A stretch of DNA of 64,000 bases from Macrocystis pyrifera (Eukaryota; Sar; Phaeophyceae; Laminariales; Laminariaceae): contig JASSKH010000014.1 of NCBI GenBank assembly GCA_031763025.1, positions 13,818,022-13,882,021 of the forward strand, read 5' to 3'. Below, piece by piece: positions 1-64,000 of the stretch. The notes below the pieces were generated by a model. That model did no database searches. It was not told the origin of the DNA and saw only the letters and a program-made list of their open reading frames with translations. The position numbers were made by a program, and so were the translations under genes. Each line of letters begins with the position of its first letter. Positions within the stretch are counted from its first letter, which is position 1.

Positions 1-569
1 CATATGCAAGCCCGCCTCACAAGCGGCTCTTAGTAGGATGCAGCTCACCCTTCCTATGCGACTCGCCGGACACCTCATGGCGCTTCGCGCTTGGTGCAAG
101 CAATGTCTGCCTGGTCGGTGAAAACCCAACATGCTCCGTCCCGGCGTTGTAGGGATGCGAGGGTCTATGGTCATACGACTACGGCCATGCATGAGATCGA
201 GTACATCTCTCCTATCGAGTACACCCCCCCCCCCCCCCGAGTACACGCCTTCCCCCCCCCCCCCCCCCCCATCCTCCTCGAGTACACCCCTCTCCCCCCC
301 CCCCCCCCCCCCCCCTGCCACCCCCCCCCCTCCCCTTCCACAACACCAGGACCGACACACGGCAACAACAAAAACAGCACACATCATTTATGTCTTGATG
401 AAAAAAGCTTCAATCGATCGGAGACGGACAGAAAAAAGACTGAAACATTTTAAACCCATCCGATAGACTCGGTGTCTTTCAACACGTCGCTGGGTGCGCA
501 TGCGCGTCAGTACACCCCCGCCTGTTGGGGAAAAAAAAAACCTTCGGAGGAAGGGAATGGGGGCCAAGG
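1..569. other. Non-coding flank with poly-C tracts
   Basis: This lies downstream of the YHS gene. Several C homopolymers between about 223 and 337 are separated by short GAGTACA-containing spacers, a degenerate minisatellite. Open frames here are proline-rich artefacts of the C tracts. Nothing else was recognised. Confidence 0.6.
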
Positions 570-1093
570 GAGGAGAGAGAGCAGACTACCCCTCCATAAA
601 GCCATGCGGAACCTGCAACCGCATGACTTGGTTCCCTTCCGAAAAAAGTACAATAAAGCAGCAGCAGCAGTAACAGCAGCAAGGCAAACACACTGAACTA
701 AGCAACCAAGCACGAATCCGCTACTCACGTAGTCAACCAACCAACCATCCAACTACGGCCAGACAAGACACCGCAGACCTCCCTAGTCAGCGCCGGGCCA
801 TCAGCCCCCGCGCCCGCACCCCCCCCGCCCCGAGGAGAGAGAGCAGACTACCCCTCCATAAAGCCATGCGGAACCTGCAACCGCATGACTTGGTTCCCTT
901 CCGAAAAAAGTACAATAAAGCAGCAGCAGCAGTAACAGCAGCAAGGCAAATACACTGAACCAAGTAACCAAGCACGACTCAGCTACTCACGTGGTCAACC
1001 AACCAACCACCCAACTTCGGCCAGACAAGACACCGCAGACCCCCCTAGTCAGCGCCGGGCCATCAGCCCCCCCGCCCCCACCCACACGCCCCG
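570..1093. repeat. Tandem duplication, two 262-bp copies
   Basis: Copy 1 is 570-831 and copy 2 is 832-1093. Both begin with the same GA-rich run, contain a CAGCAG tract and an AACC-rich stretch, and end in CCCGC-rich sequence. They differ at only a few sites in the first ~230 bp, so the duplication looks recent. No coding role is evident. Confidence 0.9.
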
Positions 1094-1572
1094 CTCCAAC
1101 AATGCCAAACAACTACGAGATCCGTATACTGGAGAGCCAACGTATACTAATCTTGTTTTATTGTAATATATGTCGAGAGCCATCAATCGGAAGGGGTCAA
1201 ACAAGGTCTCCTTCATGGAGTTTTTGAGCGCACCACAGCTCTGGCTTCGAACAAACGACTAGATTTCGTCCGGGAAAAAAAGCAAAACATTTCGGCTGAG
1301 AAAAAACAACAAAAACGTAAGTTTCGGAGAAACCAAACATGACAGTGCTTCTGGTAAGAAACAACAAAACGTTTCACTTGGGGAAAACAACCGTGGCGTT
1401 GGCATTCCATTTCCTATACTGTCGTGTGCCAAACCAAAAAATATATACCAGGTACTATTAATAGGTACTATTTTGAGAAAAACCAACAATAAATGTGTTT
1501 TGGGGCGGGGCACCGTTTTCCCTCGAGAGCGTCACGAGAACAAAACTAACCGACTGACAGAACTCCGTTGTT
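1094..1572. other. 3' flank of the YHS gene
   Basis: The near part should be 3' UTR on the minus strand. A CTATTAATAG motif directly adjoins an ACCAGGTA motif around 1445-1462. No gene was seen. Confidence 0.5.
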
Positions 1573-1738
1573 CTACATGTCGAGGCACTTCTCGACGTCG
1601 CAGAAACAAGCGGTGTTCAGTGGCGACCCCTCCCCTGCGCCAGCGGGCACCTCGTCGCCCCACCACTCCTTCCAATTGGCTTCGCCAAGCTTGACATTCA
1701 GTTCGACGTCTTCCATGAACAAGCTCTTGGGGTACTCG
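1573..1738 (-). CDS. YHS-domain membrane protein, exon 3 of 3 with stop codon
   Basis: This last exon has 166 nt and encodes the end of codon 187 through residue 241, with TAG at 1573-1575. The acceptor is CTGCAG (1739-1744). The AG left by exon 2 plus the first base here makes a Ser codon, giving Leu-Tyr-Phe-Phe-His-Ser-Glu-Tyr-Pro-Lys, a natural continuation. Next come an acidic, Trp-rich stretch (NWKEWWGDE) and a tail with three Cys (residues 231, 233, 238). The three exons total 726 nt, exactly 242 codons, with no internal stop. In the 3' flank, a minus-strand AATAAA lies near 1157-1162, about 410 nt past the stop; whether it is used is unknown. Confidence 0.82.
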
Positions 1739-1744
1739 CTGCAG

Positions 1745-2949
1745 CGGGCCCAAACATTCAACGGTCGGCAAAACAGGAGAGCGGAGAGCGGAATAGAGGG
1801 GATGGGGAAAGAGGAAGCACGGAGGGGAAGGAGAAAGGGGGAGTGGGGAAGCGGGAGGGGGGCAGGCATTTACATATGTGAGTACAGTTGTTGTTAAATG
1901 TGATGCCACTGGGACCAACACAAGAAAAAGGAGAAATAAAAAACTAGACGCTTTAAGCGTCGAGATATCGAAACAGATTATCTTGACTAGGAACTATACG
2001 TGGGTTACCACCGCCACCCAGCACCGCCTCCACAACAACCATACCAACACCAACAGGCCTGTCTAGCTCCGCTCCGCAGTCGAAACCTCCCCCTTTCTGT
2101 TTTAGCTTGTCGCTTGCATGGCGTAATCTCTCCCCTCGGCCCGTCACTGCTGCTGATGCTGCAATGGAGTAAACAAGAAAACAAAATAGGTGCCACACTA
2201 CCACTACCATCCACCACACACCACCAGGCGTCCAGCCTAGCCCCGCTCGACAGCCGACCCCTCTCCCTTTCTGCCTTGGCCTATGCTAGGTGCGTATGCT
2301 TTAGCGGCTGTTCGGCTGTTTTGCTTCTTCCCTGACGGACAGCGGCCTTGAAAGAACAAGGACACGGGATCTCGACTCTCTTTGTCGGAAACGCCTCACG
2401 AGAAATGTATCTATTACTTTTTTTCTCCAACACTTATGACACATTTTGCGATTGTTTATATACCGCATGTATCGTTTGTATAGAAACCATGTATGAATAT
2501 TGACTATTGACGAAATATGATACATTGGAGAACGGAAATCCGAGGCTTGTGGAGGGGTACAGAACCGTTGTGATGTTCGAGAAAAAGGAATGAGGAAGAG
2601 GGGCATGAAGTTGACAATGGGTGCAATTGGTCAAACAGCGAATTGCAATCCACCAGGTACGTACTCAAGATGTTTGCTTCGTACAAGAGATGAGTTTGTG
2701 TCGACCGCAATTTTAGTCCTTCTATTCTTGGCCAATTTTTCGTTTAATGCAAAATAGACGCCGAATTAATGAACAAATATCAAAACAGTACAAAAACAAT
2801 TTCCCCGAACGTGATATGTGCCTAAATTTAATATACTTTGCACAATTCAAACGCACCTTTTGGGTGATTATTGCGTGTAGAGCATGTGTTCGCATGGTGT
2901 CGGTTTTGTGCATTGCAAAACAACAGGTGAGACCATAAAACGAGTATAA
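1745..2949. other. Intronic sequence, nothing recognised
   Basis: This is mixed-composition sequence with G-rich purine runs near 1800-1865 just inside the intron. I found no domain, repeat copy or RNA gene. Confidence 0.4.
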
Positions 2950-3640
2950 AAATCACACTCTGGACGATTGCAACAGCATGTTGCTTCGACAATAGACGAG
3001 GGGGGGGATCTATCGATATTCATTACATTGTCCCCGACTATAGATTTTGGAAGGCGTATCGATAGATATCGTCGGCGACTGGTTATCCTACTGTTTGTCG
3101 ATCGATAGACAATGCGGGCACAATAGATTGTGCGAGAACGGACCGACGTCATCACGTGGAGACCATACGCTCGCACTCTCATTCGAAGATGACATTATGC
3201 ACAGATGTCGCTAGGAACTCGCGCACCAGGATATTGGTAATTAATGTAAAGTGGGTGCAGAGTTATGAGCTGCCAAGGGGGCACAGGAATGTCGGTGCTG
3301 GGTAGAGCACGCTGCTTCTAGTGCAGGAACATCTTCATAATGTTCCTCGAGTGAGTCGAGAGAAAGAGAGACAACTCGAGCGAGCGAGGGTCGGCTCCGT
3401 CTGCGACACAACTCAGCCCAGATTGCGACCAACACTAACCTGGTATGCAGATACGACTATTCTCCTGAAGGAAATTCCCAAAGCCCTACGTGCATCTGGC
3501 CAAAAACGATTCACAAACAGGATGATCCCTAAACGATACGCGTAACCGTGTATGATCCACAAACGAGTACATGTACGTTCCTATACTCTGCTACTCCATC
3601 ATAACTGTCGTCAACTTGTGTGCTCTGGAAGTTTCGGAAA
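2950..3640 (+). repeat. Dispersed repeat C, copy 1
   Basis: It shares a diagnostic series of segments with 60820-62670: ACACTCTGGAC, GACAATAGACGAGGGG, several TATCGATAG boxes, CCGACGTCAT, ACCATACGCT, GATGTCGC, and GCGCACCA followed by TTGGTAA. Relative to copy 2, this copy has about 360 extra bp (3240-3602) between TTGGTAA and ACTGTC. Either the segment inserted here or it was lost from copy 2. Confidence 0.7.
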
Positions 3641-3654
3641 TTCCAAGGCCTATT

Positions 3655-4020
3655 TGCTTATCACAGTGACTGAGAATCGTGACGGGACGAGACGGGACAG
3701 ATTTGACTCGTTTGGCGGGGCACAATAATGAAAAAGAGACGATACGATGAAGACAAACAAAGTTGGCGGGACGAGACAGCGGGTTCATAATTTCGCAACG
3801 GGACTTGCCGGAAACGTCAACGGGGCTGACTTTCACGACGGGACGGGACGGTATTAATATTTTCCCTCGACCGGACGGGACGGTATTAATATTTTCCCTC
3901 GACCGGACGGGACGGTAAATAGTTTTTTCCACGGCGGAACGGGACGGCAGTTCTCTTTTTTTCCGGCGGGACGGGACGGGAAATATTTGTTTTTCGGCTC
4001 AACGGGACGGTAAACATATT
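3655..4020 (+). repeat. GGGACGG-rich degenerate tandem repeat
   Basis: Many GGCGGGACGGGACGGTA-like units are separated by 20-40 bp of AT-rich spacer. One unit around 3840-3905 is duplicated almost exactly, including GGTATTAATATTTTCCCTCG. The same unit type recurs at 59590-60015. Confidence 0.75.
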
Positions 4021-4815
4021 TTTCTTCTTTCCCGCCGCAAGGTCGGTGCGGTTGTACGTGAAGAATTTCCCCCACATTGCTGGTTCCGCGAAGGCAGCCG
4101 TCCCGACGCACACGCTTTCGTCTCCATCCGCAGCCCAAGCCCCGAGAAGTGCTGCCACTACACGGGCGACGTCTTCTGATTTCTTCCCACTCCTGCCCCA
4201 AGCACTGCTGTTGCGTTGCCAGCTCATGGTGGCTGTTCTGATGGCTGTGCTTGCGCTGTGTTACCGGTGTGGTAGTGGAGGTGTGAAAGTGGTGGAGGTG
4301 GTGGCGGCGGCGGTGGGTGGTGATTCTAGTGCCGCTGCTCGTCGATCGACACCGTCCGTGAGATAGGCACATCTATGGCGTCCGCGTGCCGGTCACACAA
4401 ACGATGTTAGGAGACAGCACTTCTATCCCTCACAGACAGCAACTTTGCATTGACATGCTTTGACTGACACGAAACTACAAGGTTTTTGTGCAGAACATTC
4501 GTCCCTACGTCCTTGACAGCGCACGTTTAGCGTCCCGCTTGATGACATGTCTCATCTTTTCGGTACTGGTGTTGCCGTGAGTTGAGTGGTCTCTGTGCCT
4601 AATGTGTGTTGTGGCGAGCCTGTGGCAAGTGTTGTGTTATGATATCTGCCTTCAGTTGCGGGTAGAAATATGAGGTAGAAGATTCATAAAAAAATAATGA
4701 AAATCATTCAAAAAAGTGGAAAACACAACAACACCACCACAGGTATGCCACTCACTACTTGGTGGTTATTTTTTTTTTTGTAGATGGTGCTGTTTGTACT
4801 GTCAATACCTTCATT
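4021..4815. other. Intronic sequence, nothing recognised
   Basis: The first 350 bp are GC-rich with open frames on both strands, but no family resemblance. The rest is AT-rich. Confidence 0.35.
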
Positions 4816-4995
4816 TGAATAGATAAAAATAAATCATTATCCAGATGCTGATCAACACCAGCACAGCTTTTTCAGCTTAGAAGAACGAAGTATGTATATG
4901 TGGTGCGGAGCAATTTCATACCAGGTATTATATAAGATTAATACAATCAAAAGACGTCAGCTGTGAGTTCGACTGGTTCATTGACTAGTAGATAT
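4816..4995 (+). repeat. Dispersed repeat D, copy 1
   Basis: It resembles 59277-59455 over about 175 bp. Shared blocks are GATCA-ACCAGC, ATGTGGTG, CAATTT-ATACC, AGGTATTATAT and GTGAG-TCGACTG. Copy 2 has 11 extra bp inside the ATACC/AGGTATT segment. The reverse complement of its GTCAGCTGTGAGTTCGAC end also occurs near 21826, 22560 and 60720. Confidence 0.6.
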
Positions 4996-7900
4996 CGATA
5001 TACCAGTACAGTTCCGCATACCCATCCAAATAACAATATCCTATTACAAGGGTCCCTTCCAGGAAGTGCCTATTAATAGGGAAGTGGCGTAAGAACGAAA
5101 CAACACTCGGATGAAATACCTGCACGCCTGTTTAGAGCTATTGTTGAATACATCCCACCCAAAATTATTGGTGTGATGAAGAACACACACATATTCTAGA
5201 GGACAGAACTGCTGTACTGCTCCTGTCTGTGAAAATAGTGTGGAATCACTTGAAGTTGATATAAAAGGAGGGTTCCCGTAGGACGGGTACTGCTACAGTA
5301 TAGGCCCGCCAACACGAAAGTGTCCAATAAGAACATACCAGGGTAGTGCTCACTTCTTGGAGGACGCTAAGAAAATTGGGCTAAAAAAACGGCTTACTTA
5401 GTGGTGAAGTCTACACTAAATCCTACATAATACCCTATGCTCAACACGCGTTCTTCGATTGAAGCAGCACATTGCCGCCAAAAATAATTTCTGAATGACG
5501 GGGCGGCTTCTTAACCCAAAATCGTCGAATGCCAACCTCGTGCCGGAAAAAGACGTAATCGTATACTTGGGCCATAGGACTATTCATCGGGATGCACTTT
5601 GATTTTTGTTGAAGTCAGTTTTCGGGTGAGGTGTGGAGCTCCTCAAGTGAGGAGCCTCTGAAAAATTAGGGTGAACCTCTATCATCGTAGAGAACGCCTC
5701 TTAAGGTTGTTTAAAGATGGCGCCCCAATAAGATTCTCGGGCTTGCCCATACTTTACCCATTCGGTTGACTGTACTAGTTAATCCCACCGCTACACTACT
5801 ATTACTCTGTTCGCTGTGGAAACGTCCGGTAGCGTACAAATGCAGCAACAGTAGGGTAAACAACAGTTGAGTTGGTGCTTCGTCGTACGATAATTGTGCG
5901 AACGACGTGTACATGACATGTTGTATACCTCTGATGATATGAGATCGTACACGGGGGGCAGGAATCGGTTTCATTTCTTGGGTGCCTAGCAAAACAATAT
6001 ACAAAAAATGACTGCAGACTGCAGCAAGCCGAACAGCATTAATAGCTGTGTGCCTGGTGCGTAGCGGCCAACATGACAACAGCAACGAGCAACAAGTACT
6101 CGTATAGGCACATACTTGCTGACTGCTGGCCTCTCCGCTGCTGCGAGCATCGCACAACTGCTTCACTATTTCTGCTGCTCTGCTGCTGTGTATCTATAGC
6201 AAGCAGCAGAAGAGCACGTCGGCAGCAAGCAGTATAAATCAATTTTTGCCGTCACACCCAAAAGATGTCAGGAGACATTTCAATCAAGGCAGAACGTGAA
6301 CTGTCAAGAATGTAGGGTGTAGGGCCGAGTGTTCTTTACTAAACCCTACCTACAGCAGTAGTAGTAGTATTTTGGTGTCAGTCAAGGCATGTTGGGGCAA
6401 AATCGCTTTCCGTCACGGGCCAAAAATTATCTTTCATATGACTTCTTTGTTACACAGCAAGCACGGACAGGCTCTGATTGACCATCCACCCTACAGCGTG
6501 GCTCTACCACCCGTGCATGGTGTTGCCGACTGTTGATGCTGTAGTGAGCTGGCAGTGAGCACGCTCTTTGCGCTCCTGGTGTTGATATATGTTGCCAGAG
6601 TCGCACTTTTGTATGCAACAGCCCCAGCATGCTGTACGATCGCACGATCGAGCACAGCGTCAGAGAGAGAGTTATGTTGTTGGGGGATGATAGAACTCAG
6701 GACCAGAAAAGAGCAGGTGACCGCAGCAACACAGCGCAGACCTACGCGCATTAAGCCACGCCACACACGTGCCCGTGGCTGCCCACTGCGGCTGCTGCTG
6801 CTGCTGAACGGCAGGGTTATAGTGTTGTGTGCAAAGCTGGGTCTCTCTGCCCTGTTGCTGTAATGAATTGTCTGTTGCTTGTGTTGTGTGCTGTATTCAG
6901 AAGAAAAAAAAATGGTACCGGCACGTGTGTGACATGAAAGACCAAAAATATGACGACATTTCAGGGGTGCGTACGTACAAACTAACGAAGGCCTCTCGTA
7001 CTGAAACCAGGAAATTCGTCTTATCCACTCCCGCCGGGAAAAAAACTTTGAGCGCCCGCGACGCGCTCCAGAGTGCACGGATCGCGTCGAGACCTCGACC
7101 AATGGGTCCGGTGGGCTTCCTGTGTCCAAGCGTTTGGTGTTTTTTACCGAAAATTGCTTTGTACGAAAAAAAAAGTTAGCAAAAGTACGAAAATGTGACA
7201 AACGTGCACGTAAACATCTACTTATTGCCCTGAATCTTTTGGTCAAACACAAATAGGTATCGACAGACAAATCCCTATACCTATCCTAGAAAAAGCAGCC
7301 TGTTCTATACTGCTCTGAACATGATGATCGAACACATAGCTATCGATAGACCGTTCCACCTTTCTATCGCAGAGAGCACTAGGTATCGATATTCAACACC
7401 CCAACCTATTGACGGACCTATAGGCATATCCAATAGGCTCTTCCTGTCTTGTCGAGGGTGTGGTTTCTCGACGGCGGACTCCTTGAATTGAGACTTGATG
7501 TGAGATCATCAACAACAAACACCAGCGAGAATACCTGCATACGAGTATTTTGTAAATCTGGCGCTTTACACTAGTTTTTCAATAGGTCATTGAGTACAGA
7601 GCAAGCACTCCCTTGGAATAGCAGGCTTAGATTGTGCATACCAGCTAAACCAAACTGCTTCGCATTTTATGCTCTAGCGGTCGAACATCTGCGTTTTCAG
7701 TATTATAGGCTTTCTGATACGAGCAAAACATCATGGCAAATTCTCGCAGCGAAAAAACCTAAATCTAAGAAACGTCTATTAATAGCTGCACTATTAAATG
7801 GGAAAAAAAAAACGATGACTTTGTCACTCGCACGGGAACTACGCTACGCAAGGTGCAGAGGAAAGCTGCGGAGTGCGGTAAACATCAACCATTGGAACGG

Positions 7901-8177
7901 GTCCACCAAAACGCAACTTGGGGCACCCGATGCTGCCATTGCTTCGATGCACTCAAGAGGTCACAAGTCGTTTGTCAGCTAAAACATGGCGATGGAATAA
8001 ACGTTTTCAAATGAGAACGAGGACCTATTGAGGCGCGAAGTTACAGCAAAGTTTCGGAGCGTGAGCAAAAGCAGAGGGTTCACGGGGAAGCGAAACGCGT
8101 GTACCCCAAGCCGCGTCGGATACCGAGGCGGAGCAGAGACGGGTGCAAGAGGCACAAGTGGCAAGCCTGAAGGAGGG
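4996..8177. other. Intronic sequence, no gene recognised
   Basis: Open frames between 5.7 and 7.3 kb are unconvincing and show no known domain. A cluster of CTATCGATAGA-like boxes at 7240-7440 recalls repeat C. Exact CTATTAATAG sits near 5069 and 7784. Confidence 0.4.
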
Positions 8178-8469
8178 TGTTCGGAGTGCTCACGTACTTG
8201 GTGTATGGATTCATGTGTAACGGTATTTGGGAGTTCCACACAGGAAATATGCGTGTTTCTGTGTGGAACGGTCAGCGGGTTGGGACGTATCTTATCCGCC
8301 GCTTTCTCACTTCTTCTTCTTGTTCTACTTCTTCTTGTGTGTGTACTTCATGTTCTCCCCCCTTTCTTCCTTGTCTTGTGTATTCTAGGCGATAATATAT
8401 ATATACCCTGGAGGGGCTTCTACGAACTGACTCAGGCTTGGCCTATCATATCAGTGAGTGCATCGAACA
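8178..8469 (+). repeat. 5' LTR of the copia element
   Basis: It begins TGTTCGGAGTG, ends CATCGAACA and contains pyrimidine-rich sequence and a TATATATA run. Differences from the 3' LTR are a few C/T and G/A changes and one C-tract length change. No classical TGGTATCAGAGC-type primer site follows it. Confidence 0.9.
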
Positions 8470-8703
8470 CGCTAGCGTCTGCTCCAATTGGACGTACTTG
8501 CTGGTTGGGGCTACGCCGGGAGAGCAACTCCGCGTTCGAGGACGAGCGAGAGATTTACAGTTTTTTGGATGCAGAGGCCAGAGGGACCTCAACCGAGCAG
8601 AGGCACTGGCGACAACGAGGTCGACAGAGCCAGGAGAGCTACAGGAGTGGCGATAACAGCGGCAGCAGAGGCAGTCAGCAACGCCGCGGCAGAGGCCGCG
8701 GAT

Positions 8704-10630
8704 ATGGCTAGTAGCGCAGGAGCGCGAAACCCTGTTCCGCCAGAGGGTGGAACTGCTCCGCCAGAGGGCGGAGCAGAAACGAGTAGAAGGAACGAGGCTT
8801 CGCGGGAGGACGGAGCCGCAGGCCGCGATGATGAGATCGCCCGCCTGAAACGAGAGATGGCCGAGATGTCGCTCCGGCTGGAGATCAGAGAGGAGGAACG
8901 AACGAGGATGGAGAGGCTACAGCAGGGGGCTGGAGGAGGAATGCGCCCACCGGAGCCACATGGTCAACCAGGCACATTTCTAGTTGGTTTTGGTAAGCCT
9001 TCACCGAAACTTGACGGTAGTAAGGAGGGAAATTATTGTAAATGGTCGAAGCAATTTCTATCATGGGCTGTTACTAACACCTGCGACAATGTTTTGAAGG
9101 AAACTAGCGACCCGATAGTCTTGCAGGGCCCAAATAGAAGGAGTCAACAAGACCTCCATTACCGTTTCGGAACGGCAAGGGTAGCCGCTGCTCGCAGGGC
9201 ATACGAGGGTATCACCAACGCACTGACTAATTCGTCTCCGTTATACAAGATCTATGACATAGGCAGCCCTAGTCTTGCGATGGCCGAGGTACGTCGGCAC
9301 TACGTCCCAAGCGACGACCTCGACAAGCAGGCATACCAGAGAGAATACATCAATGCTCATATGAAAGAGGGGGAGGACCCCACCCTTTGTTTCGAGAGGA
9401 TGAGCATCATCCGAGAAAAGCTCTCCGAAGTAGGGATCCCAAAAACGGATCAGGAAGCCAACCTCCACCTAGTGCAATGCCTGACGTCCGAATACGAGGT
9501 GGGCAAGAAAATCCTGCAATACGCCCAGAACTTGACCCTCAACATGATCGAGGACCGGGTTCGCATAACGTACCGGGAGTTGGAAGCGAGCAAGAGGGAA
9601 ATGATCGATGGCTCAGCACAGGTCTTGATAGCCACAGGCGGAGGTGGAGCAGGTGGACAGGGGAGTTTCCCCGGTCCCAGCCCTGGCCACTACACGGGCG
9701 GCAGAGGTGGCACGGCGAGTGGTGGCGCCACTGGGCACTGGGGGCAGCAACAGCAGCAACAGCAGCAGCAGCAGCAACCGCAGCAACCACACAATCAACA
9801 TCAGCCACCGCGTCAACACCAATAGCAACACCAGCATGGTCAAGGCTGGGCAGGCCAGGACTGGGGAGGGGCACGTTCGGGGAACAAGAACGGGAAGCCG
9901 AAACAAAATCGGCAGAGGCAGGATTCGCACGCCAGTGGCGGCGGCGGACATCAACCATGGCCGCCATACGCCGGCCGCGGCGGAGGTGGAAACCAGTCGT
10001 GGCCGCAGGTACGCGACGCACGTTTCATCGGGCCCGGAGGACACCCACCAGGTACCGACCGAATGTACGACGCCGTCCGGTACCCCCCCCCCTAACCTAC
10101 ATCGGCCATAAGGCACCGAGCCGGGAATCCACGCCGCTGACCCTCGCCAAAGATGTCACAGGTGCGGCCGGATAGGTCATTTTTTGCGAACTGCCGCGCT
10201 ATCGTGACGTTGGTAGATGACCCGAATCCACCTCGTGAAGTTTACCAGAGCCACTTCGCGGCGAATACCGCGAATACCGCCCAGTCTACAACACCGCTCC
10301 TCCCCACCCCAGACCCCATTCCGCAGCAGCAGCCGCAGTACCAACAGCAGCCACTGTACCAGCCACAGCAACAGTCCCACCAGCAATCACAGTACCAAGC
10401 GCAGTATCAACAGCAGCCGCTCCAACAGCAGTCACAGTACCACGAGCCTCAACAGCAGCCATATCTTCAGCAACCACCGCAGTATCAACGTGAGCAACAG
10501 CAGTACTACCAACGTGAGCAGCAGCAATACTACCAACATTCACAGCAGCAGGCTCAACAGGCGCAGCAGGCCCAGCAGGCGCAGCAGGCACAGCAGGCGC
10601 AGCAGGCGCAGCAGGCGCAGCGGCGATTCA
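8704..10630 (+). pseudogene. Copia gag with zinc knuckle and Gln-rich tail, broken
   Basis: Gag is the nucleocapsid/capsid precursor of the retrotransposon. The frame is open from 8488; the ATG at 8704 starts an Ala/Glu-rich leader. A charged coiled-coil-like helix (about 8830-8925) follows, then a UBN2/Retrotran_gag-type region (about 8970-9590) and a Gly/Gln-rich stretch. A TAG at 9823-9825 interrupts a CAA/CAG-rich stretch in the frame that otherwise runs to 10093, and looks like a CAG-to-TAG change. A poly-C tract (10084-10092) then shifts the frame. At 10154-10196 a CX2CX4HX4C zinc knuckle can be read only across a one-base slip in a T tract. From about 10320 to 10630 the frame is dominated by Gln and Tyr-Gln-Gln repeats with a tandem GCGCAGCAG run. 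Confidence 0.75.
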
Positions 10631-10631
10631 A

Positions 10632-11003
10632 TGGATATCTAGGACGCAGAAGACTTCCACACTCTCCACGAGTGAAGCAGAGTACGTTGCGATGGCAGAG
10701 GGTTTCAAGGAGGCTCTTTTTCTACGGTCAGTGTGGCGTTTCCTGTTGCCTGATTTTGGGGATCCGTGCATCCAGGTTTTTGAGGACAACAAGGGTGCGA
10801 TCCAAATAGCGGTCAACCCTGTGACGAACTCTAACTCGAAGCACATAGATGTCCGCCACCACTTCCTGCGAGAACTTGTCGAAAAGGGAGAGTTTGAAAT
10901 CACGCATGTGAGGTCAGAATACGAACATGCGAACTTCTTGACGAAACCCCTTCCGAAAGACGCTTTCCGTTTCCACAGGCACTTCATCATGAACATGAGC
11001 TAA
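10632..11003 (+). pseudogene. Copia RNase H C-terminal fragment
   Basis: The frame reads Trp-Ile-Ser-Arg-Thr-Gln-Lys, then STSEAEYVAMAEG, then EDNKGAI, KHIDVRHHFLRE and a TKPLP motif, ending with a TAA at 11001-11003. These are the closing motifs of copia-type RNase H, which degrades the RNA strand during reverse transcription. The upstream part of RNase H and all reverse transcriptase are absent. The fragment joins directly to the Gln-rich gag tail in another frame near 10625, marking the internal deletion breakpoint. Confidence 0.85.
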
Positions 11004-11875
11004 TTTGTTTGTTTTGTTTGTTTTGTTTTTGAGTCAATTTTTATGTCTGACGAGGCCGATTTTTGTATCTTTCTGTGATTTGAGGGAATTCGAGGAAGAT
11101 ATCACAAATTTCATGAGATTTGAGAAGATAGTTTATGGATTTTATTGAGCTTGGAGGTCATGATATTTTATTGCTGAGATCTGAGGAGTTATTTTTTTTG
11201 GGCGATTTGACTTCATGCGGTCCTATGATTTGTGATTTAATTTTTGGGGGGGGGGGACGAGGGAGTGAATCCGACATGCCACTACGTACCATTCTGGTTT
11301 GAGTTGAGGAGTCGATCGTGATTCATGAGTGGTGCTTTTTATCCCGTTCTGTTGGGGCTGGAAGACTGCTGCACGTAGCAGGAAAGCTGAAATATTTAGG
11401 ACTACTGCATAACATTATTATACTGAATACGTATCTACGTACGTAACGCGGAATTGAAATCTGTAGTATACTAAGTCGACCGCACTAAACTGGGGCGTTA
11501 TTTCAGAGACGAAATTCTGGGGTTTTGTTGCCATTTGAGTGGATTTAGTGTGCCCCCTGTAGAGAGGCTATATCGGATTGGTGTTTGATTCAGATGGAGA
11601 GATAAAAAAAAAAGGGGGGGACTGTAGTACTATATAAATGATGCAAGGATTCGATTGATTGTTTTCTGAGATATTGAGGAGTTCCTTTGTGGGCTTTTCT
11701 GGGCTTGGCGGGCTTGATCTTTCTGCACAGTCGAGATTTGAGGAGTTGATTTCTGTTTTTCTCCGATTTAATTACTTTTCGGGGTTTGAGCAGCTGTTCT
11801 TGTGGTACTATTTTCTGAGATATGAAGATCAAGTAATTTTCTTCGTGAGATTTGAGACTTTGATATTTGTGTTTG
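11004..11875 (+). other. Copia 3' non-coding region
   Basis: This AT-rich stretch contains many TGAGATTTGAG-like short repeats. Poly-G runs at about 11247-11257 and 11620 follow T or A tracts. It has no coding sequence. It is interrupted by the gypsy element and resumes at about 20320. Confidence 0.6.
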
Positions 11876-12186
11876 TGTGGAGGACAGGTTTTGGGAAAGG
11901 TTCGTAGATTGGTCGTCGCACATGTTCCCATGGAAGATACATCAGAAGTGTTATCACATCTGGGAATCTTCGAGAAATAACCCGAGCCTCCTTGAAGTCG
12001 AGACAGGCCTTGTTTGCCCGTCCGAACTTTACTCTCTCGATCTCTCTCTTCTCCACGCTGCTAACCCAACGTTGAGGGCTCTCTCCTTGCCCTAAATATA
12101 AGAACGTAAAAGTGCAGCCCTCGGTAGCGGGTCCAAGCTACCACATCACTGGGGACCTTTGTGGCTCTGCGAAAGTAGGGGCGCCA
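11876..12186 (+). repeat. 5' LTR of the gypsy element
   Basis: It matches 19987-20319 with a few substitutions and indels. It contains TCTCTCGATCTCTCTCTTC and an AAATATAAGAA stretch that could be a TATA-type element. It ends GCGCCA immediately before the candidate primer site. Confidence 0.88.
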
Positions 12187-12188
12187 TA

Positions 12189-12206
12189 TTGGCGACCTCG
12201 ATTGGA
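12189..12206 (+). promoter_or_regulatory. Candidate minus-strand primer binding site
   Basis: TTGGCGACC starts two bases past the 5' LTR end, where gypsy elements place a site complementary to a tRNA 3' end (TGG pairs with CCA). The tRNA identity was not determined. Confidence 0.5.
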
Positions 12207-12286
12207 TTGATTCGACTCACGCTGAAAGCGAATACGTAATTTTTCTTTTCTTTTTTATTTTGAAGAGAGAGAGATAAAATAGCATA

Positions 12287-14315
12287 ATGGACTCGACTGA
12301 GTTCAGCATGACTGTTGCTCAACGGCGCAGCTTGAAGAAGAAGGAGAAGAAGAGGAAGAAACGAGCGGCCAAGGGTACGCCGGCTGCTAAACCGCAGATG
12401 GTACAGCATGCGCCAAGTTCCGACGGCGTAAGCGAGCCAAAAGAAAACGACGAAGAAGAGGACGAGGATCATGAGGAGACCCTCGAGCAAGCGGAGAACT
12501 GTTCGATTGCGGAGGATATCATAGCAGCTGCTGCTGCTGCTGCTGGTGTAAAATCCACAAACGACGACGACTCAAACTCAGACACGTCACTAATATCTGG
12601 TCACCTCCCTGATGGGAATCTTCGCTGGGCATACGTCCAGTTGGAGAAGTGCCTTGACCGAAAGGAGGAACCACCCGCCTGGCTTATCCGGTTCGTGATG
12701 AAGGATGTGGACTCCACCGAGCAGCAATTCGAACGGGTGAGTAATTTTCACAATGCCGAGATCAACTCCGAGCTTACAGCAGTAAACCAACTGCCAGTGA
12801 ACTCAACTCACTCATCGACCAACACCGCTGCAGACCCCTTCACTCAGTCAGCATCTGCTGCCTCTGCTGCCTCTGCTACCGACCGTCTGTCCTCTGCTAA
12901 TCAACCACCTTCTGTTGATCGCTCGCTCCCCACTGATCATGCTACTGGTACGAATGCTGAAAATCTGTCATACAATTCTCAATTTTCGAGCCAGCATGAC
13001 AAAGGTAGATACGAGAATGCACGCAATTTGGCTGATGATTTTCGCATGTCAGGAACTGAAAGCAGCTCTACCTCACGAACCAAAAGCTCCACTCCAACCC
13101 CACTTGAACGAACGACCAATACTAGTGTAACACCTAGCAGTTCGAACACCACGACGAGCGGAGCTCAACTTCAGGTATTCCCCGTAACTACTGAAACTAC
13201 TGCTGCACCCACTACTGCTGTACCCACCAGAAACCCAGTACACTTTGTCATGAAACAATCAGATCTCCCAAAAGATCTGGTTTTGACTGGAGCAGACAGA
13301 AGATGTCGTAGAGACGCTAACTATCTTTCGTGCAAGAGTTAGGCTCAACTCCACTGATGTATCTTCTGAAGCAGTAGTAACGCAGCGCGCAATCAAGTAC
13401 CTACCTCTGTTAGTACGTGACGCAGCAGCAGACAGTTTGCAACAATTGCTATCTAACAGTCTTGAATGGCGAACCGAAGCACAACTGGCAACACTCCGTG
13501 CCAACGGATCGGATATGACTGTAAAAGCACCAGAGTCGTGGGAAGATTGGGTGAACGCATTTACTACCCTTTTCGCCCCAGCAAACCGCATGTCACTTCT
13601 AGCACGAGAATTTGCCACGCTGAAACAAGAAGCCAACCAATCGGTAGACACCTACGCTCTGAAAGTGACTAAAGCACGATCTCGTCTAATGGCGGAAGCA
13701 CGTCGCTTGGCACCAGCTGGAATGTCCCCCTTTGAACACGCTTGGTCAGTTTTTACAACGGCGAGTTTTGAGAATGGTCTTTTGCCTCACCTCCGCCTTG
13801 AAATAGTCCGGGAAGATCCAGCTGTATCTTTCGAGGAATCTCGAGCGCGAGCTAAAAAACACGAAGCAAACAACTTACGAGGAGTAAAACCCACCCCCGA
13901 TCCTATTCCCAATCCTACCCCTGTTGTTGCTCAAACTTCGGCGCTATCCACACCACAGTATGACCAGAAAATGGCTGCTATGGAGACGACGATCGCCAGT
14001 CTGTCATCTTCAATGGATAACCTTAAGAGAGGACGCACTACTGCTAGTACCCCCAATAGGGAACGCTCGTCGACCCCTGCTCGTCGTCAACAACAAAAGA
14101 AGACACACACGAACAGCAACCGCAACAACAGCAACAACCGCAACATCAGAAACAACCGCAACAACAGCAACGCCAACGACAACACGTCCACTGCTGTAGT
14201 AGTTGATACGCCCTGCAATTACCCTAAATGCAAGTATCCCGACTCGCATACCAGGGAGAATTGTGGGTTGCGTGCGGCCCACATCAGGCACGGTTTTGAG
14301 AAATACTCTCGTTGA
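12287..14315 (+). pseudogene. Gypsy gag, one frameshift
   Basis: The ATG at 12287 opens 351 codons: a very basic Lys/Arg N-terminus, an acidic Glu/Asp stretch and a long Ser/Thr-rich linker. Around 13296-13302 the frame slips; the next frame stays open to 14315. It carries the capsid-like Retrotrans_gag region (about 13300-13870) with Trp-Glu-Asp-Trp-Val and Phe-Glu-Asn-Gly-Leu motifs. A Gln/Asn/Arg-rich tail follows. It ends with a zinc-knuckle-like CX4CX5HX4C (about 14214-14255), an unusual spacing compared with CX2CX4HX4C. The element's own gag would bind and package its RNA. Confidence 0.75.
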
Positions 14316-14570
14316 TGGTGCCCGTCCCGGGTACCCTCACCCGGTAGGAAAGAGAAAACCACTGAGTCAGAAGAAGTGAGAGGTAGTTCAACTTATGTTG
14401 TAGACACTCCACCCAGTAACTCAGAATGGTAGGGAAAGGATAACCATTGAGCCAGAAGTAGTGAGAGGTATAGTTCAACTTATGTTGCAAACACACTCCA
14501 CCCAGCAGCTCAGAATGGTAATCAGAGGGACAAGAGTGGCCGTATGACGAGCCCTCGAACTCTGAAAGGG
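14316..14570 (+). repeat. Duplicated spacer between gag and protease
   Basis: A ~90-bp stretch containing AACCA-TGAG-CAGAAG-AGTGAGAGGTA and CACTCCACCCAG occurs twice in tandem (about 14355-14432 and 14440-14520). It has no coding role. Confidence 0.6.
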
Positions 14571-14700
14571 ATATGTAAGAAGAGAGTACGTTTTTTGAAT
14601 AGCGTAAAGAATGTTCGTTTCTCTGATAATGTAAATAAAGTACGTTTCTCTGATAATGTAAAGAGAGTACGTTTTTCTGATAGCGGAGCTGTTCAAGCTG
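14571..14700 (+). repeat. 30-bp tandem repeat encoding VRFSD-type units
   Basis: Four 27-30 bp units near the gag/pol junction encode Val-Arg-Phe-(Leu/Ser)-(Asn/Asp) with alternating Asn-Val-Lys linkers, in an open frame from 14544 to 14777. It is probably part of the pol N-terminal extension. Confidence 0.6.
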
Positions 14701-14770
14701 TACAGGACCTGAGTATCAGGCCTGCTATTGTAGCAGTATCAAAGCAAAGATTGCAGCAAAGAGATCATCT

Positions 14771-15948
14771 GTGTTAAGCGAAGGTAGCAAAGCATTACGT
14801 AGACAATGTCGAAAGACACAGTCAGCGCTAACTTTAGCACCTCAAGCAGCACATGTGACCCGAGTAATTAATCAGATTAATGATATATCATACAGAACAA
14901 AGTTCTGTGTTGCTGAGCACCCTGAACAATGCTTTGGTTCATTTAATGCATCGTCGTTAAGTGAGTATCCAAAGTATCCAACTTCATTGAATGCCACCTC
15001 TAAACGGGTACGTGTCCCCGCCAGAGTTAATAATCACCCAGTACTTGATCTAACATCGATTCCGCTAGTGATATACCATGTGTTGCCGCAGATTTTTTGC
15101 GTCAACACCCAACCTTGAAAAACACTGAAATGTTTGCAGTTCCGCCGAATGCGATTGACCTTCGCAGCGCAGACGGATCGCACCTTGAAATCTTAGGATA
15201 CGTTCGTTTGGATCTTACACTTGGAGATATTACTCTTCCAGTAGAAGCGCTCGTTTTGCCTAACCTAGGACCAGACAAGATGCTGCTTGATAACAGTATA
15301 ATGGGAGCTTTTGGAGCCAGTTTAAACTGGAACACAGAAGAACTATCTTTTGTCAATTCTCGCATCAAAGTGAAAGCAACGCATCGCATAAAATATCCCA
15401 CACACCTAACTCAATTAGCTCAATGCTCAGTAGTTGCAGTAGTGGAGAACAATGTAGAGTCGGTACCAGTATACCTAACCATGAAATGCTGTATACCACC
15501 ACAACATGAAATGGCAGTACATGCAGAAACAATCAATGCACCTGCCGAAACATCAGCAGCGTTAATTGAACCTCGCATAGTAACTGCCGAAGACGTCTAC
15601 TCATCAGACGTACCGAAGGCATTTCACAGATTAGTTATTGCACGAATCGTTTGCCATTGGTCAGCCGTCAACAAAACTGCCATGGTACAAATAGCTAATC
15701 CGTCAAACCGCCGAGTATACCTTGAAAGGAGCACAATTTTAGGTTACACCTCGAAGGTTAAGGCCGTCCCTGAATTTAATGTCAGCACACTTCAAAGTGG
15801 TAACCAACCATCGGTGTCCACTCGAGAGGAACTCCGAGGTGCTTTGAAGAAAGCTTTTACATTAACAACAAATCAGACCAATGTTCACAAGTACTTGATC
15901 TATGTGCGAAGCATCGTTCGATTTTCTCGTTATCTTCTAGTGAATTAG
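14771..15948 (+). pseudogene. Gypsy protease-like region
   Basis: Two overlapping frames (14771-15118 and 15097-15948) cover a retropepsin-like fold. Near 15040, where an aspartic protease should have Asp-Thr-Gly, the sequence reads LDLTSI, so the catalytic motif appears lost. About 80 codons on, LLDNSIMGAFGASLNW resembles the second conserved retropepsin segment (usually hydrophobic-Gly-x-Asp). A poorly conserved linker toward RT follows. Assignment rests mainly on position and the second motif. Confidence 0.55.
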
Positions 15949-15954
15949 GGAAGT

Positions 15955-17475
15955 GCACTATCATGGAAGCGGACTTTCCGTTGCAACCTGGCACACGCCC
16001 AGTCAATAGAAACCCATACCGAACGATCCACGCGCACAAGAAGTCATAGACAAATGCGTGAAGCAAATGGAAAAAGATGGAATAATAGAACAACGACCGA
16101 GTCCTTGGGGCTCGGCTGTTACAATCGTAGCTAAATCAGACGGTTCTCCACGATTTTGTGTAGACTATCGATCTACGATTAACGAGAGCTTAATTCGGAA
16201 ATCTTGGTCTATGCCGGACATGGAAGCACACATTTACACAGTTGCAGGCGCTAAATTTTATTACCGTTTGTGACGTACAAAGTGCGTATCACCAAATTCC
16301 AGTAGCAGAAGCTGAACAAGATAAAACCGCTTTTGTGACACAGAATGGTAAATGGGTTTTTTAAATACTCCCTTTTGGGATCGCAAACGCCCCTTTCCTG
16401 TTCTCAAGAATGATGTCACTAGCCTTTTCACACTTTGGTCCGAAAGGTGGTCTCTTAGTATATATGGACGACTGCATATGCTGTTCATCAACATGGGAAG
16501 GTCACTTAATCCTCTTGGAAAACACTTTCAAAGCGATACAAGCAGCAGGTCTCACTCTTAAACCATCCAAAATTCAATTCGGACCCAAAGAAGTTAAATA
16601 CTTAGGTCATATACTATCATCAGATGGTCTTCGAATTGGTGATGACCGCATCAAAGCTATCATTGATTTACCGAAACCCACTAATATCAAGGAATTGAGA
16701 TCAGTGTTAGGCATGGTAAACTTTGTAAGGAAATTTATTCCCAATAATGCAGCGACAATAGCTCCTTTGGTAGCTCTAACGAAAAAAGAAGCAATCAATG
16801 AAACTACTAAGCGTTGGGGTCCTGAACATGACCAGGCATTTGCAAGAGTAAAACAATTACTCACTGAAGCACCTGTCTTGCATTTTCCAGATTTTTCGAA
16901 AACCTTCGTCATATATGTCGATGCCAGTAATGCAGGAGCAGGAGCATTCTTAGCTCAGCAGAACGGTGACGACTTAAATATTATCGCTTATTTTAGCCAA
17001 CGATTCAACGATAGTCCACGCCATCACTCAGCCACACTCAAAGAATGCTACGCAGTAGTGTTAGCCGTACTCGATGCAAGATACATCAAACATGTTGACA
17101 CGTTGGGGAATAGCTTTACAGTCATACGACTTCACAGTCAAACACAAACCGGGGAAATTACACGTCTTTCCTGACACATTATCACGGTTAATTGCTTTTG
17201 AACAACAAGAACAAATGACTGAGCCGAAATTAGCACCGATATGCCGAAACGTCCCCGAAGATCCCACACTACAAACTGGAGTTCCCTATCAACCATACCA
17301 AGTGTCCGCAGATAAACTCGACGAATTAAAACGCGTCCGAAGTGATCGCGAGTTATTCAATACCGCATCAGTGTTTACAAGCGCGACAAACTTGTTTGAA
17401 TCGGTTCATCAGGAAAGATTGCGAGAAAAGCAACGAGAAGAATACGGAGAGTATATCGACTACATACTTGACTAA
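15955..17475 (+). pseudogene. Gypsy reverse transcriptase and RNase H, several frame breaks
   Basis: This region would copy element RNA into DNA and remove the RNA strand. Readable blocks are RPVNRNPYR (about 15998), DGIIEQRPSPWGS and FCVDYR (16075-16170), VCDVQSAYHQIP (about 16266-16302) and LPFGIANAP. The catalytic YMDD lies at 16461-16472, and YLGHILSSDGL and a long thumb/connection follow. RNase H appears as VIYVDASNAGAGAFLAQQ (about 16909-16960). A stop after the palm start (near 16271), a TAA-type break near 16363 and a shift near 17110 split it into at least four frames. The catalytic Asp pair survives. Confidence 0.9.
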
Positions 17476-17479
17476 TGCA

Positions 17480-18810
17480 TACCTACCTGAAAAAGAAACT
17501 CTGACAACTATGTCGTACTGCTCAGTACAAGACGGATTGTTGTTCAAGTCGTACTTACCAGGTCACCTTCGCAAAAGATGCACGTTCGGTGATCAGCTAG
17601 TACTACCTAATGCCCTTATTGAACTAGTGTTACATGCTTACCACGACCATGCTCTATCAGGAGGACACCTTGCATTACGACCTACATACGATAAAATCCG
17701 CCAGAAATACTGGTGGCCGACTATGAGTCGCGACGTACATAAATGGTGCCAAGAATGTCAAGCATGCTAACGTCGAAAAACAGCTCACAACAGACCTAAA
17801 TTACCAAGAGGCCATTTACCTGTAGAGCGACCGTTCCATAGAATTTCTGTTGACTTAGTCGAATATAATCTGTATCGGCCGCCGGTGTCAAATGCAAAAT
17901 AGTCCGATCTATGATGGATCACCTGACAAGGTTCACATTACTGACACCAGTTCCAAACAAACCAGCTAACACAGGTGCAAAGGCCATTATTGATCGCATC
18001 ATAAGCATTTTCGGTCCACCGGAAATTTCGCACTCAGATCAAGGGCCGGACTTTGAGAATAAAATCATTTTCCAGTTACAAAGTACACTTGGATACAAGA
18101 AAACCCGGATGACACCCTATCGACCCCAGGGCAATTCTGTGTCTGAACGTATACATTCCACAATGCATGCAATGTTAGCGATGCATAGTTCGATTGAACA
18201 AGATAACTGGGCATCTCTCTTGCCATTTGTCCAACTGGCTCACAATACGTCTTTTAGTGCAACAATGCATGAAACACCGTTCTTTTTAATGTTTGGTAGA
18301 CAAGCCAGGTTGCCAGTTGACATAATACTCGGTATTCCTCATGTAGGAAGTACAGCAAATACTGAAGTGTTTGCACAAAATACCCGAGATAACTTACAAA
18401 TAGCATTTGAGTTAGCGCGTCGTAACTTAACAGAACGTGCATCAAAACAGGCGACTAGCAATGATAAACTTGCACCGTATCCTGTATTCAAACCTGGACA
18501 GAAGGTACAGGTATACAGACCCTTCCAGGACACAGATGGTCCAAATCCAAAACTATTATTACCATGGCGAGGACCGTATATTATTTGCTCTCAACTTTTT
18601 CCAGTAGTGTATAGAGTACGACGCGCGAACGAGACACGACAAGTATCAGTGCACCTTGATCATATCAAGCCCTACCATCCGCGGGAGAAACCACCAGCAC
18701 CTTTGACAAACTGGCAAATTTCTTTTTGGGAAAACAAATCCCATTACCTGCGCTGGACCATCAAGACCAAATTCTACCCAGAATTGAGTCATATATCGTT
18801 TACAGGGTAG
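17480..18810 (+). pseudogene. Gypsy integrase
   Basis: Integrase inserts the DNA copy into the genome. The H-H-C-C zinc-binding region lies at about 17600-17769 (HAYHDHALSGGH ... CQECQAC), followed by a stop codon. The catalytic triad is visible: Asp in ISVDLVEY (17852-17854), Asp in HSDQGPDFEN (18037-18039) and Glu in SVSERIHST (18145-18147). One frameshift and stop near 17905 separate the first Asp from the rest. The frame from 17911 stays open for 299 codons and ends beyond the beta-barrel-like C-terminal region (KPGQKVQVY, VHLDHIKPYH). Confidence 0.9.
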
Positions 18811-19001
18811 TCAGCCACAAACGTGGTCCTGGCAGAAAAAGTACCCACAATTACAGGTACCGTTTACGTCTGCAAGGCTACGGTCCTGAATCAGATATTG
18901 AATATCGGGCAGACGAAGTACCAACATGTCACGAACTTATTTCTGCACACAGAACCGCTAATGGTCTGACTAATCGCGCTTCCCACAATGATCACGTCTA
19001 G
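18745..19001 (+). pseudogene. Chromodomain-like C-terminal region of gypsy integrase
   Basis: One frame off the integrase end, the sequence reads PRIESYIVYRV, a basic linker, YRLRLQGYGPESDIEYRADEVP and CHELI. This is the pattern of a chromodomain (Val-x-x-Ile, Tyr-x-Val/Leu-x-Trp/Leu-x-Gly-Tyr, Trp/Tyr-Glu/Arg, Leu-Ile). Chromoviruses use this domain to target chromatin marks. The usual aromatic cage is only partly evident. Confidence 0.65.
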
Positions 19002-19986
19002 TAACTTTTGGTAACGAAAGCATGGTCGAAACAGGAAACGAGCAACAATCCAGTTGAGCGCTCTACACAACCACTAAAATAAATAATAAATAAATAAATA
19101 AAACTGGATGCTCAGCAGCAGATATAAGGGACACGAAAGCAAAATTTAAGGTATAAGCTTGGAAAGGCACCAAGATTAACCACGGTGAAAAAAATAACAT
19201 ACGTTTGGGTGTATGTGGACAGGGAGACAAGTCATAAAAGTGTAGGTGATTAGATCGTTAATGGGATTTGGTTTAGCAAACCAATCACAAGCGACAAAAT
19301 TAACCCCACAATCACCGTTTGCTACGTAGTCTGACATTGATCAAGGCATACTAGATAAAAAAAGAAAAAACATAAAAATGAGTAATATTCTAGGTGTATC
19401 AGATCAATACCCAAGCGGTGCGGTCCACGCGAACCTAACCCGCACGTCTATAAGATGTTAACTAACTTTCTAATTAACTGGCTTGTGTTTTTTAACATAC
19501 CAGCGAGGAAAATGAAGTTAACTCAAAAGACAGCAAATCCAGATTATGCATTGATCAAAGTATAACTGAGATATCAATTGGTACGCATCTAACATACCTC
19601 AAATCAATTTGAAGGTAGTAGACGTTCTTTTTAACAAAATGATTCGCCCATGCTCTATCAGCTATCATAGGAATGTTAACTTCGTGCGGCCACACTTAGT
19701 TGTACATTGAGTTATATATGGGGGCACTTATTAAAAACTCCGAATCTAAACGAAGCTGTAAACATGCCAACTAACTGGTGTGTGGAGTTCTTATACTGAT
19801 CTGTGTTTGTAAACACACCAGTGAGGAGACGAACAACTAACACAAGTAAGTTTAGCGGACGATCCAAAATAATACGTTCTACGCCCAATACCTTTACCTC
19901 CATAGTAAGTATCATTCCCTCACTGAATGATCGCCACAAGTCATCTTTAGCAGAGATGGATTTGTAGCGCATGAAGAGAGGGGTAC
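19002..19986 (+). other. Gypsy 3' untranslated region
   Basis: This ~1 kb of AT-rich sequence has no open frame. Two copies of a short imperfect unit (AACTGG-TGTG..AACA-ACCAG-GAGG near 19480-19512 and 19772-19830) are visible. It ends in the purine tract before the LTR. Confidence 0.55.
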
Positions 19987-20319
19987 TGTGGAGGACAGGT
20001 TTTGGGAAAGGTTCGTAGATTGGTCGTCGCACATGTACCCATGGAAGATACATCAGAAGTGTTATCACATCTGGGAATCTTTCCGAGAACCGGGAGAACT
20101 CGGCTTAATAACCCGAGCCTCCTTGAAGTCGAGACAGGCCTTTTGTTTGCCCCTCCGAACTTTACTCTCTCGATCTCTCTCTTCTCCACGCTGCTAACCC
20201 AACGTGGAGGGCTCTCTCCTTGCCTTAAATATAAGAAAGTAAAAGTGCAGCCCTCGGTAGCGGGTCAAAGCTACCACATCACTTGGGACCTTTGTGGCTC
20301 TACGAAAGTAGGGGCTCCA
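19987..20319 (+). repeat. 3' LTR of the gypsy element
   Basis: It is the same sequence as 11876-12186 plus a ~16-bp insertion (CCGGGAGAACTCGGCTTA region, near 20086-20105). That insertion reads as a small imperfect palindrome. Confidence 0.88.
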
Positions 20320-20495
20320 TATCTGTGATATTTTGATTTGAGGCATTGGTGGTCTTGACACATACTTATCTTTGAGTATAATACCTTGGATTTGGATTTT
20401 GGGTGATCGTGGTCTATCATCATGGCATGGTACTTTATCATGAGCGATGTGTGGTGATCCCATTCACCAAGCAGCCAAGTAGAGAGCAGAGGGGC

Positions 20496-20786
20496 TGTTC
20501 GGAGTGCTCACGTACTTGGTGTATGGATTCATGTGTAACGGTATTTGGGAGTTCCACACAGGAAATATGCGTGTTTCTGTATGGAACGGTCAGCGGGTTG
20601 GGACGTATCTTATCCGCCGCTTTCTCACTTCTCCTTCTTGTTTTACTTCCTCTTGTGTGTGTACTTCATGTTCTCCCCCTTTCTTCCTTGTCTTGTGTAT
20701 TCTAAGCGATAATATATATATACCCTGGAGGGGCTTCTACGAACTGACTCAGGCTTGGCCTATCATATCAGTGAGTGCATCGAACA
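20496..20786 (+). repeat. 3' LTR of the copia element
   Basis: It is nearly identical to 8178-8469. The purine tract AGAGAGCAGAGGGG lies directly upstream (about 20481-20494) and is the likely plus-strand primer site. It follows 175 bp of copia 3' sequence that resumes after the gypsy insertion. Confidence 0.9.
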
Positions 20787-20791
20787 GAGGA

Positions 20792-21200
20792 GGCGGTTCG
20801 CATTTGTCGTTGGTTGAGGATAAGGTGGGGGAGGAAACGGACAACCTCGTTTAGCTAGTTAAAAGTGACGACAAGGGACGCCTATTGGTGTAGCAAGCAA
20901 AGCAGCTCGTCATGCTTCTCCAAGGACGGTTTCGCATGCAAAGGATGCAGCATGGATATGTATAACGCCACCCGCAGAGGGGGGCACCAGCGGGACCGCG
21001 CCTCCACCACCACTCATCTGGCGCTTCTCCTGCTACTGCTGCTGCTGTTGTTGCTGCTGCAGTTTTGCCGTGTCTTAGGTGTACCTGGTACGTAAATGCG
21101 ACGCCGAATGCGGGGACGGCCCCCGGTTCGACTCAAAATCTATAGCACACTCCCTTTGTCAAGAGAATGGTAGCGTGTAGGATGCGCCAGGTTTCGGTAT
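20792..21200. other. Intronic sequence, nothing recognised
   Basis: It contains a short CTGCTGCTGTTG tract (about 21030-21062) and a TACCTGGTAC motif near 21087. No coding evidence. Confidence 0.4.
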
Positions 21201-21300
21201 AGGATCGATACGGACGATCCCATGAAATGACTGTCAACGATGATGGAGAAGGAGAACGATCCCACGAAACAATCATCAATGATGATGGAGAAGGAGAGTG
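21201..21300 (+). repeat. Short direct repeat, ~53-bp period
   Basis: Two adjacent copies share CGATCCCA-GAAA and ATGATGGAGAAGGAGA with differences in between. Confidence 0.6.
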
Positions 21301-21356
21301 TGCTTGTGAGAGGCACGGGCCTTGTATTCTAATCTGGCATGATCACTTGTCACGGT

Positions 21357-21592
21357 GTAGTGCGTTAGTGGATCTTTTTAGAATTGTGATACGCTAGCCC
21401 GGTGATCCGCCACTCTTTTTCTAAAATGTGATCCACTAAGCCAGTGATCCACCACTCATTTTCCAAAATGTGATCCACTAAACATGGTGATCCACCAGCT
21501 GTTTTTTGAAATAGTGATCCACTAACTCGGTGATCCACCACTTATTTTTTACAATGTGATCCACTAAACCAGGGGATCCACTAACGCACTAC
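21357..21592. mobile_element. Small TIR element with an internal ~42-bp array
   Basis: The perfect 18-bp terminal inverted repeat GTAGTGCGTTAGTGGATC occupies 21357-21374, with its complement at 21575-21592. The interior is 4-5 units of about 42 bp built from GTGATCCACTAA and GGTGATCCACCACT. It is 236 bp long with no coding capacity, like a MITE. No convincing target duplication was found. Confidence 0.7.
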
Positions 21593-22650
21593 AACGGGAC
21601 AACGTCACTGCTAACGACACCACATCGTCCAGACGTATTATTGGCGACCACAACATGGTCGCAAGGTAAGATACGGATATTATGTGTGCGTATGTTCTTC
21701 GCATTGAACCGTTCTTGCTGCTCGTCGACATCAAGCACAAGCCGTGTCCCTGCCGAATCTTCATTTCTAAAGAAATATAGACGAGGCGTATTACGCAGCT
21801 TGCAAAGTTGAGTATCAACTATATAATCAGTCGAACTCACAGCTGACGTATTTCAAAATTAAAAATATATATATATATATATAAGATCCAGACCACATTC
21901 AAGGACCGGACTTCGTTGAGATTCGAAATAATCAACACGACAGGGGGCTGTAGAGTGACGCTCGCGTTCAATTTTAGCCTTTGTTTCCATATTCTTGGCA
22001 TCGTGTTCAGGGTGAGCTTTGGGATCCAGCTCTCATGATCGTATTGCCTGGTAGAACGTCTGAGATGGAATAAGGAGCTGTAGGATCGAAATGTGCTACT
22101 CGCCAGCCTGTCTGCAGAAAACACGAGCATCACCTCCTGCGCTGTTAGATCACCTTCTGCTATTTTAAAGGTGTGTGCTTGCTGTGTTTTTCAAATATCA
22201 AGAGCAGAAGAGGGCAAGAACATGTACGATAGTGAGATTAAAAACACACGTACTTGTACGTCAAGACCTGCTGCAACATTAACAGGGAGTATTCAAAGTT
22301 TCCAGTGTCTTCGTGTGCATATCACGTGTCAACTGCAGTAAACCAACTCTAGTCTGTCTTGTGTGCCCGCCCTCACGTGTCAATCTGCTGTTTCGGTGCG
22401 CGAAAGGGTACTGGCCGAAATAAATTCGAGATCGAACCAGCTCTAAGTGTTATCGTGTCGTCGACCCTGGTGGCACCCAGGGGAGTCTCTGGCCAGTAGT
22501 CAATCGCGAGGGAAATAATGAAAAACATGCGCGGTTCACGCAGCTTGCGAATTTGATTATCGACCGATCTGCTGATCGGTTGATCTCACAGCTGACGTGC
22601 CTTCTTAGTTTTTTTATAAACTATAACTTCGGTGGCCACAGAACTATACG
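21593..22650. other. Intronic sequence with dispersed-repeat fragments
   Basis: About 21713-21770 matches the head of family B (GTCGACATC-AGCAC...GTGTCC-TGCCGA). The D-type box GTCGAACTCACAGCTGACGT is near 21830. A (TA)n run lies at about 21864-21882. A segment at 22160-22245 resembles 38090-38165. No gene was seen. Confidence 0.5.
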
Positions 22651-22659
22651 ACAGGTACG

Positions 22660-23372
22660 TTGGTATGCAGTAAAATGGAGATCCAATCCATGGATTCAAA
22701 TATGGCACAAATAATGGAACCATTGATTATATCGAAATCGGAATTTGTATCGATGCGAGGTCACTTCTTCCTTTCGCTCCCGAAACCTCGTAAGCTTTAC
22801 GAATCGGTCGCGAAAGTCTTGAGAGTATTGGAGGATGTCGCGAACCACGCGTTCAACATCGACCCTCGGCGGGTTCGCGGCACGAGGTTGCGTGCGCGCT
22901 AGGCGGGTTGGTTTCCAAGGTGCCTCCGCGCCCGGGCTCTGACACATGGCCCCAAGTACTAGACGCCGCGGAAAGGTTGGCCACCTCCGCTCGGGCCGGA
23001 GCTTCACGTGCGTACCGCGAGGCGGAAGCCACCAGGCCATTGGTGGGACACGTCGTCGACCTGCTCCGGTCCTCGGGTATCCTCCTGGAGTTGGAGCACT
23101 GTGTTCTGCTCAACGGAGCAGACGAGGAAGGTGCAGCCCTTCAGCCGGGAGTCGGAGCGGAGGCTGCGGCGAGGATGGAACGTGCGGCCCCGTTCGAGGC
23201 GGTCGAAATCGCCGGTGGGGCGAACGCTGGGGGTGCCTCGGCTGGAGCGAGCTCGTCTAGGGCGGGAGAAGCTGGTCCGATTGGGGCTCCGCAGGTTCAT
23301 CCTACGGAACCAAGGAGCAAGGATGATCAGGAGCTGATCGGCCTCCCTCCATCCACGCACCCCCCGGAGGTA
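22660..23372 (+). pseudogene. Unidentified coding-like block, possibly two frames of one gene
   Basis: I do not recognise a family. A frame from 22660 gives 80 residues, ending in an amphipathic helix-like stretch and an Arg-rich end. A second frame, open from 22794, carries a GC-rich Ala/Gly-rich sequence with helix-like stretches. A GAG|GTACGAGTG at about 23370 resembles a splice donor. The shift near 22900 could be a frameshift in a decayed gene. Composition is clearly richer in GC than its surroundings. Confidence 0.3.
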
Positions 23373-23699
23373 CGAGTGTGTTTGCGGCTTTCTTGCGTAT
23401 ACGAGGTTGGGTTGGTCTGGCGCCGCTGTCCCCGCTGGCCGTAGATCAACAACAATAAATGGGTGCAGGGCGACAAAGAAAAATTGGTGTCGGAGATTGA
23501 GTACATGGGGACACGGATTGGTATCGAAGATCGTGTGAGGTAGAACGTATTATGGTACGATCCCGCTATGCCCTCTCACTCCCTGCCAATAGACGTGCGT
23601 ATGCGGAGGGTACTCGAGCTCCCGAGATGGTGGTATGTGCTCGTACTGGGGTCCGTGGAGTCGAGGGGCAGATGGCGAGGTGCCGGGTCCGGCGGTGTC

Positions 23700-26600
23700 C
23701 TTTCACTCACGGCTCTCCCTCGATACTGCTGCACTCTCCCGCTCATGCTGAGTACAGGATACTTCAGCATTTTCCCGCTCGTCCTGAGTACAGTACGAGG
23801 CCACGATTTCGTTTTGACGGGGGAGGGGAAGGGGGGGGGGGGCAGTTGGGCCCCCCCACTCGCCCTCGATACTGCTGTATGCTCTTTGTACAGCTGTATC
23901 CCTCTCGTTTGACGGTGGCGAGGAAGGTGTGATCCTGGTCGGGTAATGTGGTGCCCCTCACTCCCTCTCGTTCCGGCTGTATTCTCTCGTTGTACTGCTG
24001 TATTCTCTCGTTGGACGGGGGCTAGGAGGGTGTGATCCTGGGTCGGGTACTGTTGTGCCCCCTCCCTCCCTCTCGATACTGCTGTTTTCTCCCGCATGAC
24101 GGGGGATAGAGGGTACGGTCTGACGGGGTCTGGTACTGTTGTGCCTCCCCACTCCCTCTTGATACTGCTGCGTTCTCTCGCTTCGACGTTCAGAGGAGAG
24201 TATGGTCCTAAGGCGTCCGGGACTGTTGTGCCCCCTCGCTCCCGCTTGATCCTGCTGGATTTTCTCGTTGTGACGGGGGAGGGGAGGGTATGGTCCTACG
24301 GGGTCGGGTACTGTTGAGCCCCCTCCCCCCCTCTCTATACTGCTGTTTTCTCCCGCTTGACGGGGGATAGAGGGTACGGTCTGACGGGGTCTGGTACTGT
24401 TGTGCCTCCCCACTCCCTCTTGATACTGCTGCATTCTCCCGCTTCGACGTTCAGAGGAGAGTATGGTCCTAAGGCGTCTGGTCCTGTTGTGCCCCCTCCC
24501 TCCCGCTTGATCCTGCTGGATTTTCTCGTTCTGACGGGGGAGCGGAGGGTATGGTCCTACGGGGTCGGGTACTAATGTGCCCCCTCCCTCCATCTTGATA
24601 CAGCTTTATTTCGCGGCTTGACGGTGGAGCGCAGGGTACGGTCCTACGGGGTCGGGTACTGTTGTGCCCCCTCCCCCCCTCTCCATACTGCTGTTTTCTC
24701 TCGCTTTGACGGTGGAGTGGAGGGTATGGTCCAACGGGGTCTGGTGCTGTTGTGCCCCCTCACTCCCTCTCGAAACAGCTGTATTCTTTTGTTCAGACGT
24801 TAGAGTGGAGGGTATGGTCCTACGGGGTCTGGTACTGTTGTGCCCACGCACTCCCTCCCGATACTGCTGCATTCTCTCTTTCGTCGGGGGAGTAGAGGGT
24901 ATGGTCCTACGGGGTCTGGTCTTGTTGTGACCCCTCACTCCCTCTCGGTACTGGTGTTTTCTCTCTTTTGACGGGTGAGTACAGGGCATGTTCCTACGGG
25001 GTCTGGTACTGTTGTGCGCCCTCACTCCCACTTGATACTGCTGTATTCTCTCTTTTAACGGGGGTGTATCCTACGGGGTCAGGTACTGTTGTGCCCCCTC
25101 TCCCCCCCTCGGTACCGGTGTATTTTCTCGTTATGACGGTGGAGTGGAAGGATGGTCCTACGGGGTCTGGTACTGTTGTGCCCCCTCACTCCCACTTGAC
25201 ACTGCTGTGTTTTATCTTTTCACGGGGGAATAGATGGTACGGTCCTACCGGGTGTGTGTACTGCTGTGCCCCTCACTCCCTGTCGATACTGCTGCATTCT
25301 CTTTTGACGGGGGAGTAGAGGGTATGGTCGTACGGGGCCTGGGACTGCTGTTCCCCCTCACTCCCACTTGATACTGCTTCATTCTCTCTTTTCACGGGGG
25401 ACTAGATGGTATGGTCCTAGGGGGTCTGGTACCGTTGTGCCCCCTCACTCCCTCTTGATACTGCTGTATTCTCTCTTTTGACAGGGGAGTAGAGGATATG
25501 GTCCTACGCGGTCAGGTACGTTTCCCACTCACTCCCTCTCGATACTGCTGTATTCTCTCTTTTGACGGGTGAGTACAGGGTATGCTCCTATGGGGTCTGG
25601 TATTGTTGTGCCCCTTTACTCTTTCTCGATACTGCTGTATTCTCTCGGTATTACGATGAAGAGGAGGGCGTGATCCCACGGGGTCAAGTATTGTTGTGCC
25701 CCCTATCTCCCCCTTGATACTGTTGCATTCTCTCGTTATGACGGTGGAGTAGGGGGTATGATCCCACGTGGTCTGGTACTGTTGTGCCCCCTGACTCCCC
25801 CCTCTATACTGCTCTATTCGCTCTTTTGACGAGGGAGTAGACGGTATGGTCCTACGGAGTCTGGTGTTGTTGTGCCCCCTCAGTCCTCCTCGATACTGCT
25901 GTACTCTCTTTTTTGACGGGAGAGTAGAGGGTATGGTCCTACAGGGTCTTGTACGGTTTTGCCCCCTCACTCTCACTGGATACTGCTGCATTTTCTCTTT
26001 GCACGGGGGAGTATCTTACTGGGTCTGGTACTGTTGGAGTATCCTACGGGGTCAAGTACTGTTGTGCCCCCTCTCTCTCCCTCGATACCGGCGTGTTTTC
26101 TCGTTAGGACGGTGGAGTGCAGGGATGGTCCTACGGGGTCTGGTAATGTTGTGCCCCCTCACTCCCACTTGATACTGCTGTACCCTCTCTTTTGACGGGG
26201 GAGTAGATGGTATATGGTCCTACGGTGTCTGGTACTGCTGTTGTGCGCCCTCACTCCCTGTCGATACTGCTGTTTTCGCTCTTTTCACGGGGGAGAGGAG
26301 GGTATGGTCCCACGGGGTCTGGTACTGTTGAGCCCCTCACTCCCTCTCGGTACTCATCTATGATTAGCTCGTTATGACGTTGAAGTGGAGGGTGTAATCC
26401 CACGGGGTCAGGTACCGTTGTGCCCCCTTTCTCCCCCTCGATATTGTAGCACTCTCGTTATGACGGTGGAGTGGAGGGTACGGTCCTACGGGGTATGGTA
26501 CTGGTGTGCCTCCTCACTCCCACTTGATACTGGTATATTTTCTCGTTATGACGGTGGAGTGGAGGGATGGTCCTACGGGGTCTGGTACTGTTGTGCCCCC

Positions 26601-29600
26601 TCACTCCCATTTGATACTGCTGTACTCTCTCTTTTCATGGGGGAGTGTAGATGGTATGGTCCTACGGGGTCTGGTACTGCTGTTGTGCGCCCTCACTCCC
26701 TGTCGATACTGCTGTTTCCGCTCTTTTCACGAGGGAGGAGAGGGTATGGTCCTACGGGGTCTGGTACTGTTGAGCCCCTCACTCCCCCTCGGTACTGCTC
26801 TATTAGCTCGTTATGACGTCCAAGTGGATGGTGTAATCCCACGGGGTCAGGTACTGTTGTTCCCCCTCTCTCCCCCTCGATATTGTTGCATTCTCTCGTT
26901 ATGACGGTGGAGTGGAGGGTATGGTCCTATGGGGTCTGGTACTGTTGTGCCCCCTCACTCCCACTTGATACTGGTGTATTTTCTCGTTATGACGGTGGAG
27001 TGGAGAGATGGTCCTACGGGGTCTGGTACTGTTGTGCCGCCTCACTCGCACTTGATACTGCTGTATTCTCTCTTTTGACGGGGGAGTAGAGGGTATGGTC
27101 CTGCGGGGTCTGGTACTGTTGTGCCCCCCCACTACCTCTCGATACTGCTATATTCTCCCGTTTGAAGGGAGAGTAGAGGGTATCGTCCTACGGGTTGTGG
27201 TACTGTTGTGCGCCCTGACTCCCACTTGATACTGCTGTATTTCCTTTTTTCACGGGGGAGTATCGTACGGGGTGAGGTACTGTTGTCCCCCCTCTCTCGC
27301 CCTCGATGCTGGTGGATTTTCTCGTTATGACGGTGGAGTGGAGGGATGGTCCTACCGGGTCTGGTACTGCTGTGCCCCCTCACTCGCACTTGATACTGCT
27401 GTATTCTCTCTTTTGACCGGGGAGTAGAGGGAATGGTCCTACGGGGTCTGGTACGGTTGTGCCCCCTCACTCCCTCTCGATACTGGTGTATTTTCTCGTT
27501 ATGACGGTGGAGTGGAGGTTACGGACCTGCGGGGTCTGTTACTGTCGTGCCCCCTCACTCCCACTTGATACTGGTGTATTTTCTCGTTAGGACGGTGGAG
27601 TGGAGGGATGGTCCTACGGGGTCTGGTACTGTTGTGCCCGCTCACTCGCACTTGATACTGCTGCATTCTCTCTTTTGACGGGGGTAGTAGAGGGTATGGT
27701 CCGACGGGGTCTGGTGTTGTTGTGCCCCCCCACTCCCTCTCGATACTGCTATATTTTCCCGTTTGACGGGAGAGTAAAGGGTATGGTTTTACGGGGTCCG
27801 GTACTGTTGTGCCCCCTCACTCCCACTTGATACAGCTTTATTCTCTCCTTTCACGGGGGAGTAGATGGTATGGTTCTACGGGGTCTGGTACTGTTGTGCC
27901 CCCTCACTTTCTCTCGATATTGTTGCATTCTCTCGTTATGACGGTGGAGTGGAGGGTATGGTCGTACGGGGTCTGGTATTGTTGTGCCCCCTCACTCCCA
28001 CTTGATACTGGTGTATTTACTCGTTGTGACGGTGGACTGGAGGGATGGTCCTACGGGGTCTGGTACTGTTGTGCACCCTCACTCGCACTTGACACTGCTG
28101 TGTTCTCTCTTTTGACTGGGGAGTAGAGGGTATGGTCCTACGGGGTCTGGTGTTGTTGTGCCCCCCCACTCCCTCTCGATACTGCTATATTCTCCCGTTG
28201 GACGGGAGAGTAGAGGGTATGGTCCTACGGGGTCTGGTACTGTTGTGTCTCCTCACTCCCACTTGATACTGCTGTATTTTCTCTTTTACGGGGGAGTATC
28301 TCACGGAGTCAGGTACTGTTGTCCCCCCTCTCTCGCCCTCGATGCTGGTGTATTTTCTCGTTATGACGGTGGAGCGGAGGGATGGTCTTATAGGGTCTGG
28401 TACTGCTGTGCCCCCTCACTCGCAGTTGATACTGCTGTATTTTCTCTTTTCACGGGGAGTATCTTACGGGGTCAGGTACTGTTGTAACCCCTCTCTCGCC
28501 CTCGATACTGGTGTATTTTCTCGTTATGACGGTGGAGTGGAGGGATGGTCCTGTATTCTCTCTTTTGACGGGGGAGTAGATGGTATGGTCCTACGGTGTC
28601 TGGTACTTCTGTTGTGCCCCCTCACTCCCAATTGATACTGCTGTATTCTCTCTTTTCACGGGGGAGTAGAGGGTACGGTCCTACGCGGTCTGGTACTGTT
28701 GTGCCCCCTCACTCCCTCTCGATACTGCTGTATTCTCTCTTTTCACGGGGGAGTAGAGGGTATGGTCCTACAGGGTCTATGTGCGCCCTCACTCCCTCTC
28801 GATACCGCTGTATTCTCTCTTTTGACCGTGGAGTGGAGGGTATGGTCCTACGGGGTTTTGCAAGGATGTGCCACCTTACTCCCACTTGATTCTGCAGTAT
28901 TCTCTCTTTTCACGGGGGAGTAGAGGGTATAGTCTTACGGGGTCTGGTACTGTTGTGCTCCCTCACTCCCACTTGATCCCGGTGTCTTTTCTCCTTTGAC
29001 GGTGGAGTGGGGGCTATGGTCCTACGGGGTCAGGGACTGTTGTGCTCCCTCACTCCGTCTCGATACTGCTGTATTCTCTCTTTTGACGGGGGAGTAGAGG
29101 GTATGGTCCTACGGGGTCTGGTACTGTTGTGCTCCCTCACTCCCGCTTGATCCCGATGTCTTTTTTCCTTTGAGGGTGGAGTGAGGGATATGGTCCTACC
29201 GGGTCAGGGGCTGTTGTGCCTTCCTCTCCCCCCTCGATACTGGTGTATTCTTTCCCGTTCGTTATGACGTGGGAGTAGAGGGTATGGTCCTACGTGGTCT
29301 GGTACGGCTGTGCCCTATTACTCCCACTTGATCATTTTCCTTTGACGGGGGAGTGGGGGGGTAGGGTCCTACGGGGTCTGGTACAGTTGTGCCCCCGCAC
29401 TCCCTCTCGAGATGGCGGTACTCTCTTGTGACGGGAGAGTAGAGGGTATGGTCCTACGGGGTCTGGTACTGTTGTGCTCCTTCACTCCCCCTTAATTCTG
29501 GTGTTTGTTCTCCTTTTGACGGTGGAGTGGAAGGTATGATCCTACGGGGTCTGGTACTGTTGTGCCCCCTCGCCCCCCTCGATAATGCTATATTCTCTCG

Positions 29601-29757
29601 TTCGGACGGTGGAGTAGATGGTATGGTCCTAGGGGGTCTGGTACCGTTGTGCCCCCTCGCTCCCCCTCGGCACTGCTGTATTCTGTCGTTCGGACGCTGG
29701 AGTGGAGGGTGTGACCCTAATGGGTCGGATACTGTTGTGCCCCCTCACTCCCATTAT
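23700..29757. repeat. Large satellite-like array, ~87-bp units, ~6 kb
   Basis: Around 70 diverged units repeat the order GGTCCTACGGGGTCTGGTAC, TGTTGTGCCCCCTCACTCCC, TTGATACTGCTGTATTCTCT, TTTGACGGGGGAGTAGAGGG. Unit length varies by a few bases. At 24099-24620 a higher-order period of 261 bp (three units) is duplicated almost exactly. Several later spots lost about half a unit (e.g. near 25070, 26030, 28290). Open frames in the array are by-products of the repeat. It ends about 190 bp from exon 2 of the YHS gene. Confidence 0.95.
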
Positions 29758-29946
29758 ATGATCCACGGTAGAGAGCCAGAATACTACAGTACACTATATC
29801 ACAGAACATTACCTCGTATCACAATGGACAATTGGATGTTCCGTGCATAATCCAACCGTCAAAAACCACGCCCACGTATATATATATATACCGGTACTCT
29901 TGGTACTCTGTGTATCAAATCTACAGGGGCAGAACCTTGACTTTAC

Positions 29947-30098
29947 CTATGGAAGAAATACAGGCTTCCTCCACCCAGGATCACCCAAGAATTCGGGTCC
30001 ACGCTCGGTCCAAGGTTATCTCTTGTCCACCAATACTCGTCTGCAACACCATACGCGCAGAACCCCCCCCACATGGGCATGTGACGCAGCGGGTCCGA
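29947..30098 (-). CDS. YHS-domain membrane protein, exon 2 of 3
   Basis: This exon has 152 nt and encodes residues 137-186 plus two bases of codon 187. It follows a pyrimidine-rich tract and a CGCCAG acceptor (minus strand, ending at 30099). It opens in phase 0 with SDPLRHMPMWGGFCAYGV, the expected continuation of a YHS domain: a Pro-Met-Trp-Gly-Gly-Phe-Cys-Ala core in place of the common Pro-x-Tyr-Gly-Gly-x-Cys-Ala. A Trp-Trp-Thr-x-Asp-Asn segment and a Gly-rich turn before Leu-Tyr-Phe-Phe-His follow. The donor is GTAAAG (29941-29946), phase 2. The exon sits just outside the end of the large satellite array, with a repeat-packed intron on either side. The phase match on both sides supports one gene rather than unrelated fragments. 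Confidence 0.82.
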
Positions 30099-30099
30099 C

Positions 30100-30553
30100 T
30101 GGCGGAAAAAAACAGACCGGAAGGGAATAGAGGACACACACCGACGGGTAGGGTAAGAAAGAGGGACGGAGGGAGGGAGACAGGGATGTTTGGATCAGCT
30201 AAGTTAAACCGTGCTACCGCAGTACATCGGCCCTGGATACTAAATACAAGGTTGGCAAGTGCGAGGTGTTCGCCAAACCACGATGCATGCTTGCTTCGAC
30301 CCAAGTCAAGTCGAGCGATGCTCTAAATGGACATGTCCGAGCGGGTCGGGAGGAAAGGCACGAGGGAGCGTCGGGGCCGCCGCGGTTGCGGTTGTTTCTC
30401 AAAAGCTGGGTGGGCTTGGCAAATGCAAAAGAGAGTTGCCGGCCTCGAAAGCACTAGCGACGGGGGTGAGAAGTTCATTAGCGCAAAATGCGTGACGATA
30501 AAGTGACATTGCTATAGAGGTACAAAAAACAGAGTATGAGGCCGGTCTTATAT
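30100..30553. other. Intronic sequence, nothing recognised
   Basis: It is GC-rich and purine-rich immediately upstream of the exon 2 acceptor. No repeat family or gene was recognised. Confidence 0.4.
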
Positions 30554-30856
30554 GTGTTTTTTACTTTCGTAGGAGGGGAGGTTATACCCTCAGCGATCTT
30601 CTGGACTAGGCGTGGGCACGGGTGTCGTCCTTTCTACTCCTTTGGAAGATTCCCCGATATTTTAAGCGGGCGTAGGGTTCAGCAGTCCCAATGCTCGTCG
30701 ATTCTCATTGAATATTGCTAGCTCACACTCTCACGCCTTCCGCCAATCAATTTATATGCAAGAACACGTCCCTACTAGCATGTACTCGATGGCATTCGGA
30801 CGCACGAAATTCATCTTAGTAGGCAGGCGGACCACCTACCAAGCCACAGTGGACGG
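30554..30856 (-). mobile_element. SINE-A copy, degenerate, with tRNA-like head
   Basis: Read on the minus strand it starts with CCGTCCACTGTGGCTTGGTAGG and runs through the SINE-A body (GGGAATGCTGAACC-equivalents, CCTCCTACGA). It is among the most diverged copies in the window. Confidence 0.75.
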
Positions 30857-30861
30857 GTGGA

Positions 30862-32060
30862 TTTAGTGGAATATATGTGTCAGGCTGGATGATGGTCCTG
30901 AAAGTATGTTCGACGTGGACCAGGGTCTTCGGCAAGGGTGTGTGCTCGCGCCGTTGCTGTTCAACATGTTTTTCACAGCGGTGCTGCGGGTGGCGTAGAA
31001 TTGCGTCGTCGCTGATAAAACCATCACGGAAAGCATGCTGCAACTCCATTGAAAGGAAGAGGCGAAAATATGAGAGGAACGGCACGGACCGGACAAGCCG
31101 ACGGACAGAGGTATGAGGCCCAGACATTGTGGGCAATGATGCATGCTGATGATGAAGGCATTGTGTCGCGACGACCTGGCGGCCTGTAGAGGATGATGAC
31201 GCTGATCGTGACCGCATGTGCGCGTTCGGCCTGACGGTTTCGGAGGCCAAGACGGAGATAATATAAACAAAAGATGAGGGGAACGTCCGTTCATCGTCAC
31301 CGCAGCCGGACAAGTTTACAATAAACACTGAAGTTTGCATATCTGGGCGGGGCGATCAGCGCAGATTAGACGGGCAGAAATGTCGAGGCAACACGTTGAC
31401 TCCAGAGGCCATGAGGTTTCTTCGGGAGGTGTAAGATGGAAAGCTATGGCCGCCCGGGTGTACGCCTTTGACTGAAAAAGCGGATGCTGAGAGCCGAGGT
31501 GATCGAAACGTTGCTTTTCGGATGCGTTATTTGGAACCCCAGCAAGACTGATTACGGCACACTACGGGAGGGGCACCTCAAGATGCTCCTCCGATGCCTC
31601 TGCTGGCGAAAACGAAAGGGCGAAAACCACATTCTATCCTATGCCCACGCACTTCTCATGATGAACTCCGATGACGTGCAGACGACGGTACGCAAGCGTA
31701 GGCTATTGTTCGCGGGATTTGTGACACGCATCGACGATGAGCGTCCGCCAAAAAGGGCGATGTTTGGGGAGATGATCGGGGCTAAGGGCTGATTCCGGAG
31801 GACATGAGTGGGACTGGCTGAGGTACCTTAGGGAGGACCTCGAGGAGTTAGCCATCAAACTCGAGGGGTGGCGCGAGGCACCACAGAACGCCATAGATGG
31901 TGCCGACGAGTCGAGGAATGGGCGGCGGTCATTATGCGGAAAAGGCATACCTGGTAAGGATGAGAAACAGGTATCCGCAGAACGGCACAGGAAGGATGCC
32001 ACCGTGACTACAACAACCGTTAATGTCAATGCACGCTCGCATGATGCAAGGGAAAAGGAG
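30862..32060 (+). pseudogene. Non-LTR retrotransposon (LINE) reverse transcriptase relic
   Basis: LINE reverse transcriptase copies its RNA at the insertion site. Visible motifs are VDQGLRQGCVLAPLLFN (about 30916-30970), typical of the LINE fingers/palm, then after a garbled stretch MMHADDEGIVSR (about 31135), the equivalent of the catalytic Tyr/Ala-Asp-Asp box. The C-terminal part follows (31484-31792: ETLLFGCVIWNP, LLRCLCWRKRKGENHILSYA, KRRLLFAGFVTR). A further segment in another frame (WDWLRYLREDLEELA) extends to about 31900. There are multiple stops and shifts; the 5' half is absent. Confidence 0.8.
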
Positions 32061-32989
32061 GTCGAGGGGGAGGGGCGGGTGAGGAGGAGTGGGGGGAGGG
32101 GGGGGGGCGGTCTGCCCAACAGACTGACCCCTCGGTATGGCCATCATCGTCATGGTGCGAGCTCCTTTCTTTGGGACCCAAGAAAGTAGCTTGGGGCCAC
32201 CCGGGCAACTTTGCGTGTCTCTATGGACCAGTGCCTGCCTTTCGTCGTATCACCGCCCCCCGCCCCTTTTAGTCGCTACGACGTATTGTCCTTTCCTTCC
32301 CTTTTCTTTTTTCTTTTTGCCCGTTTGCCCCTCTTTGTGTCAGGGCCGTTTCTTCTTTTTTGCCTTTTGCTATCTGCTTTTTCTTTTTAGCTTCGCTTCG
32401 TCGTTTTATGTTTCTTTATTCGTTTATTAGTGCTTCTTTTGCTCCCCTGGCGTTCTTGGTAGCGAAGTAAGCTTGTTGTTTGTTTTTGGTTCTGATATCT
32501 GTTCTACACCCCTCGCGTACGTAGCTTGCGGGCCTACAATCTGCGAAAATCTGCGCATTCTCTTGAGTTTCCTTTTTCTCTTCCTTTCTTGCTTCGATTG
32601 AATATTTCTCTTTCGTGCCTGTTTGATTTTGTTTTTTTTATTTCGATTTCGATTTTCTACGTCGAGTTGTTTTTTCATCCTACTATTTTTTGTATGTATT
32701 TTCGCAGTGTTCTCGGTTTCTGTGGTGACTTGTACCGCGTACCGCATGTACCTGGTACGTACGTGCGCGGATCTCCATTGGTCTGAGGTGTAGATATGCT
32801 TCAGTTAGCATGTGCATTACTTTTCGCTTACTTTTATTTTTTCCCGAGGTATTGTTCCAACTAGAGAGTTATTTTTAGAGCCTGTCCCGCAACCAAGGAC
32901 TGCATTATGTTGTTATGAGTTCACATGTGAGAACAACAACACCAATAACAGGAACAACAACGATGTATATTTATACAGTGTGCATATTA
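32061..32989. other. T-rich intronic sequence
   Basis: From 32260 to 32720 the plus strand is heavily T/C biased with short TTTCTTT runs. On the minus strand this could be an A-rich retroposon tail region. TACCTGGTAC occurs near 32749. No gene. Confidence 0.4.
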
Positions 32990-33173
32990 TTATCACTTTC
33001 ACTTCCCAGCTCAACTCGTAGGAGGTTTTACCCTAGCGACCTTCTTCTGGACAAGCAGTGGTCACCGGCATCGTCCGTTTTCCCCCCCGGTACGTGCCTT
33101 TATTTTTATCGCGCATACGGCTCAGCATTCCCACTGCTCGTCGATTCTTCATCGAATGTTGCTAACCCACACG
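32990..33173 (-). mobile_element. SINE-A copy, body only
   Basis: It matches the SINE-A 3' two-thirds (GGCACGTACCGGGGGG, GGTCACAGG-type, CCTCCTACGAG, AAGTGAAAGTGATAAT at the 3' end). The tRNA-like head is missing. Confidence 0.75.
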
Positions 33174-33264
33174 TTTTGGGCTCTTCGAACAAGAGGGTCG
33201 TCGTGCGAACCTTTGCACTATAGCATACGGTACTCGCGTCTCACTCTGCTTGAAGTTACTAGTA

Positions 33265-33476
33265 TCAACGGTGGTGTTTTTTTCGTCAGCTCGTTTTTTT
33301 CAAGTGTCTGCACATGCCCTGCGGGCAGGCCTGATGGTTTTATATTTTCCTTTCCTCTTTCGATTTGTTTTTGTTTTCGTTGTTCTAGTTTTTTCTTATT
33401 CTTTGGTTTCCTCGATCATTAGAATATGTATGTCGTGCCTGTCATATCCAGAATGATGACATTGCATTGCATAATT
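33265..33476 (-). mobile_element. Family-B retroposon, partial
   Basis: Minus-strand copy carrying GACATTGCATTGC... through the purine-rich CATTCC-like/AACGAAAACAAAAAC body to the CAGACACTTGAAAAAA box. It lies head-to-head with the plus-strand copy that starts at 33480. Confidence 0.65.
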
Positions 33477-33479
33477 TAC

Positions 33480-34015
33480 AAGTTTTGTGGTCACAGAACT
33501 ACGTCACAGAGACACGACATTCTTACGTGAGCAGTAAGCACAACCAACAGCAGAAGACAATACACCATGCCCCCATGCTGGTTATGACGATACGACAGGC
33601 ACGACATGCATATTCTATGAAAGAGAGAAAACGAAAGAAATAAAGGAAAAAACAAAAACAAATCAAAAGAGAAGGAAATAATTAAAAACAAAATGCCGTT
33701 CTTCCCCGGAGGGGGGGGGACGGACACTTGAAACAAAGCGCGATAGAGAAAAACCACACACACCCCAATCTGCTTGTTAAGACAATAGTGAGACTAAGAA
33801 TGAAGAGAAAATAACAGGCAGGTAAACCGATGCACAAAGGACCCTCCATGTAGCGGCAGCAGTTTGTGCTATGAGTAGCAATGGCCAGGTTCTCCCTACT
33901 AGTCCGCTTGGAACCTTGCTACGCTGTCTTCCGTCTCCGTCCTGCGTTCGTCAACTGTGCCCCGCCGCTTGGCGTCAGACGATACAGAGCAAGCAAAGCA
34001 GGAGTGTGGAGCAAA
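33480..34015 (+). mobile_element. Family-B retroposon, long form
   Basis: Order of blocks: GTTTTGTGGTCACAGAACTACG, GACAGGCACGACATGCA, an A/G-rich stretch, CGGACACTTGAAA, GTAGCGGCAGCAGTTTG, CTCCCTACTAGTCCGC, CGTCAACTGTGCCCCGCC. The same series is seen at 35005-35670 and 58340-58865. Confidence 0.7.
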
Positions 34016-34594
34016 TATAAAAATATTGTGGGACTACGGGGGACCAAAACCACCCAACAACGACAACATAGGTTGGACTATTCCTTGCTACTCATACCGC
34101 CAACTGCTGCGGCCGTTCGGTATGTATTGGCTTGGTGCTTTGATTTTTTTCTTCCATGACTTAACTTTTTCCTATATTTTCCCCTTCATATCCTCATGAA
34201 AGAAGTACTACATAGTGGGTGGGTGACAAGCGTGTTAATTTTGTTTTTATATTTTTTGGCCTACTCATTCTTTCTCTTTTTACTTAGTTAAGTGGTCCCC
34301 GGGATGAATTTTTCCCTTTTTCCTTTTTCCTTCCTTCTTCCCCCTTGCACTACCATTTTGGCTCATTCTTGGGGTATGAGCTTTGGCTTCCCATTTTATC
34401 TATTTATTTGGGATTCTTCTCCTTTTTCTCGGTTTGGTTTCTGCGTTGCTTCTCTTTCTTTATGGTGTATTTTGGTTGCTAGCGTATATATGTATGTTAT
34501 GTCGGCCGCATCTACTAATAGTGCGAAGGTATGGTATTGCGTAGGCTATTAATGCATTACGGTGTGGTATATCTGTGTCGTACTCGGTGACCAA
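34016..34594. other. Intronic sequence, T-rich, nothing recognised
   Basis: There are T/C-rich runs between 34140 and 34460. No repeat match was noted. Confidence 0.35.
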
Positions 34595-34690
34595 CGAGCT
34601 CGTATCTTTCCAGGGTGAAAAACCAGCACGGACACTGGGCTTGCTGGATGTCGACGAGTAGAAGAACGGTTCAATGTGAAGAACACACAC
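34595..34690 (-). mobile_element. Family-B head fragment
   Basis: CAGCACGGACACTGGGC, GCTGGATGTCGACGAGTAGAAG and GAACGGTTCAATGTGAAG match the 5' end of family B on the minus strand. Confidence 0.6.
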
Positions 34691-35004
34691 ATAGTAAATA
34701 GGACCAAACATTGTTAGTAAAAATGGCTTTTGTGTGTAACGTAGATCGTATTTATAATGGCCCCGCGTATTATTAATAGGAGCTTTTCATGTGTTTTCAC
34801 ATTTACGGAACGCTGAACAGCCTGGTATGTTATTATGTTGTAGAAGGGGTAGGGATTATACCACCGGTGTTTTGACATACTTGTTTCACGACGATTTTGA
34901 TCTCAAACCATTCTGCAACAAAATTACTCACTGCCGAGGGGCGTTCGTGCATGAAAAAGAGCAAACGACAAACCGCACCTCCAGATGCAGAGGTCGGAGT
35001 GTGT
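34691..35004. other. Intronic sequence
   Basis: A CATAGTAAATAGGACCAA segment at 34695-34712 matches the right arm of the hairpin element at 38396. A TATTAATAG motif is near 34765. Otherwise nothing. Confidence 0.4.
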
Positions 35005-35670
35005 GTGTGTGTTCTTCATTTACAATAAACCATTCTTTCTACCAGTCGACATCCAGCGCAACCAGTGTCCGTGCCGATTCTTCAGTAATAGCGAGATACA
35101 AGTTATGTGGTCCCAAAACTAGATATACTACTCTAACAACCAGTGTTATGTAAGGAGAAAGCACAGGCAGCGGGAATGATTTATCATACCGGACACGACA
35201 GGCTCGACATACATAACTTATAAAAGAGACGAAACGAAAGAAAACAAACAAAAACAAAAAAACGAAACAAATCGAACAAGAGAAAGGAAAGACGATAATA
35301 AAAAACTGTCGTGCATCCCCGCAGAGGATATGGTAGACACCTGAAAAAAAACGCGATACGCCCTTGGGCAAAAAAGAACACCACTCTACTTGCAAACGGA
35401 GTTACACCAAGGAAAAATACCAAGCAAACCGAAGCAGAAAGTACCCTCCCGGTAGCGGCAGCAGTTTGCGCTATCAGTAGCATAGCCGGGTTCTCCCTAC
35501 TATTAATAGTCCGCTTGGAACCTTGCTATCCTTTCTTCCGTTTCCGTCCTGCGTTTGTCAACGGTGCACTGCCCCTCGGCGTCAGACAATACGAAACAAT
35601 CGGAGCAGGCTTTTCATCCACCCGCGCCACGACTTCTTTCTTTAGGCTTATCAATAGAAGAAAGGAGGAC
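35005..35670 (+). mobile_element. Family-B retroposon, long form, head to tail
   Basis: It carries the head (TTCATTTACAATAAACCATTC, CAGTCGACATCCAGCGCAAC, GTGTCCGTGCCGATTCTTC, GATACAAGTTATGTGGTC). The GACACGACAGGCTCGACATACAT box, the A-rich body, the GTAGACACCTGAAAAAAA box and the tail GTAGCGGCAGCAGTTTGCG through CGTCAGACAATACGAAAC follow. Compared with 33480-34015, a 6-bp addition creates ACTATTAATAGT at about 35499-35510. Confidence 0.75.
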
Positions 35671-36220
35671 AAAAACAAAAAGGGAAAATTACAGAGCATC
35701 GCGCAAGTGAAAATATATAACAAAACAAAAATGAGACAAACGACAGGAAGACCACGTTACAGTACCACATGCATCGAATGGAAAACCGTTGCAACCGTTG
35801 TGATCACATGATGAAATAAGAAAAATGTTTTGTTTGGTTTCGGGGGGTTCCGCGCTAAAGCTGTTTCCGTGAATTTTTAATATATACCTCTTGCCCCTAT
35901 TTTTTTTGGGCATGGTTTTGTGACGAAGTTATGAGATTATGTAATTTTTTAGGCAAAATTCCGTTCGATTTGCCCGGGTTTGAATACTATTAATAGTAAA
36001 TTCCGGTAGCTAATAATCGAAACGCACAAAGCGGGGAATGTATCGCAGTCCCCGAAATTGAAAATGACTCGGGTAAAGCTGAAAAAATCAGTATTGGGTA
36101 ATTTCAGGTGCGGGTATCACGAATCACGAATCAAGTGTCGAGCATTGCAAAAATTTATTTGGTGCCAGGTTTTTTTCTTTTTTAATCGCCGAGCATTGCC
36201 AAGTTTTGTTCGGTGCCAAG
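35671..36220. other. Intronic sequence, nothing recognised
   Basis: It contains exact CTATTAATAG near 35987. No gene. Confidence 0.35.
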
Positions 36221-36571
36221 TTTTTTTTTTTTTATTTTTATCATCACTTTTACTTTCCAGCCCAAGTCGCAAGAATAAGACGTTTTTACCCTCAGCGACG
36301 TTCTGGACAAGCCGTGGTCACAGGTGTGGTCCCTTCCCCCCGGTACGTGCCTTTATTTTTTGTCGCGCATGGGCTTCATTCAGCCTTCTCACTGCTCATC
36401 GATTTTCATCGAGTGTAGGTAACTCACGCTCTCGCGCTTTCCACTCATCAATTTTCCCGCTCATCAATTTCATATTGAAGAAAAAGCCCCTACGAGCATG
36501 CACTCGGTGATACTTGAACCCACGAAATTGATCTTGATAGGCAGGCGTCTACCAAGCCACCGGGGACGCCG
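36221..36571 (-). mobile_element. SINE-A copy, near full length
   Basis: A T tract (about 36221-36239, the poly(A) on the minus strand) is followed by the full body and the tRNA-like head ending at ACCGGGGACGCCGG. A short internal duplication (CATCAATTTTCCCGCTCATCAATTTC) near 36445 distinguishes it. Confidence 0.85.
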
Positions 36572-36649
36572 GCTATGGCAATTTTACGCCCCGCTTTGTT
36601 TTCTTCGCCGCCGCCGCAAAAAACGTCCAAGAAATAAAATATTGTAAGG

Positions 36650-36985
36650 AGGCGGGTGAGCGCGAACCGCGAGCCTTTTTGTTCGTGGGTTTTCAAGGGA
36701 GAAAAAGCCTTTTCATAAAGAATCGCATACGAGGGTATAGGGTGCCTTGCTTCGAGTTTATCTGCGTGTGTAGGTGTGTGATTAAACATCTGTTTTGGGC
36801 CACATTCGGTCAATGCACACGGCACCAGTTTCAGTTCCATCAGACTCTGTGCTCGCAAACACAGAAGACCTTCTTGTGCTGGTGGGATGATAAGTCGTTC
36901 AAAATTGGACGAGCTAGGTGCGGCAATGTGTTTAGGCACATGTTTGAAAAACACAGAACGAACAACCGTACAATATTAGATCGGT
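36650..36985 (+). repeat. Dispersed repeat E, copy 1
   Basis: It resembles 38430-38795 through blocks GCGAACCGCGAGCC-TTTTT, TCGCATACGA, GTGCC, GAGTTT, GGCCACATT, GCGC/ACGGCACCA, AAGTCGTTC, GAGCTAGGTGCGGCAA and TGT-TAGGCACA. A short A-rich end follows. Confidence 0.6.
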
Positions 36986-37156
36986 TTCTTGTTTTTTTTG
37001 CGTTCTACCCAACGGAACCCAACTCTACGAGCACTCGTAGGCAGACTGCCTGTGCACACCAACGTTCGGGCCATGTCCTCGATACATGCTGCAGGTGGTA
37101 TTGTCAGGCCCACCTCCGTACTGATGAGGGACGGAGAAGCAGGGGGAGCCAATCTG

Positions 37157-37830
37157 CTGTAGATATCGTACATTAGTAGTGGCGGCGGTGTCTGCTATAC
37201 TTGCTACGACAAGTTTTCTCTCTTGGCTCTTGGACAGAACATGTCAGGTGCATATTTTTCGTCTTCAAATATGCCGAATTTCGAGATCGGAACCAACACA
37301 GGACAATCAAGTCCGTGTGCAAAGTGTTCAAGAGTTTTAGATTGACAAGCCGAGCGTACAGCGACGCTGACCCCGGCCTCGTGTCCGACAGATACTGCTG
37401 CTGCTGCTTTGCTGCGGTAGAAGCACTGCTGCTGTAGACGTCGTATATCCGTACGAGAAGTGGTGACACCTGCTACGAGAAACAAACACCTTCTGCTGGA
37501 CAAACCCTGTCAGACGCAGATTTCTCGTCTTCAAAATATGGCGAATTTCGAGTTCGGAACCAACCCAGGACAAAATCGAGTACTTGTACGTGCACAAAGG
37601 GTTCAAGGATTAGGTTTAGAAGCCGAGCGTACAGTGACGCCGACCTTGCCTAAAATGTGTCCTACTGCTACTACTGTGTGTGTTTCGCTGCGGGACAAGC
37701 ACTACTGCTGTAGATGTCGTACATCAATCAGTTCAACAAGTAGTGGTGGCCCTTTCTACGAAAACAGGCTATTTCTGTTGGACAAAATATGTCACGCAGA
37801 TTTCTCGTCTTCAAATTATTTTTGTTATTG
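37157..37830 (+). repeat. Tandem repeat, ~276-bp period, 2.4 copies
   Basis: Units start at CTGTAGATATCGTACATTA (37157), CTGTAGACGTCGTATATCC (37432) and CTGTAGATGTCGTACATCA (37708). Each carries CTACGA, TTGGACA-AA-TGTCA, TTTCTCGTCTTCAAA, GCCGAATTTCGAG and AGCCGAGCGTACAG. A CTGCTGCTGCTGC expansion is in the first unit. The third is partial. Confidence 0.85.
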
Positions 37831-37894
37831 CTATGCTATTTTTCAATCAGAAAACATTGTTGGACTAAACATGTCGCATGTCACACGCGGCGTG

Positions 37895-37995
37895 TGCTTC
37901 ACGTTGAACCGTTCTTTCCACCCGTTGACATCCAGCGCAACCAGTGTCCGTGCCGATTTTTCAATCCCTGAGAGATCCAAGTTCTGTGGTCACAG
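37895..37995 (+). mobile_element. Family-B head fragment
   Basis: TTCACGTTGAACCGTTCTTTC, GTTGACATCCAGCGCAACCAG, TGTCCGTGCCGAT and AGTTCTGTGGTCACAG match the family-B 5' part. Confidence 0.65.
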
Positions 37996-38290
37996 CAGTG
38001 CAGATTTGTAGTCTTCAAACTTTTTCGACGGATTTCTAGGTGGAAACCAGGATACACACGACCAAATCTTGTATTGATCCAAGTGTGTGCGTACTGCGGT
38101 GTTTTTCATATGTCAAGAAGAGAAGGAGAGGCCAAGAACAGTTAGTATCAGTGATGGTATATTGAGATCCACCATCGACGGCGTAGTACGTAGGTTTTCG
38201 TTCGTGTTGGTGAAGCACAATCAGAATAATCCGTATTCGCCCAGCATGATGATGCATCGCACGTATAACTACTGCAGGTTTTACTGAGGT

Positions 38291-38445
38291 CGCGCCTCAT
38301 TGCCACCAACTACTATTGCGGGGGACCATAGTATATCGGACCAATTAATGCTAGTTAAAGTAGGGAAATATACGGGTTTTTGTATTCACCAAGGGTTGGT
38401 CCTATTTACTATGTTCCCCCGTAATAGTAATGAGGCAAGCGCGAG
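38291..38445. mobile_element. Hairpin-type (MITE-like) element
   Basis: Arms 38291-38346 and 38396-38445 are imperfect inverted repeats (CGCGC-CCTCATT ... ACTATTGCGGGGGACCATAGTA ... GGACCAA). The left arm has 10 extra bp (GCCACCAACT). It has a ~50-bp loop and no coding capacity. Confidence 0.7.
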
Positions 38446-38795
38446 CCTTTTTTAGTCTTGTTTTTCCAAAATACCAGGTATAGTCTTTTCACTACGGCTC
38501 GCATACGAAGGTGCCACGTTTTGAGTTTTTCTGGTTGTGTGTGCATGTGTGCGTGTGGTCTCATGATTCCACATTTTTTCGGCCACGTTTGTCGACCGCT
38601 CTTAACGCACAGGGCGCCAACTCCAGTCCCGGCGGGTTATGTACACGCACACACACAAACGAAAAACCTTTTCGTGCTGGTGCGGTGGCAAGTCGTTCTA
38701 GTCGTTGCTCAAGCTAGGTGCGGCAACGTGTGTGTAGGCACAAGGCTGTGGGCTATGGTTTAACAAAAAAAACAGAACCAACCGTAAAATAATAC
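38446..38795 (+). repeat. Dispersed repeat E, copy 2
   Basis: It matches 36650-36985 in block order and carries an additional TACCAGGTATAG near 38466 absent from copy 1. It directly abuts the hairpin element. Confidence 0.6.
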
Positions 38796-39980
38796 CCGTA
38801 CGTAACGCTTTTTGTTTATGTAGGGCCACACTCCTGACGAACAGAAAAAAAACACGATTCGTGACTTTTTGGCATGCCATAAGATCACCATTAGATCACG
38901 ATCCGTGACATTTCAGTTCTAACGAAAAAAGCCGAAAAACGTCGCGTTTCGTGATGTCTTCAATTATTTTAAATTCTGATATTTCAAACCCGACATTTTT
39001 TTAGGGGTGACGCCAACTGTCGAAAGGTGGGCACGGCCAGGCCGGGCTGGGCCGTCCGCACCTGACCCAGCCCGTGATATATTCGAATCACGGGCCGAGG
39101 CCTGGCCCAGCCTGCGAGATTCTAACTTCACCGACCATCGGCCAAGCTCGTTTCGCGAGATTCCATCTCGTAGGCCGTCTGCCCGGCCAGGCCTGTGACA
39201 TCCTCAGGTCATTTCGCTTTTGTCGTCCAGCAGAGTGGCTAGCCTCTTCCTGGCCTAAACCTCCTCGTTAGCCCGCGGCCAGCGGTGTCTTTAGGTATCC
39301 GCCCGTTGTCCACAAGCAGCGTACGAAGCAGAGTCTGTCATGCCCCTATTCCGACTTACGGACACACCACCTCTCTCCTACGGTTTTAGATTGCGCCCAA
39401 CTTCCGAGCAGCTGATGAAGCAGCACCATTGCGTCCACTTCAAAACCAAATCACACTGATATCTGCGCTACAACAACGCAGTTCCCCCACTAGAAAACAC
39501 GTACCCCCAGCCTGGAGACACACGTATAAAGTGTGCATAGAGGGATTAAAACAACGCCTTAGGGTCATCCAGTCAGCTATTGATAGCTGATGCACTACCG
39601 CGTTCAGTCCTCAATGTATCACAATATTTTCTCGCGCACCCCCAAACCAAGGAGAGATATACGTATTCTCTATCTATGACACTATGAAGCGGCATGCCGT
39701 GCATCATAACCCAAACACCAAAAGCGGCTGTAGCCACCACCGCAAACCTGCGCAATGCACGACATCCGGACGCGTACTCAGCGTCCACCAGGTACGTCAA
39801 ACAAACAGGAACAAACACACCACAAAGTTGCTGCGACCATTCAACTTCCTCTCCACTGACTCCCTCAAAAGCACGGGCGCGTGGGTGGGAATTGAAACTA
39901 ATCTGTATCACACCTTTAATATAGTACTTTTTTAGCTCTGACTCGGTTTGACAACGTGCTTGGCTCGCTGGTCAGCAACT
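38796..39980. other. Intronic sequence, no gene recognised
   Basis: The stretch 39020-39300 is GC-rich with repeated CCAGCC/GGCC words and a small palindrome CCCGTGAT..ATCACGGG near 39078-39101. ACCAGGTA occurs near 39787. Confidence 0.4.
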
Positions 39981-39982
39981 CA

Positions 39983-40066
39983 ACTACGAACTAGGCAAGG
40001 TGTGTCTCAAGGCTATCCATTTGTACGAACTAGGCAAGGTGTGTCTCAAGGCTATCTAATTGATAC
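39983..40066 (+). repeat. 44-bp tandem duplication
   Basis: TACGAACTAGGCAAGGTGTG and the following CTCAAGGCTATC occur twice in direct succession. Confidence 0.85.
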
Positions 40067-41570
40067 GTACCATTCACCCGCGCTGATCTGATTGGTTGCC
40101 CAAACTTTTTCCGCACGTGTAAAACTCGCATTTTCTCGTGCTTTGATAATACTATGAATCACGTTTTTGAACCGGGGTTATTTTTATCATAATCATGATT
40201 AGACTTCCTCCGTGATCATTTGAGTATCTCAATCTAATTATATTTCCGTGATCTTTTGATTACCTCAAAAATAATGATTAACCCACCAAGCGTGGTGTTA
40301 TTAATACTACAATGGGCTGCGTAGTTGATCGGTCTTTTACCCCTATGCAGCTCAGTAGGTGGCATCCTCACAGCTAGTAGTGGTCTGCTTCGGTGGTGTA
40401 TCTGGAGTTTAGTGTGGCCTTCCAACAGGAGATTGTCGGTGTCCAGTGCATGGCTTTTCTGCAGGAACTCGCCTTTGGCAGACATTTCAACCGTGTGTTG
40501 GGCGGGGGAAACGTGCCCCAGCACTTTGAACTACATAATAGTGGTGTCGGATGATTTTGAGCACACGACCGTAGGAATCATCTTTTTGTTCGTCAGGGTC
40601 AGCAATCAAGGTGTTAATTGCCTTTGAGCAGTCTCGAGTTGCTGCATCCTTTCGAGGGCGGGGGAGGGGGCGTGCACATACGTTGCTTGCCTTTGTCATT
40701 TGACCATTGACCACGCACCACTTTCGAGAGGGAGGGGGGGGGCGGAGTCACTATTTTCTACTACAAGATATTATAGTAATTAGGTATACGTTAAATATGT
40801 GTCCATGGTTTGAGATGTCTCGTGGGTTGCAAGTTGTAAAGCAATACGTTCGGCGTTCTTCTCTTCCGCCCCATTTTGATTTTTTCGAGGAGGCGCCCTT
40901 GACTACCATGAGGATTGATTTTTTTCTGCCTCATTGTTGTGTTTTTTGGAGGGGGCGAGAAATGTGTAAATGGATCATGGTTTCGGCGCCCTCGGTTCGA
41001 ATGATTTATTGCGGCTTTGACCGAGATTAATTTTAGCTAACTGGCTACCGACGTTCCTGCCTGGGAGCAGATATACCAGAGTTAATGTGTGGAAAAGTGT
41101 ATGGAATACACCCTACAAAGTATACTGGTTTGAGAAAGCTACGCAGCTTGGGCCAGTACACCGGTGTTGGGTACTTACCTTGGAGATGGGGTTTGGCGGA
41201 TGGGGGATGCGCAGAAGCAGGGTGTAACGTTCTGATCCAAAGTGCAAACACAACCGAGATGTAGTTCGTACAACCAACAAGTGGCTCTCGGCGACGCTGC
41301 TGCGGGCCTCGGTGCCGCTGCTTTGCGCTTGCAGGCGTTCTTCATGACTCCAACCGACGAAGCCCGATTGCAGGAGGCACAACTGCTGTAGCTTAGCTGC
41401 TCCAGGAACTTCGTGCTGGGTGTGCTGGTATGCCCTCAGGTCGGGTGCGGTGGGGTGTCGTACCCGCCCATATTACTATCCCGCATGATAACGACTTCCA
41501 TTTCTCTAGTAAAATCAAATAATCATGATTAAACGATCAACTTTTAATTTCATGATTATTCACGGTCAGA
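40067..41570. other. Intronic sequence with small palindromes
   Basis: AATCATGATT palindromes and related AT-rich inverted segments flank the region (40190-40285 and about 41510-41560), as if marking ends of an element. Nothing coding was recognised between. Confidence 0.35.
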
Positions 41571-41893
41571 GGCGTCCCCGGTGGCTTGGTAGGTGGTCCG
41601 CGTGCCTATCAATATCTATTTCGTGGGTTCAAGTCTCACCGAGTGCATGCTCCTAGCGACATTTTCTTGCATAAATAATTGATAAGCGGAAAGCGAGAAA
41701 GCGTGAGTTGGCTACATTCTATGAAAATCGACGAGCAGTGGGAATGCTGAACCCTATGCGCGCCTAAAAATAAAGGCACGTAACGGCGGGGAGAAGGGAC
41801 GACACCTGTGACCACGGCTTGTCCAGAAGATCGTCGAGGGTAAAACCCCCTACGAGTTGGCTGGAAAGTAAAAGTGATAAATAAAAAAAAAAG
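41571..41893 (+). mobile_element. SINE-A copy, full length
   Basis: It has the tRNA-like head GGCGTCCCCGGTGGCTTGGT, a B box in GTGGGTTCAAGTCTCAC, the full body and an A tail at about 41880-41893. Confidence 0.88.
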
Positions 41894-41984
41894 ATGAGGA
41901 TTGAAATTAAAAAAACATGATCAATCATATACTTGGTTCTGACTCTTACTCTGTTGACGACGAGCAGTTGTTTCTTCTTCCCAT

Positions 41985-42075
41985 TTTTTTCCACCCTGTT
42001 TTATTCAAGTGTCTGCCAGATCCCCTGCGGGGGGGGCACGATGGTTTTTTTCTATAAATATATATATATACAAGG
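41985..42075 (-). mobile_element. Family-B fragment
   Basis: Minus-strand copy of the TTTATTCAAGTGTCTGCCAG / CCCCTGCGGGG / ACGATGG-TTTTT box, ending in a (TA)n run. Confidence 0.55.
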
Positions 42076-42880
42076 CTTTCCTTCGGAGTGGGTATGTATT
42101 CCGTCGTTTCGTGTACATATAACTGCAATTAATTGGCGACATAGCCCAAAGCCAACCAAACTAAATGTACTTGTGTAAGAAACGGTGAAGGATGTAATAA
42201 TCGCGTTTATTTGTGAATGTAATGTGAAACGTAAGATCGGGTGACGCAAGAGTAAGTATGACATTCGTCTAATAATAAGAAAACACATGTTTCATCAGTG
42301 TGGGGAGAGAGTGGAGTAGTGCTTGGCATGTGGATGATATACAACATACAGGCTGTTGTTTAAAGGAAGGTTTGGGACAGGAGAGAACGCAGCAGTGCCG
42401 GCAACGACAACGGTTATGGAAATGTTGTATAGTTGCTGGGCGGCCGCGATTTCGATGTAGCCAGCATAGGAGCTTGAATGAGACATGATATGTAAATAGT
42501 CTTCCAGGATGCTGTAGTAACGAGGCGGGAGGCCCAGAATGTAGATCTGTTCGCTGTTGAACCCGTTGGATATGTGTAGGAAGAAATAATCGTGATTTTG
42601 GGAAATGTGGGAAACAATTTGTTTCCTTTCGTTCGTCCTGGATGGCGACAATCTGCTTGGCGTACTGCTTCGGAATTCCGCGAAGCCCTGGAGCAGGCGA
42701 AATGGAAGGGAGTCTTTTTGCGCTTGATGATGAGTCTCCGTCTTTGATGGTGGAGTCCGTCAGGCGGCAGTTGTAGCACTTGCCACGGACCTGGTCGAAG
42801 TAAACATATAGGGTGCGCGGGGCGGGAGTGGCGTGCAGGGAACGGCGGGGGGGGGGGGGGCAGAGTTCATTATTTGTACT
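42076..42880. other. Intronic sequence, nothing recognised
   Basis: There are open frames on the minus strand near 42300-42780 but without a recognisable domain. A poly-G run lies at 42847-42860. Confidence 0.35.
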
Positions 42881-44382
42881 ACTCTACAGCGGCACAACAG
42901 TAGCACGTAATCGCTTGCTATACGACGGCAGCAGCGGCAGCAGCAGAAGCAGAAGCAGCAAGTACGTAATTTCATTGACGATACAGAAATATGTAGACAC
43001 ACAAGTGTAGTACAGTACACACAAATCACGTCCAGCATGATGTACGGCAACAACGCAGCAGCACCACAAAAAAAATCATTGACGATACAGAAATATGTAC
43101 ACACGCACAAGTTTGAGAGTAATAGACACACAAATCATGTCCAGCATGATGTACGGCAACAACGCAGCAGCGCCACAAAACGACCAGGAAACACAATTAT
43201 CCGAGTACATACAAACATTCAGTGAATATTGCGGCAGCACTAAAAGCAGAGCAGCAGCAACAGCAGAAGCAGCAACGAATCGCCACAGCGTTGGCAGCAG
43301 CAGCATAGCAACGATATGAAAAGAAGGGAGAAACAAAGTATGTACCCCGAGGCCGTCCGAAAAGTATTTTTGGTACCTCACTATAGACCCACCTCCGCAT
43401 GCTGTACGGCAACAACGCAGCAGCAGCAGAGAATAACAATACGAAATACGAGAAAAACTATTAATAGTACGTACGCAAAATGCAGGAGCAAAACGACCAA
43501 AATATATTTTTTACGTATCAAAAAAACCATTTGGGTACAAAAATGGCCAATAAAAACAAGAATCCGCGTTGGCAGCAGCAGCATAGCAACGATATGAAAA
43601 TAAGGAAGAAAAAAAGTATGTACCCTGGTATGCCGCAATCGCAAAACCTACGGAATTTCATTGACGATACCGAAATATGTACACACACAAGTGCAGCATG
43701 ATGTACGGCAACAACGCAGCAGCACCACAGCAGCAGCAAAGCAACGATATATATGAAAATAATCAAGCCAAAAACGAGAAATTGCAGTACGTACGCAAAA
43801 TGCAGGAGCAAAACGACAAAAATATTTTTCCACGTATCAAAAGCACCGTTTGGGTACAAAAACGACCAAGAAAAACAGTAATCCGAGTACATACGAACAT
43901 TCAGTGGATATTGCGGCAGCATTTGCAGCAGCAGCAGCAAAAGCAGCCACAGCATTAGCAGCAGCAGCAGCAAAAGCAGCCACAGCATTAGCAGCAGCAG
44001 CAGCAAAAGCAGCCACAGCATTAGCAGCAGCAGCAGCAAAAGCAGCCACAGCATTAGCAGCAGCAGAAGCTGCAACGAATCGCCGCAGCGTTGGCAGCGT
44101 TGGCAGCAGCAGCAGCATAGCAACGATATGAAAATAAGGAAGAAAAAAAAACATGTACCCTGGTATGCCGGCATCGCAAAACCTACGGAATTGACGATCC
44201 GAAAATATGTACGCTTCCAGCATGATGCACGGCAACAACGCAGCAGCACTACATACAGCAGCAGCAATTGCACAGGAGCAGCAGGTGCGCAGCACGGCAA
44301 CAACGCAGCAGCACTACAGCAGCAGCGAGTGCACAGGAGAAGCAGGTGCATAGCAGCAGCAGCACTCATGGCGTGGCGCTGA

Positions 44383-44413
<31 letters not shown>

Positions 44414-44450
44414 CGAAAACGAGCAAAATGAGCATGTGGGGTCACCCAAA
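42881..44450. repeat. CAG/GCA-rich complex repeat block
   Basis: Repeated modules are CAGCATGATGTACGGCAACA with ACGCAGCAGCAC (near 43034, 43143, 43397, 43696, 44217), TCATTGACGATACAGAAATA, and AGCATAGCAACGATATGAAA with AAGAA. CAG tracts lie between them. At about 43915-44060 a 36-bp minisatellite (GCAGCAGCAGCAAAAGCAGC with CACAGCATTA) runs for four to five copies. Long open frames here encode only Ala/Ser/Gln or Leu runs and are not credible genes. Confidence 0.85.
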
Positions 44451-44773
44451 CATGTACACACAGAAATCGCGTGCATGCACCGAAAATGCACCACAGTAGC
44501 AGCAGCACTCACGTCGTTCGGTGCAGCGGTGACGGCGACAGCTGAATCCTCCGTTCCTTCGTTCACGTCCCGCAAACAGTTGTGCATGTGCGCGTTCGCG
44601 TTCACTGTGCGTAAGAGGAGCCGACGCAACGGACGAAAGGGAAAGAACGAGCATGGATGAGTCAAAAAAAAAAAAACGCTTTGACGTAGGATTGTATGCA
44701 AAAAGGCAATTGAAAACCCCCAAAAAACGTACTGGCAACATACAGCATGCACAATAGACATAAGACACTCACC

Positions 44774-45150
44774 ACTGTCAGCAGTCTCGAGGGAGTACGA
44801 GACAGTCCCTTCCTTGATCGGGCGAGCACAGAACTCGCAGTCGGTTGCCCTGTCAGGATGATCCCGCCACCACGCACGTGAGATCCTTGCAGGTGGCGAA
44901 GGCCACGTTTTTGCCACCAGGCGCGGAGTTCTTGACCAAGCAAGTGTTGGTCCGTGCACTGGTCGCAAACAACAGCCGGCACCAGGTCGGTCTTTGTCGT
45001 TGCCGCTCTCTTGCCAGAGGGCGAGGACCACGCGCCTCTCGACGAGGGGGAGGTGAGCTTAGGGGGCGTGGAGAATGGAGAGGCGGAGGTTGCAGCACCA
45101 CCAGGTTCACCACCGACAGCAGCAGCTTGGCCGCCGACAGCTGCACCTAT
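44774..45150 (-). pseudogene. Unidentified Cys-containing coding-like relic
   Basis: The minus strand shows readable pieces in more than one frame: AVVCDQCTDQHLLGQELRAW and CEFCARPIKEGTVSYSLET. The latter is followed by AGTG|GTGAGTG, which resembles a splice donor near 44774. It could be a decayed exon with Cys-x-x-Cys pairs. No family was recognised. Confidence 0.25.
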
Positions 45151-45224
45151 CCATGCCGTTCGTCGAAGGCGAGACGCCTCTTTTAGGCCGTGCGAAGAGC
45201 TGTCTACTGGTTGGCAGTTTGCGG

Positions 45225-45365
45225 AAGAAGAAAGAAGAAAAGGTTGTTTGGCTATTTGGCGAAGAAGAAAGAAGAAAAGGTTGTTTGGCTGTTCGGCTGT
45301 TTCAAAGAAGGAAGAAAGGTTGTTTGGCTGTTCGGCTGTTTCAAAGAAGAAGGGCTGTTTGCGAA
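45225..45365 (+). repeat. Short tandem repeat, GAAGAAAGAAGAAAAGGTTG units
   Basis: Two near-identical ~40-bp units are followed by two ~45-bp relatives sharing GGTTGTTTGGCTGTTCGGCT and GTTTCAAAGAAG. Confidence 0.8.
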
Positions 45366-45434
45366 GAGCTGTCTATCAGTCGGTCTGTCTGCCAAGAGCT
45401 AGCAAGTGACAACGACCTCAAAAATCGTAATTAT

Positions 45435-45605
45435 AGTTGTATTTATATATATTCTTGTTTCTTTTTCTTTTTCGAGTTGTCTTCTTTGTTCTTGTTTTTT
45501 TTTCTCTTTGTTTCGTTTTGTTTGTCTAGGTCATGGAATGTGTATGTCGTGCCTGTCGTACGCAGTATATTGACATGGCATTGCATCGCATACGTAGCCA
45601 CCAGT
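45435..45605 (-). mobile_element. Family-B fragment (middle part)
   Basis: On the minus strand: GCAATGCCATGTCAATAT, GCGTACGACAGGCACGACAT, ACACATTCCATGACCTAGAC and the A/G-rich body, as in 60452-60600. Confidence 0.7.
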
Positions 45606-46796
45606 CTTAAATATCGTACCGAAACTTTCGATATATCGTTCGATATATATATATATCGTCGATATAAATATTTTTTTAATCGAACCAAAAAAAGTGCGGT
45701 ATTTCGATTTATATATTGTTATCGCCCTCGAAAGAAATGCATTCGAGCGTTGTTCTCGGTTTGCTCGTCTCTTTTTTTGTGAAGTCGCAGGTGGAGTTGT
45801 TGAGAGTGACGGCAGAGGCCGGTCCGGACCAGCACAGACGGAACCCCAGAGTGCTGTGTCTGCCGCAGGCAGAGCGTCTACTTGTAGACTATCGGTACCA
45901 CTCGTTATAGTACTCGGCGGGGACATATATCCAGCAGCAGCACACGAGGACGGCACGAGCACCCGCACCAGTACCACAGCAATGGTATCGATATCATTGA
46001 TAATTGGGGCTGCAGGGCTAAATACAAGACTGTTGCCCAATGAAAAACGAAACGTGAACGGGGAGAGACCTCCAACAGTCAGTCAGAAAGCTGATGACTC
46101 TCTCTAGACCAAAGCAAAACATGTCGGTTGTTTATTACAACAAGTAAACGACAGGGGGACAAAAGATCTCTGTACCGCGAAATAGTTGTTCTGATTCCCG
46201 ATGAATTCGCGTTGCATTCGGGGAGAATAGGGGGGGGCAACCAGACTGGCCGCGAGCAGAGTGCCAGAGGCAGTGATCAAGAAAGGAGGGAGGTGGTCGT
46301 CGGACTCATTTATGGTGTACGTTAGGGCTAACATGGAAGAACTGGCATGGGTATCAGAGGTGTTGGAGCATGGGGGGCGGGGGGGGTTGAGAGACAGCCA
46401 GAACAAGGGACGAGATGGGGTTAAACACTATAGGTGCTACTCCGCCCGTCATAGTAATGACCGCTTGGGAGGTTGCAAAATACCCGAACAGTCCTTACAC
46501 ATATCCGGACGAAGGGGGAAAGAAACCGCGGGGAGGCGTTTCACTAGCGGAGCGCGACCGGTAAGGAGGTCGACCGCGTTTCGTTTGTGTGGAGGGGGGA
46601 GAGGCGTAAGCAAACGAAAAGGGACGAGGCGACCCCCCCCCTTTTCTCTCTTCCTTCTGGCTATTTTATGTAGGGACGAGGTAGGCGTACGAATGCAGGG
46701 GGGGGACGGGCAAGGGCAGCCCCCCCCCTCCCCCACCATTTCGGCTTCTTCAGTTAATATCAAGCTTTTTTTCGTGGAATTGGACAACCAAAGCTG
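45606..46796. other. Intronic sequence, nothing recognised
   Basis: There is a TATCGATATA-rich run at 45625-45675, then GC-rich sequence with several poly-G and poly-C runs. No gene. Confidence 0.35.
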
Positions 46797-47095
46797 TGGG
46801 GGGGAAGCGATTTCTAGGTATGAAAAGACAAATAGTTTAGATGAAACGGGATGAATCAACAATATCCAGTTTCCTCCGTATTGTTTTTTTGGGAAATAGG
46901 GCTGGCATGTAGCATGCCAAAGCACAGCAGGACGAGGCTCTCGTCTACGGCAGAGCTGTTGACCAACACGGCGAGAGAATTACGGCGTCATCACTGCCTT
47001 TTTCTGTCTTTTACTAGCACGCTAAGGCGATGTCCTCGTCGCGTTGTTTGATTTGTTATTTTCTGTGTTCCGAGTACTACTGCTGTGCTACTGCT
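46797..47095. repeat. Left arm of a long inverted repeat (10-kb spacing)
   Basis: The reverse complement of 56838-57142 matches this arm over about 300 bp (high similarity, small indels). Both contain GGCGATTTCTAGG-type ends, ATGAATCAACAATATCCAGT, GGGCTGGCATGTAGCATGCC, and GCTAAGGCGATGTCCTCGTC. Confidence 0.85.
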
Positions 47096-48008
47096 GTATG
47101 TAGTAGAAGCTCACAGCCCAGCTTTGTGCCCGTACCTTTATTTTTAATATATAATCGCATGAGAACTGGCTGTTGTACAGCAGCAGTATATGTTTCGTTG
47201 TTCACTCGATGCTCGTTCTCGCTATGCTCGCAGTATCGCATTCACAAACGAGCTTGCCGGGTCTCGATTCAACGGCGTGCGACTGGTAAGCGTCGATGCG
47301 CACAAAGATCGCCGGTGGCACGGCGTAGTGCGTCGGTGGAGTCGCCGTTGTTGAGTGCGACTTTCCTTGATGGTAATGGAGGATGTGGCTTGACAGGATT
47401 TGTTGGGTTCCCTTCATGTCTGCTTGATTTTTTTCGTGCGTGTTCCCCGCAAATTTCTGCTCCTGCCAGGCCTGTGTGAAAGGTCATCATCCCTACATGC
47501 ATTCCGGTTAGCGATAGTGCCTGCTGTTTCCAGCCGCGGAACACTACAACAAGCTGACGAGCGATGTTGCGTCGGCGACCTCGTGCTACTACTGTAGTAG
47601 ACATGATGTGCTCGTGGGGCGCGACCTGGTGCGAGTTCTTGCAAGGTGCTCTGCTGCTGTTGCAATATAGTAAATCAAGTTCAGGTCATCCTTGATAATT
47701 TCCCAACTTTCTGCTCGACGCCATTTTCTTGTGTCACTTTGGTACGAGATTGCGGGGCCATCCCAGAACCATGCGCAAAACTAGAGGGACAAGGAGCCGT
47801 GACCTTGACCTGTCTTTCCGGTGCTGAACCCCCACGGCGCACTCGTCATTTGCTTGTGTTGTCCTCTCGGGCGCAAGCCACAAAACAACGCCTTCAAGGC
47901 TCTGCTGACTTGCCCATTGCGACCACGATTCCCTTATCCCACCGATTCAACTGACCAGCCAATGACTACAAGAGCACTTAGACCATTCGTCTTCCTCTCT
48001 GAGTGCTT

Positions 48009-49200
48009 GTTGTGCATGGATTTGTAGCAGGCTATCGGCGATAAACTATTTTTGCCTCTAGCCCCGGACACGACGGTACGAGCATTTGTTGATGTTTGCA
48101 CCGTAGGGGTCCACCATACGAAAGACAGGTCAAGGTCACGGCTCCTCGTGCCTCTAGCTTTGCTCAAGGTGTCGGGATGGCCCCGCAAACTTGTACCAAT
48201 GTGCCACACAAAAAAAAGGTTTGGAGCATGCCTCTGTGTGGTTGTTGTGCAAGGACTTGGAGCAGGCTATCGGCGATAAAAAAAATTTCCTCTAGACCCG
48301 AAAACGACGGTACGAGCATTTGTTGATGTTTGCGCCGTGGGGGTCCACCATAGGAAAGACCGGTTAAGGTCACGGCTCCTCGTGCCTCTAGCTTTGCTCA
48401 CGGTGTCGTGATGGTCCCGCAAACTCGTACCAATGTGACACAAAAACAAAAGGTTTGGAGCATAAAGTTTGCAGAAAGTTGGACACAGCTGACAACGTGC
48501 TTTGAAAAATACGAGCAGGATTCCACGATTCCACCGTAGCCAATCAGTACAAGAGCAGTTAGTCTATTCGTATCTGCCCCTGTGTGGTTGTTGTGCAAGG
48601 ACTTGGAGCAGGCTATCGGCGATCGGCGATAAACAATTTTTGCCTTTTTGAGCCCCGGACACGACGGTACGAGCATTTGTTGATGTTTGCGCCGTGGGGG
48701 GGTCCACCATAGAAAGACAGGTCAAGGTCACGGCTCCTCGTGCCTCTATAATAGCTTTGCTCAAGGTGTCGGGATGGCCCCGTAATCTCGTACCAAATGT
48801 GAAACAAAAAAAAGGTGTGGAGCAGGAAGTTCGCAGAAAGTTGGAAAAAACTCACAGCTGAATGACGTGTTTTTTTTAAAATACAAGCACGATTCCATGA
48901 TCCCACCGTAGCCAATCAGTACTATTATACAGCAGTTAGTCTATTCGTATGCCTGTGTGCGGTTGTTGTGCACGGACTTGGAGCAGGCTATCGGCGATAA
49001 ACTATTTTTGCCTTTAGCCCCGGACACGATGGTACGAGCATTTGTTAATGTGTGCGCCGTGGGGGTCTACCATCGGGAAGACAGGTTAAGGTCACGGCTC
49101 CTTGTCCCTCTAGTTTTGCTCAAGGTTCTGGGATGGCCCGTAATCTAGTACCAAAGTGACACAAAAAAATGTTGTGGAGCAGAAAGTTGGACAAAATAAC
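48009..49200 (+). repeat. Four-copy tandem repeat in the foldback core
   Basis: Copies begin with TTGTGCA-GGA-TTG-AGCAGGCTATCGGCG at about 48009, 48245, 48591 and 48967. They continue with CGGACACGACGGTACGAGCA, GGGGTCCACCAT, AAGGTCACGGCTCCTCGTGC and AATGTGACACAAAAA. Copies 2 and 3 have an extra segment with AGCAGGATTCCACGATTCC. Confidence 0.85.
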
Positions 49201-49235
49201 AAGGATGACCTGAACTTAATTTAATATTACAACAG

Positions 49236-49516
49236 CGAGCCTATCAAGATCAATTTCGTGGCTTCAAGTCTCACCGAGTGCATGCTCGTAGGGACTTTTT
49301 CTTACATAAAACATTAATCAGCGGAAAGCGCGAGAGCGTGAGTTAGCTACATTCGATGAAAATCGACGAGCAGTGGGAATGCTGAAGCCTCTATGCGACA
49401 AAAAATATAGGCACGTACCGGGGGGGAGAAGGGACGACACCTGTGACCACGGCTTGTCCAGAACATCGCTGAGGGAAACCTCCTACAAGTTAGGTTGAAA
49501 AGTAAAAGTGACGATG

Positions 49517-49546
<30 letters not shown>
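49236..49546 (+). mobile_element. SINE-A copy, 5'-truncated, inside the foldback right arm
   Basis: It starts within the tRNA-like head (GAGCCTATCAAGATCAATTT) and ends in a ~30-nt A tail (49517-49546). The uninterrupted left arm gives the empty site: ..CAACAGC|AGCAGAGC.. with an AGC overlap. The SINE therefore inserted after the arms formed. Confidence 0.88.
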
Positions 49547-49547
<1 letters not shown>

Positions 49548-50088
49548 CAGCAGAGCACCTTGCAAGAACTCGCACCAGGTCGCGCCCCACGAGCACATCA
49601 TGTCTACTACAGTAGTAGCACGAGGTCACCGACGCAACATCGCTCGTCAGCTTGTTGTAGTGTTCCGCGGCTGGAAACAGCAGGCACTATCGCTAACCGG
49701 AATGCATGTAAGGATGATGACCTGTCACACAGGCCTGGCAGGAGCATATATAGACGGGGAACACGCACGAAAAAATCCAAGCAGACATGAAGGAGACACA
49801 ACAAATCCTTGTGAAGCCACATCCTCCATCACCATCAAGGAAAGTCGCACTCAACAACAGCGACTCCACCGACGCACTACGCCCTGCCACCGGCGATCTT
49901 TGTGCGCATCGACGCTTCACTAGTCGCACGCTGCCGAATCTAGACCCGGTAAGCTCGTGGGTAAATGCGATACTGCGAGCATAGCGAGAACGAGCATCGA
50001 GTGAACAACAAAAAATGTACTGCTGCCAGTTCTCGTGCGAGTATTTACCAAAAATAAAGGTACGGGCACAAAGCTGGGCTGTGAGCTT

Positions 50089-50560
50089 TAACCGTTGTTG
50101 TGTGACCCAAAACACGCATCCAGAGGTTAAACAACGCCGTCACGAAGATGCAATGACGCATATTAGCCCTCTATAGAGGAAAACACGCAACACCCTTCAG
50201 GTGTCAGATGTAGCAATATAACTTCCGCCAGAGAGAAACGTACGCAGAGAGGACATTATACTGCATAATACTATTAATACCAGGTATAAAGTATAAAGCA
50301 ACCAACACTCTCCAGGGGTTTTGTGACATAACAAAAATTCATCCAGACGCAAAACAACACCCTCCAGAGGATATACTAAAATAGAGCGCATAATGGAAAA
50401 CATGCAACACCCTCAGGGGTTTCGTGAAGCAATAACCCCCTCCAGAGGGAACGCGCACGTAGTACACCCTCCAGAGGACATAACACAGCATAATCCTGTA
50501 ATGTGTAAAAATGAACCAACAACCTCAAGAGATGTTTAGATGCGGGACACAGCCGGCATG
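50089..50560. repeat. Degenerate CCCTCCAGAGG-type repeats
   Basis: Recurrent boxes CCCTCCAGAGG, CTCCAGGGGTTT, CACCCTTCAGGTG and CATAATACT or CATAATCCT are spaced 40-70 bp apart. They resemble, in word content, the array at 56000-56836 at the other end of the 10-kb inverted repeat. Confidence 0.6.
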
Positions 50561-52224
50561 ATGTGCGTAATAAATGCACCTATTAATACTGTACACTACT
50601 ACTGCTGTTGGTACCTGGAAATATTTTGTCGCAGTTTGCCACCCTACTACGATTTACCCTGCACCCCTGCTACAGCTGTGCCCCACTGTATCGCCCTCGT
50701 GAAACTCAAGTAGTAGCGATACCGAGTGCTAGGCAGCACTGAGCCAGACAATGCACAAAAGCCTCTCGGATTAGCAACCCAAAACGTGTTTAGTCCCTGC
50801 ATCAGCAATCCTTCAGAAGGATATGGAAAACCAGAATTTATTCTGACGAACCGACTTGCAAAGTGCTCACACTCCACACTCTTCCAGACAAGTTATCACG
50901 AAGGCAGGCGGAAAGGCTTGTGATGGGGCTGACAACCCGACAGGCACACGTCACACAACCAGCAGAGGAGATCCACCTCCGAGTGAGGAGGAGAAGATTA
51001 TTGGAAGTGTCGGCTTCCGTTGGGCGAGCGGCGCGGCTTCTGCTGATCGGATCGGAGAGGCCATACCAGAGACATCGAAGAGCGTACTGTAGGTCTCCCG
51101 GAGATTTTCCCACGGGCGCCCTTTGAGTAGCGGCAAGGGTGAGGGCGGTGCATCCGCCAGTTGTGGCTCTCGCAAGGTGTGTGCCGTACTTTATGTTGGT
51201 ATCGCGTATGGAGTGAAGCAGGTCGTTGGCGCTCTCGTTCTTTTGCGAGAAGAGGGGGGCTGATTTTTTGCCAACAGTTTACTTTTTTCGCCGTTGGTGC
51301 ACGGTTGGCTGTTGGTGTGACAAAATTCAAATTATTTCGAGATCACAAAAAAGAGAGGCGACCTTTTGCGTTTCGAGCGCGTACAGCAGATGCCTAATCT
51401 TGTTGCTGCGCGCGTGTCGTACGACTGCACGTCCAACACATCTTACACCTGGTGAGCCTTTTTGACGTGCTCCTTATTTTTGGTGTAGCCGATGCAGTTG
51501 TCGTCGATTCCTTTCACATTTTTTCGAAGCACCAGGTATCACGCTGCATACGTATATATACAGGATACCTGTTACTGTATGTGATGTTTTACCAAAGAGC
51601 TACTACAGTTGTAAATGTGTCCCCTAAAATAGTCCCTTGGTGCTGGTTGGGACACCCCTGTTTGTGACTAAAAGCACAGGTACCAAGTACGATACATTTC
51701 TGCACGTATATATAGCCCAAAGACTGAACTTTAGATCATTATGAAAGACAGAAGGTTTGCCCTTGACTTCCCTGACTGACATCGAATTACGATTTATGGG
51801 GTGTAGTAGGGAACACCCCGGCCCACCTGGTACACCTTTGACAGCGCAGTTTCGATTTGCTTGGCATGTCTCCGACATCTTTGGTAGGGCCTGCATGGTA
51901 CCGGTGACGAAGCTGTAACATGGGTGATGTATTCCCTTGGACCTGGTATATAATACGTGTTCAGTATTTCATGTACCTCTCAGCTGCGAGAGATCGCACG
52001 TTTCTCAAACCTGTCTTGTGCAAGCTTGCTGTGATAATTTGATTGCGCGCGGGGTGTGTAGGTTTTACAGTTAGCGGTGTACCGAGTACATACGTACGTA
52101 CTGACTGTACGTGCTCAATCTGCCGTTTGCTTTTTATCGCAGCAAACTGGTTTTGGCAAGCTCTGATATACTACTATATAGCTGCTGCTGAGCATAGTTT
52201 TACGGTGTACCTTTCCTGAAGGCG
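50561..52224. other. Intronic sequence with one ankyrin-like fragment
   Basis: On the minus strand near 51125-51230 the frame reads ATTGGCTALTLAATQ, resembling one ankyrin repeat core (Gly-x-Thr-Ala-Leu-x-x-Ala-Ala). Overlapping open frames on both strands at 50860-51330 make coding orientation uncertain. Nothing else was recognised. Confidence 0.3.
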
Positions 52225-52375
52225 TTGCATTGTTTTTTTGCATCCCATTCATTACCCTTGCCCTACTCTCCCGCTCCCTCCCAGTAGTAGCTCAGATCCG
52301 AGTTCACATAGCGGGCGCTTCTCCCTCCTCTCCCACTGGTACGTGCCTTCATTTTTTATCGCGAGAATAATGCAG
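52225..52375 (-). mobile_element. SINE-F fragment (second tRNA-type family)
   Basis: The block order matches 53419-53575 (CTCCCTCC, AACTCAGATC-type, GGCTCCTCTCCCTC, CCACTG-GGTACG-GCCTT, TTTTTATCGCGAG). The tRNA-like head is absent. Confidence 0.5.
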
Positions 52376-53039
52376 CGTTTTAGGCCGTTTCCTATGCGGT
52401 TCGATTTTCGAGCTCCAGATTTTGATCCGATCGCATTTTCAGATGTGAACTTGGCAAATCGGAACAGTTGTCCAACGCGGAAAAACAGATTTATTACGCG
52501 TGCTGAGATTCGAGCAAACGCCAAGACCAAGTGCTTTTGTTGTGGTCTGGTGCCGCGAGGAGACGCGCTGGGTTCGCTGCCCTTCGCGTAGGACCCAAGC
52601 GTCCGAGCCAAGGCTGACTGCCTCTGGTCAGGCGGCGAAGAGACGTAGCGCGTGCGCCAGAGTCAAGCTGTCTTGGTATTTTGTGTTCCATCATGTGTCT
52701 GACTGCTGCTGCTGCTGCTGTGCTGCCGTGCAGCAGTCTAGTTTACGAGTACGTATCCACGGAGAGGTGCGCGTCAAGTGCGCTTGTCTTGGTCTGTAGG
52801 CTCGAGCCAGCGCCAACCGACTGTAGTCTGGCCACGGAGGGACGCGCCGCCCGCCGACCGCGCGTATGGCGCGAAGCAACGTCGCTATACAGCTGTCTTA
52901 CCATCCAACTCATCTATCGTTCTGCTGCTGTTTGCTGTCGTGGATAACCTCTTGAATTTAGAGAGCATGCCATTTTTCGACTTGAAAATCTGATGACCCA
53001 AGTCGTCGGATTCTCATTTCGGAAAAATTCCGGTCGGAC
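52376..53039. other. Intronic sequence, nothing recognised
   Basis: A short CTG tract is near 52703. Open frames lack known domains. Confidence 0.35.
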
Positions 53040-53303
53040 TTTGCATATTTGGACTGCATAAGCAGGGTCATTTATTTTTGAGATCGAAAAAAATAAATCT
53101 GAAGCTCAAAATCGAACCGCACAGGAAACAATCATATTCCCTCTTCGACTCGCGTCGAACTTTGCAAGCTCACGCCACAGCAGCAGTAGACGCTTTCTTC
53201 AATTGTACATGCTTAAGAAAAGATCCGCCCTGGCCGGGGTTCGAACCCATGACCTCGGCATTAGTAACCTCTCGGTCTAACCAGTAGTCCACCGGGGGCG
53301 CGG
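53040..53303 (-). mobile_element. SINE-F copy with tRNA-like head
   Basis: On the minus strand it starts with GCGCCCCCGGTGGACTACTG (A-box-like GTGGACTACTGGTTAGACC) and has a B box GGGTTCGAACCCC. A body with TCGACGCGAGTCGAAGAGGG follows. The acceptor-stem pairing is imperfect, so it is not a functional tRNA gene. The tRNA part differs from SINE-A. Confidence 0.65.
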
Positions 53304-53418
53304 GTCAAGTTCGTCCTGCCCAAGTCTCTGCACAGATTCTGCGGGTCCAAGATGCGGTGGGTGCAGCTCGTACATCCACCACTAATCTGGACACGACAAT
53401 AGCAAAAAATAGGTCCAG

Positions 53419-53850
53419 CAGTGTTTTTTTCTTTCTTTTCTTCCTATCTATCATCTGTCTGGCCCTAAAGCTCTGTCTCCCTCCCCTTTTTAACTCAGAT
53501 CTGGGGTTACAATGCAGGCTCCTCTCCCTCTTCCCCACTGTGGTACGCGCCTTGCATTTTTATCGCGAGCAGATTTCATCAGTTTCTTCCCTCGTCGACT
53601 TGAGTCGAATTTTGCTCGCCCACGCTATTAACCCTCTTAGAGACTCAAAACCCATCCTTGTACTGATTACAAGTAATTATGTCCCCAACACCGGGTTTCC
53701 AGTTGTAAAGGGGTTAAGCGCTCTTGGCAGTTGTTGGTGTCCCTCAACGAAAAGCCGTGTGCTCGCGCCGGGATCCGGACTCGCGACTATCCAACGTATA
53801 CGAAGTAGTATTCTAGGCTTTATCTCCTACTCCGCAGAAGCGACCTGTTT
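53419..53850 (-). mobile_element. SINE-F-like copy, degenerate
   Basis: A T/C-rich tract at 53421-53445 (tail on the minus strand), then GGTACGCGCCTTGCATTTTT with ATCGCGAG and CTCGTCGACTTGAGTCGAAT. A diverged tRNA-like head carries GAGTCCGGATCCCGGCGCGA near 53765-53785. It shares the TACGCGCC-TTTATCGCGAG segment with the SINE-A body. Confidence 0.5.
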
Positions 53851-55999
53851 TTTTATCCGACCGAAAAATTCACTTACATACGATATATCACTCTTCCTTC
53901 GTCATAATTCACTGTTTGGGATCCTTCGATAACGCCGGTGTTTGCCGGCACTTTTGAAGAATCATTGCGTTTTAGAATACCGGCATTGTAGCGGGCACCG
54001 GCATTGTTCGGGCACGATGCCATTATTCGCGATTTGAGACTCTTCTACTACTATAATGCCAAGCACAGTTGAAGAATAAATGCACATACACCACCGTATC
54101 GAACAAGCAGCCCAGAATACGCTGCTGTGATGCGGGGGTAGAATGAGGCGCATATGGTGGGACCCTTGCAACGTAAGATATGTACTCGCAATGAGTAAGC
54201 AGCAAAGACGTGTGTGGAACACACACCTGCTCAGTAGTGGTATGGTGCACTGTACACTACCAGTAGTATACTCCAGAAAGTTCTGCTTGTACTAACAATA
54301 CCACTGCTGTGCACTACTGCTGTTGTACTGCTGTGTTCTGATATCAATATTATACCTGGAACGTACTCTGACAATAGTCGCAAAGTATGGAATACTATTC
54401 TGCACCACAGCAGAATTGACTTGTCTTGTTCCTGTACTGCTGTACATGTCTTGTGTACTCGTATCATGCGAATGGTAATAAAGCCGAGTTTCAGAGCCCA
54501 CGTTTTTGGTGCCGTGCCGTGTTCATGTATTTTTGTCTGTTTGTCACGTCTGCCCAGTGTGGCCCCATACATCCCATACTACTGTATGTCTTGCTCACAC
54601 AGAAGAGAATCCCACAAAAACACAACATGCTGTCATCTACTTCGATAAACCAGCCCAACCCGGAATCGAACAGACACCAAAACGGTTGCACCACATGCTG
54701 TTTCTCTGGTGTTTGTTGGTGTATGCATAGATGTGCACAGCAAAAGTAAGACATGGGGATAAACACTGACCCGGCATTATTGAGGGCCACCCAAACGGTG
54801 GCACTGGCATTATACAGGGTGCATCCCTTACAATGCAGATTCGTCATTGTATAGGGCACTCACATTACTGAGCCGGGACCACTAGTACTCTACCATGATA
54901 TTTTCCGTCACTTGTCCATCGAAGTACCTGACCCGTGAGGTTGTGAACGCCTCCTGACCCGACCCGACTCGCTAGTCAGCGCATAATCTGTGAGATGTAG
55001 TTTTGGTTTCATTGGTGCACTTTTCAGATGGCCGTTCGAATTTATTATTTTTGTGATTTCTGTTAATTACCACGTCCTTTGATTCCACGTACGCTTCCCT
55101 TGCTGCGACCCTCCAGGGGATTAATGCCTACGACAGGTATATTTGTTTTATGTTCTCAGTGACCACGCGTGTCCTTCGCGCTTCCCTTTGGCTCTGCTGT
55201 GCTTAAACAACAGGCAGTTTAGCTGCCGACCAGGAAAACGAGGGCGACCAAGATAAGAGCGACCATGACGAAAAGGGCGACGACGACGACAACAGATGCC
55301 ACGGCGACAACAACGGCGACGAAGACGACGTCGAACCCAGTACGGATGGATCCAGCGCGTAGAACGGCAGCGGCGGCATTCGAGGCGGCGGGCATTCTCG
55401 ATTCGGACAGCGCTAGACCGGGCCCCACTCTGGAATAGAGTACGCGTATTGGCGACTGAGCACGTTTGTTTTTGTCACGAACGTCGATGGTAAATTGACG
55501 TGTCCACGTAGGTCGCGTTGCTGCGTCTGTATATCTTACCTATGTGTTGACGGTCTCTTTCAGTCGTTGTACTCGTAGTATAGTAGGAGTAGTGGTTAAA
55601 TAACATGATATAGGTGAATATTTTTACGTGTAATATAACGTCTAGACACCTGGGGAGGCATGTCTGATACGGAGATGCACATGAGTAGAGAGAGCGAAAT
55701 AGGACCGATATTGAAGCTTTCCATTTAAAAGAGACATCAAGGCCAGACGGGCGTACACTTGAGCGTACATAAATCTGGTTGGGAACCGAACGGCCGGCAA
55801 CAGTAATAAACTGCTGCTGTGATCTGTGGCGAAATGTTTTTTTTAAGTTTTTCTTCCCGCCCGCCTTAGAGCTATGAACAAAGATGACAGCTTGGAAGCG
55901 TCGTCGAGGTATGGAGGCAGATTGTCTATATTCAGAATCTTTACGAGTATAATAGTCTAGTGAGGCCGCCAAGGGAGCAGATTGACCAAATTCTGCAGA
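53851..55999. other. Intronic sequence, no gene recognised
   Basis: Short CCGGCATTG repeats occur at 53935-54015 and several ACTGCTGTA words at 54300-54450. At 55219-55428 the minus strand has a 69-codon frame with a very hydrophobic Val/Ala/Leu end, created by a GAC/GACGAC-rich tract; I treat it as low complexity. Confidence 0.4.
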
Positions 56000-56836
56000 G
56001 GTATAATAATTTCACCTATTTGCTTCGCTCTGCAGGGTTTCGAAGATTCGAATTCCTGAAAAGGGAATTAAGGCCACGCCATATTGGGGTGTTTGTGCTG
56101 ATTTAAAATCCCCGAGAGGGTCTTCGATTATTTAATTACCCTCCACAAGATAGTCTGCCGAAACCCTCTAGCTAGGGGGTCATGTTAATATTTGTGTCCT
56201 GTACAGCAGGGTTTCGGTGGGTACAAAATCCTGCACATGCTTTACACATTACCATGCTGGGGGATTATTGCCATCGCGACACCCTCCAGAGGGCCGTCGA
56301 TCATTTCAATACCCTCCACAGTATTTCTCTCAAAAACCTTCCAGGGGGTAGAGTTAAGATCTATATCCTGTCCAGGGTTTCATAGATACGAAGTCCTGCA
56401 CAGGATTTTTGCTTTACCATGCTGGGGGATTATTTTCATCGCGACACCCCCCAGACGGCCGTCGATATTTTTAATACCCTCGACAGGAATGTCGTAATAA
56501 AAACGTCCAGGGGGGCGAGTTCTCTTTTGTTTCCTGTTCAGGGTTTCATGGGGACGAAATCCTGCACAACATTTTCTCATTACCATGCTGGGGGATTGTT
56601 TCCATCACGGCACCCCCCAGAGGGCCGTCGACAATGACAATACCCTCCACAGGAGTGTCAGCAGAAACCCTCCAGAGGGACCGAGTTGGTTTTTGCTTCC
56701 TCTGCAGGATTTTGCGGGGTACAAAATCCTACGCAGGATTTCTCATCATGCTGGGGGATTGTTTTGTTTAAAGAATTCTCTAGAGGATTCGTTGAATGAA
56801 TCCTCGGAGGATTTACGGGGTACCCAAATGGCCACG
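56000..56836 (+). repeat. Tandem repeat, ~165-bp period, with nested palindromic words
   Basis: CATGCTGGGGGATT marks unit starts at 56253, 56418, 56584 and 56747. Each unit holds CATC-CG-CACCC-CCAGA-GGCCGTCGA, AATACCCTC-ACAG, AAA-CGTCCAGGGGG and CAGGGTTTC with AAATCCTGCACA. Short self-complementary words (CCCTCCAGAGGG, AATCCT..AGGATT) suggest local hairpins. Confidence 0.8.
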
Positions 56837-56837
56837 T

Positions 56838-57142
56838 GTGTTCTGCTACTGCAGCAAAGCAGTAGTACTCGGAACACAGAAAATATCAAATCATACAACG
56901 CGACGAGGACATCGCCTTAGCATGCTAGTAACAGAAGCAGGCGGGGATGCCGCAGTCATTCCCTCGCAGTGTGGGTCAAGAGCTCTGCCGTAGACGAGAG
57001 CCTCGTACTGCTGTGCTTTGGCATGCTACATGCCAGCCCTATTTCCCAAAAAAACAAGACGGAGGAAACTGGATATTGTTGATTCATCCTGTTTCATCTA
57101 AACTCGACTTTTCATACCTAGAAATCGCCTCCCCCCCAGCGC
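56838..57142. repeat. Right arm of the 10-kb inverted repeat
   Basis: It is the reverse complement of 46797-47095. It lies between the 165-bp array and the SINE at 57195. The outer ends of both arms meet a GGCGATTTC-type sequence next to a G/C homopolymer. Confidence 0.85.
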
Positions 57143-57194
57143 GTTTTTTTTTTTTTTTTCGGTCTTATTGCAAGTGATCTATAAAATGCATACC

Positions 57195-57533
57195 GGCGTC
57201 CCCGGTGGCTTGGTGGGTGGTCCGCGTGCCTGTCAAGATCAATTTCGTGGGTTCAAGTCCCACCGAGTGCATGCTCACAGGGACTTTTTCTTGCATAAAA
57301 AATTGATAAGCGGAAAGCGCGAAAGCGTGAGTTGGCTACATTCGATCAAAATGGACGAGCAGTGGGAATGCTGAACCCTATGCGCGACAAAAATAAAAGG
57401 CACGTACCGGGGGGGAGAAGGGACGACACCTGTGACCACGGCTTGTCCAGAAGATCGTCGAGGGTAACACCTCGTACGAGTGGGCTGGGAAGTAAAAGTG
57501 ATGGATAAAAAAAAAAATGAAAAAAAAGAAAAT
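57195..57533 (+). mobile_element. SINE-A, full length, reference copy
   Basis: A short interspersed retroposon transcribed, by analogy with the class, by RNA polymerase III. The head (57195-57275) has an A-box-like TGGCTTGGTGGG and a B box GGTTCAAGTCC inside a perfect 5-bp T stem (GTGGG/CCCAC). A ~230-bp unrelated body follows, then an A-rich tail to 57533. It encodes no protein. It sits in intron 1, about 90 bp past the exon 1 donor, in the opposite orientation to the gene. Confidence 0.9.
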
Positions 57534-57625
57534 ACCTGGTACCTAATAGTGCTTTTCACAGCAGCAGCAGTACGGAGCCGCCTTGGCTTCAAATGAGTGA
57601 TGCACCCACAGCGACCCTGTCTCAC

Positions 57626-58033
57626 CTCGAAAATAGCCTTGTTTTCCTCGGAAACGAACCAAAACTTGTACCCGTTGTAAGTAGCCTCGTGCTGCTCCGT
57701 GCCGTACATGGCCGGCTGGTTCTCGGGAAGCGAGAGATAGGAGACCAAATCTGCGCCCTTCATCACGGGATCCCCAGTAAAATTCTCACTGCACTCCCAT
57801 GTGTGGTGCCCGCTAGTATTCGTGGAAACAAAATTGCTGTCGCGCTTGCTTGCTCCTTGCCGCCCAGACAACCGGCGAGGGAAAAAGCCCGCGGTCCTCA
57901 CCGAGACCACCAAGACCCCCACTGCAAGCAGCAGCGTGAACAGGAACCCCGGCCAGGTCGATCTCTTGGTTCGTTTCTCTGCCGAGTTCGCTGAGGGGAT
58001 GAGAAAGTCCTTCTCTCCGGACGTACTGCTCAT
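57626..58033 (-). CDS. YHS-domain membrane protein, exon 1 of 3
   Basis: This is the first coding exon: 408 nt, residues 1-136, ATG at 58033 with A at -3. Residues 28-50 are strongly hydrophobic after a basic stretch, so the product is probably a signal-anchored single-pass membrane protein. Residues 88-136 start the YHS domain, with the motif DPVMKGADLVSYL and then a Y-N-G-Y-K-F-W-F-V strand. The exon ends after a Glu codon at a GTGAG donor (57621-57625), phase 0. The open frame runs past the donor, but that stretch loses family resemblance and enters a SINE, so it is intron. Exons 2 and 3 are 27.5 and 55.9 kb away on the same strand and complete the domain. YHS domains occur in metal-handling and many uncharacterised proteins; the role here is unknown. 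No promoter motif was recognised upstream. Confidence 0.85.
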
Positions 58034-58339
58034 GGTGATTCGAGAAGCACGGCTTTTTTCACCTTGGGATTAAAGAGCTCTTTGCGGCCACTTCGTTCGC
58101 AACTTGATGTCACCGGTGGCCTCGAAGCCTACCTGCTGACCTTGTGCTGCGCTTCAGATGTTTTGGCAAGCCTCTTTGAGATGACGGGCCGATCACGTAT
58201 ATCCTCTCGCTGCTGGGGGAATACTGGAAGAGCTGGCCAAAGAGAAGGTGCCGCGGGATCGCGGGCACTGTTTACGGTCACCTGGCCGTCACGGTTCAAC
58301 TTCTGACTCATCTAACATAACAATGGAGTATAGACGACA
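58034..58339 (-). other. 5' flank of the YHS gene
   Basis: This GC-rich stretch upstream of the start codon should hold the 5' UTR and promoter. A 60-codon minus-strand frame (58129-58311) begins with ATG upstream of the main start; it could be an upstream ORF or a missed exon. No TATA box was recognised. Confidence 0.4.
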
Positions 58340-58865
58340 CGTACTATTCAGGTTTCATTCCATGACCCAGAGAAACTAAACGAAACAAGGAGGAAAAAAA
58401 CAAAACAAAAACAGAGACAAAATTCGAAAGAGAAAAAGAAACAAGAAAAAAGAAACAAATATACAGCAACAAACCATTGTACCCCCCCCGGAGGGGATCT
58501 GGCAGACACTTGAAAAAAACGAGCTACAAACAAAAAATGGAAAAAAAGAAAACACCACTATTAATAGTCGTCAACAGAGTAATACTAAGAACCAAGGGAA
58601 AAATAACAGTCAAACCAAACAAAGCACAAGGCATGCTCCAGGTAGCGGCAGCAGTTTATGGTACGAGTAGCACAGCCTGGGTCTCCCTGCTGGCCCGCCT
58701 GGTACCTTGCTATCCTGTCTGCCGCCATCGTCCAGCGTTCGTCAACTATGCCCGGCCCATCGGCGTCAGACAATACGAAACAAGCAAAGCAGGCTCGTCA
58801 CCCACCACCCACGCCACACGACTCGTTCAAAAAGGCTTATCAATCGGAGAAAGGAAGAGAAAGAA
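58340..58865 (+). mobile_element. Family-B retroposon, middle and tail
   Basis: TTCCATGACCCAGAGAAACT, an A/G-rich body, CAGCAACAAACCATTGTACC, GCAGACACTTGAAAAAAACG, then GTAGCGGCAGCAGTTTATG and the CGTCAGACAATACGAAACAA tail. CTATTAATAG lies near 58558. Confidence 0.72.
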
Positions 58866-58974
58866 AATATAGTAAAAATCACATAAGGTCAACGCAAGGA
58901 AGACAATAAAATGAAACAAAAATAAACAAAAACAACAGGAAGACAAAGGAAGACCACGTTTGAACCAGCTGCAT

Positions 58975-59110
58975 CAGTTGGTGGTACGAGTAGCATAGGC
59001 ATGTTCTACTTCTTAGTCTGCCCGGTACCTGGCTACCCTATCTGTCATCTCTTTCCTACTCTCGTCCACTGCAGTTTCCCTTCTACTTCTCTTCCCCCCC
59101 CTCTCCGCAT
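58975..59110 (+). mobile_element. Family-B tail fragment, degenerate
   Basis: GGTACGAGTAGCATAG, TCTACTTC..AGTCTGCC, TACCTGGCTACCCTATCTG and CTCGTCCACTG match the tail of the longer copies. Confidence 0.5.
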
Positions 59111-59276
59111 TCCCTTGGGCGGGTTTTCTGCTACTCCTCTTGTTGCCCCTCCTCCTCCCATTCCCTTGGACACCACCCACGGCGGATGCGCGGCGCTGCC
59201 TACTCAGCTCAGCCTCAGCCTCGCTTGGTAGTAATTTTCATTCTTTTTCGGTAATATTTGTCTTACCTTTGTTTGA

Positions 59277-59455
59277 AAATATATAAAAACAGATCATCAA
59301 CCAGCTGTGCTCTAGCAGAATGAAGTAAATGTGGTGCCCAGCAATTTGATACCAACCACTGACCAGGTATTATATCAGCAAGACGATGAAAATACGTAAT
59401 CTGTGAGCTCGACTGATTAAAATTTGAATTGTTGATACCCAATTTTGCACGCTGG
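59277..59455 (+). repeat. Dispersed repeat D, copy 2
   Basis: It matches 4816-4995 in block order. It carries an extra AACCACTGACC inside the ATACC/AGGTATT segment. Confidence 0.6.
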
Positions 59456-59589
59456 GTAATACGCCTACTATTGTACTATTATTTACGTATTTCATTTATA
59501 GATGGGAGTTGTGCACAATTTACGATAACACATGTATTTATATACGTATCTGGTAGGAGTTAATATCGAAGTTTGGTACAACTCGAAAT

Positions 59590-60015
59590 TTCTTGATTAA
59601 TTTCGTAATTCGGGGTGGTAATGGATGGGAACAGACGACCACGAATGTTTCTTGTACGGGAAGAGGCAAGTCAGGTCCGCCGGAGGCGTTGCCACGACGG
59701 TACGGAACGATAATTTTGTACGGGAGAGATTTTATCGGCGGGAGGGGGGACGGTATTTTTTCGGTGTCACGGCGGGACGGGACGGTAATTTGTCGGTGTC
59801 ACGGCGGGACGGGACGGTCATTTTTATGTGTCACGGCGGTACGGGACGGTAAGTTCCAACGGGAGAGATTTTATAGGCGGGACGGGACGGTAAGTGACGA
59901 CGGTCAGGGATTATGTCGGCGGGACGGGACGGCGGGACCATTTGACGGCGATTTTATCGTGCCGTCCCGTCCCGTCCCGCCGTTACCGCCGTTACCGTCC
60001 CACCGAAATTACCGT
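59590..60015 (+). repeat. GGGACGG-rich degenerate tandem repeat, second locus
   Basis: Repeated CGGCGGGACGGGACGGTA units with T-rich spacers. From 59958 the motif appears in inverted orientation (CCGTCCCGTCCCGTCCCGCC), making a large potential hairpin with the preceding units. Confidence 0.78.
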
Positions 60016-60252
60016 GATAAGCCTTGGTCTTTTTGCTCTTTCTTTTTGGTCCTGCTTGTGTTGTTGTTTCTCGCACCCGGTACGCTGACATTTCACTTGC
60101 TTGACACTTGAATTTATTTACGATCACTTTTTATTTTTGGTCTTCCTCTGTCTCACAGTCTGCGACCACGGAATCAGTGTATCTCTAGGATAACGAATCA
60201 GGACGAGCACTGGGTGTACTGATGAAGCTGGGTACGTAGAAAGGACGATTTA

Positions 60253-60253
60253 A

Positions 60254-60306
<53 letters not shown>
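60253..60306 (+). repeat. (TTG)n microsatellite
   Basis: An uninterrupted TTG run of about 18 copies, immediately before a family-B head. Confidence 0.95.
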
Positions 60307-60675
60307 TTTCTTCACATTAAACCGTTCTTCCTACCCGTCGACATCCAGCACAACCAGTGTCCGTGCCGATTCTTCTATCGTAGAGAGATACAAGTTCTGT
60401 GGTCACAAAGCTACGCCACAGCGCCACAAAGATACTACGTTGCCACGTATGCAATGCAATGCCATGTCTTCATACTGCGTACGACAGGCACGACATACAC
60501 ATTCCATGACCTGGAGAAACTAAACGAAACAAAGAGAAAGAAAAACAAAAACAAAGACAATTCGAAAAAGAAAAAACAAACAAACAAACAAATATATACC
60601 TGGTGTATGTATGTAACAACAAACCATCGTACCCCCCCCGCAGACACTTGGAAAGAAGGAGCTAAAAAAACAAAT
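60307..60675 (+). mobile_element. Family-B retroposon, short form, apparently full length
   Basis: It starts TTTTTTCTTCACATTAAACC and has GTCGACATCCAGCACAACCA, TGTCCGTGCCGATTCTTC, CAAGTTCTGTGGTCACAAAG, CGTACGACAGGCACGACATA, an A/G-rich body with an ACCTGGTGTA segment, CAGACACTTGGAAAG and GGAGCTAAAAAAAC. No open frame of note; likely non-autonomous. Confidence 0.72.
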
Positions 60676-60948
60676 GAAGACAACATTATTATCGCGCAGC
60701 TTGGAACGTTTGAGTATAAACTATTTAATCAGTTGAACTGACAGCTGGCGTATTTCATAAATTTGTTAGAAAATAATTCATTTTTTTCATCTCGTCCTTG
60801 TTGCTCTATAAAAACACACTCTGGACAATGGACACAACAATAATAGTCTATTGCTTCGACAATAGACGAGGGGGGTAATCTATCGATGTACATTTTCTGC
60901 GACAATAGATGGTGAAATTTATCTATCGACAAATGTTGTCGGCGACAA

Positions 60949-61286
60949 TTTTTTTTTTTTTTTTTTTTTTTTTCATCATTACTTTTACTTTCCAGCCCAC
61001 TCGTAGGAGGTTTTACCCTCGACGATCTTCTGGACAAGCCGTGGTCACAGGTGTCGTCCCTTCTCCCCCCCGGTACGTGCCTTTAGTTTTTATCGCGCAT
61101 AGGGTTCAGCATTCCCACTGCTCGTCGATTTTCATCGAATGTACAGCTAACTCACGCTCTCGCGCTTTCCGCTAATCAATTTTATGCAAGAAAAAGTCCC
61201 TATGAGCATGCACTCGGTGAGACTCGAACTCACGAAATTGATCTTGATAGGCTCGCGGACCACCTACCAAGCCACCGGGGACGCCG
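60949..61286 (-). mobile_element. SINE-A copy, full length
   Basis: T tract 60949-60973 (poly(A) on the minus strand), full body, and a tRNA-like head ending ACCGGGGACGCCGG. B box on the minus strand GAGTTCGAGTCTC. Confidence 0.9.
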
Positions 61287-61375
61287 GTTCAATACGAGTA
61301 GACTGGTGATACTGCCGATCGATAGACATTGTCCAACACAATAGATGGTGAACTTCGTCCATCTATGGCCATTTG

Positions 61376-62115
61376 TTTTTTTTTTTTTCTAGCTCCATTT
61401 TTTCAAGTGTCTGCCAGATCCCCTGCGGGTGGGTACGATGGTTTGTTGCTATACTGAAGTATATACATATACCAGGTATATTTTTGTTTCTTTTTTTTTT
61501 GTTTCTTTTCTCTTTCGCATTGTCTTTGTTTTGATTTGTTTTTTTTTTCTTTGTTTCGTTTTTGTTTTTCTAGGTCATGGAATGGGTATGTCGTACCTGT
61601 CGTACGCAGTAAGATGACATGGCATTGCATTGAATACGTGGCAACGTAGTCCCCGGTTGCTTGGGTAGGTGGTCCGCGTGCCTGTCAATACCAATTTCGT
61701 GGGTTCAAGTCCCACCGAGTGCATGCTCATAGGGACTTTTTCTTGCATAAAAAATTGATAAGCGGAAAGCGCGAAAGCGTGAGTTGGCTACATTCGATCA
61801 AAATCGACGAACAGTGGGAATGCTGAACCCTATGCGCGACAAAAATAAAGGCACGTACCGGGGGGGAGAAGGGACGACACCTGTGACCACGGCTTGTCCA
61901 GAAGGTCGTCGAGGGTAAAACCCCCGACGAGTGGGCTGGGAAGTAAAAGTGATGGATTAAAAAAAAAAAAAAAAAAAAAAACTATCTCTGTGTAGCTTTG
62001 TGACCACAGAACTTGTATCTCTCTAGGATTGAAGATAAAGAGATGAAGAATCGGCACGGACACTGGTTGTGCTGGATGTCGACGGGTAGAAAGAACGGTT
62101 TAATGTGAAGAAAAC
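61376..62115 (-). mobile_element. Family-B retroposon split by a SINE-A
   Basis: The minus-strand element runs from the head (62115 downward: CTTCACATTAAACCGTTCTT, GTCGACATCCAGCACAACCA) to GGAGCTAG and an A-rich tail complementary to 61376-61388. The SINE at 61646-61981 interrupts it in the GTAG|TATCT-equivalent segment known from 60307-60675. Confidence 0.8.
61646..61981 (+). mobile_element. SINE-A copy, full length, inside family B
   Basis: It begins at GTAGTCCCCGGTTGC, keeps the B box GGTTCAAGTCCC and ends in ~24 A (61958-61981). Because the surrounding family-B sequence is known intact elsewhere, this copy fixes both SINE ends. Confidence 0.9.
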
Positions 62116-62142
62116 AACAACAACACAACATTGCAGGCGACA

Positions 62143-62440
62143 ACAGAATGTGCGAGATGTCGATCGATGGCCATTGCCGGCCACGATAGATTGTGCGAGA
62201 TGTCTATCAACCCATTGGTGACCACAATAGATTGTGCGAGAGGTCTATCGATGGCCATTGCGGGCCACAATAGATTATGCGAGAGGTCTATCGACGGCCA
62301 TTGTCGACCACAATAGATTGTGCGATATGTCTATCGATGGCCGTTGCCGGCCACAATAGATTGTACGAGATGTCTATCGATGGCCATTGCCGGTCATAAT
62401 AGATTGTACAAGCTATCCATCGATAACCATCTCGACGATA
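62143..62440 (+). repeat. 43-bp tandem repeat, six to seven units
   Basis: Unit: GTCTATCGATGGCCATTGCC followed by GGCCACAATAGATTGTGCGA and GAT. CCATTG or CCGTTG recurs at 62171, 62212, 62255, 62298, 62341 and 62384. Repeat C copy 1 holds only about one such unit. Confidence 0.88.
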
Positions 62441-62670
62441 TTTTGCACTCATCCCACGATATACGAGGTATGTATGTCATGTTCTGTCTGTATGTGGTAG
62501 TTTGAACCGACGTCATGTTGTGGACACCATACGCTCTCACACTCATTTGAAGAAAACATTATATATATATAGATGTCGCCATTAATTGAAACTCGCGCAC
62601 CAAGATCTTGGTAACTGTCATCAACTTGTGTGCCCTCTTAGTTTCGGAAATTGACTCTATTTACTACCCT

Positions 62671-62869
62671 TGCTTTGTCCTACAGTCTATTAGCTCCACT
62701 TTGAATAAAACGTGGACCATTAAACTCAAACCATCTTAAGCTGAAAATTCTTATCTTTCCGTTTCTCGTCTCGAGTTTGTTTGTCCCATACTGAAACCAA
62801 GAAAGTAAGAGTTATTTTTTTGGATGCTGGTCATCTATAGTTTAGATTATTTTTGTGTTCGGAAATAAA
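62671..62869. other. Spacer before the copia LTR
   Basis: AT-rich, nothing recognised. Confidence 0.5.
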
Positions 62870-63275
62870 TGTTAGGAAATAGGCCGTATGTACATAGCCT
62901 ATTGAGTCAATGCTTCGTAAGTTGCGGTTCAACTAATTACACCGCATTATGAGTAACGGGATATTTAGATGGCCTTTCAGCAGCTCTTGTAGTCGACGAG
63001 TTGCAGCGACAAGCCGCCGATAGACGTTGCTGTAAGAGGTCATCAAGACTGAGGAACTGGAGTGTTCGCACACCCCCCACGTTCACTCGTCAAACCACAT
63101 CTGAAATTACCACGGTTCATCGTCCTAAGCCTTTATTGCCCTCAAGCGGCCTTTTTCAAGAGTCATCCATTCTTCACATCCTGGACACACAGCGTGTCTG
63201 CTCGGTCAGTTTAACGACTGACAGCGCCAACCTTTGCAGCCTACTGTGCAGGAGTATCATCGAATATTCTTAACA
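62870..63275 (+). repeat. 5' LTR of the second copia element
   Basis: Starts TGTTAGGAAATAGG and ends GAATATTCTTAACA, giving the TG..CA ends with a 5-bp inverted repeat. The partner LTR is not in the window, so the boundary rests on these ends and the adjacent primer site. Confidence 0.7.
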
Positions 63276-63286
63276 GGTTATGAGCC
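63276..63286 (+). promoter_or_regulatory. Primer binding site matching initiator tRNA-Met anticodon arm
   Basis: GGTTATGAGCC is the complement of GGCTCATAACC, the anticodon loop and stem of initiator tRNA-Met. Drosophila copia uses an internal half-tRNA primer of this kind. It abuts the LTR end without a gap. Confidence 0.7.
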
Positions 63287-63502
63287 TCGTTGTTTCAGCG
63301 CGGCGCGCGCATCGGGAACCTTCGTGGACCCGGAGCAGGAGCAGCAGCTGGGGATTTTTACACAAAGCTTCTCAGCTTTATTTGGATTTTACACAAAGCT
63401 CCTCAGCTTTACTTTGATTTTTTCAGCGATCCGACGACACAGCTCGGTTCCGCCATTCAGCGGCCCGACATAGACTCGGGCGAGTTTGTCTGTTGATTTG
63501 CC

Positions 63503-63560
63503 TGTTCGTTTGTTTGTTTGTTTGTTTGTTTGTTTGTTTGTCTGTTCAGGTCTGTTTGTT
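63503..63560 (+). repeat. (TTTG)n microsatellite
   Basis: Eight or so TTTG units plus imperfect TCTG copies in the element's leader. A 33-bp duplication (ACACAAAGCT-CTCAGCTTTA) lies just upstream at 63359-63415. Confidence 0.9.
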
Positions 63561-63670
63561 TCTTGGTTTCTTTGTTTTTACAGTACAGCGACCAAGACTC
63601 GGATTCATCTTTTATCTACTAAATCGTGTGCTTCGAAGGAACAGATCCGCTTTAGCGTCGAGGGATCGCC

Positions 63671-64000
63671 ATGGAGGGCGTGGCGTCCAACAACACCCAG
63701 GCGGTCATCAAGAACTGCCCCGTCTTTGCCGACAGGAACAAGGAGTCGTTTCAAGAATACAAGAGCAACTGCGCGTCTGCCTGTCTCTCTACAGCAAGGC
63801 CGTATTCGAAGTGTTTCAAGGCAAGGCCCCGACATCACCTACTCTGGGCAGCACCGACACGCGACGCTTAATGCTGTCGCTGAGCACAAATGGCTACAGG
63901 CGAACCAAGATCTCTGGAGTGTTCTACTTTTCACCACATCTGGCTCCGCCAACAACACCGTCAAGAAGCTCGAGGGGAAGCGGCCAGAAGATGGAGCGGG
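63671..64000 (+). pseudogene. Copia gag N-terminal part, two frameshifts, runs off the window
   Basis: ATG at 63671 opens MEGVASNNTQAVIKNC. The frame shifts near 63758 to one reading LRVCLSLYSKAVFEVFQGKA, and again near 63872 to one reading EHKWLQANQDLWSVLLFTTS. Trp-x-x-Asn-x-x-Leu/Trp followed by a Leu-Leu-Phe-x-Thr segment and Gly-Ser-Ala is the usual pattern of copia-type gag (UBN2/Retrotran_gag). The remaining gag and pol are beyond the edge. Confidence 0.65.

Follow-up and report, generated by a model that had tools for sequence, protein, structure and literature searches.

Brown-algal introns are the closest described setting for the gene analyzed here. In Ectocarpus, transposons are reported to make up 20.1% of intronic sequence; the intronic ones are described as shorter and more degraded, and the same account suggests that longer ones are tolerated only in young genes (PMC12477816). 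For Saccharina japonica, the mean intron is given as 1,203 bp (PMC6507550). We studied a window of 64,000 nucleotides from the kelp Macrocystis pyrifera (the whole stretch of DNA analyzed), in which a sequence-only reading had proposed a single gene interrupted by two introns of about 28 kb. Our analysis indicates that these exons very probably form one gene of a three-exon family, whose introns were separately swollen by mobile DNA and satellite. The mechanism is known and the example is new.

Gene structure and protein family

The coding segments are all encoded on the minus strand. Exon 1 (57626..58033; 408 nt) begins with ATG, holds codons 1-136, ends in phase 0 and contributes an N-terminal hydrophobic helix and the first half of the YHS domain. 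Intron 1 (30099..57625; 27,527 bp; GTGAG...CCAG; phase 0) separates it from exon 2 (29947..30098; 152 nt), which carries the second half of the domain with its GGFC motif (Cys150). Intron 2 (1739..29946; 28,208 bp; GTAAA...GCAG; phase 2) is followed by exon 3 (1573..1738; 166 nt including the stop), which supplies the C-terminal part with the motif NTACFCxVExCxD. The joined 726 nt read as 241 codons and a stop, without an internal stop. The kelp gene therefore has the GT...AG borders, consistent phases and single open frame of a spliceosomal gene, and the proposed layout of three distant same-strand segments, with phases 0 then 2 and 242 codons including the stop, is confirmed. The predicted product is 241 residues long and combines a YHS-type domain with a helix that probably spans the membrane.

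The assignment of the segments to consecutive parts of a 'YHS-like' domain also held. Pfam YHS (PF04945) scored 28.2 bits, just under its gathering score of 30.3, and NCBIfam profile NF041384 passed at 73.5 bits against a cut-off of 70, over residues 91-210; an exon-by-exon genome search with Pfam YHS returned nothing at E 0.001. With the NF041384 profile, a close homologue described below (P0001) reached 85.9 bits, and relatives from Ectocarpus and Scytosiphon scored 63.5 and 65.4 bits, under the cut-off. A review lists a GxU selenocysteine motif for this family (PMC13188914). The cysteine of GGFC, invariant in 65 aligned sequences, fits the place of that motif, a placement that is our own. 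The codon of Cys150 in the window is TGC, with no in-frame UGA at the GxU position, so the gene does not encode a selenoprotein. Its profile match places the protein in the bacterial-type family NF041384, as a Cys form. Viral contigs were scanned too and gave no confirmed relative. AlphaFold models of P0001 had a mean pLDDT of 49 with 8 sequences and 64 with 65 sequences; for the latter model nothing in the PDB matched at E 0.001 or better, and cilia entries and toluene monooxygenases are among the top-ranking structures, all of which have E of 0.4 or more. A sequence profile search returned two cilia-protein chains with E below 1e-10.

Homologues and sister copies

The exon joins can be read directly in P0001, a 242-aa homologue on a 1,091-bp contig, which matches the kelp protein at about 67-68% identity over 99% of its length and crosses both junctions uninterrupted. 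Its nearest relative is copy D (82% overall, versus 68% to the window copy, A), and its joins consequently support the gene family and not the window copy itself. A genome search gave 21 matches, none of them a copy with its exons joined; the copies found are cut at the same two places. Four three-exon sets, all intact, lie on one scaffold (C194, 14.1 Mb): the window copy A and sisters B, C and D. Order, strand, phases and GT/AG borders are kept in all four, and their exon lengths differ by multiples of 3 only. Exon 1 has homologues in the three other copies and also in P0002-P0007 and P0009; past the same exon-1 donor, six of these seven continue into FEVRQ and P0009 into FEVRV. On another contig, P0016 consists of exon 3 alone, preceded by intron-like residues. 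An uninterrupted homologue, together with sister copies and a diverged family that share the positions of both interruptions, argues for one gene and against scattered exons. Sequence conservation of this kind, across both junctions and in 4/4 exon sets, indicates that the joins are not due to chance.

The four intact copies have an identical coding layout and span 11 (D), 33, 36 and 56 kb. In the three sisters, introns 1 and 2 measure 18.8/16.7, 14.2/18.5 and, in copy D, 7.9/2.4 kb. The exons of three copies fall within 170 kb near the end of the scaffold. The diverged family, on contig C126, has the same intron positions, and most of its introns measure 0.4-8 kb, as in copy D; one of its copies has an intron 1 of apparently about 18.7 kb, and large introns are thus not confined to the trio on C194. 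Exon 2 of the window copy has nearly the same identity to each of B, C and D (0.82-0.83), whereas exons 1 and 3 are nearest to B; this uneven per-exon identity suggests some exchange between copies.

Probable growth of the introns

Both introns are far larger than is usual in this genome, as measured against a yardstick of Cpn60/TCP1 genes, whose 23 exon-adjacent gaps have a median of 1,069 bp and reach 8,417 bp at most; this yardstick represents one gene family and not the genome-wide distribution. The introns of A and B can be aligned in order at their ends only: intron 1 aligns in place over 67 bp (5' end) and about 3 kb (3' end), and intron 2 in order over 141 bp (5' end) and about 1.9 kb (3' end), with 10.6 kb extra inside the aligned 3' part in copy B. 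Most of what remains of the introns consists of retroelements, a 335-bp repeat of dispersed type and a 5.8-kb satellite. This bulk of mobile and satellite sequence is absent in place from the homologous introns, with the qualification that only 50% of intron 1 and 42% of intron 2 are shown to be repeated (within the 182-kb cluster and copy D). Retroelements and satellite had been held responsible for inflating the introns of one gene, and the uninterrupted homologue, the three sister copies and intron ends that are homologous while the bulk is not all bear this out.

Intron 2 holds the satellite array (23993..29753), which begins at base 194 of the intron and has a unit of about 87/174 bp. It extends over 5.76 kb where 6 kb had been claimed, and a 351-bp piece of it has 406 genome matches, with at least 17 contigs among the matches listed. 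Intron 2 also contains a Copia-type LTR element on the plus strand (8178..20786), with LTRs at 8178-8469 and 20496-20786 that are 97.3% identical, gag at 8476-9825, and flanks GAGGG and GAGGA that agree in 4/5 bases. A stretch to 11003, which gave no such Pfam match, is by its motif a putative RNase H-like remnant of this element. Nested within it is a Gypsy-type element, also on the plus strand (11876..20322; LTRs 11876-12189 and 19987-20322, 90.8% identical), with gag, reverse transcriptase, RNase H and integrase domains.

In intron 1, the 335-bp repeat lies about 90 bp past the exon-1 donor on the plus strand (57198..57532), and related sequences, complete or incomplete, occur at 49235-49541, 41571-41897, 36221-36572, 32989-33159 and 30577-30855. 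A genome search proposed 2,906 candidate places; 40 of these were scored and gave 40 near-full-length matches at 96-100% (the window copy counted), with 2 short pieces besides. This family corresponds to what the sequence-only reading had called SINEs, a name that must be softened to SINE-like, ARAGORN having detected no tRNA gene anywhere in the window. In copy B, intron 1 carries a 7,563-bp Copia element (RVT_2) 154 bp after exon 1. Its 514-bp LTRs are identical, and GCCCT stands on both flanks once the border is set at TG...CA, 4 bases inside the BLAST borders. This insertion is very recent, and the identity of its LTRs implies that intron growth is recent too.

A scan for nested genes started from 172 open frames of at least 95 aa, a set from which those centred in 23.6-29.76 kb or of very biased composition had already been removed. 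Pfam matches among the 125 of these frames scanned were one collagen-like (E 0.0034) and one weak OTU (E 0.0022); of the other 47, 6 were scanned separately and 41, mostly overlapping frames in LTR elements, over exons or in simple repeats, were left out. Shorter exons escape a scan of frames of at least 95 codons, and a nested host gene may be present. Against Rfam, nothing scored as high as a family's gathering score.

We propose that an ancestor had a single three-exon structure, which would have been inherited by at least four intact copies. After these separated, each would have gathered LTR retroelements, the 335-bp repeat and satellite in its introns independently of the others. Introns that were probably smaller in the ancestor may thus have lengthened to 14-28 kb in those three copies that lie towards the scaffold end. 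Exons, phases, borders and short flanking intron stretches would have been kept, leaving the bulk free to grow. Transcription of the window copy would then run through 56 kb, and the ordinary spliceosome would remove its introns.

Selection and alternative explanations

Coding sequences of the copies retain a signature of constraint. Omega was 0.42 between A and B (as low in 0/500 neutral simulations), 0.41 between A and D (1/500) and 0.59 between A and C (23/500), and a frame free of stops at the A-B distance arose in 36/2000 neutral simulations. These comparisons point to purifying selection that is relaxed, at 0.4-0.6, and weaker against C. The relaxed values of 0.42-0.59 would also suit a copy that died recently, its exons an intact relic no longer transcribed or spliced through 28-kb introns filled with repeats. 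Three intact sisters exist, one of them compact (D, 11 kb), satellite and LTR elements lie inside the introns, and function may have been lost too recently for a stop to have arisen. Such a loss is nevertheless unlikely: the frame contains neither a stop nor a shift, none of the four splice borders is lost, omega falls below the neutral expectation against B and D, and immediately before the ATG a stretch of 140-300 bp can be aligned with each of the three sisters at 73-83%.

A living gene with passively swollen introns remains our preferred reading. It is improbable that selection maintained or promoted the length itself for a delaying or damping effect on expression, an effect suggested for other genes of 10-80 kb (PMC11207136); the proposal would draw on the six introns of 14-28 kb in three neighbouring sisters, set against the 0.4-8 kb of copy D and of most C126 introns, with the C126 intron of about 18.7 kb as an exception.

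Two further readings were set aside on triplet order, conserved copies and the absence of N. Duplicate exons that are merely scattered, or parts of adjacent copies that resemble one gene or are spliced across copies, might be imagined where the exons of three copies crowd within 170 kb, exon 2 lacks the clear nearest relative that exons 1 and 3 have in B, and A and B share a strand on which read-through from A into B is possible; but all four triplets run 1-2-3 on one strand, with none missing or extra among 12 exon matches, and this reading is scarcely credible. A wrong join or expansion that lengthened the introns of this repeat-rich region, in an assembly described as scaffolded by Hi-C with contig N50 given as 1-1.7 Mb, has a negligible chance, given that three copies are enlarged in the same manner and that neither the window nor the surrounding 182 kb contains a run of N, hence no marked scaffold join.

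Comparison with known systems

One three-exon gene with at least four intact copies of 11, 33, 36 and 56 kb in one genome amounts to a natural replicate. Comparing expression among the copies could show whether long introns make expression costlier or slower in a brown alga. The locus further suggests that genes of this kind may be fragmented or overlooked by gene finders whose maximum intron length is set low.

At the protein level, the kelp domain resembles the NF041384 YHS domain-containing (seleno)protein above the profile cut-off; unlike that protein, it is eukaryotic, has Cys in place of selenocysteine and bears an extra N-terminal hydrophobic helix. Its C-terminal Cys motif, likewise extra to NF041384, is common to the Ectocarpus and Scytosiphon proteins. 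At the gene level, it resembles genes of Ectocarpus and Saccharina in that the introns described for these brown algae are long and bear transposons, but its own introns of 27.5 and 28.2 kb exceed the reported Saccharina japonica mean more than 20 times and contain long LTR elements. In its tiny coding share and its introns full of repeats and satellite, it recalls the gigantic genes described from the Drosophila Y chromosome (PMC11207136); those genes exceed 4 Mb, whereas the kelp gene covers 56 kb of a 14.1-Mb scaffold.

Gene structure and sister copies

The YHS-like gene of the window (gene A) is encoded on the minus strand by exons at 58033-57626, 30098-29947 and 1738-1573, which together comprise 726 nt (241 residues and a stop) joined in phases 0 then 2. 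These are exactly the segments and phases of the sequence-only reading, and its interpretation of one gene with inflated introns is borne out as far as sequence can tell. Intron 1 (27,527 bp) starts with GTGAG and ends with CCAG, intron 2 (28,208 bp) starts with GTAAA and ends with GCAG, and there are no runs of N within the 64-kb window, which occupies positions 13,818,022-13,882,021 of contig C194 (14,129,973 bp). Outside the gene, the window holds a 262-bp tandem duplication (570-1083, 95% matches) and a 43-bp minisatellite (62129-62407).

The published Macrocystis pyrifera assembly is described as 537 Mb in 223 sequences, 35 of them scaffolds and 188 contigs (PMC10498591). A search of the whole genome (537,376,219 bases, 223 contigs) yielded 21 matches. 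None was a joined-exon copy, the finding that would have marked the three segments as scattered duplicate exons. Twelve matches lie on C194 and form four triplets, each with exons 1-2-3 on a single strand: gene A itself (span 56,461 bp); copy B (13,796,153-13,759,876, minus, span 36,278 bp, introns 18,814 and 16,714 bp); copy C (13,706,182-13,739,593, plus, span 33,412 bp, introns 14,156 and 18,530 bp); and copy D (8,940,074-8,951,105, plus, span 11,032 bp, introns 7,928 and 2,375 bp). All four have an open frame and identical phases, and their exons differ in length only by multiples of 3. The cluster formed by A, B and C is 254-424 kb away from the contig end, and a 6.3-kb tandem array with units of ~0.73 kb lies between copies B and C (C194:13750619-13756953).

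Eight weaker matches on contig C126 represent diverged copies split at the same two positions, one with gaps of ~3.05 and 0.39 kb, one with gaps of ~18.7 and 0.99 kb, and one for which exons 1 and 2 only were found, ~3.9 kb apart. This diverged family (C126:1578001-1688000) is closer to Ectocarpus and Scytosiphon proteins and its introns are mostly shorter. The single match on contig C196 was disregarded (E 4.6).

Homologues and selection

An uninterrupted homologue of 242 residues (P0001), encoded on a 1,091-bp contig, is 67% identical to the gene A protein over 99% of its length and crosses both joins without interruption. Its source tag, 'lgn', we take to denote an assembly of raw reads. 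P0001 may derive from a transcript or from an intronless genomic copy, and both origins imply that a member of the family is spliced; judged by this protein, the exon joins are real for the family. Seven other matches (P0002-P0007 and P0009) extend exon 1 beyond its donor, reading FEVRQ in six and FEVRV in one, and P0016 is exon 3 by itself, preceded by intron-like residues. Two relatives bear an algal name, Ectocarpus fasciculatus and Scytosiphon promiscuus. In the tree of exon 1, A, B, P0002 and P0003 form one group (support 99/98) and C joins P0007 (82/80), whereas D, 97% identical to P0004, falls in a poorly resolved region.

Pairwise NG86 omega values for the coding region were 0.42 (A-B), 0.41 (A-D), 0.59 (A-C), 0.59 (B-C), 0.48 (B-D) and 0.53 (C-D). 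In simple neutral simulations, with transitions equal to transversions and all change placed on one branch, omega was as low in 0/500 (A-B), 1/500 (A-D) and 23/500 (A-C) runs, and a stop-free frame was kept in 36/2000, 16/2000 and 6/2000, respectively. Together, omega and simulations point to selection, albeit relaxed, on the protein; the signal is weakest for A-C.

Probable separate growth of the introns

In-place alignment of intron 1 between A and B is confined to its two ends, with 67 bp on the 5' side and ~3 kb on the 3' side. In intron 2, 141 bp on the 5' side and the final 1.9 kb of A align in order, B holding 10.6 kb extra inside the matching part; the stretch that separates the two aligned parts measures 26.2 kb in A and 3.1 kb in B. 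The remaining matches are dispersed repeats. Since common sequence should still align at the A-B synonymous distance of 0.29, the bulk of each intron was probably gained or replaced after the two copies split, at different points. Within the cluster or copy D, 50% of intron 1 and 42% of intron 2 of gene A recur.

Intron 2 of gene A begins, in gene order, with 193 bp and a 5.76-kb satellite (23993-29753; 87/174-bp unit), followed further on by a 12.6-kb LTR element enclosing a gypsy element. Searched against the genome, one satellite fragment produced 406 matches (24 of 233 candidates scored), with 17 contigs among the matches listed; its arrays are spread across many contigs with no single location. 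The LTRs of the inner gypsy element (11876-20322) are more diverged (90.8% identity) than those of the enclosing Copia-type element (8178-20786; 97.3%). Simple nesting would lead one to expect the opposite; the two elements may have moved together as one composite, or the outer LTRs may have undergone conversion. A 335-bp repeat occurs six times in intron 1 of gene A, in whole or partial form. An initial pass over the genome picked out 2,906 candidate places for this repeat; scoring 40 of them gave 40 matches of near-full length, at 96-100%, plus 2 short pieces.

Intron 1 of copy B contains, 154 bp past exon 1, a 7,563-bp Copia element (RVT_2; C194:13788006-13795568) with identical 514-bp LTRs and GCCCT at both flanks. 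By its sequence this element is a recent insertion and shows intron growth in progress.

Encoded protein

Residues 91-210 score above the cut-off of NF041384, the YHS domain-containing (seleno)protein family, for which a review lists GxU as selenocysteine motif (PMC13188914). Cys150, in the GGFC motif, is invariant across 65 aligned relatives. A profile search, whose query already included bacterial rows, gave 5,331 matches; among the 120 listed, the organism-named ones were all bacteria. A helix predicted in P0001 (residues 26-50) fits a membrane anchor, and the conserved cysteine and family affiliation prompt the guess of a putative redox or metal-binding role.

Comparison with known systems

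Cpn60/TCP1 genes of the same genome served as yardstick of intron length. Their 54 exon matches delimit 44 gaps, 23 of them between model-adjacent exons (median 1,069, mean 1,749, maximum 8,417 bp); the other 21, the largest 10,347 bp, were left out for possible further exons inside or model overlap. The mean intron of Saccharina japonica is given as 1,203 bp (PMC6507550). Against both, introns of 28 kb are extreme. The partially covered literature on brown-algal genomes and introns yielded no report of gene A; the sister copies, the evidence for separate swelling and the recent insertion are new. The mechanism of inflation is already known; gene A and its sisters illustrate it well and might serve as a test bed. 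Among eukaryotes at large, however, these kelp introns are not extreme: genes of the Drosophila Y chromosome are larger than 4 Mb, and their introns bear satellites (PMC11207136).
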